From Mesostigma viride (Eukaryota; Streptophyta; Mesostigmatophyceae; Mesostigmatales; Mesostigmataceae), in assembly GCA_009746045.1 (NCBI GenBank), contig RPFO01000027.1, positions 1,636,696 to 1,700,695 on the forward strand: a stretch of 64,000 bases of DNA, in the 5' to 3' direction. Numbering within the stretch: position 1 is the stretch's first letter; each line of letters begins with the position of its first letter. Shown here one piece after another: positions 1 to 64,000 of the stretch. The translations under genes were made by a program, and so were the position numbers. The notes below the pieces were generated by a model that saw nothing but the letters and a program-made list of their open reading frames with translations, did no database searches and was not told the origin of the DNA.

Positions 1-524
1 GAATTGTCAGGGAACCAGATAACCATAGTGTCATAATTAATAGTGATTTTGTGGTCTTGATGCCAATCTAAGCCCAACAATATATCCGCAGTCGTTATAG
101 GACCTATGGTCGCCACCAATTTAATCTGGCGACCCTGAATGAGGAGTGGTAAGGATACAGTCCCAGGAGAGTGACTGGTGCGACCATCAGCATAGTGTAC
201 AGTCACTGGAGAGGCATGAGGGGTAGATACTAATCCTAGTCTCCTAACAAGGGCCTCACTTACAAAGGAGCTGGCAGCCCCACTATCTACGAGGACAGAA
301 ACATTGAGGATATCATGAGGACGCAGAAAAGGGTCTACCACGGTAGTAGGAACGGTAAGGCCACCATTTAGAAACATCAAAGGACGCACACGCAGGGGTG
401 CAGAGGATGCAGCATCCACAGTAGTGACAAAAACAGGTAAACAAAATTTTTCAGGGCTTGGGGTACTAGCTGAGGACCTGACCAGGCTACCCCCTGCTGA
501 CAGGTCTACTGTTTTCCCTCCCCC
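1..524 (-). CDS. Ty3/gypsy-type pol, N-terminal protease part (partial, runs off left edge)
   Basis: Minus-strand open frame with no stop from 524 down to the window edge. It contains a retropepsin-like active site (VLVDSGAASSFVSEALV) followed downstream by TADILLGLDWHQDH, the usual second half of an aspartic protease of LTR retrotransposons. It is in the +1 frame relative to gag. The frame first opens after a stop at 527-525 and gag ends at 487, so the two frames overlap by only about 36 nt, and a +1 (or -2) shift inside a G-rich stretch would make a Gag-Pol fusion. Reverse transcriptase and integrase would lie to the left of the window. The protease motif is seen directly; the frameshift mechanism is inferred. 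Confidence 0.75.
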
Positions 525-2205
525 CTACATCATCCAAGGGAACGAACCCTGGAGGAAACCCGGGTGAGAAGGCCATTGCTGGAGAATCACGCGGGTATTG
601 AGAGGGGACGGCATCCTGATCAGAATGGGGATTCACTAAGGAGCCTGTCTGTACAGCATTTAACCGAGAGGGTTGAGGAGCAGAAGAGGAACGACCAGAG
701 GGTGGGCGAAGGGGAGAGGCCCGCTGAGGAGTACGCGGAGGGCGGGCATTGGGATGAGGGGGGGCTCCAGAAAGAAACTTGGGGCACTCCCTCTTAAGAT
801 GGCCCACCTCATGACAGTGATAACACGTGATGTGAGACACATCCAATGCAGATACATCTGTAACACAAATATCTAATTCTTCTACATATGCCTCTTCTTC
901 TTCAGGGGTGAGGACAAGGTTATGGACCCTAGTACGGACAGGAGCAGGAGCATACATAAAATCAGCAACACGGAGGAGATGGGTACGAACCGCAGCCAGA
1001 GGAAGGTCGCGAAAACGATAAGCAGAAAACTGTTTCTTAACTTCACGCAAGAGGTTTTTATTAAGACCTTGCAAGAAGCGAGCACGGACTTCCGCACCCG
1101 AGAGGTCTCGAATGCGTACCATCTGGGCATCAAATTCGCGTTGATATTCCCTATAAGTTTTATTGCCTTGCTCAAGGGATCCAAAGCTAAGGCGTTCTTG
1201 CCAATCAGCGTCTGGAGGCACTACATGATTTTCCAATCTCCTAAACAATTCTGCTACTGAGTTAGGGTATGCATGTGACGCGAGGGACTCACATTGAATA
1301 AGGGTGACAAGGGCAGGGGCCACACACGTGGTAAGGTAATGAGGGACAAGAACAACATCAGGGAGTTTCCACCTATAATACTGTTCCCAAGAGGCCGTCT
1401 GCTGAGTGAGGAGCATAAGAAAGGTGAAAAACTGCTGAGGAGTGGAACTGGTATCTAACTTAGGCACACTAGTAAAGGTGGGAAGGGGAGGGGGCTTAGA
1501 TGCACGAGAAGGATCAGTTTTATCCATCGGCCCACTCTTTTCCACAGGCACATACTCAGGCAGTAACCAATTATGAGGAGCAGGATAGGTCTTAGGAAGA
1601 GGACGTGAGGGCGCCACAGAGTCAGGTTGGTGACCCGAGGTGTGAGGAACAGTATAGGCTTCTCTCATTGTGGAATAGGAAAAATGATCATAGTTTTTAT
1701 CATGGAGAGGCATGGTGCTAAAATCCTGATTAATCTCTAATTCTGCTACACGCGACGGGAATTGGGCTGCTTCATAGGCCGTATCAGGGTATGCCCAGGA
1801 AGCAGGAGGATGTGTAGGAATGGCAGTAGGATACCCAGTAGGGCCCACAGGAGCGAGACTACGTACACCACGAGGGGCTGACACCTGAGGAGCCTGAGAG
1901 GGTACAGACACAGAGGGATTCCCAGCATTACCAGGAGGAATAGCAGAGGATGGGGCAGTAGCCCTAGTACGCGCCTCAAACGTAGGAGGAGGAATAATAG
2001 GTGAACGGTGAAAGGACGGAGTAGAGGGAGTACTGTCAGAACGTACACTCTGAGACGGAGGAGTCAAGTGATGGACAGTGTCCAAGGAATCACGTCTATT
2101 ACCCATAGCCAACTGAGGAGTACCAGGATTAACACCAGGAGTAACACCTGAGGAACGTTGGTTAATGGGAGACATACCCCCACCAAGAGACGGTTGAGAG
2201 GACAT
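487..2205 (-). CDS. Ty3/gypsy-type retrotransposon Gag polyprotein
   Basis: A 572-residue ORF. The first ~230 residues are Pro/Ser-rich and low in complexity. Residues ~260-430 look like a retrotransposon gag capsid domain (LFRRLENHVVPPDADWQERL, YREYQREFDAQM, RFLQGLNKNLLREV). A CCHC zinc knuckle CYHCHEVGHLKREC lies near residue 470, followed by a Pro/Arg-rich tail. It would form the virus-like particle and bind element RNA. The start at 2205 is the first ATG of the frame. Directly downstream is the protease frame; upstream is a second small ORF on the same strand. The intact reading frame suggests a fairly young insertion. Confidence 0.85.
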   Translation of the reverse strand: MSSQPSLGGGMSPINQRSSGVTPGVNPGTPQLAMGNRRDSLDTVHHLTPPSQSVRSDSTPSTPSFHRSPIIPPPTFEARTRATAPSSAIPPGNAGNPSVSVPSQAPQVSAPRGVRSLAPVGPTGYPTAIPTHPPASWAYPDTAYEAAQFPSRVAELEINQDFSTMPLHDKNYDHFSYSTMREAYTVPHTSGHQPDSVAPSRPLPKTYPAPHNWLLPEYVPVEKSGPMDKTDPSRASKPPPLPTFTSVPKLDTSSTPQQFFTFLMLLTQQTASWEQYYRWKLPDVVLVPHYLTTCVAPALVTLIQCESLASHAYPNSVAELFRRLENHVVPPDADWQERLSFGSLEQGNKTYREYQREFDAQMVRIRDLSGAEVRARFLQGLNKNLLREVKKQFSAYRFRDLPLAAVRTHLLRVADFMYAPAPVRTRVHNLVLTPEEEEAYVEELDICVTDVSALDVSHITCYHCHEVGHLKRECPKFLSGAPPHPNARPPRTPQRASPLRPPSGRSSSAPQPSRLNAVQTGSLVNPHSDQDAVPSQYPRDSPAMAFSPGFPPGFVPLDDVGGRENSRPVSRG

Positions 2206-2448
2206 GTTTGAGGTGCAAAGGAAAGAAATACACTGGACGAGGAAAAGTTAACAAGCTGAACAAGGATAAGACAAAAATCTGGTCAAGGACCGAACAAAAA
2301 TCTGACCACAACTAAAATAAAATCAGATCAAGGATAAAAGAAAATCAGGTCAAAAAGAAAATAAATTCAGGTCAAATGGGGCATGACCAAAAAAAACAAA
2401 GGGAAGTGGCATCCACTTTAGCAAGGAAAAAGGAAAGAACAATCTAGC

Positions 2449-2880
2449 TCACTCCTTCTTGGTCACGGTGATTGACAAGGAACCAAATTCCACGGTAAGA
2501 GGGGTTTCAATAGAGGAGGAAGAAGACCCACGTTCACGGGTAGGAGAAGGTAAAGGAGTAAGGAAGCTGTCAGGGATATGAGGAGGAGAAATATCTGCAG
2601 TGGGAATTTCAGGAGGAGGACGTGTAGGGCGAGAATGGAGTCCTATGTCGGTTTGACTATACCAAAGGCAAAACTGTTGTGCTTCTTCAAAGAGGTGAAA
2701 CTTCCTATATCTAAGAACAGGAACAGAGGAATTATTAATCACGGAACGGGCATCAGCCCAAGAAAGGAAAATACAAGACCAAGAAGAGGTGATGACCGCA
2801 TAGTATTTAGCACGGCTATTATTACTAGAGGAACTGGAACGAGGACGGTTAGAAAAACGCTGGCGCCCAGCACCCTGCAT
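2449..2880 (-). CDS. ORF upstream of gag with RNase H1 N-terminal (hybrid-binding)-like domain
   Basis: A 143-residue ORF on the gag strand, ending 243 bp before the gag start. Residues ~24-70 (KYYAVITSSWSCIFLSWADA, then RYRKFHLFEEAQQFC) match the pattern of the small N-terminal domain of eukaryotic RNase H1 (Pfam PF01693 type): YYAV, a one-strand gap, SW.DA, and a hydrophobic/aromatic helix KF...EEAQ.F. That domain binds RNA/DNA hybrids and dsRNA. No catalytic RNase H follows; the rest is Pro/Ser-rich with an acidic/polar tail. As part of the retroelement it could bind hybrid intermediates. The domain call is by eye; element membership is inferred from strand and spacing. Confidence 0.6.
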   Translation of the reverse strand: MQGAGRQRFSNRPRSSSSSNNSRAKYYAVITSSWSCIFLSWADARSVINNSSVPVLRYRKFHLFEEAQQFCLWYSQTDIGLHSRPTRPPPEIPTADISPPHIPDSFLTPLPSPTRERGSSSSSIETPLTVEFGSLSITVTKKE

Positions 2881-3670
2881 GGTACGTACCTTGTTTAGGT
2901 GACTCTGAGGGACTAGACTTTACAGTAGGTGTAGGCTCGGCTGTCGTTGCCGGATCTGAAGGCAGAATCCAGAAAGTAGACGAGGAAGCCAGCACCGGTT
3001 TGTATGTGAGCAGGCGGCTCAAGGCTCTGCACGAGAAATCAACTAAAGAAACGCAGCAGCAAGCACGGAAAAGAGGTGGAGTCTTCCGAGACGCTAATCG
3101 TCTCGCTAACCGGCACAACGGAACCGGCCAACCCACTATCTAACGTCAAACAGCACCCAGCAAGGAAATGCACACACAGAAGGAAGAGGAAAAGAAACTA
3201 TCTACGTGAGGAGTTATCCGCTTTGAGCAGGTCTAACTTCTAAGCAGGGCGTGTCCCGGATCGGGCAGCACTACCCCCCTAGCTTGCAGGCGACCCGCCC
3301 CTTACCTGTCAAGAGGATGTCTTCTTCTGTGCCCTGGCCGCGGAAGGCCTCTGGCGTATAGTGCTGCAAGGGAGCTTCGTCGCGTCTACCTAAACCCCCG
3401 CTACCATTGTTACGCCCAGGCTCTACTCGATCCCAAACCCCGCGCCTAACCTTACCTAAACTAGTGAGGGTACCTAGCGATGAGGAGCTGTATTGGCTAT
3501 AAGACCTAGGACGCGACGACTCTGCTCTCAATGCATTCCGATACATGCGGTTACTGTACGCCATATACCAAATAATGCCGGGACACTACGAAGTAAACAC
3601 TGGTAAATTCACGACCCAAAACGATGTATTACATTTCCATAATACACGCCGAGTGTGATTCACGAAGGAC
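2881..3670 (-). other. Probable 5' leader/LTR region of the Ty3-type element
   Basis: Sequence upstream of the retroelement ORFs, expected to hold the primer-binding site and 5' LTR. I could not fix either: the second LTR lies outside the window, so no direct-repeat comparison is possible. It contains a minus-strand ORF at 3564-3271 (97 residues, Ser/Arg/Gly-rich, no recognised domain) and another at 3136-2849. Around 3305 the minus strand reads CAG then GTAAGG, a good splice-donor match, so a spliced leader is possible but not shown. Confidence 0.3.
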
Positions 3671-4163
3671 AACCGCTGCATAAATGATCGCCGACATGCG
3701 TGTATGCTCGGGCCGACACCGACCCTCGCCTACAGGACCAACGCATGTCCACAAGGTTCAAACGGAGGATAAAGGACCACTACTAAAGTACGCAGCGCGG
3801 CGCGACTGCACCAAGCCACCATACTGTACGATTGCCACGTCACAAGGCCCGGTACCAACCGGCCAAAAAGGTCCTAACTACACGTAAGCTTAGGAAAGTC
3901 AACGGACTGTCTCAAAATGGCTGAGGCACAAAGGACCTAATTTACGTCCGTAACAACAACAAAAGTTACGCGACGTAACAATGCGGTGTACTCAAAGATA
4001 CATTTGCTGAATCTGACGTCCCCCTTGGTTAAGACCCGCCCAAATTCCACCGGGTCCAGATTAGTAAATCGAGCCGTGTGTTGCCCACGTGTAGTAATGC
4101 TCCCAACCGGGGCTACTAATGGGTCCAGCCGGATCATGCAAGATCGTTGCACAGACCATGGGA

Positions 4164-4574
4164 CTACACGCATGCGGTGGCACTGGGAGAGGGCATGTAC
4201 GCATATATGGTTCCGGCCCCACCGTCTAGGTCATCTAGTCGCTCTACACGTAAGCCAGCCATAATTTCAATGCACAAGGCTACACATTTCCATCTCCATT
4301 CATATTCATCATTCTGAGCGACTCGAAAACGCGGACAAGATAACCGCAGGCTCGAGCTACCATGGTCCGGATTCTCCCGATTTTTTGCCTGCGCTAGTTG
4401 TCTCCTTGATATTCTGATCTCTTGCGCTGGTTGTCTCCTTGATATGGTGGATAGATGATACAGACACCCATTGTGGCCAGGAACAGCTTCAAGCAGTTGT
4501 AGTTGGAGCCCTTCAGGTGCCCTGCCAGCCGTGAAGAATGTACTCCAGCACAAGTACATTTTGAGTTTTTCCAA
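4164..4574 (-). repeat. Decayed dispersed repeat, homologous to the flanks of the 12.8-14.6 kb TTAA element
   Basis: Bases 4534-4551 are an exact 18-bp reverse complement of 12820-12837. The neighbouring bases 4515-4533 resemble, in the same orientation, the sequence just right of 14577 (GGCTGG.AGGG). The unit therefore reads through where the other copy is interrupted by the TTAA element. On the minus strand it is an ORF of 136 residues starting MEKLKMYLCWSTFFTAGRAP, of unknown function. Bases 3671-4160 and 4575-5195 show no gene I can support. Confidence 0.45.
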
Positions 4575-5198
4575 GTTTCTTGTTTTTTGCTTGTTTCAAG
4601 TTCAGTTTTGCATAAAAAGTGTCCCCATAGCCCCTGGATCTCATCTGGAGGTAGTTGAACTAGTATATGCTACAATATACTAGGTTGTACTATTTTCTAC
4701 TACATTTATACTATAATGTACTAAATTGAACTACATCTGAACTAAATGTAACTGTGATTGATGCCCCTGTAACGTCTCCCAATGCTCAATAACAGGTCTG
4801 GCCACCATTGGTGACCTCCTAGAGCCATTCACAGCTGCATTTCGTGGATCACCGCACAAAAAAAAATGTTTTACTTAGCCTTATCAACATGGGAATGAGG
4901 GCTTTGGTGTGCAAACATGCATGTGTGCTAAAAATTGGACATTCTGACACTGCGCGAGAGTCTGGTAATACTTAAGCACTTCAGGTCATGATCGAAGTAT
5001 AGAATGAACTGATGCAAGCAATCAAGCATTATGCAAGGAATGGAATATTGCAATGAATTTTAGCAGTAATACTTGCAACTAGGGAACACACGATTAAGTC
5101 ACGAATCTGACATGCATTGTGCCGTCATGGCACATGCATGAACATGTACACGAACAGAGGATCACGCGGACGCCCACGTGCACGCGCATGGCAATCCC

Positions 5199-5612
5199 CA
5201 TGCCCCCCCCCCCACACACACGCACAAGCCCCAACTCCAAACATTGCACCAATGACCCACCCACCCAAACCCAACCCCAGCCCCCCTGACCCCCCCAACG
5301 CCCATGCACACGTCCATGCCCCGCCCCCCCCCCGCCCCCGCCCCCCCCCCCGCCCCCGCCCCCGCCCCCGCCCCCGCCCCCGCCCCCGCCCCCCCGCCCC
5401 CGCCCCCGCCCCCGCCCCCGCCCCGCCCCGCCCCGCCCCGCCCATGCCCATGCCCCTGCCCCGCACCCGCCCCCCACCCACGCCCACGCCCACGCCCACG
5501 CCCACGCCCACGCCCACGCCCACGCCCACGCCCACGCCCACGCCCACGCCCACGCCCACGCCCACGCCCACGCCCACGCCCACGCCCACGCCCACGCCCA
5601 CGCCCACCCTAG
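5199..5612. repeat. GC-rich simple repeats: (CCCCCG)n then (CCCACG)n
   Basis: C-rich tracts (5199-5320), (CCCCCG)n about 5320-5440, and (CCCACG)n about 5470-5605. Open frames in this block encode only Gly/Val/Trp/Pro dipeptide runs and are repeat artefacts. Confidence 0.95.
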
Positions 5613-5704
5613 CCTCACCCCTACTCCAAGCCACAATTATACCCAAAGCCACAGCCAGAAGTAGAGCGCAGCTGCAACAATAGCAGACGTAGCTGAGACA
5701 CACA

Positions 5705-6515
5705 CCTACCCACGCCAACGCCCACGCCCACGCTCACGCCCACGCCCACGCCCACGCCCACGCCCACGCCCACGCCCACGCCCACGCCCACGCCCACGCC
5801 CACGCCCACGCCCACGCCCACGCCCACGCCCACGCCCACGCCCACGCCCACGCCCACGCCCACGCCCACGCCCACGCCCACGCCCACGCCCACGCCCACG
5901 CCCACGCCCACGCTCACGCCCACGCCCACGCCCACTCCAACGCCCACTCCCACGCCCACGCCCACGCGCACGCGCACGCCCACGCCCACGCCCACGCCCA
6001 TGCCCATGCCCACGCCCACGCCCACGCCCACGCCCACGCCCACGCCCACGCCCACGCCCACGCCCACGCCCACGCCCACGCCCACGCCCACGCCCACGCC
6101 CACGCCCACGCCCACGCCCACGCCCACGCCCACGCCCACGCCCACGCCCACGCCCACACCCACACCCACGCCCACGCCCACGCCCACGCCCACGCCCACG
6201 CCCACGCCCACGCCCACGCCCACGCCCACACCCACACCCACGCCCACGCCCACGCCCACGCCCACGCCCACGCCCACGCCCACGCCCACGCCCACGCCCA
6301 CGCCCACTCCCACGCCTACGCCCACGCCCACGCCCACGCCCACGCCCACGCCCACGCCCACGCCCACGCCCACGCCCACGCCCACGCCCACGCCCACGCC
6401 CACACCCACGCCCACGCCCACGCCCACGCCCACGCCCACGCCCACGCCCACGCCCGCGCCCATGCCCACGCTCACGCCCACGCCCACGCCCACGCCCGCG
6501 CCTGCGCCCACCCTA
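5705..6515. repeat. (CCCACG)n hexamer satellite, about 810 bp
   Basis: Roughly 135 hexamer units with scattered point variants (CCCATG, CCCACT, CTCACG, CGCACG). It is separated from the first block by ~95 bp of unique sequence. The sequence after each block (CACCCTAGCCTCACCCCTAC..., then CCACAG and CAGAAGTA) is itself duplicated (5606-5700 versus 6507-6605), so the array plus flank was duplicated as a unit. G-rich on the minus strand. Confidence 0.95.
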
Positions 6516-6780
6516 GCCTCACCCCTACTCCAAGCCACAAATGCACCGTAAGCCACAGCCAGAAGTACAGCACAGCAGCGACAATTGCAGACTTAGCCCA
6601 GACACACACCTACCCACGTCAATGCCCCTGCCCAGAGACTCGCGGCCTCATCCCACCCCCCTGCACGAACAGTTCCCAAACAAAAGAAAAGGCAAACAAA
6701 AGGAACAAGAGTAGCAAGCTGCATTGCGAGCACATATGCCAGTTCTGGTGCACATGCCAGGCCGAAAGCAACTCATGATT

Positions 6781-6915
6781 GCCCCTGCCCCTGCCCCTGC
6801 CCCTACCCCTGCCCCTGCCCCTGCCCCTGCCCCTGCCCCTGCCCCTGCCCCTGCCCCTGCCCCTGCCCCTGCCCCTGCCCCTGCCCCTGCCCCTGCCCCT
6901 GCTCCTGCCCCTGCC
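6781..6915. repeat. (CCCCTG)n hexamer repeat
   Basis: About 22 units of CCCCTG, with one CCCCTA and one GCTCCT variant. A short (ATA/AAG)n A-rich tract at 6957-7010 follows. Confidence 0.95.
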
Positions 6916-7015
6916 ATCACCATTCTAACCACCACACATTACGAAAAGCAAGAAGAAATTATAATAATAATAAGAAGAAATTATAAGAAGAAGAAATAAT
7001 AATAATAAACAAGCA

Positions 7016-8114
7016 CAAAGTTGACTGCACATGCGACTGTACCAGTAGGCACGTAGCAAATTTTAGCTGCAGCTTCAATTTCAACTTCATTGCAATTGCA
7101 AGTGTGACTGCATGTGTAATTGCACTACCAATGCCTAATGCCCACTGCATGTGCCCAGTGCGAATGCAATTCAAAAGCAACATGCAATCGAAATTACAGC
7201 TGAAGCCGGCTATTAACAAAGATATTTAAAGCAGTTGTTAACTACAGAGACCCAATGAAAATGCAAATGCAATGAAAAAGCAACAGAAGTTGAAGCCACT
7301 GCCACTCTACCTGCCGACAGTAACACCACCGCCAGCACCCACTCATATCCCAACGACAAGGAAATAGAATTGCCCAAAGCCAGACATACATTGGGACGCA
7401 TAAGCAAACGGCAACGCAAGCGCACATGCAAATGTATACGCAAAGGCAAAGGCAAAGGCAAACAAACGCAAACGCAAACGCAAACGCAAGCTTGTCATGT
7501 ACCTACGCTTAACTGCAAACGCAAACTGTGCACGAAGCAAAAAGATTGGATGGCCAAGATCATGGCAAATACGAGGGCCGAAAACAATCCAACTTCATCT
7601 AAATGTCCGAAATCCTCACGACGTTTCGATGCGCGCTTGAATGTCGAAGGCCTGCGCCGATTATCGATCATAAGTCGAATGTGTAATTGTCGGCTTATGA
7701 GAACTGCTTTGCGACAGTATCACGTCAGGCCGTTCCTGTGCAGCCATTTTCCCTGTGCAGCGGGTGGACAACGTTCACTTTCCGCATTATTCATGGCTAT
7801 CGAAGTTAATTCTTACCGACCCCGGCTGCCATGGCCACTGGCCACGCATATCAAGTTCAGGTATTCCCGACCTGTAGCGCAGCAGATTTCTGTTGGAAGG
7901 CATCCTAAGCATCGTGATAAAAGAAATCCGAACAATAGACATTCATGCTGCATCTAAGGACATTATGGCATTTGTATATACTGCAAGTACATGTATCGAC
8001 ATTGCCGTGATTGCTAACCCCGACTCACCATGAACAGGAACTTTCCCTCTGCCTCCATGAAATGTACTTCGTGAAATGTACTGTAATACATATGATGTAC
8101 TACGATGATAATCA
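7016..8114. other. No supported gene; short cryptic repeats
   Basis: The stretch is full of short CAATTGCA/TGCA-like words (7060-7200) and of GGCAAA and CGCAAA hexamers at 7440-7495. The 195-codon plus-strand ORF (7370-7957) is Lys/Gln/Thr-repetitive at its start and has no recognised domain, so I do not call it a gene. Confidence 0.5.
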
Positions 8115-8729
8115 TCCCAGCAAAGCCATAGTACACCTTCCGTTTCGACCGCCATGTCGGCCACTAGTCCGGATAGCTCAATGTGCACCTGACCTTGACA
8201 CTAATCGCACAAACAGCCACAATTTTGCAAGCAAGAAGACATGGCTACCTCGGCATTTCATGAAATGTACTTCGTGAAATGCATTTCGTGAAATGTACTA
8301 AGGAACGTGATTGGCCGGCGTTCGCTCGCCAAATCTCGCAAAATGTACTAAGGCACGTGATTGGTCCCGCAAAATGTACTAAGGAACGTGATTGGCCGGC
8401 GAAGATTCTGTTTGCTGCAATTAAAATTCCCTACAGAATCTTCGCCGGCCAATCACGTTCCTTAGTACATTTTGCGGGACCAATCACGTGCCTTAGTACA
8501 TTTTGCGAGATTTGGCGAGCGAACGCCGGCCAATCACGTTCCTTAGTACATTTCACGAAATGCATTTCACGAAGTACATTTCATGAAATGCCGAGGTAGC
8601 CATGTCTTCTTGCTTGCAAAATTGTGGCTGTTTGTGCGATTAGTGTCAAGGTCAGGTGCACATTGAGCTATCCGGACTAGTGGCCGACATGGCGGTCGAA
8701 ACGGAAGGTGTGCTATGGCTTTGCTGGGA
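8115..8729. repeat. Large perfect palindrome: 297-bp inverted arms, 21-bp spacer
   Basis: Left arm 8115-8411 and right arm 8433-8729 are reverse complements about a centre at 8422. I found no indel: mirror positions agree at both the inner edge (8411/8433) and outer edge (8115/8729). Each arm contains repeated words AAATGTACTAAGGMACGTGA followed by TTGG. Sequence diverges abruptly at 8114/8730. The spacer is TTGCTGCAATTAAAATTCCCT. Such a structure forms a cruciform or foldback, as in foldback transposons or a recent inverted duplication. Confidence 0.9.
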
Positions 8730-9162
8730 CATAATCGTGGCTATCTGCTTCCTGGCTTTCGCTATCATGGTGATGGGACACCATGGGAAGCGCAAGTTCG
8801 CAGCCATAGTGCTAAGCGGCAGCACCCATGCCGGCAGCCTAGTGACCGACGAGACGTTCGACTGTAAGTGCGGCCACGAGTGCATGAAGCCCATTAGAAT
8901 ATCACATCTCCAGGCATTGCGAAGCGCCTGGTTTTCGCCCGGGCGGAAGCAAGAGGACAGGAAGGCGGCGATAAAGCAGCAGCTGCACCAGGGGGGGTAC
9001 GACGCCATAACCACGATGTCGTCATCTACTCGTCACAAGTTCGTTCATGGCGCTGGTTTTCGGTTCGTTCTCGACGGGGGAGTCAAGGATATGAACATAG
9101 GGTTTGTGACCCCTTTTCACTTTCGCGTTTCACTTTCGAGGCGGCCTTCAGGCACTGCCTGA
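8656..9162 (+). CDS. Unrecognised ORF with Cys-rich motif (possible transposase N-terminal fragment)
   Basis: A 168-codon ORF whose first 24 codons lie in the right palindrome arm; the left arm carries the same start on the minus strand at 8188. Residues ~24-40 are hydrophobic (IIVAICFLAFAIMVMG, possible membrane segment). Residues ~68-76 form a Cys cluster CKCGHEC, followed by LQALRSAWFSPGRKQEDRK. The layout (C.C...C, then an R.x(n).ED.K.. helix) recalls the N-terminus of some eukaryotic transposase-like proteins. Beyond ~9090 a second frame (VCDPFSLSRFTFEAAFRHCL) seems to continue it, so a frameshift or intron is likely. No confident function; probably a decayed mobile-element gene. Confidence 0.35.
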   Translation: MHIELSGLVADMAVETEGVLWLCWDIIVAICFLAFAIMVMGHHGKRKFAAIVLSGSTHAGSLVTDETFDCKCGHECMKPIRISHLQALRSAWFSPGRKQEDRKAAIKQQLHQGGYDAITTMSSSTRHKFVHGAGFRFVLDGGVKDMNIGFVTPFHFRVSLSRRPSGTA

Positions 9163-9590
9163 AAATTAGCAACCACGTTTGGAACTCTTCGGACCACCTG
9201 TGAAACTAATCACATTTGATGATGTGCTGGCGGGCCTGGGCATCGCATTTGAGCATTACTTCGAGCAGGGCTCAACAAGCTCGATTCGCCAACTCAACCC
9301 GAAGAAGCCCTAAGCTGCGGTAAGACATATATTTGTGTGGATGGCTCTTGATATCATGCTGAATTTCTAGTCTTCTCTAGGTGGACAGTTCATGTGCAGC
9401 CATACAGGTCATCCATGTGTGTTTTAACCATGTTGCATGTGCCACAGATATTATGAGCAGTATTTACTAAGTGTGCTGGAGTCGTTGTTGCATGCTTGTT
9501 GTATTTCACAGTTCACGCCTGCATGAACGCATCGTTGATACTAATGATTATTCATATTGCATGACTGTTCTATTGGGGACGCCGCGCTTG

Positions 9591-11349
9591 ATGTCACAAC
9601 GTGGCCGAAAGGGTGCATCCACCGCTGACGGCCGGTGGGTGAAATCGATGGACGCATTTCCGAAGAAGCCAGCCGCGGGCCACACCCATGGCGCGGGCGG
9701 GGGCGCGGGCGGGGGGGGGCGGGGGAGAAGGCGCGGGTGCGGGCGCGGGCGCCACCCAAGACGCGGGCGCGGGCGCGGGCCCGGGCGGGGGCGGGGGCGG
9801 GGGCGCAGGCGCCGGCGCGGGTGCGGGCGCGGGCGCCACCCAAGGCGCGCGCGCGGGCGCGGGCGGGGGTGGGGGCGCAGGCGCCGGCGCGGGTGCGGGC
9901 GCGGGCGCCACCGCCGACTTGGATGATGAGCCAGCAACCGAAGCCGAGAGGGAGAGGCACCGCTCTTCGAAGGTGTTCGATCTCGAAGTGTTTTGGGGCC
10001 CGGATATGACCGTGTATGTCCGCTGGCGCCTAGCCGCATCGGAGACGTTGGTAAATGCACCGGTGAACAAGTGGCAGCCCACAGGGCCTAATGGCGAGGC
10101 TTGTGACGGGGTCACGCCCATTGGGTACACCCCGCAGGGAGATCCTGTCTATGGGTGCCTCCTCATAGAGCGTGGCAAGGCCCCCAAAGGAAGTCCTGGT
10201 CTAGTGCCGCTTTTTGAATGGGACGAGGGCGGTGCCAGGAGATGTACCTGCGCTAGCCTTCACAGCCTTTTTCCTGACATCGTCGCCGCTGAGAAGCAGC
10301 AGTTGCTGGACGGATGGATTGAGCAGGTGCCAAAGTCCGTGGAGGATGTGCGTGCCAACAACGAGAATCTGTTCGACATCATGGAGCAAAAGCTCAAAGA
10401 GAAGCGTGAACTGCAAGCGAACAAGGCGGTACCCTTACCGCTGCGATCTGCAGGCGACCAGTCGGTTGCGCGGGCAACACGAGCACTGAGGCTGCCCATA
10501 AAACAAGTAATCTCACACGTCGCTTGCCCTGCCCGCGAGATTCAAGCGCAGATCAACCGCGCATGTGCGCCCGCTGCGCGAGGGAGCACATCAACGGCAA
10601 CGCCCGCTTTGCGCACACTGATTTCCGGCAGGCACACCTTCAAGGTGAATGGAAGCCTCATACGACGCAGCGACCTACTCGTTGTTAAGCGGCCAGCCGT
10701 CACCTGCGGGCAGGGAATGCCGTGGGCACCACACATGCTGGTGAAGGTCCTTGATCTGGAAGGCGATCGCACGGAGCGTGACAGCATTGTCGCCTCTCCT
10801 TACTACGCACCGTCGTGGACGGGCCAGTTTTCTAGAGTGACATTAGGTGGCGGCAGCGCAGGGATGACGGTCCCCATTTCTGATGTACACCTGCAGCACT
10901 GGACAGTGGGCGGTACGGCAGAGGTGCACCAGCCTGAGCTGATCAGTACCGGCAAACTGTCAGCTGCCACGGTGGCGGCGTTGAAAGAGCACCCGCAGAT
11001 TGACTTTGAGCATTACAAGACTGCCACCGCCGCCAGGGCAGCAGCAAAGGATGACTGCAATGCCTACTTTGCCGAGCATGGAGCACGTGCGCTTATCGGG
11101 ATGCGCCTGTGTGCCCTGTTTCCGGGGATAGCGAGGAAGAGGGAGCGCTTCCATGGCTGGGTCACTAAGGTTCAGGAAAGGGGAGGTCACCTGCTCATCA
11201 AGGCGATGTGGGCTGATGGGCAGTATGAGGACTATCATGCCCTGGCGGAGGTGACGCAGTTCGTGTGCGGCTGCCCACACCCAGTCGAGGCATTTGGCCG
11301 CGCTCGCTTCTTTCCACAGGAGCTAGGCTGGCACCGTGAACGCAGGTGA
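9591..11349 (+). CDS. Unrecognised large protein with Gly/Ala-rich N-terminus and a possible Tudor-like C-terminal segment
   Basis: The open frame from 9688 gives 553 residues. A better N-terminus (MSQRGRKGASTADGRWVKSM) starts at 9591 in another frame and would join it if the nine-G run at 9711-9719 carries a one-base error. A (GGGCGC)n tract encodes ~70 Gly/Ala residues. Then come FDLEVFWGPDMTVYVRWRLA, WQPTGPNGEACDGVTPIGY, a Lys/Glu-rich probable coiled coil (NLFDIMEQKLKEKRELQ), a Pro/Ala linker, FKVNGSLIRRSDLLVVKRPA, and near the end IGMRLCALFPGI, FHGWV and MWADGQYEDYHALAEV. This last stretch has the spacing of a Tudor/PTM-like barrel (G..V..F, F.G.V, DG..E). Balanced, varied composition outside the repeat argues for real coding. 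Family unknown; host gene or transposon ORF are both possible. Confidence 0.5.
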
Positions 11350-11578
11350 TGGCACCCACATAGACGATGCCGTCCCTGCTGTGCACAGTGACAGTGAAGG
11401 CGGGGAGGAGGAGGAAGAGGGAGAGAAAGAGGGGGAGAAAGAGGGGGAGGAGGAGGGAGGAGGAGGGAGAGGGGGAGGGAGAGGGGAGGGAGAATGGGAG
11501 GGGGAGGGGGAGGAGGAAGAGGGAGAGGGAGAGGGAGAGGAGGATGCGGAATGGGAGCCGGGGATGACTGGTAGATGA
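11336..11578 (+). CDS. Acidic Glu/Gly-rich ORF, possible frame-shifted tail of the preceding gene
   Basis: Overlaps the end of the preceding ORF in another frame. It reads MNAGDGTHIDDAVPAVHSDS and then a Glu/Gly run from a (GAGGGG)-type purine tract (about 11400-11545). It may be an acidic tail joined by an indel or splice, or simply a translated microsatellite. Bases 11580-12006 show nothing I can assign. Confidence 0.25.
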   Translation: MNAGDGTHIDDAVPAVHSDSEGGEEEEEGEKEGEKEGEEEGGGGRGGGRGEGEWEGEGEEEEGEGEGEEDAEWEPGMTGR

Positions 11579-12006
11579 GACGGTGCCATCTACCGGCGCA
11601 TGGAATGAAGTGGTAGACAAGTTTACTCATGGTTGTCGGCAAGTAGAGCATGCACGCCTGGCCTAGCTGAATTTAAATCAATGAGTTGAGTTTGGAGAGG
11701 CTGCATTTTGCTTGGATGAAGAATGTGTTAGCATGGCCAAACTTTTATGGCTTGTAGCCAAATCCTCTTGGGGTATGTGCACAGTGTACTAGCGGTGTTG
11801 TGCAATTGCGAGGATTCCTGTCTTGTAGCGATGTGGCCTCTCACCCTGCAGCCTGGTAGATGTGTTGGCATGCAGCCACCCATCATTGGTCATCCGATCT
11901 GGTGTGATTTGCATTTGCACACCTTGTATTAAGGCCATGATATGATGATGTCTTGTTATTTTTAATGTGTATATGCGAAAAGAGGCATAATATGCTTGTA
12001 TATAGT

Positions 12007-12780
12007 GCTAGCAAATGTCACTACCTTTACCTATGCCTGACCTTACAAGTTGAGGATGGTCTAATGTAGTGGCAAACAGGTTATTTACAACAATTCACAG
12101 TTTTCTGACATAGTTTGAGGCAACTATACTTACCAAAATGCTTGAAAAAGGCAAAAATTGCACCATTTATGCTAGCAAACGTCACTATTTTGAGATCAAA
12201 CTGGGCCCAAACTTGGCCCATGGTCTAATCTAGTGGTGTTTAGGTTGCTTCCAACATTTCATAGCTTTCTGACATAGTTTGATATTGTTTAGTAGCTTAC
12301 ACTGAGCAAAATGCTTGAAAATGGCAAAAAATGCACCATTTATGCTAGCAAACGTCACTATTTTGACGTCAGACTGAGCCCAAACTTGGCCCATGGTCTA
12401 ATCTAGTGGTGTTTAGGTTGCTTCCAATATTTCATAGCTTTATGACGTAGTTTGATATTGTTTAGTAGCTTACACTGAGCAAAATGCTTGAAAATGGCAA
12501 AAAATGCAGTATTTATGCTAGCAAACGTCACTATTTTCAGAGTTCAGATTGACCCCAAACTTTGTGCATGGTCTATTCTAGTGGTAACTAGGTTGCTTGC
12601 AAATATCCATGATGGTTTTACGTGATTTAGTACTGTTTCCTATTTATTACTATTTAATTTAACAAAAAATGACAAAAATGTACCTTTATTGCTAGCAAAT
12701 GTCACCAAGATGACGTCCGATCGATACCAAACTTTGTACGAGGTCTATTTTGGTTGCAAACATCATGCATGACAATTTTC
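12007..12780. repeat. 173-bp tandem satellite-like array, about 4.5 units
   Basis: The word GCTAGCAAA.GTCAC recurs at 12007, 12171, 12344, 12517 and 12691 (spacings 164, 173, 173, 174). Units share AACTTGGCCCATGGTCTA, TAGTGG and AAAATGCTTGAAAA blocks. Central units are close to identical and outer units diverged, as expected for unequal exchange. Confidence 0.85.
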
Positions 12781-12839
12781 AGCATAAAAAGACAAACTTC
12801 GGTACGAAGTACATTTTGCGTGCTGGAGTACATTCTTAA

Positions 12840-14576
12840 CCCGTGTTTTTTTAATTAGAACGCGATATATAGCGTTGTAAGCTTTTTTTAGAACGCGTAT
12901 AGCACCTAAGGAAAATTTTTTTTCATGGTCATGTATATACTTTCCTGAAAGCCCATAAATCAAAGGATTTTTTGAGCTACTCAGACCTACAAAATGCTTA
13001 TTCATTAGAGAGATACACTGGTTTGAATACAGGGGGGTCTGACCATGACCGCGATTTCTTGACCCTAGGTCACAAGTCATGTGCTTATTCACAAATGGTT
13101 CATGAAAAAAATCTGGCTTCTTGCACGAGCTATGGGCAACATATGCAGGCTCTGTGAAACAAAACTCAGGCCCATTGGGCCACTGGAGCTATTTTTCATT
13201 AGCATCACAATTACAACGCAGTACAACGCAGTGGGAAAAATGAGAGCCCTTCACAACATGACGCAACGACATGAGCCCCATAAACGGGGCCATAGTGAGC
13301 TTGGAGGGTCAAAACGTTGAAAATAGGTGTTGTATAAGTTATACAGCATCAAACATGCATCAAACATCATGACTGGATGACCTAATATGACTGAATCAGG
13401 CAGCCATAGCCAAAGCATCATCCACTTTCACAACGTGTTGAGCACATGCCTCGTGGGAACGGAGGTGCTGGGTTTTCATTCCATAACGCGTGCAATACTG
13501 AAAGAAAGAGGCACGTGTAATGCAAGGCTTGGATAGGTTGAGTGATCCATGAGCTTACATGCAGGCAAAGATGACGCTGGAATGCATGCTAGCAAATGGT
13601 GGCAAGATGCTAACAACACATGATTATACACCATGATTATGGGCACCTAGCTGGTCTTCTTGCACAATCAACGCAGTATAAACCATCAACATCCAATCCC
13701 CACGATATATGCACGGCTTGACGACGTATACAGCACCTAAATACTGCACAACTGCAACCTGCTATGGCTGACATGCAAGCAACGTCGAGTAGGATGGCGG
13801 TCTTAGAGAGGCTGGGCAGAGGTCGGTAGAAATAAGTGGAAAACTGGCAGAAACTAGGTAGAAACACGATATACTTACGCCTGCAAGCACTATTGAGCCG
13901 GTGGCAGAGGCCATTTCCAGGAAAATACAGCATACCGTAGCAATAGCCACGGTCACGCCTTACGCTATTTGCAGGCACCATCATGCCCGGCGCTACCCAA
14001 TACAAGTCTGCACAATTCTCGGTTTAGCCGAGAGTCCGGACGTTCGGAATGAATAAACATGTGTTAAGAAGTCGAAACACCATGGAAATACCAAGCATGG
14101 TGCCGCAGCAGACCCGAGTCTTGACGTAATAATATGTATGCCGGTTTCCAGGGTTTCCGCATGAAAGTTGGGTGAGAAACTGGAAAAAACTACGTTTCCT
14201 TTGCCCCAGTACCTCAACAAACTCGTAGAAACCTAATAATCAACCTTTGAACGCATCATCATGGTCGTGCCACCCAACAGCCACTGAAATTCGCGCGAAA
14301 ACTGGCGAGATCTACCTGCCGCCATCGCCGTCGTCTTCACCTTCGTCCCGCGAAAATGCCTGATTTCAGTGGTACATATTTGTTTGCAGCTGTCACAAAA
14401 AAAATACCAAAAATACCAGGATTTTTTCTTGAATTCTATGAGATGTTTCTGACCTATCTTGAAAGTTTCAGACCAAAAATCGCATGTTTAATAGGTTTGC
14501 CACGTGTCAGATTACAACGCGATACATCGCGTTCTAACCCTACAACGCGATGTATCGCGTTGTAAAAAAACACGGG
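12840..14576. mobile_element. TTAA-flanked non-autonomous DNA element (piggyBac-like), 1737 bp
   Basis: Flanked by TTAA on both sides (12836-12839 and 14577-14580). Ends are CCCGTGTTTTTTTA and its reverse complement: a 14-bp exact terminal inverted repeat, extended imperfectly by AACGCGATAnATnGCGTTGTA. Subterminal hairpins have 10-bp stems (ACAACGCGAT / ATCGCGTTGT). No transposase ORF lies inside; internal ORFs are short and unrecognised. TTAA duplication with CCC...GGG ends is the hallmark of the piggyBac superfamily. A related unoccupied sequence is at 4515-4551. Confidence 0.75.
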
Positions 14577-14659
14577 TTAATGGCTGGTAGGGGTGGCAGA
14601 ACGGTCATGACTAAACCCTTGCACGCAGGCGTGACGCCATTGGTGTAGAACCCAGTCGC

Positions 14660-15660
14660 CGGTTATGATGGGCTTGCGTGGAGCAGACTGTCATCAATGC
14701 ATGCCACGCCGTTGGTATCACACTGATAAGGTTTTGCCAAGCTTGCAAGGAGGGCATGTGTCGGACCCATGTGTGCTGACCTCGACGTCGTAGCTGAGCC
14801 GACGATACTGAGCGCCGTGCCCCAGGTAGATGTCCAGCACCTTGACAATCGGCGGTGATGCGCGCAGGAAGCCATCGTAAGGGTTGTGTCAGTGGAGAGT
14901 GCCGAGGGGCTTGTCAGTAGCGTTAGTGATGAAGTCATTAAAAAAGAGAGGCTGCCGTGCCACCTCCCCTCTAGTAGTAGGAAAGACCAGGCGACCTGGC
15001 TTGAGCTTATTGTAACCCGTCCATATGCGCTGCCAATACCAAGGGAGTCCTTTGTACGAAATAAGGGTGCAACCCAGTATTCCTCCCCCATGTTGCCACG
15101 AGGTGCCGCTAGCATGGGTAGAAAGAGAGGCCAGCGTTTCACGAGCAAGCATGCAGCCAGGGTGTGTGTTGACTCCCATAAAAACATATATCACTTGTTT
15201 AGCATATAGCGACCACAAACGCCATTGTATGTTGCGGTGGAGCCCAAGTCCTCCGTGCACCCATGACATGAAGGACATCTCTTTGTTGATCCATCCGTGT
15301 GCCGTGCGTTTCTGTTTCCAAACAAAATTGCTGCCAATGCGTTGGATGAGCTGCATGGTGGCATCATTTGGTGGGTGTGCTTGGCAATAGTATAGAACCT
15401 TAGTTAGAGAACAAAAGTTAGTTGACGATCAGGGTTCGTCCGCGTAGGCTCATTCGGTCGGTGGACGGCCCCCCAGCGCCCTGCTGTAGTGAGGAGAACG
15501 CCTGCAAGTTTGCCCACGTGGTTGGTTTCATCATACATGAACGAACGTTGTTCAGCCGCCAAGCGTCCCTCGGGCGTGCAGCCGATGGGACAATTATGCA
15601 GAAGGTGGTGTTCCCCTCGCTCACTTGACCCAGGTCACAGCCAGCGGGTTGGGGACTAGT
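14660..15660 (-). pseudogene. L1-type LINE ORF2 C-terminal fragment, frame-shifted
   Basis: On the minus strand 15356-14889 reads MQLIQRIGSNFVWKQKRTAH, then INKEMSFMSWVHGGLGLHRN and QWRLWSLYAKQVIYVFMG. This is the typical segment after the reverse transcriptase in plant/algal L1 LINEs (F.W...., ..GGLGL.N, N..L..KQ..). Upstream, MSLRGRTLIVNQL at about 15460-15415 fits the 'L.GR..L....L' segment but is in another frame, so the copy is broken near 15400. It is truncated at both ends and abuts the TTAA element on the left and a (TTG)n array on the right. Confidence 0.6.
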
Positions 15661-15744
15661 GGGGAGCGTGGGGTGCTGGCCGGGTTTTCCGATGTGCAGT
15701 CCCGTGGGAATAAGCGCATTGCATGGGCAGCAGAGATTATCCTA

Positions 15745-16182
<438 letters not shown>

Positions 16183-16951
16183 TTTTGTTGCCCACGCCAT
16201 TATATATCCAATTATGGACCAGATAAAAAATATAATATAAATATAAATATAATAAGTATAAGCTGGTTGTCTCCTTGATAAATATAAATATAATAAGTAT
16301 AAGCTAATCCCCAGTTAAGTTTGTTGTTGATTCCCACGCCGCTCATAAGATTCTAGAGTGGCCGAGGTCCGTATGGTATATTTAGTATATCCAATGGTAC
16401 TAAGGTACCTCAGATTATTTACGAGTAGAAGTGCTGTCAGAACCACAATTCTAAGTTCTGGTCAGTTCAGTTTCGTGGCCAAGTGGTGGCCAGATGGGCA
16501 AGAATTGCTTGCTGGCAGCAGCTGGATCCATGGTTCGTAGTTGTTGATTCCGGATTCCTCGTTCGGACGAGGGAAGAGGCCCTCCTCGGTTTGGGGGAAC
16601 TCTCACAGCAGCCATGAACGAAGGACTCGTGGCCTCGTGCACTGTCAGCGTGGCCTGGGCTAGCGCCAACAAAGATTAGCCGGGCGCGTTTTTTTCCTCG
16701 ACGGATGCGCTTCGAATTCCCCAGGCAAACAGCATTTTCATCGCTTTTCTTACACCATGTTCTTCGCCCCGGTAGTGCGGTAGGCTCGCGGGGTGGCTGA
16801 CTGTGGGAAACATCGGCAATAATTCGTGACATGGGCGCGGCCAAGTGAATGCCGCCACCGGCTGTTGCCGCAGTCCCCTTTCAGGCTTTACCTCGCCGTC
16901 GACGCCCTAGGAGCTTGATTCGTTTTGTTGATTGATAGGGGGCTCTGCGTC
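16183..16951. other. 5' flank of the PPP4R2-like gene
   Basis: AT-rich repeats 16220-16310 (two copies of AAATATAAATATAATAAGTA flanking GCTGGTTGTCTCCTTGAT; the latter 18-mer also occurs at ~4425). The remainder is mixed sequence with no ORF I can support. It must hold the promoter of the downstream gene; no TATA box or other element is convincing. Confidence 0.4.
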
Positions 16952-19900
16952 ATGTCCGGAGCGGGAAACGCGGATGTCGCGGCAGGGCAAGTGGAAGGCG
17001 AGCGCGTGCTGCAAGATTTTGCGGAGTAAGTGCACAGAAGAACGATTCGTCTAGAAATGAAAGAGGCGGTTGCTAGTTCTGAAGTCTCTCAAATAGTGTA
17101 AATTCAGGCTCGGGAGAGCCTTTTCGTTTCTGGCAAACGCGTCGTGAAAATGTAGACCTGCAGGGCCGTCTGTGTGATGTTGCTTAGCGCTCGTACGCAG
17201 AGCGTTTCTGTGATGTTTTGGGCTGCCACGCAGGTTCCCCCTGACTGCAAGATTTCGCTTTCTTACAAGGGTTTCGATTATTGTTTTGTCGGAATTTGGG
17301 AACTTCTTTGAATGGCAGGCTGCCGCTCGACAGGCAGCAGGAGCTGGGGCCGAGGGAGCTGGCCGTTATAAAGTGGACCGCAGCCACCGGGGAACTGTGG
17401 TAAGCATGCTCCACGCGTTTCCCGCAGAGCTACGGATGCAGCCGCAGAAAACTGGTTACCCCGTTTTATGGTGGAATACTGACATTGCGAAGAGTATAAC
17501 ATCAACACGGAGTGCCCACCAGGGAGTGCCAATCAGCACCACCTAAGCTCACCTGAGTCCACGTTGGAATAGTGCTAGCCACTTCAATTGACCTCTAGCC
17601 TAAGAATATTTAGTTTTGGATCATGGGCGGATCATTATCAACGTCTTTCGACGCGGGATAGCTGGAGTTTCGCTGCCATGTTTCATCCAAGCTTTTTGCT
17701 GTGCCGCCTTGTCATCAGCTCTTGTCTGTTGTTTGGTTGTCTTTCTGGTAGACGTGCTTTAGCCACACGCCCGTGCCTTCGTAAAGCCTTGCTGGGGCTC
17801 GGAATCTTTTTGCTGTACAATGCTGCCTACAACCTTGTCGCAGAATTGGTACATTTTACGATTTGAAGTGGCGGCCTAAAGTGTTGCTAAATTTGGATTT
17901 TAGGATATCTGTAGATTGGCCCGCGAGCAGCATGGTGCTCAAAGAACGTGGTGGCATGCTAGCGACACAGGGACACTTCGGCTTCAACTAAGGGAAGGGT
18001 AGGATTGTGAAAATGTTGCAGCATGCTTCTCAAAGAATGTGGTGGCAGGCGAACCGGGACGTTGCCTGGCAACATTTGCTCAGCAAACAGTTTTTGGAAA
18101 GGATAAGGACTCTGTTTTTCTGTCTTCTTCTTTAAGATACCTGCTGTCTTTTGGCTGTTTTGCCGGACGGCGGTTTGCAGTGGACGCAGCACAGTAGCAT
18201 GCTAGGAGACTTGTAGCACTGGAGTGTGGTCTGGTGCTGTACTTGCGACATGTTTGGAGTGCTGGTTGTGTTTTGGTACTTGGGAGCGGGCAGGGCAGGG
18301 CATGTGTGCGGACTGTCCTTTGTGCAGGAGGCCTTTGTGCGCACTGTCCTTTGTGCAAGAGGCCTTTCTTGTAAGGGGGAAGAGTATAAAAAATTACCGT
18401 TTGAAATTTCTTTGAAGTGCGCAAGAAGGTCATAAATCTAGTCTGGAACAATTTGTTTGGGGGTTTGCTTCAAAATTCTATGCGCTGTTTGTGTTGCGTT
18501 TCGATTTTGGGGGGATTCATGAGTGCACCATGCACTTGTCAAAGTGTCAATCGACGAATGGCCATTTGCTCAGTTTGCCTGCTGTTATGTACTGCTCTTC
18601 GACCCTCCGTTGCTCACAGCTCTCCTTTGGAAATGACATTTTTTTGGCCAAAATAGTGTGTTTAAAATTTTGCATTATGAAATTCCTTCTATTTGGAAAA
18701 CCTCCCTTTTTGCAGGAGGAACTGGCCTACATTTCGGCGGCTGTTAGCAATTCAGATGGACAAGGTAAATGCACCCATGACTAGGATTGACGAGCGCAAG
18801 TTCCCAGTCTGAATGGGTTGAACGGATTATTAGACGATTTTTCCAGTGGCACTGTCGCTTGCTTATCTGCCATGTAAGTTTTCCGGCTTATGCTCCATCC
18901 ACTGACTTACCTCTCCATTATTGGACCTCACATTCCCTATGCCTGTTTCCTAGTTCGGTTCCTCAAAGATATTGGATGTGCTGTCGGGCTTATATGGTAT
19001 AACACTTGTATATGGGAAATGGGTGAGTGGCTGTGTTTCGTTTGGTGTCAGCAGGTACATACTCCTTCCCTCCCTCCCTCCGTCCCTCCCCCTCTTTCCT
19101 TTATTCATTCATTTCATTAATCGTTTTGTTCGCTCATTCACTCACTCACTCACTCGCTCGCTCACTCACTCACTCACTCACTCACTCACTCACTCACTCA
19201 CTCACTCACTCACTCACTCACTCACTCACTCACTCACTCACTCACTCACTCACTCACTCACTCACTCACTCACTCACTCACTCACTCACTCACTCACTCA
19301 CTCACTCACTCACTCACTCACTCACTCACTCACTCACTCACTCACTCACTCACTCACTCACCCACCCACCCACCCACTCACTCCCTCGCTCACTCGCTCA
19401 TTTATTCACCCACCCACCCACCCACCCACCCACCCACCCACCCACCCACCACCCACCACCCACCCACCCACCCACCCACCCACCCACCCACCCACCCACC
19501 CACCCACCCACCCACCCACCCACCCACCCACCCACCCACCCACCCACCCACCCACGCCAAGCCACCCCGTCCTCTCCCTCCCTCCCTCCCTTCCTCCCTC
19601 CCTCCCTCCCTCCTCCCTCCCTCCCTCCTCCCTCCCTCCTCCCTCCCTCCCTCCCTCCCTCCCTCCCTCCCTCCCTCCCTCCCTCCCTCCCTCCCTCCCT
19701 CCCTCCCTCCCTCCCTCCCTCCCTCCCTCCTCCCTCCCTCCCTCCCTCCCTCCCTCCCTCCCTCCTCCCTCCCTCCCTCCCTCCCTCCCTCCCTCCCTCC
19801 CTCCCTCCCTCCCTCCCTCCCTCCCTCCCTCCCTCCCTCCCTCCCTCCCTCCCTCCCTCCCTCCCTCCCTCCCTCCCTCCCTCCCTCCCTCCTCCTCCCT

Positions 19901-22900
19901 CCCTCCCTCCCTCCCTCCCTCCCTCCCTCCCTCCCTCCCTCCCTCCCTCCTCCCTCCCTCCCTCCCTCCCTCCCTCCCTCCCTCCCTCCCTCCTCCCTCC
20001 CTCCCTCCTCCTCCCTCCCTCCCTCCCTCCCTCCCTCCCTCCCTCCCTCCCTCCCTCCTCCTCCCTCCTCCCTCCCTCCTCCTCCCTCCCTCCCTCCTCC
20101 TCCCTCCCTCCCTCCCTCCTCCCTCCCTCCCTCCCTCCCTCCTCCCTCCCTCCCTCCCTCCCTCCCTCCCTCCCTCCCTCCCTCCCTCCCTCCCTCCCTC
20201 CCTCCCTCCCTCCCTCCCTCCCTCCCTCCCTCCCTCCCTCCCTCCCTCCCTCCCTCCCTCCCTCCTCCCTCCCTCCCTCCCTCCCTCCCTCCCTCCTCCC
20301 TCCCTCCCTCCCTCCCTCCCTCCCTCCCTCCCTCCCTCCCTCCCTCCCTCCCTCCTCCCTCCCTCCCTCCCTCCCTCCCTCCCTCCCTCCTCCCTCCCTC
20401 CCTCCCTCCCTCCCTCCCTCCCTCCCTCCCTCCCTCCCTCCCTCCCTCCCTCCCTCCCTCCCTCCCTCCCTCCCTCCCTCCCTCCCTCCCTCCCTCCCTC
20501 CCTCCTCCCTCCTCCCTCCCTCCCTCCCTCCCTCCCTCCCTCCCTCCCCCCTCCCTCCCTCCCTCCCTCCCTCCCTCCCTCCCTCCCTCCCTCCCTCCCT
20601 CCCTCCCTCCCTCCCTCCCTCCCTCCCTCCCTCCCTCCCTCCTCCTTCCTTCCTTCCTTCCTTCCTTCCTTCCTTCCTTCCTTCCTTCCTTCCTTCCTTC
20701 CTTCCTTCCTTCCTTCCTTTCTTCACCAATTTCATCGTGTTGTATTTGCCTGTTTTCTCACTTGATCTCTGGGACCCTGCCAGGTGCTGCGGGAATTCTA
20801 TCAACGCGAGCACGTGGACATCGGCCCCCCTCGGCCGCTGTCCACCGGGGAAACCTTCGCCGAGCTGTGTGCGCGGCTGCAGAAAGGTGCGCGCTCTACA
20901 TCGATGCACACTGCGCCGTCTTGCTATGCAATAGGCACGCGCTGAAATACGTCCAGATTTCTAACAGGCATGCACCCGACATTGGATGGAAGGTGACGCG
21001 ACGTTTGGAGCCCCGAGCATGCTTGGTGCACTTGACATTCGATCCGATAACAAGCAGCCTGGGACTCTCGGGAGGGCAATGGATGGGTGCGGTTCTCGGG
21101 TCCATGGACGGAGGGAATCGAAAAGCTATCGCTTGCGAGAGCTAGCGACTCGTTTGCCTGAAGGAATGGCAACTTGAGGAGGGAAGCAACTTGACGAGCT
21201 AGAGCCAGCGCAGTACTTAAAATGCATTTGCCGTAAAAAGTTAGTTGTCTTTGGGGGCGTGTGCATCAGGTTCCCGACTGAAGGAAAGGGAGGGGTATTC
21301 CTAGTAAGCAGTTTCAATGGGGTAACCATTACGATGTTGTGAGGGAAGTTGAGCAGCTTATGTGTGCTAATGCCAGCACACGCACTCCGACCCCTCCATG
21401 CCATTCATAGTCCATCATCTTCTCACCCCCTACTTTGTTTACAGGCTTTGCTTGCAGTCTTTGCTTGTACTTGATCATCTTCTCATCCCCCTGCCTTGCT
21501 TATAGGCTTTGCTTATAGTTCATGATCTTCCTCCCCCCCCCACTTTGCTTGACAAACTATAAGCAAGACATAGTTTATCATTACAAATATAGGTTATGCT
21601 GTTTCTCTTCCTCCCACTTTGCTTGGCAAATATCGCGTGTGTTTTGTAGGTGCCTTCATGCTGCTCATCTTCTGCATTTGCTCTGAATTTTTCCTTTCCC
21701 TCTTTCTGGCTCTGCTTCCTCCGGTCACCGATTGCTTCCCTTATCAAAGCCCTCGCTACTGCTTCAATCTTCAAAGCCCTCCCTATTTTGGTGCTCTGTC
21801 TGTTTCTGTCTTTCCTTGGCCCCCATTGGTGGATACTCCTCTTCCCCTGCCCCCGCTGGTGGATGCGCTTGAGTTAGTATGGATGCATGCACTTAAGAGC
21901 AAGCGAGGCCCCCCGCCCTCCGCCCCCTGACTGCTCTTTCTTGTGTATGCGCTCCCCCTGGACGTGCTCTGCTTTCGCCCCCCCCCATTTCCATCCCCTT
22001 TCACCCCCCCCATCTCCATCCCCTTTCACCCCCCCCATTTCCATCCCCTTTCACCCCCCCCATCTCCATCCCCTTTCACCCCCCCCATTTCCATCCCCTT
22101 TCACCCCCCCCCATCTCCATCCCCTTTCACCCCCCCATTTCCATCCCCTTTCACCCCCCCATTTCCATCCCCTTTCACCCCCCCATTTCCATCCCCTTTC
22201 ACCCCCCCATTTCCATCTCCTTTCACCCCCCCCATCTCCATCCCCTTTCACCCCCCCATTTCCATCCCCTTTCACCCCCCCATTTCCATCCCCTTTCACC
22301 CCCCCCATTTCTATCCCCTTTCACCCCCCCCATTTCCATCCCCTTTCACCCCCCTATCTCCATCCCCTTTCACCCCCCCATTTCCATCCCCTTTCACCCC
22401 CCCCATTTTTATCCCCTTTCGCCCCCCCCTTACCATCCCCTTTCACCCCCCCATTTCCATCCCCTTTCACCCCCCCATTTCCATCCCCTTTCACCCCCCC
22501 ATTTCCATCCCCTTTCACCCCCCCATTTCCATCCCCTTTCACCCCCCCATTTCCATCCCCTTTCACCCCCCCATCTCCATCCCCTTTCACCCCCCCCCAT
22601 CTCCATCCCCTTTCCCCCCGTCTCCTTCATCCTGGCTGCGCGCAGGCTTGGAGTCGTTCGCGGAACAACCCCCGTTCACAATACAGCGGCTCTGCGAGGT
22701 ACATGTCACCAGTATGGTATTGTATGCCAGTATAGGATGGGAGGCCACATTCTAAATAACACACATTCTAAACAACATCAAAATATCTAAGGCTGCGGTG
22801 CTTTGTAATACAGCGGCTATGCAAGGTATGTGTCACCAGCATGGTATATCCTACTACAGTATATCATACTACAGTATATTCTACTACAATATACCATACT

Positions 22901-25900
22901 ACAGTATACCATACTACAGTATACCATACTACAGTATATCATACTGCAGTATATCAGACTGCAGTATACCATGCTACATTATATCATACTACAGTATATC
23001 ATCCTGCAGTATATCATACTACAGTATGACATACTACATTATATTATACTGCAGTATACCATACTACAGTATATCATCCTGCAGTATACCATACTACAGT
23101 ATGACATACTACAGTATATTATACTGCAGTATACCATACCACAGTACATCATACTGTGGTCAAGGCGCAAGGTGCGGTCTCTGGTATTGGGGCGGCCCTC
23201 GGGGTACGTTCAACGGTAGGGTATGTCATGCTGTAGTATGGTATACTGTAGTACGATATACTGTAGTAGGATATACTGTAGTTAAACTGCGAGGTGTGTT
23301 ATCTGGGATGGGGCGGCTTGGCGAGGTAAAGAGTATCATGTTCTTATTGTGTTAAGATTAGAAGAAAGGATGGGAATTTTTTTGACCGGGCATTTTGGGG
23401 GGGGGATATTTTTTTCAACCCGCAATTTTTTTTTGCTTTTTTGTTTTACCCACACTTATATTATTTTGTGCATATGTTCCCAATGCCACCCACATACATC
23501 TTTCTCACTTACATCTTTCTTCATGATTGTTTTGACGTCCACTTGTTCTGGCATCTAGTTCTTTTGTTTGACATCTTCTTCCCTTGTTCTGGCATCCGCT
23601 TCACTTGCTTTGAGATCTTCTTCCCTATTTCGGAACGTCGCCCCGCTCCTGACCCCGCCCATGATGTCATGGCTCGATATAGATCAATCATTATGCGCAC
23701 AACGTGCACAATTGTCAGGCGCTATGCCACGGCACACTGGCGATAATGCTATGCAACGTCACCCTGGTGATAGTGCTATGCAACGTCACACTGATGGTCA
23801 TGCAATGCCACAGCTCTCTGGCGGTCATGCAATGATTTTTTGGCTAGTTCCCCGGTTTGCAGAAGGGGTCTAATGCGATGCCAACGTCCCAATGATCACG
23901 AGGTTTAGCTTCTAATGCATCGAATTTCACCCCCGCGATCATGCTTCTTCCATTTGCTGATGATGCCCCTCACGCTGGCTGACTATGCCTCTGGTACTCG
24001 CTGATGATGCTACTCGCGCTTGCTTATGATGCTTCTTGCATCTACAATCTCACCCTGATGGTAATGGTTTACGTTGGACGCCACCCACCCGTCGCCGCAG
24101 GTGCTTGTCACATGCCACTCGTGCTACCGGGTGTTTGAGAAGCTGGTCCTCGCGATCGAAAAGGTGGGGCCATACAATGCATACAGGAGTGGGGAGGCAT
24201 GGGGGGGAGAGCCATACCATACCAGGGGGGTGCCTCACAAAACCGTAGTGTGTACAGGAGTGCAGGGTGGCGGTGATGATGGTGATGGGGCGCCTTGGTT
24301 AGTGAGAGGCGGGGGGTGGGGTGGGGGGGTGATTGTACATGCCATTATTGTTTGAGAAGCTTATTCTCTCGATGAAAAAGGTGAGCCCATGACATGGGAT
24401 GGAGGAGCACATGCCCGCCCGCCCGCCCGCCTGTGACATGTGAATGGCTGAGACAGGGAGGAAAAGGAGCATCCTTGGTGTTCTGGAAGTTGGGGGGGTT
24501 GAGTTCATTTGTCGTGGTGTTTGGGAGGCTTGTTCTCACAATTTATTTGGTGAGCCCATGACATGTGGTTGAGAAATTAAGAGTTGAGAAAGGGACGAAA
24601 GGGACCTTTCTTGCTTATGGGAAGTTTGTTCTTACAGCCTGTTCTTACCATGGATCTGTACTTGAAAAATAGCTTATGACACGTGATAGAGGAGGTATTA
24701 AGGGGTTGGGATGTACGCGTGTGACTTCCTCTTTCATTTGGGGGGGGGGCAGTGCTTTTAGTAACGGTTCGCGTGCGTCAGCCGCTGACGCGTCAGTGTC
24801 TGACGCGTCAGACTTATTCGTCCGCGCGTCAGACAGCTGACGCGTAAATTTTGGCTCTGCGTCAGTCGACTGACGCGTAAATTTTGTCTGCACGTCAGTC
24901 GTCTGACGCGTAAATTCAGGCAGCACGTCAGTACTTATGGGCACCGAGTCTATGCGTCTGGCAGGGTCAATATATAGTGGGTACCTACTAATGTACTGAA
25001 GTCCACTGAAATGCTAACTTCGTACTGGATATCTACGAATTCAAGTTCACCAGTTCAGGTCTGTTCGTTGATATGCTTCAAGATTCTAGGCCGTTATCAT
25101 GCCCATGCCAGACCCGCCGGCCCTAGCCTGCTTGGTGGCGAGAGTGACGAGAGTTCTAGACGAATGTAAAGTTGTAACCCAGGACGACTGGCAATGGTCG
25201 ATGTCTCGATGATGGCAAAGGTTTTAGGAATATGATTGATGAGCTGATTGATGAAGCGTTGCTAGGTTGCCTGATTTACATATTGCTTTGAATCGAATTC
25301 CAGGTGTGTTTATTAACGCTGTAGATTTGTTTGCATAAGAAAGAAGTCTGTCCATTACTAGATGCGCAGGGAAATTTCGGGCCGGGTCAGTAATATTGTA
25401 TAAACATTTAACAACGTTAATGGTTTAGTCCGATAGTCAACTAGCAAAGTTAGCGACCTGGGGGTTGGAAGTTTTTGGGTGAAGGGATGGCGCCGGAAGG
25501 AATACTGGGAAAAATTAAATCTGGGGGGATTGCAGCTTTTTTCATGCCGAAACAGGCCGCCGACATGGCCAAAGCGCCTGCGCCTGGTCCGCGTGCCATT
25601 GTTGGCGTAGGCCAGGCAGCCGACGCGCTGAACCGCAGCTAGAGGAAAAGGGGGAATGATAGCAATGCAGCCAGCAGTGCAGCAGCAGCATCGGCTGAGT
25701 CCGGCAATGCTGGTGAGCCCCCAGGCTGACGCGCCGCCAACGGCGGCAAGTCAGCCAGGCTGACGCGGACAAAAACCCTTACAAAAAGCACTGGGGGGGG
25801 TGACTTTCTTTGGGGGGGGTGGGGATTCATATCTATAGTGTTTCAAGGTTCCACAACAGCTGCTGCTCGTCTTACATGCGTAAATGCTGCCAACCACCGA

Positions 25901-27022
25901 TCAGTTTACTCCTCCCCCCTTTTTCCGTTCTGTCGCGTCATCTCTTTATTGCCTTTCCCCTGTCCCTTCCCTAGATATGTCTCTCTTTTGGCTGTACTAG
26001 AGTATACCACTCCTACCCGCTACATGTCCCTGTGTCCCTCGTCCCTTGACCTTCCCCACCCGCTAATCCTCGTCTCCAGCACCATGTCCAGTCCCCGACA
26101 GCCGCTGCTTGCCCTACTCCATCTGTGGTTGCTGTGCACCGCTCATCTGCTTTTTGTCTCCTTCCCCTTCAATAACCTCAATCTTTCACACCAGCTGCTT
26201 GTCCCCGGCAGCTTCCGTGGTCCCAACGGCTGCTGCTCTCTGTCACTTATTCTGCTGCTCATTCTGCTGCTCTCTGTCACTTTGAGCTGCTGCTCTCTTT
26301 CTCGTGTGTTCATCGTTTTTATTTGTACATCACTCACCTGGTTTGCCTCCCTTTCCCCCATCCCTGCCATATCCCCACCAGCTTCTCGTGCACTGCTCAC
26401 CCGCTTTTTTTTTTCCCCCCACCATCCAACCCCCAACTTTCATCTTCCCCACCAGCTGCTGCTCGTGTCTAGCACCGTGTCCGGCCCGCTCTGCACGACC
26501 GCGTCGCTTGACGACCTCCCCGTCAAGGCCGCCCCGCCGCCCCGCAAGCCCCTGGAGCACCCTGGCCTCGCCTCCGACGCTGGCATATCCATCCGCATCG
26601 TAGGCCCCTCGGACATCCTCTCCACGCTGGCGTCCGTGCGCGCCTCCGCCAACGACAACAGCGGGGCGATCTCTGAGGTTGTCGGCCAGGCGGCCACACC
26701 GCCGGACTCCATAGAGAAGTCGTCCGCGAACTGGGCGCGGGGCCTTCCGATGGAGGAAGGGGGCGGGCGGAGCGGGCATGGCCACGGGCATGAGCATGGA
26801 GATCCTATGGGGATGCATGAGAGGGGCAGCGGGGGGGATCAGCTCCCGCAGCCGATGATGATTGACAGCCGACTGGTCATGGATGGGAAGGGGGTATTGG
26901 GGGGGGGGGCGCGGTTTGATGGGGGCCCCAGCCCCGGGGGGTCGTCGTCGGGGGGTGGGATGTTGGATGATGTGGTCGCGATGGGGGTGGGGGGTGGGGT
27001 GGGCGGGTGGGGACGGCCATGA
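16952..27022 (+). CDS. PPP4R2: PPP4R2-like protein phosphatase 4 regulatory subunit 2 (7 exons, 329 aa)
   Basis: Exons 16952-17025, 17319-17399, 18716-18764, 20784-20886, 22646-22698, 24101-24163 and 26456-27022, all GT-AG with matching phases (total 990 nt with stop). The joined product reads [67 protein letters not shown] and [12 protein letters not shown], the diagnostic order of PPP4R2: a helix, TG...[17 protein letters not shown], then KL..AIEK...V. The C-terminal exon is low-complexity with a His/Gly and Gly-rich tail, as in the family's disordered acidic/variable tail. PPP4R2 targets the PP4 catalytic subunit to centrosomes, splicing factors and DNA-damage substrates. Exons are 49-103 nt except the first and last; introns hold very large repeats. 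The Met at 16952 is the only start joined in frame. Exon boundaries are inferred by eye. Confidence 0.82.
19137..20720. repeat. 1.6-kb tetranucleotide array in PPP4R2 intron 3
   Basis: Consecutive blocks: (ACTC)n 19137-19360; (CCCA)n ~19361-19553; (CCCT)n ~19573-20641, with frequent CCT slips; (CCTT)n ~20643-20720. Each block differs from the next by one base per unit. The minus strand is GGGA-rich and could fold into G-quadruplexes. Long open frames (LTHS, PPTH, LPPS) are artefacts. The array ends only ~60 bp before the exon-4 acceptor. Confidence 0.97.
20887..21975. other. First half of PPP4R2 intron 4; no separate gene
   Basis: Mixed sequence with CTTTGCTT...CTATAAGCA and TTGCTTGGCAAA-type imperfect repeats (21430-21640). 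The ORFs seen here are short and have no recognisable domain. Confidence 0.5.
21978..22612. repeat. 24-26-bp minisatellite (CCCCATTTCCATCCCCTTTCA type) in PPP4R2 intron 4
   Basis: About 26 units of a pyrimidine-rich 24-26-bp repeat, varying in C-run length, ending ~30 bp before the exon-5 acceptor at 22645. It effectively forms a giant polypyrimidine tract before the 3' splice site. Confidence 0.95.
22799..22850 (+). repeat. Decayed copy of the PPP4R2 exon-5 donor junction
   Basis: AATACAGCGGCTATGCAAGG followed by TATGTGTCACCAGCATGGTAT repeats exon 5's end plus intron start (AATACAGCGGCTCTGCGAGG, then TACATGTCACCAGTATGGTAT at 22679-22720) with a few substitutions, including the GT donor. A further weak trace (CTGCGAGGTGTGTT) occurs near 23286. 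Confidence 0.75.
22846..23290. repeat. 15-bp tandem repeat (TACTACAGTATACCA)
   Basis: About 20 units from 22846 to 23145 in PPP4R2 intron 5, then inverted-sense units (GTATACTGTAGTA) at 23230-23285. The word ACAGTAT/ATACTGT makes the array internally self-complementary. It starts directly where the decayed exon-5 junction copy ends. Confidence 0.9.
24345..24560 (+). repeat. Two decayed copies of the PPP4R2 exon-6 donor junction
   Basis: Exon 6 ends GTGTTTGAGAAGCTGGTCCT...GAAAAG then GTGGGGCCATAC (24131-24175). Copies: 24349-24395 (TTGTTTGAGAAGCTTATTCT...GAAAAAG, GTGAGCCCATGACATG) and 24516-24565 (GTGTTTGGGAGGCTTGTTCT..., GTGAGCCCATGACATGTGG). Spacing is ~218 then ~167 bp. Both keep a GTGAGC donor, better than the real GTGGGG. 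Confidence 0.75.
24770..24940. repeat. Cluster of palindromic TGACGCGTCA-type repeats
   Basis: CTGACGCGTCAGT-like palindromes recur about 8 times, several followed by AAATTTTG. Interspersed half-sites (GCGTCAGTCGACTGACGCG, GTCAGTCGTCTGACGCG) make nested inverted repeats able to form hairpins. In PPP4R2 intron 6; role unknown. Confidence 0.8.
25845..26455 (+). repeat. Degenerate copies of the PPP4R2 exon-7 acceptor junction
   Basis: The real acceptor is CCCCACCAG then CTGCTGCTCGTGTCTAGCAC (26447-26475). Look-alikes in the preceding intron: CCACAACAGCTGCTGCTCGTC (~25851), CTCGTCTCCAGCACCATGTC (~26068), CACACCAGCTGCTTGTCCCC (~26190), and CCCCACCAGCTTCTCGTGCA (~26384). All are pyrimidine-preceded AGs followed by exon-like sequence, so the exon/intron edge was duplicated repeatedly and has decayed. 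Confidence 0.6.
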
Positions 27023-27106
27023 GCGGTGCGGTTGAAATTGGCTCTGCGCCCCTGAAACTGCGACTCTGTGATGGTACTCCTGTGATGGTGCTACTAGGGT
27101 GGTACT

Positions 27107-27112
27107 AATAAA
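27107..27112 (+). promoter_or_regulatory. Possible poly(A) signal AATAAA after PPP4R2
   Basis: AATAAA lies 85 bp after the stop codon at 27022. Many algae use other signals, so this is only a candidate. Bases 27120-27680 show no gene. Confidence 0.3.
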
Positions 27113-27686
27113 GAAGACGTAGACGCAGGATGCCCGGTGCTACCAGGAAGACGTGACGCAGTCTACGTCATATATTGACTAGGATGGTGGTACTAGGATG
27201 GTGCCGTGTGGGCGGCTACCTTTTTTTTGTTTGAGAGACGGTTTGACTGCTGTGTGGGATGGATGTGATCTAGGTCGTAGTTGTACACAGGCTCCTTAGC
27301 GCCTGGCAGTGATGCGCAGGTATCAGCGCAGCGACTCAGTGGACGCTCATGAAGAAGACCTGATACAACTTCCTAATAGCTTCTAGTAGTTTCTAATAGA
27401 TAAATCACCTAAGTAGATGCGTGACTCTAGGTGGAGGTCACGGAGCACTATCAGTTTGCACGCTCGTAGGTCAGCTGATTTCAATTTTCAAAGTTTTTTA
27501 GGTTTTGCCCTCCATGAACTCCCAATGGAGGCACTTGTTTAATTATTATTCAATTAAATGTGGAATCTTCAGAAACCGGAGCAAACATCACCAGCGGTAG
27601 TCAACACTCATCTAGCAACATCTGTAGAGCCTATCCAACTGATGATATCATGCAGTTGACGTGCGACTGGGGCCGGACCCGATTGT

Positions 27687-28275
27687 AAAGATACTGGAAC
27701 GTCTCACGTTGCGAGACTGAACAAGTCTCGCGTGCAGACACGTGTGTAGTACTCCTACACACAGATCTCGAGTGATTTATCTAGTACCAAATCCGAAAGG
27801 CTTGCATCACTCCCCGGAAAGGAGAACTTTTGCGGATGACTGTAGGTGTAAGTTGGCGATGCCCTAGGATCCGGAGACGTCCGTCCTATAGTCAGCGAAA
27901 GTTGGTGCGAGAGGTCCCCAGTTCGATTCCGGTCGGATTCATTTGCAGATCACGTTTTTCCGCGTTTTCCGCGGACCGGCACTTATTCGTGCCTGATCAG
28001 AATACTGGAACGTTTCGAGACTCTCACGTGTCAAGACTGAACAAGTCTCAAGTGGACACGTGTGGAGTACTCCTACACACACAGATCTCGAATGATTTAT
28101 CTAGTGCAAAATCCGAATGGCTTGCATCACCGTCCCCGGAAAGGAGAACTTTTGCGGTTGGACTGTAGGTGTCAGCTGGCGATGCCTTAGGATCAGGAGA
28201 CGTCCGTCCTATAGTCAGTTGGTGCGAGAGGTCCCCAGTTCGATTCCGGCCTGGATTCATTTGCGGATCGCGTTT
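27687..28275. repeat. 311-bp two-copy tandem repeat ending in tRNA-like sequence (SINE-like)
   Basis: ATACTGGAACGT... starts at 27691 and again at 28002. Both copies carry GGAAAGGAGAACTTTTGCGG and end with GTCCGTCCTATAGTCAG...TTGGTGCGAGAGGTCCCC then AGTTCGATTCCGG (27878-27941; 28201-28259). The D-arm-like TAGTCAGTTGGT and T-arm-like AGTTCGATTCC resemble RNA polymerase III A and B boxes with the anticodon arm missing. Probably tRNA-derived repeats, not functional tRNA genes. CAGAATACTGGAACGTT recurs at 29045. Confidence 0.5.
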
Positions 28276-28304
28276 TCCGCGGACCGGCACTGAACGCAAA
28301 TGGT

Positions 28305-28530
28305 TTTCACCTTTAATTAATTAATTAATAGACACGTGACTGCGTCACGTGAGCATAAGTCCTCAGTGGGAGGGGAACATGGGATGGAATGGATTAATTA
28401 ATTAATTAATTAATTAATAGACACGTGACTGCATCACGTGAGCATAAGCCCTCAGTGGGAGGGGAACATGGGATGGAATGGATTAATTAATTAATTAATT
28501 AATAGACACGTGACTGCGTAGACACGATGG
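28305..28530 (-). repeat. Three stacked LINE 3' ends with (TTAA)n tails
   Basis: Three units of (TTAA)n followed by TAGACACGTGACTGCGTCACGTG, AGCATAAGTCCTCAGTGGGA and GGGGAACATGGGATGGAATGGA (hairpins at 28333-28351 and 28422-28440; third truncated at ~28518). Read on the minus strand, this is a LINE 3' UTR with a CACGTGAC/GTCACGTG stem-loop just before an AT-rich tail. Confidence 0.75.
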
Positions 28531-29280
28531 AATGGATGGTATAAGCTATCTAGGTCCTAGTTACAGGGGTGTGGGCACCGCGGCCCGAATCGCTATGAAT
28601 GCCATACTTGGTCACACGCGGAGCCCCCACAGACTTGGGGGTGGTCTCCTTCATCACTACTTGCCATCTATCCTTGCGCACCATCTGCCTCCATATTACA
28701 GACAAACCAGGAGGCTGCCCGGGGGTGAGCCCGTCACGTCTAGTGTAGCACATGTCCATGCCGAGTCTATCACGAAAAGGCCACGGGTGGCGGCCCTGCC
28801 GCGCGCGGCCGGGGGCACGCCAGGTGAGGACATATCGCCCAGGCTGGGCGGGCTTGGTGCCAGCTAGTCTATCTGATGTATCTACCTGATCTGTGCGGGC
28901 CAGGTGCCGCCCGGCTAGGCCCAGGCGCCTGTGCCTAATAATGTGGGAAACATTATTAGGGCAAATCAGCGTACAAATCCTCATTACTAATGTGCAAACC
29001 AAAGGGGATGTTAAGGTGTTCACCTTTGCGGCGTGCCAAATCAGAATACTGGAACGTTATGTACAATTTGACCTTTATTACATCACCACTAGGTGCTGAA
29101 GCCAAGGTCCACTGGAGTGCCTCAATGTCCCCTTTGGTTTGCACATTAGCAATGAGGATTTGTACGCTGATTGGCCATATTAAGTGAGATATTTGCCATA
29201 TGTTTCTCACATTCTAAGGCACAGGCGCCTGGGCCTAGCCAGGCACCTGGCCCGCACAGATCAGGTAGACACATTAATTC
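28530..29280 (-). mobile_element. LINE ORF2 C-terminal fragment with an inverted second copy
   Basis: Minus-strand 29023-28550 encodes HLARTDQVDTSDRLAGTKPA, PGRYVLTWRAPGRARQGRHP, LSVIWRQMVRKDRWQVVMKE. This matches the end of the ORF2 copy at 29837-30484 (HLARTNQVDTS.., PGRHLLTWAGPRDARRRKAR, LSVLWKKMMDKAKWAQVVE). Bases ~28875-29009 are repeated in inverted orientation at ~29127-29270 (46-bp core arms 28964-29009 / 29127-29172 differ at one or two bases). Inverted arrangement is typical of twin-primed LINE insertion. Confidence 0.65.
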
Positions 29281-29577
29281 ATTTATTCATTAACAGGTAA
29301 CAGCGTTACGCGAGCATAAGTCCTCAGTACAGTCGAGTGGGATGGGATGGGATGGAGCTAGCTATATCTAAGGCCTAGCTTGTTCTCACATTTTAAAAGA
29401 CTTTGTTTTCATATTTCTAAGACTTTGTTCTCACATGGCGTGCCCCAGGCCGCGCGTGGCAGGGCCGCCACCCATGGACTTTCCGGGAAATTAACTAGAC
29501 TCGTGTAAGGTTAGGTAATTAATTAATTAATTAATTAGACTCGTGCTCCCGTTGGGGAGTCACGGAGCATTAACCCC

Positions 29578-29798
29578 GATGGATGGATGGATGGATGGAT
29601 GGATGGATGGATGGATGGATGGATGGATGGATGGATGGATGGATGGATGGATGGATGGATGGATGGATGGATGGATGGATGGATGGATGGATGGATGGAT
29701 GGATGGATGGATGGATGGATGGATGGATGGATGGATGGATGGATGGATGGATGGATGGATGGATGGATGGATGGATGGATGGATGGATGGATGGATGG
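29578..29798. repeat. (ATGG)n tetranucleotide array, about 55 units
   Basis: A perfect (GATG)n run. In the minus orientation it lies just 3' of the RT-bearing LINE copy, so it may have grown from that copy's tail or target. The GWMD/HPSI ORFs are artefacts. Confidence 0.97.
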
Positions 29799-29819
29799 GT
29801 GCAAACAGTCCTACCGGTC

Positions 29820-31100
29820 TAATCTATCTACATCAGCTACCTACAACATCTATCTAAACAACATCCCGCTACCCTAGGGGAGCTGTCTGGCGTGTCTCCC
29901 GCGCGGGTTTGCACGCGCGGGCGCTTTCCCACGGGGGGGGGCTCGTTGTCCTCTACGACCTGGGCCCACTTGGCCTTGTCCATCATCTTCTTCCAAAGCA
30001 CGGAGAGGCCTAGGCCCCCCATGTCCTCTACTAGCTGTTCTTTGAAGGTGCGGGCCTTGCGGCGTCTAGCATCACGGGGCCCGGCCCACGTCAGGAGGTG
30101 CCGGCCAGGCTGAGCTCGTCGCAGTCCCGCGGGAGGGCCACGTGAGGTGTCTACCTGGTTAGTGCGAGCTAGGTGCCCTACGAGCTGCAGGCGCCGCTGC
30201 TTAATGGTGCTGGTGATATATGGCATGCCCTGGCATGACAGGTCCTCATTGCGGACATGAGCAGCATATCCTACTCTGAAAATGGATCGCAGCATGTTGG
30301 TGACCGCGCCGTCCAGCTTGCGGGCCAGGTCGGCGGTGAGGGTCCACGTCTCGGCCCCATACGTGAGAACAGGAAGGACGAGGACCTTAAACAGCTCCTG
30401 TTTCTCGATCCTGCCCAGGGGCTTGCGCCACAGGGCCCGGTACTGGCCCAAAGCGTGCCAGGCGAGGGAGATGCGATGGTCCACATCAGCCTCGCAGCTG
30501 GGAAGCAGGCTGCCCAGCAGCTTGACGCGGTCCCGATACAGGACTCAAGAGCCGTCTAGGAGATAGAGGGGTGGCGGTGAGTGGGTCAGCCCAACCGCCA
30601 GGGCCTCTGTCTTCTAGCTGACCTCAAGCGCCACTGCACGGGCCTCGATAGCTAGGCAGTCAAGCCATGTCTGCACGTGCCCATGCAGTGTCCTCGAAGA
30701 GGGTGGTGTCGTCTGCGTAGATGATGTCCGCCAGCCGAATAGATCCGTTTCCGCTCCGCCATGCCAGAAGTGGTTAGCAACCTGCACCCCTGGTTCCCTA
30801 CCCACGATGCGGGCAAATCGCTTGCGCGCCTGAATCATTACGTATTCGACCACTATAATGAACAGGTAGGGCGACAGCACGCAGCCCTGCCACACACCCT
30901 TCTGTAAAGGGCATGGTGGCGTGGTCCCGTAAGTAGTGCGCACCGAAGTGGTGGTCCCTTCATACAGGTTGCGGATGACAGCAATAAGGGGGCGGGGGAT
31001 CCGGAACAGCTCGAGGATGTCCCAATGCGCAGGCCAGAAAACCGAATCGAAGTCCACCAGCACAAGGTGCAAAGGGGACTCACCAGGATTTCCGGGATAG
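29820..31100 (-). pseudogene. LINE ORF2 reverse transcriptase (frame-shifted copy)
   Basis: On the minus strand: RT motifs VDFDSVFWPAHWDILELFRI, LIAVIRNLYEGTTTSVRTTY, GVWQGCVLSPYLFIIVVEYV (31090-30830), then the catalytic box ADIIYADDTTLFED around 30735-30690 in another frame, and from 30484 down to 29837 KVLVLPVLTYGAETWTLTAD followed by the conserved C-terminus. The YADD box with QGCVLSP and LTYGAETW is typical of RTE/CR1-like and some L1-like non-LTR retrotransposons. No endonuclease is visible upstream, where the copy is joined head-to-head to an ORF1 fragment at ~31100. Frameshifts show it is dead. Confidence 0.8.
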
Positions 31101-31107
31101 ACTAGGC

Positions 31108-31717
31108 ATGAATATGTGTTACCCAAGGCAGATGGTCTGCGTGTTTTATGGAACGCACGCCTCGCTTCTTGCACTGTGCAAGCAGCTCTTCAACCAAGGT
31201 CGCCTCTTTGACCCTCGCTGGATTCGTATCCCCTCTTTCGACACCATTCCCAGCCTCCACCGCCCCTACCTCCAGCAATTCCCTCTCTTTTCCCTCCTTG
31301 GACGCTCCATCGGGGAGCTTTGGCCCCCCAAGCCCCTCACCACCATGCACCTTAACCGAATCCTCCATCCGGCCGCTCACTCCTTAAGGAGGCCCTCGAG
31401 GAGCACGTGGACCCCATTGCTGCAGATGTGGCGGCCATCGGCGGCACGCTGACTGCCGAGCTTCCCCTCCTCTCCACCGCCACCTCCACCCTCCTCGCCT
31501 CCTCCACCGCCACCACCTCCACCTCCGACGCCATCACCGCCCAGCTCCGTGACATCGACCAGCGTCTTAAGGACAACGCCATCGCTATCGAGGTTCTGCA
31601 GAACACCGCCGGCCTCACCGCCCATGCAGGCGGTGAAGGACATTGCCGCCAAGCCAGCCCCGGCTGGCCTGCATGGCCGGCGATGCTCCTCCCATCACCA
31701 CCTGGCCGCGGACATGC
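31108..31717 (+). pseudogene. LINE ORF1 fragment, 5' part (interrupted by two TTAA elements)
   Basis: Reads VFYGTHASLLALCKQLFNQG, then in another frame DPIAADVAAIGGTLTAELPL and QLRDIDQRLKDNAIAIEVLQ. These match the minus-strand ORF1 copy at 39711-41360 (TPLAADVAAMGGTLATELPH, QLLDIDQRLKNYAIAIEVLQ). This is the predicted coiled-coil region of an L1-type ORF1 RNA-binding protein. It continues at 34773 once the inserted DNA is ignored. Confidence 0.7.
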
Positions 31718-31721
31718 TTAA

Positions 31722-33065
31722 CCCATAGTCCGCTGACCCATTTTTGGCACTTTCATACCCCTGAAAATGAAAAAAATCATAACTCATAGGCCACAACTCC
31801 AAATACCCCCAACCAAGATGCTAGGAGTATCTACACTTCAAGGGCTTTCAGAATATGCAATAATACCATGGCTTTATCAAAGCAATTGGATGATAGCTCT
31901 TGTCAAAGTTGGCCAAAAGACGATCTTTTTTCCCCAAGGAAAAGTTTACCCCCCCCTTTTTTCCCAGGGAGGGTAGGGAACCTCAATACCAACATTGGAC
32001 AACTTAGTTGGATAGTCCAATGGGGGTTTCCTTGGGTCAGACCATCCGGATAACCCATAACCCCTATATAACGTGCTCATATATGTGTGTGGGTTACGCG
32101 TGTGAAAACAGCTATCTATGACATGCAACACGATAATGCATTATAGCAAGCTATAAAAGGCTGCCAAAAGTGCTGGAATACAAACACGTTGCCTACCTGC
32201 ACTAACGGAATGCCGTACTCCATAGAAATGCCATAAACTGGGCACTTTCAGGGCTAATACCACTCTCTACAACAGGCATGGAAGCTTGCTGAAATATGCA
32301 TGGATAAAATCGTCATATATAATGCATGGGAGGCGTATTCCGCTGCAAACAACACGCAAATACGTTGTCGTACCTAGCTCGTTCATGTCCTGCCCGGATT
32401 CCGCTGGCCGGGACCACCATATCTCACACATACCGTTGCTCTATGGGCATAGACAACCGTAGCCGCAACATGCATGCATCCTTTATGATTACCAGGTTGA
32501 TGTTCCGTTCAAAGATGACATATAAACGTGTCCGCATTCCCAGCAAATGCTGTAGCGGACATCCCGTAGCAAGCCTGGATGCTTGGGCTGGCGCAGACTG
32601 CCCGGCCATTAGGAGAAAATCGACATATGATAGGCGATGACTCGTCTGGCACTGGCGACCAAGAAGGCAGTATTTTTCTACCTGTATTTTCCCAATCCTA
32701 AAAATCTGGCCATGCCTGACATACAAAAATCACGCATCATCATTCTGAGCAACATTCTAACCCATTTCTAGCCGCGAGACGCAAAATTTCCCTGATAACG
32801 GCACGTTGACAGCCATATCTCGCTACGCGCGCGCGCGAGTGAAAATTTCCCGCCAAAGTCACGTGATACTATCTCAATGCACGTTGTATTTACCAGGCTA
32901 TGGCGAATATCCCCCCCAAACCTATGCATCACCTTCGTCCCTAAGTGTTCCCAGACCCACCGGACAACTTCCCTCCGTCACGGGTGGCGCGGCGCTCAAG
33001 GAATTACGTGGTTTATTACGTTAAGTCAAAGTGCATGCGATCACATGCAGTTTTCGGACTATGGG
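31722..33065. mobile_element. TTAA element A (piggyBac-like, non-autonomous), 1344 bp
   Basis: Left TTAA 31718-31721, right TTAA 33066-33069. Terminal inverted repeats CCCATAGTCCG / CGGACTATGGG (11 bp exact). It sits inside a LINE ORF1 whose intact paralogue has a single TTAA at this place (40247-40250). No ORF inside resembles a transposase; longest ORFs are ~100 codons and unrecognised. Confidence 0.8.
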
Positions 33066-33069
33066 TTAA

Positions 33070-34768
33070 CCCCTAAATGGTCTGGCTGCCGATTTTCCGC
33101 CTAAAACTGAGTTACAGCCGACACGTCGGCCCCTTCTCGGGGGACCAAATGCCGCGAAAACTATTGAGAATTAGGAAAAGTTTAGCTGAGAAGATCGAAA
33201 GTTTATAATTTTCCTCACAGCATGGTACTAGGGTTTGCATACTTCTGACAAAGTTATAGAGGTGTTCTGGCCGGTCAAAGTACAAGGGGTCAGGGTACTT
33301 TTTCACGTACAACGTGCATTCCGGAAAACGACGACCTGGCCATGGCGGCTTGCGCCCACGCATGGCATTTACGTTTTCGTTCGAATTTTCTGACCAAACT
33401 CAGGAAATTGATTTTATACGTCCTAAAGATGATACAGGCCAATTTTTGGTTCGCGGGAATGCCATTTGATAGGTGTCGGCAGCGTTCTTGCTCGAAAAAA
33501 CTGCGATCAGGCCGGACGATAGAAACGTTGACAGCAATACCTTTCCGGCGTATTTTAAAGGATATATTGGTTTCTTTGTACTTTTTATGATACACGGTAG
33601 TCGTAAACGTGCAAGGGTGGCCAGAAATCGCCGAATCCAGCGACCATGCTGCACAACTTTGGTGTGCCGAAATGCGCCATTTTGCGGCCACCGCCTGGGC
33701 CAAGGTAACGCCATCCATGCCTGGTAAAGCTTAATCATCGTTTTCCTATCGATGTTTGACGTTTATATATACGTTCTAGCTTGTGTAGCGCATTCTTTTT
33801 GCATTATTCATGCTCTTTCTTGACCCTGGCCTGGCCCCTTTCTAAAACACCCTTCTTAGATGCTTCCCTCAGTCAGTTGACCTGCCACAGGGTGATGGTG
33901 ATAAGTTTTAGAGGCTGTATGGGTTTGAATACCTCCATATATGTTTGTTATACATTTCCCACACACATATTGCATGAGTGTGAGGCAGTTGGCTGGTCTC
34001 TGTGGCATCATCAAGCATGTAACCGGTGAGTAGAAGCTTCCCATTGTCAGCATGTGCCACCAGGTGTGCTGGCCATCACCTGGCAAGCTATAGCAGCTTA
34101 GGCCTAGTTTATCCTTGCTAGGGCAAGCTGAAATAGGCTTAAAATCACTAGTTTGTTGGTGGCTGCCTCCTAGAATGCATGCCTTGCGTAGGGTATCCGT
34201 ACCACGTTACCTACGTGCATGGACAAGGTGGCACCTGCACATAGGTGCCATGTAAGGGCAGTGTGATGATGCAGTTATGTTTCCCCATCATTGTGGAAGG
34301 GAAATGTATTGTGTGGCAAGGTTGGGGGCCATATTAGTAGGTATTAGTAGGTAGTATGCCCACTCCTACCCCCTTGGTTGCTTTTTACCAACGGTACCCC
34401 TATGGGCTGTACTGGGTGTAACTGCTGGTATACCCACCCAAATGATGACCCCAATGGCTCAAACTGTTCAGCAACTAATTGTTCATCATCCCTGAAGTGG
34501 TAGGTGCCTAGCTCTTACAACATAATTCAAAATGCACATTCTACCAAAAATGAAAACGCTCGTCTTGACCCCCCTGACTTTGACGGCAGTTATACATGGC
34601 CTACCCTGCATATATGTAAGGTTGTGATATACCAACCCGAAGGGCAACTCATGGAAATGCTTGGCCCCCAAGGACAGCCATTGGATATGGGTGGGTTGGA
34701 TGGCATCTGGTTTGCAAAATTGTGAAGTTACAGCCGATGCATCGGCAGTATTTCTGCCCATTTAGGGG
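33070..34768. mobile_element. TTAA element B (piggyBac-like, non-autonomous), 1699 bp
   Basis: Left TTAA 33066-33069 (shared with element A), right TTAA 34769-34772. Terminal inverted repeats CCCCTAAATGG / CCATTTAGGGG (11 bp). Subterminal hairpins GCCGAC-AC-GTCGGC (33116-33129) and the palindrome GCCGATGCATCGGC (34733-34746), each preceded by AGTTACA. No transposase. Minus-strand ORF 33738-33400 and its neighbours have no known domain. Confidence 0.8.
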
Positions 34769-34772
34769 TTAA

Positions 34773-35300
34773 GCAACATACCACCTCCACCACATCCGCC
34801 GTCACAGCCCAGCTCCAACGGCAGACGCTTGACCTCCGCGAGGAGGCCGAGCTCGCCAAGCGCAGCCTCAACGTCATTGTCAAGAACTTCACCATGGAGG
34901 AAGGTGAGACTTCCGAGAAGCTTTTGAGAGAGAAATCCTTGGTCGCATGGGCCTTAACGGTGAGATCGAGCTGGCCGCCCACCGCCTTCCCCGCGCGCGG
35001 GGTAAGGCAAGGCCGCCCCCGCTCCTCCTCACCTTTAAGACCCCGGCGGACAAGATTTCTTTTCTCAGACGCCGCAAGCGGCTCGAGAAGACTCTCTTCA
35101 CCCTTGATGACGACTTGACCCTGGCGCAGCAACAACGGCGACGGGAGCTATGACCGACCTACCTCCAGCTCCGGCAGACCAAGGCGGGGCAGCCGGTGTA
35201 CTGGAAGGGGGCGGCCATCTACGTCGGCCACAAGAACTGGCAGGCGACCCCCCCCCCCCCGCGGCCCCAGCGACTCCAGACGCCCCAGCTTAAGGGAATA
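34773..35300 (+). pseudogene. LINE ORF1 fragment, 3' part (RRM-like and C-terminal domain)
   Basis: Continues the interrupted ORF1 copy: TAQLQRQTLDLREEAELAKR and SLNVIVKNFTMEEG. After a frameshift: RLPRARGKARPPPLLLTF, KISFLRRRKRLEKTLFTLDD and DLTLAQQQRRREL. The order (coiled coil, then RRM-like, then a C-terminal domain with DDDLT..QQ..R.EL) is that of L1 ORF1p. Nearly identical in protein to the 39711-40319 copy. The following 35300-35815 is LINE 3' UTR-like sequence, also present inverted at ~39440-39710, with a GGGAGTAACTCCC hairpin at ~35474. Confidence 0.7.
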
Positions 35301-35825
35301 CAGCAGTAGTAGTGCAGAATAGATAGACCGTGGCCATGTACATGTACGCCTCCTAGAGGCACTATCCCAGCTAAGCCCCGCGCTTTATTTAATCATGTAC
35401 ATGTGTGCCTATGATGTGCCACTGTCACTCCAGACGATGCCTAGCCTTATTTAGTAATGTTGTGCCCATGCAGGGAGTAACTCCCTGCTGAGATGCCATG
35501 CCCTAGCTTTTGTATAGCCATGCTGATCTTCCCCCCCATGACAGGCTCCCCCTTCGCTGGGCATAGCTTGAAGATCATGGGGATGCAAGTCAGTGCCCTG
35601 GTGCACCTAGAGCAAGGGTCCTTTACATTCCCCCGAGTGATGCATATCCCCCGAAAATGGCTGACGGCGGTATGGCTGACGGCGGAGTTCAGATCCGTTT
35701 TGCATCTGAGCCCCAAATTCGGTCAGACCACTTGCATTCGATGCGCTTTTTTGAGACGCACCCGCCGGTATAATCGGTTACGGCTGAAACGCAGTATTGC
35801 CAACGTTATCACGTGACAAGCAGCT

Positions 35826-37183
35826 ATGACGACCCCTAAAGCAAAACGGGGTTTGGAAAAGGAGCTTACCGGCTCCCAGCCCAACCCTCTCGCCATCGTT
35901 CTTGCCCAGCCGCCTGGGCTCGCCAACTCACCGCCAGCAGACCCATCGCCAAGCGCCTCGCCTGAGCCCAAGAAACCATGCCACGATCGCCACAAATGGA
36001 GCAAATTCTTGCCCGGCGACCAACTGTTCACCCTCCTCGAGTGGCAGAAGCTGTCGCCGCAGGAAGTCGTCTAAGTTCTCCAGTTCCTCACACTGTCAGG
36101 AGCGGAAGCTCTTTGTGGCCTGGAGAGGGGGGACGGCTATCGACTACCGCGACACGTCCTGGCTCTACACCTGTGACGAATCCCGCCAACGCACGGTTAT
36201 CTTGACCAGATACTACCAGCGCAGCTTCGGCGACATCCACAGAGCACTTTGGAACGCACTCAACGCCCCAGCCCCCGCACAGCCAGCAGCCCCATCGGCT
36301 TCCTCCCTCTGCAAGGATGACATCCGCGCAGTGCTGGAGGAGCACGTGACCTGGCCGCTGGCCGAGAAGATGACCTCGCTGAACACCACGCTCAACACGG
36401 TCGAGGCCCGGGTCTCCAAGGTCGGGAAACCAAGGTCGTCCACAAGCTACAAACACAGTTCACGGCGCTACACACCGCGGCGCAGGCTTCGGAAACGCAT
36501 GCTGCACTTGTCTCTCGCCTTAACCAGGTGGAAGGCAAGTGCGGCGTGCTCATGAAGAAGCTTGAGGCCATCACCGCCCACACCGAGGCCCTGGCCACAC
36601 AGGTCCCAAAGCTAGCGGAGCAGACGGCCACCATTGCCTCCCAGCCACCCCGGCAGGATGCTGGTGACCTCCCGCTCTCCTATGCGGACCTGCTGCGGTC
36701 AGCGACCGCCTCCACCACCGACGCCATCGCCACGAAGCTCCAGGAGCTGGAGGACTCACCGCCAGGCCCAGCAACGGGAGGTCACCGATCGCGCTCGCCG
36801 CGAGTGCCGAGTGGTGCTACGTCGCTTCCCCCAGAAGCCAGGTGAGACGTCAACCTCCCTTGCTGACGAGATCAAGAGAGGTAGAACTGCGTGGGTGCCA
36901 CCGCCTTCCCCACTCACGCCGGGACAAGGCGGCCACCCCACCAGTCCTGCTCACCTTCCTCTCCCCTGAGGATAAGCAGCGGTTCCTCTCTCGTCGCAAG
37001 CGGTTGCACGACCTCACCTGGACACTGGATGACGACCTAACCCCCGCTCAGCAACAGCAGCGACGCGACCTGTGGCCGGAATACCTCCGCCATAAGCAGG
37101 ACCCCCAGAAGCCCAAGGTGTACTGGAGGGGCGGGGACCTGATGATCAACCACAAGATGTGGACGCCCCCAGCGGGCTAGAAT
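35826..37183 (+). pseudogene. Second LINE ORF1 subfamily copy, frame-shifted
   Basis: Starts MTTPKAKRGLEKELTGSQPN at 35826 and ends QKPKVYWRGGDLMINHKMWT before the stop at ~37180. It is spread over at least four frames. Central part HKLQTQFTALHTAAQASETH and LVSRLNQVEGKCGVLMKKLE is a coiled coil. The end FLSRRKRLHDLTWTLDDDLT parallels the other ORF1 copies but is clearly diverged (LEYLRHKQ versus LQLRQ), so two related LINE subfamilies are present. Confidence 0.7.
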
Positions 37184-37549
37184 AGCAATAGCCCTAGCTT
37201 GTAACCATTGGAGTCACTGCCGCTAAGGCAGCCATGCCTAGAATGTTTGCCTAGCTGTGCCAACACACCTAGTCACGTGCCGCCAACGCACGGTACACAA
37301 CCAGCCATAGCCTTAGCCTAGTCCTAGTACAGCCATGCTACGCCCTGGCTATGTTCAGATTACTTGCCCACGCTATACTTGTTATGCTACGCTTACATGG
37401 GTCTTATTGCACCCACAGTTTGCCGGATCGTTAGCGTGTCCGTTTAGCTAACGCGCCCGATTGCAGCTGTGGCATGCCTTTGGCTTGAAGGAGTCTGACT
37501 GGGGGTCTCTGCCCTTTCTCCTGTAGTGCACACACAGGGATTAAAAGCA

Positions 37550-37915
37550 CTTCGGTGCTCCGTGACTCCCCAACGGGAGCACGAGTTTAATTAATTAATT
37601 AATTAATTTACATTCCCACCCTTGCAGGAAGTAGCTTAGAATGTATGATAGGCCATATGCCCCTTCTCTGGGCTATGTGCTACATATACTCCCAACGGAG
37701 TTATGTTCCTAATTAATTAATTAATTAACTAAGGCAGATGGTGCGCAAGGATAGATGGCAAGTAGTGATGAAGGAGACCACCCCCAAGCCTGTGGGGGCT
37801 CCGCGTGTGACCGAGTATGGCATTCATAGCGATTCGGGCCGCGGTGCCCACACCCCTGTAACTAGGACCAAGATAGCTTACACCATCCATTCCATCCCAT
37901 TAATTAATTAATTAA
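37550..37915 (+). mobile_element. LINE 3' hairpin, tails and ORF2 C-terminal fragment
   Basis: GTGCTCCGTGACTCC / GGGAGCAC hairpin at ~37556-37586 followed by (TTAA)n; the same hairpin is at 29540-29570 inverted. Then 37730-37870 encodes RQMVRKDRWQVVMKETTPKP and YGIHSDSGRGAHTPVTRT, the end of ORF2, followed by CCATTCCATCCC and (TTAA)n. 5'-truncated insertions. Bases 37184-37549 and 37920-38335 are untranslated LINE-like sequence without ORFs. Confidence 0.65.
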
Positions 37916-38336
37916 TTAAAATCATAGCTCCGTGGGGAGCATATGTAACACATAGCCCTGAGAAAGGGGCATCTATGGGTTTGTAATACAATCAGGGCGA
38001 CAACGTGCAGGTGTAGGATGTACAACTATCACCTGCTCTAGGTGCACTAGGTGCACCTGCACCTCCATGGTGGTTCATGCCTCCTAAACAAGCACAGGCA
38101 CCCAGGGGGGGCTTGAGGAGAGGGCCTAGAAGGCCTGCATGACATATGGGGTGGAAGGTATGTGGCTAGGCTATAGCTGGGGTACACATGGCCTCTCAGC
38201 AGAGAGTAACTCCCTGCATGGGCAAAGCATGACTCGAAATTGCTACGGCTATTGCAAGGGCGGGTGTGGGCCCGTCACGTAGGCGTACATGGCCACGTCA
38301 CTAAGCTTTCTAGGCTACACTACTGCTATATATTCC

Positions 38337-38807
38337 CTAGGCTGGGGTGGCTGGGGTGGCTGGGGCGGTAGGGGTCGCCTGCCAGAGCTTGTGGGCGACG
38401 TAGATGTCCGCCCCCTTCCAGTAGACCGGCTTCTGCCCCGCCTTCTGCCGAAGCTGGAGGTAGGTCGGCCATAGCTCCCGTCGCCGTTGTTGCTGCGTCA
38501 AGGTCAAGTCGTCGTCCAGCGTGTAGGCGGTCCCCCCAAGCCGCTTGCGACACTTGAGGAACTCCATCTTATCCGCCATGGTGTCAAAGGTGAGGAGCAA
38601 GGGGGAGGGGCCGGCCTTACCCCGCGAGCGGGGAAGGCGGGTCACCCCCCGCGGCTTGCCCTTACCAGTGATAGCCATGGGGACAAGGATTTTGTTCTCA
38701 AACGCCAGGGCAAGGGTCTCGGAGGTCTCGTCCTGCAGCGGGTCGAAGTGCTTGACTATGACGTTAAGGCTGCGCTTGGCGAGCTCGGCCTCCTCGCGGA
38801 GGTCCAT
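38337..38807 (-). pseudogene. LINE ORF1 3' fragment
   Basis: 156 open codons: MDLREEAELAKRSLNVIVKH, KMEFLKCRKRLGGTAYTLDD, DLTLTQQQRRRELWPTYLQL. Third copy of the ORF1 RRM-like/C-terminal region. Its 5' end at 38807 is fused directly to a LINE 3' end in the opposite orientation, so it is a truncated or rearranged copy. Confidence 0.7.
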
Positions 38808-38945
38808 TCCATCCCATGTTCCCCTTCCACTGAGGACTTATGCTCACGTGACGCAGTCACGTGTCTATTAATTAATTAATTAATTAATTAATATTAATTA
38901 ATTAATTAATTAATTAATTAGTTAATTAATTAATTAATTAATGTG
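38805..38945 (+). repeat. LINE 3' end with hairpin and long (TTAA)n tail
   Basis: CCATTCCATCCCATGTTCCC, ACTGAGGACTTATGCTCA, the stem-loop CACGTGACGCAGTCACGTG (38845-38863), then (TTAA)n for ~75 bp. Further LINE-like pieces follow: an ORF2 end at 39075-39220 (RQMARKNRWQVV, frame-shifted) and 3' UTR-like sequence to 39710. Confidence 0.7.
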
Positions 38946-39710
38946 TTACCCACGTCACAATAAATGTCAAGGAGACAACAATTACAATGTGCTCACGCCA
39001 GGGCAGCCCCCTGGCAGGTCTGTAATCTGGAGACATACTCTATTAATTAACTAATAGACACGTGAGCATATATGGAGGCAGATGGCTCGCAAGAATAGGT
39101 GGCAGGTAGTACTGATGAAGGAGACCACCCCGGCCCAAGCCAGAGGGGGTTCGGCGTGTGACCGAGCATGGCATTCACAGTAATTCGGGCCGTGGTGCCC
39201 ATGTACAGCCCTGTAACTAGGTCTTAATTAATTAATTAGGAACATAACTCCGTTGGGAGTATCTGTAGCATATAGCCCAGAGAAGGGGCATTAATTAATT
39301 GCTGCGTCACGTGAGCAGAGAAGGGGCATATGGCCTATAATACATTCTAAGCTACTTCCTGCAAGGGTGGGAATGTAAACAACACTTGCTCTAGGTGCAC
39401 TAGGGCACCTGCACCACCCAGAGTCTCGGGCAACACCCAGCTAAGGGGAGCCCGTCATAGGTGGGGAAGATCAGCATAGCTAATATTATATACAAGAGCT
39501 AGGGCATGGCTTCTCAGCAGAGATTGACTCCCTGCATGGGCACTGCATAATTAAATAAAGCTAGGCATCATCTGGAGGGTGGCTCATCATAGGCACACAT
39601 TTACATGACTAAAAAGGCTAGGCCTCAGCAAGTATAGTGCCTGTACTTAGGCGGGCATGTACAAGGCCACTGTCTAACTATTCTACACTACGTACTGCTG
39701 CTGTATTCCC

Positions 39711-41360
39711 CTAGGCTGGGGCTTCTGGAGTCGCTGGGGCCGCGGTGGTCGAGGGGGTCGCGTGCCAGGGCTTGTGGCCGACGTAGATGGCCGCCCCCTT
39801 CCAGTACACCGGCTGGCCCGCCTTGGTCTGCCGGAGCTGGAGGTAGGTCGGCCATAGCTCCCGTCGCCGTTGTTGCTGCGCCAGGGTCAAGTCGTCGTCC
39901 ACGGTGAAGGGAGTGTTCTCGAGCCGCTTGCGGCGTCTGAGAAACGAAATCTTGTCCGCTGGGCTCTCAAAGATGAGAAGAAGCGGAGGCGCCCCTGCCT
40001 TACCCCGCGCGCGGGGGAGGCGGTGGGCGATCAGCTTAATCTCATCAAGAAGGCCCATGCGTGCAAGGATTTTGCTCTCAAACACACGTGCAAGCTTCTC
40101 GGAATTCTCACCTTCCTCCATGTCGAAGTTCTTGAGTATGGCGTTGAGGCTGCGCTTGGCGAGCTCGGCCTCCTCGCGGAGGTCAAGCGTCTGCCGCTGG
40201 AGCTGGGCTGCGACGTACGGCGGAGGTGGTGGAGGTGGTATGTTGCTTAAGCATGTCCGCCCAGGTCGTGATGGGAGGAGCATCGCCGGCCAGGCCAGCA
40301 GGGGCTGGCTTGGCGGCAATGTCCTTCACTGCCTGGGCCGGCGGTGAGGCCTGCGGTGTTCTGCAGGACCTCGATAGCGATGGCATAGTTCTTAAGACGC
40401 TGGTCGATGTCGAGGAGCTGGGCTTTAATGTCGGCGGTGGAGGTGGAGGTGGCAGTGGAGGTGGAGGCGAGGAGGGTGGAGGTGGAGGTGACGGTGGTGG
40501 AAATGTGAGGGAGCTCAGTAGCCAGCGTGCCGCCCATTGCCGCCACATCTGCGGCAAGGGGGGTCACGTGCTGCTGAAAGGCTTCCGTGAGGATGGAGCG
40601 GTATGTGGCTGCGGAGATTAATCAATTAATTATTTAATCGACACGTGACTGCGTCACGTGAGCATAAGTCCTCAGTGGGAGGGGAACATGGGATGGAATG
40701 GATGGTATAAGCTACCTAGGTCCCAGTTACAGGGGTGTGGGCACCGCGGCCCGAATCGCTATGAATGCCATACTTGCTGCGGAGATGGTGGGGGCCCAAA
40801 TCTCGCCGTCAGACGTCGTCAGCTAGCAGGGAACAGAGAATCATGTGCTGAAGCTCGGGCCGGGGGTAAAGGCCCGTCAGCAGCAGGTCGCGGCTCTGTT
40901 TAAAATCAGTGCCGTCAAATTCCAGTAGGCGGTGGATGCTGTGAAGGTAGAGGCACAGCTCAAGAAGCGAGGCGTAGTCCCCGAAGAAAATGCAATGCAG
41001 AGCAGCGACCGGAGAAATGTTGTTGAACCAGTCGTGATCGTCGGCATGGAAGGAATGGAGCTTGAAACGCGGTTCGCGTGGAAAGGATGAGCGGCTGCGT
41101 TTAGGGTCTGGCGAGGCCGATGGCGAGGCAGGAAGCCCAGGAGGGTGCTGGGCGGCCACCAGTGCGCGACTAGTGTCACCGCTGCCTGCCGGACCTGAGG
41201 GCGAAGCTGCAGCCGAAGCTGCAGACGTATTTTCATTGCCGAGCGCAGCCGCCAGGCTGCGTTGCGTCGAGGCGCGTTTGTCGCCATATATTGCGTAATA
41301 GCGTCGGAAAATTATATCAGCATGTGCGTCATAGAAAGACGCGTCGACTGTGATATTCAC
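39711..41360 (-). pseudogene. LINE ORF1, longest copy, broken by a nested insertion and frameshifts
   Basis: Minus strand, start 41360 (MNITVDASFYDAHADIIFRR). N-terminal part runs to 40809 with RFKLHSFHADDHDWFNNISP and FFGDYASLLELCLYLHSIHR. After the insertion: ADVAAMGGTLATELPH, coiled coil QLLDIDQRLKNYAIAIEVLQ, Pro linker, LDLREEAELAKRSLNAILKN, ISFLRRRKRLENTPFTVDDD, RRRELWPTYLQLRQTKAGQP, ending ATPEAPA at 39711. L1-type ORF1p layout. It preserves the unoccupied TTAA (40247-40250) corresponding to the site of elements A and B. Confidence 0.75.
40619..40775 (-). mobile_element. Nested 5'-truncated LINE insertion with 11-bp target-site duplication
   Basis: GCTGCGGAGAT occurs at 40608-40618 and 40776-40786, flanking 157 bp that is a LINE 3' end in the minus orientation: AT-rich tail, CACGTGAC/GTCACGTG hairpin (40642-40660), GGGGAACATGGGATGGAATG, and a stub of ORF2 (reading GIHSDSGRGAHTPVT on the minus strand). 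Confidence 0.85.
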
Positions 41361-41519
41361 GGCTAAATTCGGTACTCAAACGTGAAAGTTATGAGCGCCG
41401 CCGTTAGCCATGGCTACCTCGTGGCTCGTACTATCTAATCTAACTATCTAATCTAACTAGGTCTTAGATTACTTACTTACTTACTTACTTAATTACTTAA
41501 TTACTTAATCAATTGATGA

Positions 41520-42255
41520 ATAGACACGTGACTGCGTCACGTGAGCATAAGTCCTCTCCTCGGTAGTTGGCGGGGTCGTCAGGGGAACCTTTGTTTTTCT
41601 TCACGTTGGAAAGTTGCAAGCTGCAAAAAGCTAGGTACGCTACTTTGTAGCGGTAGAGCTACGCTACACGCGGCAGATTGCTCCCCTTTGAGCCAGCCGC
41701 AACATAACTATAAACTAAGCAGATAGCTCAGAAACGGCATGCGCCCAGGCCACCATCCACGGACTTAGGAAATAGGCTAAGTAGATTGAGACATGTGCTA
41801 CATATCCCAGCAAGGCAAATTATGGGCTAGTGCCAGGGGACATGCATGGACATTATCATCATCGATGACGTGCTAGAGTGTTTGCCACATAGTTCTATAA
41901 GCCACAACCCACAAATCTGTGGGGAAGACACGTGCGACAAACTAATTAATAGCACGTGACCGCGTCACGTGAGCATAAATTCTCAAGGTAACATTTGATG
42001 GAATGGAATGGGTGCCTATTTGGCCTCGTTGCAGGGTTACGGGCGCGAAGGCCCGAATCACTGGTTCTACCGAATTTGGTCACACGCGTTACCCCCACAG
42101 ACTTAGGGTTGGTATCCTTCACCACCACCTGCCATTTCTCTTCACGAGTAATCCAGCCTGCCTCCAGATCACAGATAAGCCGGGAGGCTGCCTGAGCTTG
42201 AGCTTGTTCTTCCTAGGATAGAGCATGTCCAGGCCTAGCCTATCAAGGAGCCTAT
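41520..42255 (-). mobile_element. Further LINE 3' ends and ORF2 C-terminal fragment
   Basis: Hairpins at 41525-41543 and 41953-41971 with AT tails. 42240-41990 on the minus strand encodes QPPGLSVIWRQAGLLVK..RW and KDTNPKSVGVTRVTKFG, a diverged ORF2 end. (TTAC)n/(TTAA)n occur at 41470-41515. Bases 42256-42467 are the 3' flank of the UCHL5-like gene with nothing else recognised. Confidence 0.6.
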
Positions 42256-42467
42256 CGCGTGAATTCCATAATTCAATAACAATCTTATACTTGGCTGAAT
42301 GATGAGTCGTGGCATATGCTGGCGATGCCCCTGGCCCCCACGCACTACTCATCGTGCTCGCCTCTCCACGACTTGTGAGGTTTCAGCTGCATGACCAGCA
42401 AATGGAGGCACATCTAAACTATAATGCTATTGAATGAGACAGCCGATAATATACCTATAGTATGTAA

Positions 42468-45400
42468 CTAATGGTGCTGGCCGAATGTCATGCCCGCGGC
42501 CTGCTCCTCCTGCTTCTGCAACGCTTTCTTGATGAGGGGCCCCAGCGACCCGTTCTCCGCGAGCAGACGCAGGAAGTTGTACACAAAGGGGATGTAGTTA
42601 TGCTGCCGCCGAACGTTTTCCTCCTTCCAGCGCCGGAACTTGTGGTCCTCCATCTCATGGGCCTCATTGATCATGGCGACCTGGGGATGCGAGTAGACAT
42701 AATTCAATTATTATGCGTAGACATAATTCAATTATTAGTTGCCATGATGAGGACGCAAGTAGACATTGAAAAGCAGGGGTGGAAAAAAACAATAGAAGAG
42801 CAATCAAGCAGCGTGCTGGCCCTAAACGGACATGCAAGCAGAGAAACAGCCATCCCAGAAAGTTGGGCAATGACCGACAGGTACAGCCCAAACACCAGCA
42901 CTTTCCAGGCCCGATCCAAAGGCAATTTATACCGTCAGCCGATCAAAACAATACGATACGCAAGGGAGCAAGACTTATAATTTAAAAAATAAGGGTCGAA
43001 GACCCAGCATAGATTAACCCTTCAATATCAAAGAGACAACCAGCGCAGGCAAGGAGGAATCTGGACCATGGAAGCTCGAGCCTGGTGTTATCTTATCCGC
43101 TTTTGTCGAGTCGTTCAGGATGATGGAAATGAATGGAGGTGGGTGTGTAGCCGTGGAGAGATAAAAGCATGGCTGTAACATTCCTCAAGACATAGACCGT
43201 ATCGCTAAAAACAACCTCGCGTGATCAGGGCAGCTGGTCCTAGCGGCCAAGGGTGTCCAGTTGTAAGCAACACTGCTGCGATCGCTCTCCCGCCCTTTAA
43301 TACACTTAACCCTTCAATATGTCCGGTCTTGACAGACCAGGAGACCACCTGACTGTTGTAGGGGGGGGGTTAGGGTTTAGGGTTTGACCAGTCAGTTAGG
43401 ACCAGGAAATCACCATGACACATGGGGAAACGAACTAGAAGCATACAGGACGGGTTACACATTCACTAGATGAGAGAAAAGAACAACTGGCCTATGGAAC
43501 ATGGTCACAAAAAACAAAACCATATGATGGACCCGCGTTCTCCAGGCGCACGTCGGGTGCCATAACATCATTAGCTAGATTTACTTTTATTTTTGCAATA
43601 CTTATATTTTAGGAATGTGATAGCTTTCGACAAACCTCCGCCAGCAGCCGCCCGAGTACCAGCACACCGTAACGTTTCAGGAACGGAATTATACATCCAA
43701 GACAAGATCGCCTACCAATGATAGCAAAAAAAACTTGACAGGCCACCGACCCCACTACCAGACATGCTTGCTCATCTCACCCAGCAGCCCGCTCAAGCCC
43801 ATAACGTTATTTGCTAGACATAAGTAGACTAGAGTGATACGCCAGCATTTGGCGTACCTCAGCTCACAGCCGGTTCAATGCCATACGATCATTTCCTAGA
43901 TTCAATGACATAGACAGATGACAGCTGTCGTAATACGCCCCCGTTTGGCATACGTCCGCCAGCAGCCACAAACCACCCGCCAACTAGTAGTACTAGAGTA
44001 AGAGAACTAGCAGTAATAGACTAAGATAACCAGTAGTATAAGACTAATAGAAAACGGCCATAGGCAACATTATTATGAAAACAGCCACACGCAACACTAT
44101 TACTGACCTCCGCCAGCACCCCGTTCAATGCCGCGTTGACCCCCTCGAGCGTGTCTGGTAACCCCAACGTCCCCCCCGCCCCCGTGGCCGCCGCCGTGGC
44201 GCCTGCCACGGGCGCTGGGGGCGCCCCCGCCCCCTCCCCCCCATCCACCTGCATCCCATCCACTTCGGCTTCTGCCCGCCCACCCGGGGCCTCTCCACCC
44301 TCGCCCCCACCAAACTCTGCACCCTCGCCCCCACGCGCCCTGCTCTCGTCCGCACCCCCGGCACCCGCGGCGGCGGCAGCGTCAACCGCGGCGGCCTTGC
44401 GTTGCTGCTCGGCCTCTAATTCTGCCCGCCGCACCAGCAGCCGGTTCTGGCGGTCGCGCGCAGACTTGAGGCGCTCGCGCAGGATGCTCCGCCGGTCCCT
44501 GGCCAGGGTGGGTGATGGGGGGGCAATCGATATGATTTTGAAAGGAATTTTTAGATAGGATAGGATAAGGGAGGCAGCGGGAAAAAGGGTGCAGGGTGGG
44601 CGCGGCATAGGGAGGAAAGAGTTATTGAGAAAACAAATGTTAACAATGAATATCGGTGATTGTCGATAATGATAATGATAATGATAATGATAATGATAAT
44701 GATAATGATAATGATAATGATAATGATCATGATATTGATAATGATATCGTCGGTGATGATAATGATAATTATAATGATAATGATGAATGTTGATGATTGT
44801 CTAAACATTACCGGGGGAGGGCGTGAGGAAAGGGGGCAGAAATTTGAATAAAATTCAACTTAATAAGGGAGAGAATCATGCAGAGAGGGCCAAAGGGGAA
44901 GAGAGACGGAGGGGGAAGTATAGCCATGAATTTTTAGACTTAAAGGCAGCCAGCAGGCGGAAATCGCGAACCGGGGGAAAGCATCCTGACGAAGAGGAAG
45001 GCGGGGGGTGGGGGGTGGGGGGGGGGGGGGAATGGGAAAGAAAGGGCAGATGGTTGTGGCACACGCGGACAGGAGGAGGCAGCAAGCTTGAAAATGGTTG
45101 GCTATGGTGAACCAGGCTCTCTCAACACTCTACCTTTATGCTCAACTTTATGCTCAACTTTATGCTCAACTTTATGCTCTCTTTACGCCAACCGGAAGAG
45201 AAAAGGAGCGCCTACATTATGCGTTGTCCAATCCATGCTTAATTTTCCCTATCAGAACTCCCTATATGACCACTCCTACCTAAGCACTCACTCGTGATTG
45301 TTTCCGCTTCACGCAAGCCCAATGAGCACTCCCTCTATATCCAACTATATCCAGGCACTCACCGAATCATAGTTACTTTACTCCAACAAGCACCAACTTC

Positions 45401-48400
45401 ACCAACGGCCACAAATAGCACCCACTTCATGACGGACACAACTACCACTCACTTACACGACGGCCGCAACTAGCACCAGCCACTTCATGACGGACACATA
45501 GACCACTTACTTTATGACGGCCATCAGGTTGAACCGGATCTCTGAATCTGCATACTTGTCGATCCGCCCCTGAATCACCGGCCTGACCACATCCAACCAC
45601 GACGGATACTTGCTGGCGTGGTCCTCACCAGCCGTGCCGCCGCCACCACCGCCATCTCCCGCTGCCTTGCCACCTTGACCAGCCGCATCACCAGAGGGGC
45701 CCACCCCCGTGCTGCTCGCGTTCGGGTCGCTAGCCACCACATCTGCACGGGAAGAGGCGCCGCCCGAGGAGGGCCCTTCGGCCTCCATGTCGACATCCCC
45801 CCCCTCAGCCGCCCCCGGAGCCGTCGCGCCCCCCCCCCGCCAGAATTCCCACCGCCCGAATTCCCATGGCTGCTGGAATGAGCCCCGCTAGACTGCGCTC
45901 CCATATGAGAGGGAGGATCACCCCCTGAGATGCCCGACGATGTGGCGCTCCCTCCCCCGCCGCCCGCCGAGCCGGCCACTTCTGGGGCTGGCGATGGGGC
46001 CGGAGGCGCAGGGGTGGTTGCGGCGGGGAGGATTACTCCGCGGCCCTCGCGGCACTCTCCCAGCGCGATGGGACCCTGCTTGAGCCCGTCGAGCTCGTAC
46101 AGGGTGCCGGAGACCGGCAGGTAGCTGATGAAGTGGAAGACGTCGTCATCATCCTTGGCCGCGACCTGGACAAGGAAAACGGGACTTGTTCATTAGAAAG
46201 AACGATTGTGCAAACATACGGTCGTGCATATAACATGAAAAAGGGGCAACAAGTCCGGGAAAGAAAACCGACTGCTGAAGTGGCAGACACCATCGGCTTC
46301 AGTGACCTTGACCTGATGAAGTTGAAGACAGGAAAGAGTAGGTACGGGAAAGAAGGAATTTGTGTAAGGGAACCATTAACTTGAGGTGTTCCCTTGCAGC
46401 GACTTGCAGCCGGCGGAGAAGGGAGGGGGGAGGGAGGAAAAGAGTACAGTTTGAAAAGGGAAAGAAAACCGTCATGTCAGTGTAAAAATAAGCGGGGGAG
46501 GAGAACAAAAGGCCTGGGCCATTTAAAGCCAGTGGCAGGAAGCCAGCCATCGCGAAGGCATGCCTCACGCCAGTATTCCCTCCATTCAAAATAATGTATA
46601 CGCACACTTCCAGAAGTTGATGGGACACCAACGCATGTACCAGCTAGCCCTACCCGCTGCACCTAACTGGTCATGCTGCACGCACCCCACCTGGTCAGGC
46701 CGGTTATTTCCTCCTTGGAACAAGAAGGTCTACCACCAACTTCAAACCAGACATGACCAACCAAATTTTTACCACGAGGTCTACTCAACGCTGTACCAGA
46801 TGCGCGAGTCTGCCCCCAAAGTACAGGTAAGCTGAACAAGACATGCGGAGTTGACCACCAACCTCACCACAAACAATTACACAAAATAAGCTAGAATGAA
46901 AAATTCCAAAGCTAACTGTACCCGCCGCTCCCACCTGATCATTGTGCAGGAAGGGCTTGGGGCGGGGCATTTTTCTCCTTCGAATGATACCATGTGCCAC
47001 ACACTAGTCGACAACAGGCATACTATTGTAGTCGACCACCCCAGTTGCCACACGAACATCGGCCCACCTGGTCATCGTGCAGGAAGGGCTCGGGCCGGGC
47101 GAAGGAATTATGGGCGGTGCGGATCTGGTCGCTGTTGCTGATGGCCAGCCCCTTGAGCTCCGGCGGGAAACTGGAGTTTTAGATAAAATATATTCCAATA
47201 GGACAGCGCAACGCCCCACAGGCCGACACACAACGATCCCTTGAGCTCTGGCTGGAAACTGGCGAACTTTTGTTAGATAAAACGCATTCAAACAAAATGC
47301 GGCAGCACTCACCAGGCTGGCACATAACAATCCTTGGAGGGAGCAATCCTTGGTGGGAAGCTGGTGAGGTGTGGCATCAAGATGCAACCGCGCAGGGCAG
47401 GGTCTATGGTTGTACACGTCATCGTGTCACGTAACTGATCGGGCAGCGGTGGAGCCCTGGCCAAGTTTGGCTACAACAGCCCAAAATTATTATCAAAAGC
47501 AAATCTGGATGAACGATTCAGGCCAAAAATGCCTGAATCGAATTCGTATGAATCAATATGAACTTACAGCCCAAGTGTTTAGCACATATTCAAGTAAAAG
47601 ATGCACAATTGCACGATTAGGCACCGAGATCTGGTGGGAAGCTGGCGAAAACCTTGTGACCAATGGATGAGAGATATCGTATTTTCTCGTATTTAGGCAA
47701 GTAACGTCACAGGTGAGCAAAAGGTTTCCGCACAATATTAACCTAACTTTATTGGTGCGCGCGCCTGTGGGAACCCTAAGGAAAACATCCCTGGTGAACT
47801 AATAAAAAAATTGGCAATTTTCAAGCACTGAACCGTATCAATTTGGAAATGAAAAGTGGACTTTTGATTGCCTTCATTCATGGGCGCGCTGGCGAGAAAG
47901 AAAGAGCGGGCGTCAATACTAGTATAGAAATACAGCAAATAGCCATTGGCACCTAGGAAACTGCCAGAAAACTTGGCAAAAATACCTCCAAATGCAAGAC
48001 CTTAAAAGGACCTTAGAAGGATAGAAGCAAGCCATTGACAGCAAGTATCCAAAATGGCCATCCGAAGCCGCCATTACTTGAGGCTCCAGCCTCTTGCAGG
48101 TGGGATTGGGTGCTGGCGGTCACATTGAGTTGAGCACGGGATCGAGCGCGTTGTCACAGTAATCAGAGCGATCAAAATGATTTATGCTGGATTGGGGAGT
48201 TGCTAAAGTGGGGACTTTGACAACAGTGAATACATGCTTTGTGACTTGAGAACCCTGACAAAGGAGTGTGCTGCCCTAACATAAGATACGGGTCGGATTA
48301 TTTCTTATTACAACATAATCAACCTATTCGGATCTTGGAATGTATTCTTATTTTGTCAGCACAACAGCGGCCCACACGGGTTCTAAATATTCACATGCTG

Positions 48401-49412
48401 TGTGTGCTAATACTAGAAATGCAACCGACGTGCAAGCAGAGCGGTAAGAGGGGGGGCTAACGCAGGCTGACCAACCCCCCAGGCTGGGCAAAGTAGCATG
48501 TCATCTCAAGCTCTTTCAAAATGAGCGACGAAAATAGAAAATAATTGTGTGGGGGGGGGGGAATGGATTCACAGCCAAGAAGGGAGGACGAAAGTAAAAG
48601 CCAGGGTGCGAGTGGAGTGAGGGATGGAGAAACAATCCAATCAGAAAAAGCCGTACACGCCAAAATGTAATTGACAGAAATTTTGACATACTCTTTGGTG
48701 AACTCCTTGAATTCTCGCAGGGTGGGACCCAGCTCGATGCCCTGGGCATTCAGGAGGATGGAGAGAATGGCCTGTGTTGCACATGCGTTGTTGATGACCT
48801 GGCGTGCACAGGGATGAAACGCGTTAACGGATAGGTGGCGCAATTCGATGAGTTTATTAGCAGAAAGTGGGGCCAGCGCTCCACGCCCCCCGAGCATCAC
48901 TCAACAAAGCCGAAGGTATGTCTAGATATATCTAGACCAGCTGCAAAGCATCAGACAGTGGTAATGCTTGCTGGCCAGAAAAAAATAGCAGAAGCACGAC
49001 AAATTCCCTAGCACTGCGACCGATAGGACACAGGTTACCTGGTTGGCAAAGAAAACGCGACCGTCGTGGTTCGCAGTTGGCCGACTGTCTGTCTCTCCAT
49101 GTCGCCACTTAAATAGAAAAATCAACCCGTATATGGGCTCCAAGGCGTCAAGTGACTCCCTATCCAGGGAGTACAGCTCTTCGACTTGCACCCCTTCAAC
49201 GCCAATGGCATTAATCATCTCCGTAAACACTGCGGTCGCGAAAAACGCAGGCAAGGACCACACACACACACACACACAAACAGAGAGTTCAGCATGAACC
49301 GTTTCGCGTGTGCACCACTTACGCAGCCAGGGCTTCCTGCAGCAGTGCACAAATGCTACCAAACGCGAAACGCCGCACCTCCTGGATCGGACTCGATCGT
49401 TGCCCACGACAT
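42468..49412 (-). CDS. UCHL5: UCHL5/UCH37-like ubiquitin C-terminal hydrolase (7 exons)
   Basis: Minus-strand exons 49412-49379, 49229-49039, 48798-48692, 47170-47068, 46165-45511, 44498-44108 and 42680-42468. Product starts [17 protein letters not shown], then [31 protein letters not shown], the catalytic NNACATQA (Cys), [27 protein letters not shown], the catalytic His in [13 protein letters not shown] and Asp in [16 protein letters not shown], then [29 protein letters not shown], and the C-terminal [19 protein letters not shown]. This full order is specific to UCH37, which trims ubiquitin at the proteasome (via RPN13) and in INO80. Two low-complexity insertions (~140 Gly/Ser-rich residues before WLDVV; ~90 Gly/Ala/Glu-rich in exon 6) enlarge it to ~564 aa versus ~330 in animals. 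Exon 5 (655 nt) needs one extra base to stay in frame; the frame breaks at the 10-C run 45829-45838, probably an assembly error. Confidence 0.88.
42681..44107. other. UCHL5 last intron; no gene
   Basis: Contains a short TTTAGGG-type telomere-like stretch (TTAGGGTTTAGGGTTTG, 43370-43386), two direct copies of TTAACCCTTCAATAT (43012 and ~43306), and ATTATGCGTAGACATAATTCA duplicated right beside the exon-7 acceptor (42693-42740). No ORF is supported. Confidence 0.5.
44668..44790. repeat. (GATAAT)n repeat in UCHL5 intron 5
   Basis: About 14 GATAAT units at 44668-44725, then variants. A 13-bp TTTATGCTCAACT repeat (4 units) lies at 45135-45180, and a run of GGGGGGTGGG-type sequence at 45000-45030. 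Confidence 0.9.
46660..46990 (-). repeat. Decayed copies of the UCHL5 exon-4 donor junction
   Basis: The real junction on the plus strand is CCCACCTGGTCATCGTGCAG then GAAGGGCTCGGGCCGGGCGA (47063-47103). A copy at 46930-46969 reads CCCACCTGATCATTGTGCAG then GAAGGGCTTGGGGCGGGGCA, with a few substitutions, and the donor is kept. A weaker copy is at ~46660-46705 (AACTGGTCATGCTGCACG; CCCCACCTGGTCAGGCCGG). All lie on the intron side of exon 4. Confidence 0.75.
47221..47655 (-). repeat. Decayed copies of the UCHL5 exon-4 acceptor junction
   Basis: The real edge (plus strand) is CCTTGAGCTCCGGCGGGAAA then CTGGAGTTTTAGATAAAATA (47151-47190). Copies: CCTTGAGCTCTGGCTGGAAA, CTGGCGAACTTTTGTTAGAT (47239-47278, 88 bp away); CCTTGGTGGGAAGCTGGTGA (~47348); CTGGTGGGAAGCTGGCGAAA (~47631). 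Similarity falls with distance from the exon. Confidence 0.7.
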
Positions 49413-50855
49413 GGCTGCCGGTGTTTGCGCTGCAGGTGCTCAGAGCTTTCCACACGTTAAGGAAAATTCAGCTACCTACACGGGAAGGAAGAAATAGAGA
49501 GCTAAGTCCCCGACTGCAGGCATTTCTGTTCTTGGCTTGGCTCAGTTGGCCAGGGCTGGTAAGCTAACATGTACATGTATTCCCCCACGCGTGAGCCTTT
49601 TCCACGACGTAGCCTTGACAGTTGGCGGGTCTTTATGATTTTTTACGTCCTGGTGCGCGGCACCAGTGCACTGTACGTGCACAGTCAGTCAATTGGATCC
49701 CACGCAGGCACATCAGCAGTGAGCAGTCAGCACTGCGCAGGGCAGGGGTACTGTAGCGGGCCTGTTTTTTTTTTTTACGTTCCGAGAAAGGCCCGGAAAA
49801 CTCATTACGCTCCGGCCCCTGTCGGCATTTCCCCGCCATCAGCATGCGTCAGATATGCTCAAATGCGCCCAGCGCCTTGCAAAAGCGCGGCAGAATCATA
49901 CCAAAATAATACCCCGTGCAACGTGCGTAGAGTGACCACCTGGCTCCTAGACGCAAAGTTACAGTGACTCGACGACTCGACACGACCTGGTGCAGGACGC
50001 CTGGTGTACCACAGTAGTGTAGTGACTGCAGAATGCAGATGCATGGTCGTTTACAAATAATCAAGTAACGTGCGTGTTTGCAACTTGCCCGTTGAAACTC
50101 TACGGCGGAGCCAATTTTCGGAAGAACCTCACCCTTCTGCTTGCAAATTCGGGACAAATTCGGTGGATGGATGGATGGATGGATGGATGGATTGTCGGAT
50201 TTTCATCCCCTATTCCTATGTTTTCTCACGTGTACGGCCTTATCAAGTAACGTGCGTGTTTGCAACTTGCCCGTTGAAACTCTACGGCGGAGCCAATTTT
50301 CGGAAGAACCTCACCCTTATGCTTGCAAATTCGGGACAAATTCGGTGGATGTATGTATGGATGGATGTATGTATGGATGGATTGACGGATTTTCATCCCC
50401 TATTCCTATGTTTTCTCACGTGTACGGCCTTATAAGCTTCGCCAATTCTGGCGAACCTGACGGTTCTTCCGAAAATTGGCTCCGCCTGATAAGCTTCGCC
50501 AATTCTGGCGAACCTAACGGTTCTTCCGAAAATTGGCTCCGCCAGATTATTGGAAATGACGTGTAAGATAATAAGGACTGCGTAACCGAGTGCTCGGTAA
50601 ATTGCCGACCGTGGTTGATCACTGCGTAATTCTCGTTGGTGTAGTAACCAAAATTGCAGCGTCCATGGCTGGGGCTGCGAATCGACGGCGTGGTTGTCGC
50701 TAACGACGGCATCGTTGGGTCACCCGCTGGCTGATATATTTCGCCATTTGGCCCGCTTTTCCCCCGTGAACTTTCCGACATTATGCATACAAGGGGGACC
50801 TTATGACAGCGACGGAATCCTGTAGCCTAATCGAATTCTGTCTTCGCGGCGCGAC
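49413..50855. promoter_or_regulatory. Divergent promoter region between UCHL5 and the NT5DC-like gene
   Basis: 1443 bp between the two start codons, pointing away from each other. Four exact copies of a 25-bp motif (begins GGCGGAGCCAATTTTCGG, ends AAGAACC): 50104-50128 and 50286-50310 on plus, 50462-50486 and 50519-50543 on minus. The plus copies lie in a ~180-bp tandem duplication starting CGTGCGTGTTTGCAACTTGC (50069, 50249). The minus copies lie in a 57-bp tandem duplication with TTCGCCA..TGGCGAA dyads. The motif holds CCAAT and a TTCGGAAGAA stretch. Binding role is inferred. Confidence 0.6.
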
Positions 50856-53800
50856 ATGAGGTCCTCACGCTTGTGCCGTGCCCTCGTGGGCGGATGCAGG
50901 ACGATAATTGGCCGTGGCTTGCTGACTCAATGTGAGCGTCTTCCAACGGGTCTGTCCACGCCGTGGTCGTCCGCTCATCCAGCAGTCCTAGAATTTCGTG
51001 GCCATGCGACAGGGGCATCTCCCCATATTGATAGAAGAGGGCCATTTGCGGCACTGCCTACGATAAGCCACGCGCACCGCCGTAGCAACGGCTACATGGG
51101 TCTCTGCACCGCGGCTGATGATGGAGCCAAGCGCGAGGACGGCGTTGTTGGTGACGGGGCGACGGGTGACGCGGCGACGGGTGCCTGCGGAACAAGCTAC
51201 TACAATTCTTCGGGCAGGCTGCTGTTCGAGGGTGGCAGTGGCATGGCGCATCTGCTGGGGGAGTACGAGTTCGCGAGGGAGGCGCTGCAGGACGCTGTGA
51301 ACCGGCTGAAGTATCTGGTCCCAAAGATGGATCCCACGGGTAAGCAATCACATGTAATACTTACAATTGTTAATCAAGCTGATAAGCCCTTTCGAACCTG
51401 GGTCCCGAGAATGGGTTCGAAAAGGGCAAGCCATCCCAATTAATAGTGAGCCCTGCTGTTAATTGACTTATGTTTGTCACTTGCGACTATCACTTGCGAT
51501 TGTTATGAAAACGTCACGCTGCCAGGAATTTGTGAGCAGCTCATGTCAGTACAGTGCCCAAGCGGATCTAGTACTCGATGGGTACTAGCGCAGTTCAACA
51601 GCCAATGGAGGTATCACCCAACTGACGTACCATTTCACTGCTGCCAGCCCAACGCTGTCATGCTGGGTTGCAGAAGTTTGTTTGGGTTGTTGTTGTTCTC
51701 CAGAAGCTGTTGTTGCTGTGTAGACTTCAACTTTGACTGCTTGCGTCTATACATTTGCCCACTCCCCCCCCATGTACTCACCTGTTAACTTCCACCTGTT
51801 TCGTCCCCTAATTAGCACCTGTTTAGTTTCCTAATCAACACCTGTTTGGTTATCTAGTCAACACGTGTTTGTTTCCCTAATTGGCCTCCGAGAACTCTTT
51901 TCATGTGGTCTTGTTTATACAGTATGCGGGCTTCGGTTATCATCCCATGAGGGTACTAAGGGTTATCATCACAATTAGGTTATCACCACAATAAGGTCAT
52001 CACCACAATAAGGTCATCACCACAATAAGGTTATCACCACAAGAAGGTTATGACCACAAGAAGGCTATCACCACAATAAGGTTATCACCACAATAAGGTT
52101 ATCATCACAATAAGGTTATCATCACAATAAGGTTATCATCACAATAAGGTCATCACCACAATAAGGTTATCACCACAATAAGGTTATCACCACAATAAGG
52201 TTATCATTAGAACAAGGGTTATCGTTTTGATATTATTGGCTAATCATCACAATAAGGTTATCACCACAATAAGGTTATCATCACAATAAGGTTATCATCA
52301 CAATAAGGTTATCATCACAATAAGGTTATCATTAGAACAAGGGTTATCGTTTTGATATTATTGGCTAATCACCACAATTAAGGTTATCACCTCAATAAGG
52401 GTTATCGTTTCGATATGAGCTCTCCACCCATCGTTGTCCACATGCTTAAACACAAAAACTATGAAATCACGCGATTGGGTGGAATCTATATCACGGTCAA
52501 TATGTTTGGCTGGTTGCCTCACAAGGCTTAAAATCCCATCGAATATAATAATACTGTACTTTATAATATCTATATTTTGTCATAATAGTAGTGTTCATCC
52601 GCTACGCTTTTGCCATGCCAAAGCTTTATAGCACCCACAGTTGGGCCTGCACCATGCGGCAGAGAGAGTCCCCTGCGGCCTGCCCATTTGAGGCAGCGAG
52701 AGAGGCTAGGGCACCCTCCCTCCTTCTCATTGTGTATAGGGGCTGAAGGTTCCTTTATCCGTACCCACGCTGCACTGTTACATGCTTTTATAGTAGTATC
52801 TAATTTATAGTAGTAGTATGTTGGTTGCGTTGCAGAGCTACACTTCTCATCCTGGCTAGCGTCCGTCTTTGTGTACACACTCGGCATCTGTTACTCCTAA
52901 ATCCTTGTAGAGGAGCCCGATAGCCAGGCTAGCCCCACTTGTTTGGGGCTAGTCCCCCTTCCTCGGGCACCCATCACCGTACCATCCCTCCGCCACCTGT
53001 CACTCTGATGTGTTCGCCTTCATGCATCCCCTTCTCCCCCCTATTCTTCTTCTTCTACGTGGACATCCATCACGACACCATATTCGCGGCCACATCGGTC
53101 CCATCGTCTCGTCTATCTTTAAATTGTGAATCTGTTGTCAGGGCCTTAGTTGGGCAGCCATGCCGTTCCCCTCTATTTCTGGCGTCATATCTTATTTCGT
53201 TCAATCCATGTCATCCGACACCAAGACTATTTCTAACCGTGCTAGGGTCTGGTCCCTCTTAAGTCCCTTTCGGGCCTTTCTTGTCTGTTAGCCTTTCCGT
53301 GAGTGCACGTGTTTTAAATAGTTCATAAGTCCGACACCAGATCTAAATAATGAAGTCCGACACCATAGAACATGGTGCTATCCACCCGGTCAATGGGCCC
53401 TCGGTCTCTCGCCACCTGTCTCCCTCCCGCGCAGCCGTGTACGCCAACAAGAGTGTCCGCATGGACCAAGTGAAAGTGCTCGGATTTGACTACGACTACA
53501 CGCTGGTACGCCGCTCAATTAGAGACTGTAGACGTTCGTGATGCCATTCGCGCTAAAGGCTTGCCCAGTGGCTTATTTGTTGGTGCCCTTCGCGCTAGAG
53601 GCTTGCCTGGTGGCTTCTTTGTTGGTGCCATTTGCGCTAAAGGCTTGCCTGGTGGTTTGTTTGTCGGTGCCATTCGCGCTAAAGGCTTACCTTAGGGCTT
53701 CTTTGTCGGTGCCATTCGCGCAAAAGGTTTGCCTGGTGGCTTCTTTGTTGGTGCCATTCGCGCTGAAGTCTTGCCTGAGGGCTTCTTTGTTGGTGCCATT

Positions 53801-56266
53801 CGCGCTAAAGTCTTGCCTGGTGGCTTCTTGGTTGGTGCCATTCGCACTAAAGGCTTGCCCGATGCTTTTGTCGGTGCCTTTCCGGTTCCCGCAGGCGCAC
53901 TACACGCAGAGCCTTCACCAGCTGATTTACCGGCTGGGAGTGGACTACCTGGTGGGGCAGGTACACAAAAAGAAGCCCGCCTGGTACACACTTAGGAGTG
54001 TTTAATGACTGCGAGGGGGTTCGTCTAAGCCATCAAAGCTTCACAACGGGATGCCATGGCGGGGCGTGGGGCAGGTTAGAAAACGTTGTTGTTGTTTTTT
54101 CTCTGCCCCTAGTAGCGGGGCAGGTAACGAGGCCTCCCTGTAACAACCAAGCTTATGGGGCTCACTGCTTTATTGCCAAGCTAACTTGCCGGGCTTTACC
54201 CAGTTCATTATGATTAAAATGCATGGATTGTTCGGTGGGACCAGGTAAATACGAGTCTCCGTGTGCTAGCCCAGTGAAGGAGAGGACTCCACCCAAGTTG
54301 CTTTGGGCATGGAATTCCCGCTTCAAGTAGTCCCGTGCTAGTCTTCCTGTTTAAGGCAGCAGTCGCTGTTTGAGGCAGGGGTGGGAGCTGGAGTCGCGTG
54401 CAATGCCACATGGGGCAGGGTCATTTTTACCCGATGCGCCTCTCTGGAATGCGCCACACACGAAGAATGTAGCGATGCCAAACCAGCACACCAGGCGGCC
54501 CCATCGCGGAAATCCCATCACCGCCAGGGTGTCAACATTGGTATTCAGTATTGATGTATTCTGCCAACTTTCCTCTTTAAAGCATTCTTTCTTCGATTTG
54601 CACAAAGTATACCCACCGAGTTCTTGCCCTGGCTGCCTAGTCTTTGTTCCTTGTACCTGATGCAAACAGCCACGTTTTCCCATGTTTTTCTGGACTCTTG
54701 GTCTGGCCTTGACCTTTGGCCTTTACACGGGCAAGACTTGCCCCACCAGCTCAGATCAAATACCCTGACGCTCCCGTCCCATGTGGGTACTTTGTCGTCA
54801 GAACCCATGTGGGAACTTTGTCGTCAGAACCCATGTGGGAACTTTGTCGTCAGAACCCATGTGGGTACTTTGCCTGGATGGATGAGCTTGTGACATGGAT
54901 GAGCTTGTGACATGGATGAGCTTGTGACATGGATGAGCTGGTGACATGGATGAGCTGGTGACATGGATGAGCTGGTGACATGGATGACAGTCAAGAGGTT
55001 TTCATTTCATGTGCTCGCAGCATTTGTTCCGTCCTTTCCATGAATAGGCGGGTTGTCGAACCAATGAATGGCCGCCCAGTGGATTGATGACCTTGCGACC
55101 GTCCGAGTTTTTCATTTCATGTGCTCGCAGCGTTGTTTGCTCCATTCGCATGATGCAGAAAAAATACCCGCGGGAGTGCCTGCAGTTTGAGTACGACCCC
55201 ACGTTCCCCATTCGAGGCCTTCACTACGACTGCCTGAAGGTCAGCTACCGCACTATAGTGACCACACACACGTCCGAGGCCTGCACTGCGACTGCCTGAA
55301 GGTCAGCTACCGCACTATAGTGACCACACACACATCCGAGGCCTGCACTGCGACTGCCTGAAGGTCAGCTACCGCACTATAGTGACCATACACACATCCA
55401 AGGACTTCACTACGACTACCTGACGGTCAGCGACTACACTGTAGTGACCACACTCACGTCTGAACGCCTTCACTACAACCGCTGCTGCGTGCAGTTACTC
55501 GCAATCTGCACTTGGGATGGGAGATGCTTTTTCCTAGCTTTGTCCTCCCAGCTCTCGACAATAGATACCTGGGGGTTACCTCTAGGGGTTTCCTATAGGT
55601 CACACTCTAGTCATAGTCGTAGTCGTAGCCGTAGCCGTACTCGTACTCGTAGCCGTAGCCGTAGCCGTAGCCGTAGCCGTAGCCGTAGCCGTAGCCGTAG
55701 CCGTAGCCGTAGCCGTAGCCGTAGCCGTAGCCGTAGCCGTAGCCGTAGCCGTAGCCCAGTCGCAGTCGCAGTCGCAGTCGTGGTCGTAGCCGTAGCCGTA
55801 GCCGTAGCCGTAGCCGTAGCCGTAGCCGTAGCCGTAGTCGCAGTCGCAGTCGCAGTCGCAGTCGCAGTTGCAGTCGCAGTCGCAGTCGTGGTCGTAGTCG
55901 TGGTCGCAGTCGCAGTCGCAGTCGCAGTCGCAGTCGCAGTCGCAGTCGCAGTCGCAGTCGCAGTCGCAGTCGCAGTCGCAGTCGCAGTCGCAGTCGCAGT
56001 CGCAGTCGCAGTCGCAGTCGCAGTCGCAGTCGCAGTCGTAGTCGTGGTCGTGGTCGTAGTCGTGGTCGTAGTCTTCGTCACATTTTGTGAGTTATGATTC
56101 TGTCCTCATGTTTGCATGCACCCGTTGTGAGATGAAGTCTTGGGCACATGGGGCGGTTGCTCTGCGGAGTGAGGCGGCGTATCTGCCTGCCCCCCCTGTG
56201 TCCTTTGTCTCTTATACCTCTCTCTCTGTGTATGTCTCTCTCTGTCTCTCTTTCTGTCTCTCTGTT

Positions 56267-56358
<92 letters not shown>

Positions 56359-59300
56359 ATGGCCTCAATTTCCCTGTTGGGAAGGGACCACGAGTGAGCT
56401 GGGCTGGGCTGGGCTGGGCTGGGCTGGGCTGGGCTGGGCTGGGCTGGGCTGGGCTGGGCTGGGCTGGGCTGGGCTGGGCTGGGCTGGGCTGGGCTGGGCT
56501 GGGCTGAATGGGCTTGGCTTTTGCAGGGATTTCTGATGAAGCTCGATTTCTACTACACGATCGAGACAAACTCTGCGTTCTGCGGTCGGCGCAAGGTGAG
56601 GGAGCAGGCAGAAGCCCATTCCCCCCGTTCCGTTACAGTTTTCTGGGACAATGCTCATAGTAGTAGTAGTACTCATAATATACTACTAGTAATAATATAC
56701 TTGTTTATAGTACACTTGTCATACCTTGCGTTTTGTGGTTGGAGCAAAGTAAGCCCACCCATTGAGCGATAGCGGATTGATAGTAGTATGCGGAAAGTGA
56801 AGGAGGTGAAGGAGGGGGTGGAAGAGGTGAAGGATGTTTTTGGCATCATGCATTGCCTCAAACCTGTTTGCTCTATCATGCTATCCTTGATGTTCACTAG
56901 TTCTTATGTTATCTGTTTGTTCCATCATGTTGTCCATGCTGTTCACTAACTGCTATCACATTATCTGTTTTCTCAACCATTTTATCCTTGCTGTTCACGA
57001 ATTGTTACCGTGTCATCTGTTTTCTCTACCATTTTATCCATGCTGTTCACTAGAGGTGTTCCAGATCCCCAAGCCGGAGCTGGAGGAGGCGTACGGGGGC
57101 CTGATTGTTATCATGTCATTTGATTGTTCTATCATGTCATTAATGCTGTTCACTACTTGTGTTCCAGATCCCCAAGCCGGAGCTGGAGGAGGCGTACGGG
57201 GGCCTCGACATCCGGCCGCAGTACATGCAGGACAACATGGTCGCGCTGCTGGACCTCTTCTCCCTCGCGGAGGTAGGATGGGTGTTGCCTGTTACATTCA
57301 TTCAAGGGTAGTGAGAGCTGGTGTTGGGTAGTGGACAACAAGGTGGTGCTGCTGGACCTCTTCTCCCTTGCGGAGGTGGGATGGGTGTTGCCTGTTACAT
57401 TCATTCAAGGGTAGAGCGAGCTGGTGTTGGGTAGCGGACAACAAGGTGGTGCTGCTGGACCTCTTCTCCCTCGCGGAGGTGGGATGGGTGTTGCCTGTTC
57501 CATTCATTCAAGGGTAGTGAGAGCTGGTGTTGGGTAGCGGACAACATGGTGGTGCTGCTGGACCTCTTCTCCCTCGCGGAGGTGGGATGGGTGTTGCCTG
57601 TTCCATTCATTCAAGGGTAGTGAGAGCTGGTGTTGGGTAGCGGACAACATGGTGGTGCTGCTGGACCTCTTCTCCGTCGCGGAGGTGGGATGGGTGTTGC
57701 CTGTTCCATTCATTCAAGGGTAGTGAGAGCTGGTGTTGGGTAGCGGAGTGGAGGGGCAGGACATCATGTTGGAGGGGCAGGGACATGGTGGCGCTGCTGG
57801 ATACTATGAAGGAAGCAAGAGTTTCAAGGAGCTCAAGAAAGAGTTTCAACAAACTTATGCCGATGTATGTCACATATGGTGACGTGCCAGCGGGGCATCG
57901 TAAGCATCTATTTTGGGAAATACGCCTGCTGGAACAGCCAGCAATGAATTTCACTGTTCCTGGGGCTTTCACGGAACCGCAAGCCATCCACTTCAAGGTT
58001 CCGGTGGTCTACTGTAGGGGTTTCCTTGCCCAGCGGTCGTCCCCTGCCCTGGAACCCAGCTTATTTACAAGCCAACCATTCTCATGGTCCCATGTAGGGC
58101 TTGCAAAGCGGCAGTCCCCTGCCTTTGAACCCAAATTTATCAACTCCTAAGTCTTTACTCACCTTGAGGTTCCTGCCGCTGCTCTTTCACAATCGATCAA
58201 CCATGGAGGGCTAGATAAAGGGCATGATCGCAAATGTCAACCTATCGGTGACGGCGGCTCATTTGTGGCTTTGGATCGTTACCACCAACGGTTGCCCCTT
58301 GAACATGCAGGCGTGCCTGATCAGCGACGTCGTCGAGTATTTCAACCAGAAACGCATCAGCTTCCACCCAGGGTGCGTCCGGTGGTGTAGGCCCTGGTAA
58401 TATGGTTATAGTGAACGTTGCACAATATCTTTGCGGATCCTGCGAGCATTGCTTCCTGGCTTTCCTTGCCTTGTTCCTACCACTGGTCAAACAAGCACTT
58501 GGCAGCGTCTCGGGCAGCATAGCGGGCAGCATCTCGAGGAGCATCTCGGGCAGCATCTCGGGCAGCATAGCGGACAGCATCTCGGGCAGCATAGCGGGCA
58601 GGCTCTCATATTGAAGTGAGCCATGTTTGATGCTAGTCCCAAGGCTCAGAAAGGCAATAGCTCCTCAGGTGGTTGAGCCCTATTAGATTGTTCCGATGTA
58701 CATTGATGAATAAGGCAAATGCTATGTGATATGCTTCTGAATCCTGTTCTACGAGGTGTATCACACAGCATTTGCCTTATTCATCCTAATGCCTAATTCA
58801 TCTTAATGCCTTATTCATCCTAATGCCTTATTCATCCCGATGCCTTATTCATCCTAATGCCTTATTCATCCTAATGCCTTATTCATCCCAATGCCTTATT
58901 CATCCTAATGCCTTATTCATCCTAATGCCTTATTCATCCTAATGCCTTATTCATCCTAATGCCTTATTCACGCTGTAAAACTTCACACCTAATAGTAATT
59001 ATGGACCTGTAATTCACCAGTAATTCACTGGACCGTTCACTTCATATCCTGGCTAGAAGAATCATACATAATGCATGAGCGTTGTGACAAGAATTAGACC
59101 TTGCCATGCCGATGTCTGTAATGGCTGTACGGCCTGTCAGGAAATGCGAACGCTCACCTGCGTCCGCTTTGGCCCTAGCCATTCTCTTGTCTGGAAGAAC
59201 TGGCCGCTAATTTGTTCAAGGAGGTCCTCGCACCGTCTATTTTGTTACTTTAGTCGGTTGAACAACGGCGAGAAATCGCCTGGCCTCGCTGCCTCTTTTT

Positions 59301-62300
59301 AGTGGATTATGCCATAAACGAGGGTGTTCGACCCACGATAGATGCGGATGTTATATTGTCCACGCTGGATCATGTAATGAACGAGGATGTTTTATTAAAT
59401 AGGATCATGTAATGAACGAGGATGGTTTATTATATAGGATCATATAATGAACGAGGATGGTTTATTATATAAGGATGTTTTATTAGTAGTATATTTATAG
59501 TAGTATATATTATATAAAGGCCGGGATACCCAGGGCCTGCGACACATCGCAAATGTTTTATGACACAGAAAATGATGATTGCAACACCCACTTCCTTTGG
59601 CTCACTCATGGCCGACATGGCCCCTTGCTGGGCTCGCTCGTACCCCCTGGCTACCAGGCTCGTGTATGGGGATGTGCATGATTCTTTTTGCCCACTTTTT
59701 CTGCACCCTATTAACTTGTTCTGTTGTTATAGTATCATTAGTAATCTTATTATTAGTAACATTACAATTATACTACTAATTAATATTGTAGTGTCATATG
59801 CCAGTAGTAGTATGCCACCTTACGTAGTGACACTACCTCAAACATGTCTGTTAACCCCACAACCACAAACGGATAGCCCCATTTATGAAAGCGTGTGGGG
59901 CTCTTATGGCCCCATCTTCCATGCCTCATAAAAATGACATCTCTACCGTGTTGTTCATTGCCTTGCTGCTACTCACGTCTCGTATTTAAAATTTTCCACA
60001 GTCACAAACCAACAGCTCTGTTTCCAAAAGCTCGTTTCGCGTATTCGTCATATTGTTGTCGAAACTGTAACCAACCTCGAACGTGCCTGGTTACCCCAAC
60101 AACTACGACCCATGCCATACGACCCATGACCCTTATACCCTGCCTTAAATACGCCGTTTCTGGTCCTTGTTCAAGTCAACTATGAAGTATGAACAAACAG
60201 TTCCGTTTACGAAGACGTGCGGGACTCCATTCGGCAGGTCCTCATGTCTATCATGCTAATGGCCTTGCTGCCTCATGCGCCTGTAATGCCCACAACTACA
60301 AACGAACAGCTCTGTCTATGAGGATGTTCGGGACTCCATCCGGCAGGTCCACATCAGCGGCGCGCTGCACCGAGCCGTGCTTCGCAACCCAGAGATCTAC
60401 CTGAGCGATGCGGTGAGGCGTGCGTGGGATTCAAAAATAGACAACTACCACACGAACAGTGAGGCGCGCTATTTATAGATAAACGCATTCTAATAAAGCC
60501 GCTATTAAACTACGACGACGACGACGACTACAAATAGTAAAGCTGTGATCTGGTATGAGCGACGTGGTGAGGCATGGGCGCTATCTATGGCTGGAGACAA
60601 CGAGTGCCAGTAGTTCTCAGCTTCATTAGCTGTGGACATGGCTGCAACCACTGAGCCATTAAAAGCTTGCCTCTGCATGCTGAATTGCTCGGTGTCAGAC
60701 TTGGGCTCTGTTATGCTTGGAGCCCGATGCTTCAGGCATGGCTGCAGTCGTCGCGCAGTCGAACATTGCACCAGCGCAAGTATCTCCTGCACCTGCATAC
60801 CTCCTTGGTGCGTGACGCTATGCATTTGTGAACTTACCCTATGGTCCTTATGCCTGCAGCCGAAGCTGCAGGCCTGGCGGCAAGTTCAGAGCATCTGATA
60901 CATCTTTTGCAACTACGCCCCTCCTTGGTACACTATACAATATTCTTACAGTATTCTTATAATATTCTCACAAATCCACAACGTGGCCCTTACGCGATGC
61001 GTGCAGCCGAAACTGCGCGCATGGCTCCAGTCGCTTCGGGACGCGAACAAGAAAATGTTCATCATCACCAACTCCCCGTACTCCTTTGTCGACGGCGGCA
61101 TGCGCTACATCTTCAGGGTACGTTCCTAGGAGGCATGTGAATAGGTGGTAGGTTCATCATTGCAAACTGCCCTACTCCTTTGTCAATGGCGGCATGCATT
61201 ACATATCCCGGGTGCTTTGCTATGCTGTTGGCTGATCCTCAGGATGACGGCCAGAACGGCGCCTCATGGGGCAGCTTCTTTGACGTCGTCGTCACCTCCG
61301 CAAACAAGCCCAGTTTTTACACCGGCCACCGGCACTTCAGGCACGTGGTGCTGGGTGGTCGGGCTCGACTAGCCCTTGATTAACTAATTTTAATGATGTA
61401 GTTGATTAATTAATTAATTAATTAATTAATAACACGACTAGCGCTTGCACCAGTTGCGAGCGCCTACACTAGGAAGCCTTTGTTGCAGTCGTAGCAGCCT
61501 GTTCTACGGCCCCACAGTACGTAGCTGCCTCATAAGATGTGGCCTCTGCTATATGGGGTTGCCCAACGATGTTATGGGACATAGCTACTCTCTCTTTTGT
61601 GAGACTTTGCTTCTGTGGCAGAACGTTGCTGCCGTCTCCCCCAAGGCACGGCTGAGGGCACATAAGACCGTGCAACAGTCTGCGGCCACATAAGACGTTG
61701 CAACAGTCATATACGGCGCTGCTGTGGTATTTTGCAGACGTTGCCATGGTGCTAATGTGTTGTTGAAGGCATCGCTATTGTCTTTGGGATGCTGCTCTGG
61801 TCTTGGTCTTTGTTTACTCCCTTGGGCTCTTTTGCCTCAGGCTCTTAGGGTGAAAGCCATTGTGACTTCTTGTATTCAGGTGGGATTGAAGCCCCAAGAG
61901 CTCATATTGAACCGCTGATTACTATCAAATAAATAGGTTGAACTATTTCATCTGATCTGATTGATATTTACTGGCCCTTTGTAGAAGCTAGCTGGGTTGC
62001 AGTGATTCGCATGGAAAAATCGTGAATGAAAATCGTGGGACCCTACCATGTCTTTACTCTTCACTTCATCTTATCGTCTCAGTTAATGCGACTTCCGGCA
62101 TGGAAGTATGCTGTAATATAGGACCATAGGGGTGGCTATAGTATGTCACTACAGATAGTACTACTGACAGCCGAATCTTTGGAGTATAGTCTGTTAAAGG
62201 GACAAAGATGTGCTGACTAACATGGTTAGCCCTGACAGTATCGTATTTGATGTGCAGATCCAATTTCCCCTTAAATCCTGTTTGTGTCTTTTGCTCTGGT

Positions 62301-63247
62301 ACCGAGTTTTCCTCAAACGCTGAAGGTTTAGGGTTAAGGGTTTAGAAAGTTGGTGAGCGGAGCCCATTGCACCCCTTTATCTATGTGCCGTCGTCCTGTC
62401 TGTCCCTCTCATCCGTTTAGGGATGTATGCGTGACAATTCGAGCTGGTGAGCCAGATAGGGATAGCGTCCTTTTAGGGACGTGTGTATAACAATTCGAGC
62501 TGGTGTGCCAGATAGGGATAGCGTCCTTTTAGGGACGTGTGTATAACAATTTGAGCTGGTGTGCCAGATAGGGATAGCGTCCTTTTAGGGACGTGTGTAT
62601 AACAATTCGAGCTGGTGTGCCAGATAGGGATAGCGTCCTTTTAGGGACGTGTGTATAACAATTCGAGCTGGTGTGCCAGATAGGGATAGCGTCCTTTTAG
62701 GGACGTGTGTATAACAATTCGAGCTGGTGTGCCAGATAGGGATAGCGTCCTTTTAGGGACATGTGTATAACAATTCGAGCTGGTGTGCCAGATAGGGATA
62801 GCGTCCTTTTAGGGACGTGTGTACACCAATTCGAGCTGGTGTGCCAGATAGGGATAGCGTCCTTTACCGTGCGAGCGAACACATGAGCCTAGCCACATAG
62901 CATCCTAATGATAACGATCGCTGCTGTCGTGCTATCGTTTTCTCTGCGCCTCCCACTCTCATTCTGCCCCTTTCATACACTTTTTCTTCTAGTTCTCGTT
63001 GTGTGTTGTTGCTGTCAGCTTGGCGCGTAATCACCCCTTGGTGTGTCGTTGCACACCACATCATCCTGCTGCTGCGCCTGGTGCGACATTCTGTCATACC
63101 CTCCTCCTCCTCCTCCTCCTCCTCCTCCTCCTCCTCCTCCTCCTCCTCCTCCTCCTCCTCCTCCTCCTCCTCCTCCTCCTCCTCCTCCTCCTCCTCCTCC
63201 TCCTCCTCCTCCTCCTCCTCCTCCTCCTCCTCCTCCTCCTCCTCCTC

Positions 63248-63279
<32 letters not shown>

Positions 63280-63520
63280 ACTGCGCCTGGTGCATTATTC
63301 TGTCGTCCCATCCTGCCGCACTGTCTTAACATGTTTATGTGTCTAAGTGTGATCATTTTTGTGATCATTACAAATCTCTTGTACGCCACGTGGCAGGCGG
63401 TTGAAGTCTGACGCGGAGACCCTGGACTGGGAGACGGTGCGAGAGTTCCGCCAGGACTCTTTCTACGTCAACGGCTGCCTAAGCGAGTTCCTCCAATTGA
63501 CCAAGTGGAACGGGCGGCAG
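50856..63520 (+). CDS. NT5DC: NT5DC2/3-like 5'-nucleotidase domain protein, mitochondrial type (11 exons, 3' end beyond window)
   Basis: Exons 50856-51339, 53435-53505, 53895-53960, 55159-55239, 56527-56595, 57168-57272, 58311-58372, 60310-60412, 61007-61117, 61243-61340 and 63397-63520; phases agree (458 codons so far). The N-terminus [20 protein letters not shown] is Arg-rich and acid-free, as in a mitochondrial presequence. Family landmarks in order: [20 protein letters not shown] with the HAD nucleophile box [98 protein letters not shown] motif [39 protein letters not shown] (motif III Lys), [12 protein letters not shown]. Motif IV (GDH) must lie to the right. These HAD proteins are putative nucleotidases of unsettled substrate. 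Intron 10 is GC-AG. Confidence 0.87.
51955..52412. repeat. 17-bp tandem repeat (AAGGTTATCACCACAAT) in NT5DC intron 1
   Basis: About 22 units with CAC/CAT alternation. Two copies of a larger insert (AACAAGGGTTATCGTTTTGA then TATTATTGGCTAATCA) at ~52211 and ~52337 show that a ~126-bp block was itself duplicated. Confidence 0.92.
53530..53885 (+). repeat. 42-bp minisatellite in NT5DC intron 2, largely open in frame
   Basis: About 8 units (GCCATTCGCGCTAAAGGCTT, GCCTGGTGGCTTCTTTGTTG, GT), starting ~25 bp after the exon-2 donor and ending ~10 bp before the exon-3 acceptor, so it is almost the whole intron. Because 42 is divisible by 3 it encodes repeated [14 protein letters not shown], with few stops. 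Confidence 0.9.
53961..54775. other. NT5DC intron 3, left part
   Basis: Contains two short echoes of the exon-3 donor (GGTGGGGCAG then GTACAC at 53951): GTGGGGCAGGTTAGAAAA (~54068) and GCGGGGCAGGTAACGAGG (~54116). Otherwise no gene recognised. Confidence 0.45.
54778..54995. repeat. 27-bp and 17-bp minisatellites in NT5DC intron 3
   Basis: CCCATGTGGGAACTTTGTCG then TCAGAAC, four units (54778-54870); then GACATGGATGAGCTKGT, about seven units (54880-54990). Confidence 0.93.
54998..55158 (+). repeat. Duplicated acceptor-side flank of NT5DC exon 4
   Basis: TTTTCATTTCATGTGCTCGC followed by AGC.TTGTT occurs at 54999 and again at 55110, about 111 bp apart. The second copy continues to the true acceptor ATGATGCAG at 55158; the first ends in CCATGAATAG. 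Confidence 0.75.
55225..55480 (+). repeat. 62-bp tandem copies of the NT5DC exon-4 donor junction
   Basis: TGCCTGAAG then GTCAGCTACCGCACTATAGT occurs at 55231 (real exon end, donor GTCAGC), 55293 and 55355, with a decayed fourth (TACCTGACG, GTCAGCGACTACACTGTAGT) at 55417. Each unit includes the last ~20 nt of exon (CACTRCGACTGCCTGAAG) and the donor. Period is exactly 62 bp. Confidence 0.9.
55605..56075. repeat. (CGTAGC)n / (CGCAGT)n hexamer array in NT5DC intron 4
   Basis: Hexamers CGTAGC (55620-55755, 55790-55836), CGCAGT (55756-55780, 55837-56035) and CGTGGT variants. Blocks alternate, showing block duplications. Confidence 0.95.
56216..56506. repeat. (CT)n and (GGGCT)n arrays before NT5DC exon 5
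   Basis: (CT)n about 56216-56352 and (GGGCT)n 56399-56505 (~21 units). The latter ends ~20 bp from the exon-5 acceptor TTTTGCAG at 56526. Confidence 0.95.
56724..56760 (+). repeat. Decayed copy of the NT5DC exon-5 donor junction
   Basis: CTTGCGTTTTGTGGTTGGAG then CAAAGTAAGCCCA parallels the exon end CTCTGCGTTCTGCGGTCGGC then GCAAGGTGAGG (56570-56600), GT donor kept. Bases 56761-57050 otherwise show CATTTTATCC.TGCTGTTCAC repeats of ~60 bp. Confidence 0.7.
57056..57158 (+). repeat. Identical partial copy of NT5DC exon 6 acceptor junction, 103 bp upstream
   Basis: 57056-57102 (GTGTTCCAGATCCCCAAGCC ... TACGGGGGCCT) is identical over 47 bp to 57159-57205, which is the real acceptor and first 38 nt of exon 6. 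The copy then runs into intron sequence (GATTGTTATCATGTC). Confidence 0.92.
57273..57805 (+). repeat. 103-bp tandem copies of the NT5DC exon-6 donor junction
   Basis: GGACCTCTTCTCCCTCGCGG then AGGTRGGATGGG occurs at 57251 (exon) and 57354, 57457, 57560 and 57663, exact 103-bp steps, each carrying ~40 nt of exon end (AACAWGGTGGTGCTGCTGGA...) plus GT donor and intron start. A last fragment (GACATGGTGGCGCTGCTGGA) is at 57781. Confidence 0.95.
58500..58975. repeat. 15-bp (GGGCAGCATCTCGGA-type) and 17-bp (CCTAATGCCTTATTCAT) minisatellites
   Basis: 15-bp units 58500-58612; 17-bp units 58780-58972 (about 11). In NT5DC intron 7. Before the second array, AAGGCAAATGCT...AGCATTTGCCTT (58712-58778) forms an inverted repeat. 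Confidence 0.92.
58976..59860. other. NT5DC intron 7, middle; no gene
   Basis: Contains three ~35-bp repeats (GGATCATGTAATGAACGAGG then ATGKTTTATTA) at 59370-59465 and AT-rich ATTAGTAATATTA sequence at 59730-59800. ORFs are short and unrecognised. Confidence 0.5.
59870..60245 (+). repeat. Three upstream copies of the NT5DC exon-8 acceptor junction
   Basis: The real exon 8 starts at 60310 after ACGAACAG (CTCTGTCTATGAGGATGTTC). Copies: 60201-60240 after ACAAACAG (TTCCGTTTACGAAGACGTGC), 60016 after ACCAACAG (CTCTGTTTCCAAAAGCTCGT), and 59877 after CGGATAG (CCCCATTTATGAAAGCGTGT). The 60201 copy still encodes [13 protein letters not shown]. Confidence 0.82.
60722..60905 (+). repeat. Two upstream copies of the NT5DC exon-9 acceptor junction
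   Basis: The real edge is GCGTGCAG then CCGAAACTGCGCGCATGGCT (61007). Copies: GCCTGCAG then CCGAAGCTGCAGGCCTGGCG (60862), and CGATGCTTCAGGCATGGCTG then CAGTCGTCGCGCAG (~60725). Both are in intron 8; the second is more decayed. Confidence 0.75.
61146..61215 (+). repeat. Decayed copy of the NT5DC exon-9 donor junction
   Basis: GGTTCATCATTGCAAACTGC, CCTACTCCTTTGTCAATGGC, GGCATGCATTACATATCCCG, GGTGC parallels exon 9's end (TGTTCATCATCACCAACTCC..., GGCATGCGCTACATCTTCAG, GGTACG at 61048-61121). Most of intron 9 (61118-61242) is this copy. Confidence 0.82.
61341..62425. other. NT5DC intron 10 (GC-AG), left part; no gene
   Basis: Contains (TTAA)n at 61405-61430, CAT/CATAAGACSKTGCAACAGTC repeats (61660-61710), and mixed sequence. 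The ORFs have no recognised domain. Confidence 0.5.
62430..62865. repeat. 56-bp tandem repeat, about 8 units
   Basis: Unit: AATTCGAGCTGGTGTGCCAG, ATAGGGATAGCGTCCTTTTA, GGGACGTGTGTATAAC. Exact 56-bp steps (for example GATAGCGTCC at 62461 and 62517), units nearly identical. Confidence 0.96.
63102..63292. repeat. (CTC)n followed by (TGC)n trinucleotide array
   Basis: (CTC)n about 63102-63251 then (TGC)n 63252-63281 in NT5DC intron 10, ~105 bp before the exon-11 acceptor. Poly-Leu/Ser/Pro/Gly ORFs are artefacts. Confidence 0.97.
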
Positions 63521-64000
63521 GTGAGTGCAGGCAGCAGCGCCGTGAATATCAAGGGGGGGGGTTTGATATGCTGTGGCGACTTGCTGGACATGGCGAACAA
63601 GGCAATTACCGAGCAAAAGCTGGCAATTTTTACCTAGCAGGCTGACCAAGCTCTTTAAGTTTGTAGAAAGGCTTCCCTATTTTACTGTCATGTAAGCTGA
63701 AAGCCTCTCACCCTTTAAGAGCCAATAAATTCTAAGACAGGGGGTGGCGGATGGCGGATCATTAATCCTCAAGTCGTGTGACCTGTCTACCTAACCCTAG
63801 CTGTATTTGTGTCCTACTATAGCGCGGCACATAGCCAGAAAATTTGTGCTTGGGCAATTTGGCCGTCCTGCAAAATAATGGGCCTCGCGTCCTTGTGTCG
63901 GTACTGGGGTGTCGTTGGACCAATCGGTAAGAAACGGGTCTCGCATTCTTAGTGATCATGAAAGTAACATTACTATTACTGTTACTGTATCATCACTGTA
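63521..64000. other. Start of NT5DC intron 11, runs off the window
   Basis: Begins with a good donor GTGAGT. The next expected exon (with HAD motif IV, a GDH-type box) is not found here. An open stretch reading GLICCGDLLDMANKAI at 63562-63610 vaguely resembles it but has no acceptor in phase, so it is not included. Confidence 0.5.

Follow-up and report, generated by a model that had tools for sequence, protein, structure and literature searches.

The window, i.e. the whole 64-kb stretch of DNA analysed here (contig 335 in a genome of 440 Mb and 2,243 contigs), has a GC content of 52 % by base counts and is rich in tandem repeats, with 98 TRF rows. Three genes with models hand-built by homology lie in it: PPP4R2 with seven exons, UCHL5 with seven and an NT5DC-like gene with ten recognised exons (Table 1). 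The families were checked by Pfam and, for UCHL5 and the NT5DC-like gene, also by PDB sequences, among which PPP4R2 had no match. The end of the last UCHL5 exon was taken from the end of the open frame. The NT5DC-like gene extends past the window end; its model starts at the first recognisable exon, and the exon numbers of an earlier note on this DNA are, by our presumed mapping, one higher. All introns of the three models are of the GT-AG type except NT5DC intron 9 (GC-AG), the sole non-GT donor. In UCHL5 exon 5 the frame is broken between the two conserved halves, close to a G-rich stretch, by what may be a sequencing error, a small intron that escaped recognition or a genuine defect. Very long microsatellite arrays are present in the window, and the CTCC and CCT arrays sit in introns of the studied genes. 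Two stretches hold retroelement remnants; a query of viral contigs with the reverse transcriptase found no relatives.

Table 1 Genes, junction copies and other features of the window (positions within the window; NT5DC exons in model numbering)
Feature	Coordinates	Strand	Evidence or remark
PPP4R2 gene, 7 exons	16952-17025, 17319-17399, 18716-18764, 20784-20886, 22646-22698, 24101-24163, 26456-27022 (gene 16952..27022)	+	Pfam PF09184, 41 bits
UCHL5 gene, 7 exons	49412-49379, 49229-49039, 48798-48692, 47170-47068, 46165-45511, 44498-44108, last exon 42680 to ~42468 (gene 42468..49412)	-	Pfam PF01088; PDB UCHL5 E 1e-77
NT5DC-like gene, 10 recognised exons	53435-53505, 53895-53960, 55159-55239, 56527-56595, 57168-57272, 58311-58372, 60310-60412, 61007-61117, 61243-61340, 63397-63520 (53435..63520)	+	Pfam PF05761, 258 bits
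PPP4R2 exon 5 donor copy	22807..22863, offset +127; second decayed copy 23192-23244	+	z 17.2
PPP4R2 exon 6 donor copy	24349..24407; second copy 24516-24563	+	z 13.0
PPP4R2 exon 7 acceptor copy, AG changed to CG	26046..26094; further copies 26142-26236, 25841-25870	+	z 11.5
UCHL5 exon 4 donor copy	46930..46966	-	z 13.1
UCHL5 exon 4 acceptor copy	47238..47324	-	z 11.4
UCHL5 exon 5 donor copy	45428..45465	-	z 14.1; absent from the earlier note's list
UCHL5 exon 5 with frame break	45511-46165	-	
NT5DC exon 3 donor, three tandem copies, period 62	55275..55456	+	TRF, diagonal scan, junction alignment
NT5DC exon 4 donor, decayed copy	56720..56753	+	junction alignment
NT5DC exon 5, acceptor and donor both duplicated	56864-57747	+	common period 103 bp
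Intron-only repeats upstream of exon 5 acceptor copy, TRF period 52	56865-57004	+	TRF
NT5DC exon 5 acceptor copy, period 103	57005..57102	+	TRF, junction alignment
NT5DC exon 5 donor, four tandem copies, period 103	57333..57743; exon-only remnant 57783-57801	+	TRF, junction alignment
NT5DC exon 7 acceptor, three decaying copies	60185-60245, 59952-60021, 59833-59903	+	junction alignment
NT5DC exon 7 donor, short copy	60556..60576	+	junction alignment
NT5DC exon 8 acceptor copies	60713-60765, 60850-60878	+	junction alignment
NT5DC exon 8 donor copy	61170..61222	+	junction alignment
NT5DC intron 9	61340-63397	+	begins with GC (boundary AG/GCACGT)
Retroelement remnants	487-2919, 30614-31189	-	gag with zinc knuckle, Cauli_VI/RNase H1 N-terminal domain, reverse transcriptase
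Microsatellite array, CTCC	19141-20717		
Microsatellite array, ACGCCC	5298-6511		
Microsatellite array, TGT	15745-16190		
Microsatellite array, CCT	63100-63252		

Junction windows of 60 nt (30 nt of exon and 30 nt of intron) were, after masking of microsatellites, aligned to the intron next to them and compared with 100 dinucleotide shuffles, an alignment which the earlier note had proposed. In the three genes 16 of 44 junction windows exceeded z = 4. Twelve of these matches crossed the junction by at least 6 nt on each side, the rule used in the window tests and in their interior controls, and two more (the exon 4 donors of UCHL5 and NT5DC) crossed by 5 nt; the matches of the UCHL5 exon 6 donor and exon 7 acceptor were confined to the intron part. 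A same-strand junction copy in the adjacent intron was present at 14/44 junctions, or at 12/44 under the stricter 6-nt rule: the donors of PPP4R2 exons 5 and 6 and the acceptor of exon 7, the donors of UCHL5 exons 4 and 5 and the acceptor of exon 4, and the donors of NT5DC exons 3, 4, 5, 7 and 8 and the acceptors of exons 5, 7 and 8. Donors were positive in 9/22 and acceptors in 5/22 cases. On the reverse strand none of the 44 junctions exceeded the null mean by 10, and window junctions matched introns of other genes in 3/116 comparisons. All 13 junctions implied by the exon list of the earlier note (PPP4R2 exons 5, 6 and 7, UCHL5 exon 4 on both sides, NT5DC exons 4, 5, 6, 8 and 9 in its own numbering) were among the positives, while its hint at NT5DC exon 3, the exon 2 acceptor of our model, gave a z of 3.5 and a match that does not cross the junction.

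Individual window copies agreed with their junctions at 733/890 matched positions on the exon side and at 899/1121 on the intron side. Among the 29 copies with a readable site, GT was intact in 17/18 and AG in 10/11. Several junctions are crossed by arrays of set period: TRF reported 62 bp x 4.3, 103 bp x 2 and 103 bp x 5. Duplicate families were found by diagonal scan, with two low-complexity PPP4R2 arrays excluded from the counts; many tandem copies escaped a BLAST self-comparison, probably by culling of near-diagonal matches. The copies had been described as lying always on the intron side, which is borne out (two weak matches in 37 wrong-side tests) yet nearly tautological, the coding copy being the one that defines the exon. 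A decay with distance from the junction was not significant in the window (Spearman -0.24, p 0.17, n = 35 copies), and this part of the earlier description is not upheld.

Local duplication is common everywhere in the window, in introns and non-genic DNA alike. One-sided tests found a neighbouring copy for 50/281 and 50/273 windows in the intron interior and for 28/254 and 30/245 in non-genic DNA, with 1/34 and 4/43 in exons. In an array a donor necessarily takes the first place and an acceptor the last, and the fair control for junctions therefore consists of interior windows holding one of these two places. Junctions were positive in 14/44 and these interior windows in 34/526 cases, an odds ratio of 6.75 (p 2.5e-6) which is post hoc and comes from the pattern's own discovery data; the equally post hoc comparison with the 6-nt rule for both gave 12/44 and 34/526 (p 6e-5). 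Young copies (identity at least 0.85) were found at 6/44 junctions and in 11/526 interior windows. Long-period families were at window junctions in 13/27 cases with 5.55 expected (p 2e-4), short-period families in 1/23 with 3.3 expected. Random intron points fell into recognisable local duplications at a coverage of 0.245, corresponding to 10.78/44 or about a quarter. The statement that junctions are duplicated no more than intron points (14 with 10.8 expected, p 0.17) was dropped: its null is unfair because random points also land in derived copies, as the comparison of first and last copies and the simulations showed. These neutral simulations combined tandem duplication at a uniform rate with conserved exons, indels and deletions, and eight settings were run 100 times each. 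The mean number of covered junctions was 4.2-7.0/42 as compared with the observed 14/44; at least 14 were reached in 0/100 runs for seven settings and in 1/100 for the eighth, although the simulated intron coverage of 0.30-0.39 exceeded the observed one and should favour the null. Uniform neutral duplication thus falls short, and either the rate must be higher locally or the copies must have an advantage in being retained. That a conserved exon half explains everything was rejected, as the simulations already include it and an excess is also seen among young copies. Taken alone the young excess is weak against the simulations (P 0.01-0.23).

Genes outside the window were selected for their protein family, regardless of repeats. 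Chaperonin (PF00118) and adaptin (PF01602) exons were located across the genome; PF00227, with 11 matches, gave too few adjacent exon pairs and was unused. Adjacent exon matches were accepted only if contiguous in the profile, with a gap of up to 15 residues and an intron below 6 kb. Seventeen genes entered, one of which (on C1407) gave no usable exon pair, and 38 GT-AG introns were refined in 16 genes. Left out were an ambiguous match on C2145 (763583-764593), the matches on C2011, C1912, C1106, C1539 and C1690, and a duplicate gene on C1641. This duplicate is one of two copies of a chaperonin gene (C887, C1641), perhaps haplotypes, whose aligned parts are about 96 % identical and one of which has an intron longer by about 3.1 kb. 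On C2011 (1347332-1348840) lies a full-length uninterrupted chaperonin frame, which may be of organellar type or a contamination; other chaperonin matches in the genome are mostly small exons. The test used 80 shuffles and a crossing of 5 nt for junctions and controls alike, and was repeated at 6 nt; counts cover all 38 introns, eight of them outside the high-confidence rule, with the subset of 30 tallied beside.

The donor excess recurred in these unseen genes. Twenty of 76 junctions were positive as compared with 33/770 interior first or last copies (odds ratio 8, p 2e-9), in 11 of the 16 genes, and the positives divided into 17/38 donors and 3/38 acceptors. Under the 6-nt rule 17/76 junctions remained (15 donors, 2 acceptors; 33/770 interior, p 3e-7), with donors alone above the interior (p 2e-12) and no excess of acceptors alone over interior windows (p 0.24). 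High-confidence introns gave 16/60 junctions (14 donors, 2 acceptors), 24/588 interior windows and no reverse-strand match. Copies in excess of interior ones, on which the earlier note had made its reading depend, are present in both gene sets of this sample. The NT5DC-like gene was also followed past the window, with exons found by eye in translations and one between exons 11 and 12 possibly missed. Four of five junctions were positive there (exon 11 donor, z 10.9; exon 12 donor, 14.7; exon 12 acceptor, 14.8; exon 13 acceptor, 5.3), including two of three acceptors, the exon 11 acceptor being negative (z 0.5); the exon 10 donor, one of the 44 window junctions, was still negative with the longer intron. 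Junction copying thus recurs across unrelated genes outside the window and is centred on the intron start. Chance similarity or low-complexity sequence would be favoured by the abundance of micro- and minisatellites in the window, but microsatellites were masked, the nulls were dinucleotide shuffles, and besides the negative reverse-strand result of the window the new genes gave 2/76 reverse-strand matches and 5/470 matches of mismatched junctions with other genes' introns (donors 4/236, acceptors 1/234), so that we regard this explanation as extremely unlikely.

The overall sample comprises 60 donors and 60 acceptors of 19 genes in one genome, drawn from two protein families and the window. 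Copies were found at 26/60 donors and 8/60 acceptors (p 2e-4); in the window alone the difference between donors and acceptors was not significant (p 0.17). Copying at both junction types, as the earlier note had it, holds for the donors of both gene sets, but the acceptors of the new genes do not rise above the interior, and the acceptor effect differs between genes. The fraction of introns with a copy further inside rose from 0.00 at 60 nt on the exon side of the donor to 0.27 at 15 nt on that side and 0.40 at the donor junction; it was 0.31 at +15, then 0.20-0.21 from +30 to +75, 0.16-0.21 from +105 to +150 and 0.08-0.16 from +195 onwards. The acceptor profile was 0.14 on the junction itself and 0.25 at 30 nt inside the intron, with 0.09-0.22 at the other intron positions. 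Introns of the 38 new cases have a strong strand asymmetry at their ends: the first 60 nt contain 35.5 % G and 18.4 % C, the last 60 nt 19.2 % G and 42.1 % C.

A peak that sits on the donor could be read as a mutational hot spot, with duplication directed at the 5' splice site itself, e.g., by R-loops or G-rich structures at the G-skewed intron start. The failure of uniform duplication in the simulations and the G-rich intron starts agree with this, as does the higher GC skew at donors with copies (0.33, n = 26) than without (0.20, n = 33; p 0.025), a weak association and one of several comparisons. Young copies (identity at least 0.85) were likewise most frequent at the donor (9/58, 0.16) and 15 nt into the exon (9/59), but nearly as frequent from +30 to +75 (5-6 of 54-57), and their peak is not clearly sharper than a broad elevation. 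The seeding of duplications at splice sites, as proposed earlier, is not proven by these counts, and we consider a hot spot at the donor itself unlikely. Old copies were found at 14/58 donors (0.24); at +45 to +75 young and old copies were similar (0.09-0.11 and 0.09-0.12). The sharp donor excess consists mostly of old copies, kept recognisable by the conserved exon half. The profiles by age therefore probably reflect three factors: high local duplication overall, a higher rate near intron starts, and similarity fading more slowly in parts whose original is conserved. GC-rich exons were rejected as a cause, duplicated interior windows not being GC-richer (0.513 vs 0.530, p 0.3).

Decayed donor copies, defined by an identity below 0.9 (n = 24; 15 from new genes, 9 from the window), had kept their GT in 23/24 cases, whereas the centre dinucleotide was intact in 17/44 interior pseudo-copies (Fisher p 2e-6), a contrast that is partly expected because the reference GT cannot change. 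Other interior dinucleotides were intact in 57 %. The exon-side identity of 0.82 predicts a retention of 0.67, which was exceeded (p 9e-4), and the new genes alone gave 14/15 (p 0.02). The retention may point to a use of the copies or to uncontrolled differences in mutation rate. Binding of U1 snRNP protects long introns from premature cleavage and polyadenylation. Extra donors might accordingly be kept by selection for function, through such protection or by restraining splicing, and besides the GT retention an excess of donor copies but not of acceptor copies in the new genes would fit. The rest of the donor consensus was not kept, however, with the third intron base intact in 14/24 and the fourth in 16/24 copies, and introns with a donor copy were not significantly longer than those without (median 905 vs 698, p 0.49), though just 1/8 introns below 300 nt has one. 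Together with the immutable reference GT these results make selection for function rather improbable.

The earlier note knew of no genome-wide junction copying of this sort, but similar boundary duplications have been described. Amphioxus 'mirages', reported for Adh3 and globin genes, are minisatellite-like tandem duplications across 5' and 3' exon-intron boundaries with units of 10-160 bp, in which AG and GT are kept in many, not all, repeats (PMC3087553); they are also reported for PGBD5 and troponin C genes (PMC3902484). Like mirages, the repeat units found here span the boundary, e.g., those of the NT5DC exon 3 donor and of the exon 5 donor and acceptor, donors and acceptors are both duplicated, and the site is kept in many, not all, copies. 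Mirages were reported gene by gene, whereas the present sample was drawn from 19 genes with controls and has a donor bias and mostly decayed copies, in an organism which the 52 % GC of the window and the divergent proteins make unlikely to be amphioxus; splicing of mirages was tested by RT-PCR. In human paralogues within segmental duplications, variable tandem repeats were described, with some at exon-intron boundaries and the possible formation of novel introns (PMC2812944). Those repeats are likewise of minisatellite type and alter gene structure, but have units of about 30 bp, half of them coding, with differences among recent paralogues, and are linked to novel introns; here, offsets are typically 57-150 bp, and it is existing introns that hold the copies. 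The nearest known system is the amphioxus mirage. The kind is thus already known; such a density, a donor bias and a GT retention that is nearly complete were not met in the literature consulted, and no genome-wide count of boundary copies like this one was recognised in the open-licence literature, a weak negative.

New introns are known to arise where exon sequence containing AGGT is duplicated in tandem (PMC2891723), and this mechanism shares with our pattern a local tandem duplication with splice signals. The copies might then be footprints of intron birth. Such an origin predicts the upstream exon end at the 3' end of the intron and the downstream exon start at its 5' end, and 1/42 tests on the 21 window introns agreed. 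The sole fitting case, in NT5DC intron 8, goes back to the donor copy already counted there, this intron being very short (125 bp). Intron as well as exon sequence is present in most copies, and existing introns appear to have acquired boundary copies, which leaves intron birth a very improbable source.

Our preferred explanation, which we hold to be probable though far from certain, is a frequent local tandem duplication that is commoner near intron starts, with donor-straddling copies persisting as the exon-proximal donor is still used. Segments of about 20-200 bp would be duplicated in tandem frequently and genome-wide, and within introns more often towards the 5' end. Where such a segment straddles the 5' splice site, the exon-proximal donor would remain in use, and the copy of exon end and donor would lie silent in the intron, where it may expand into a short array and then decay. 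Copies of the 3' splice site would arise as well, but as decoys upstream of the true acceptor they would compete with it, and many would be lost. The conserved exon half would keep old copies recognisable and sharpen the peak at the junction. The copies, their strand, the tandem arrays at several junctions, the excess at donors of the unseen genes and the donor peak are direct observations; from them we infer an exclusive use of the exon-proximal donor, a purging of acceptor copies by selection against upstream decoys, and whatever molecular cause the duplications may have. Several results run counter to the preferred explanation: uniform duplication falls short in the simulations, acceptors are not always purged, as seen in the window, in the NT5DC-like gene beyond it and in the acceptor profile at 30 nt inside the intron, the GT retention exceeds what drift alone easily gives, and duplicated intron windows are not distinguished by GC content. 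An enlargement of introns by local duplication, the part of the earlier proposal that can stand apart from its seeding at splice sites, is plausible because about a quarter of the sampled intron positions lie in recognisable local duplications.

Gene annotation is at risk where such copies are frequent, as predictors may choose decoy donors or exon fragments. With a copy at 26 of the 60 sampled donors, the enlargement of introns, the choice among near-identical competing donors and the fate of decoy sites become countable in one genome. A farther-reaching reading, that duplication at the intron's own 5' splice site is the main way in which introns of this lineage grow, the spare donors being retained as working U1-binding or decoy donors, is in our view doubtful. 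If true, donor duplication would let intron length and a transcript-protecting array of splice sites evolve together.
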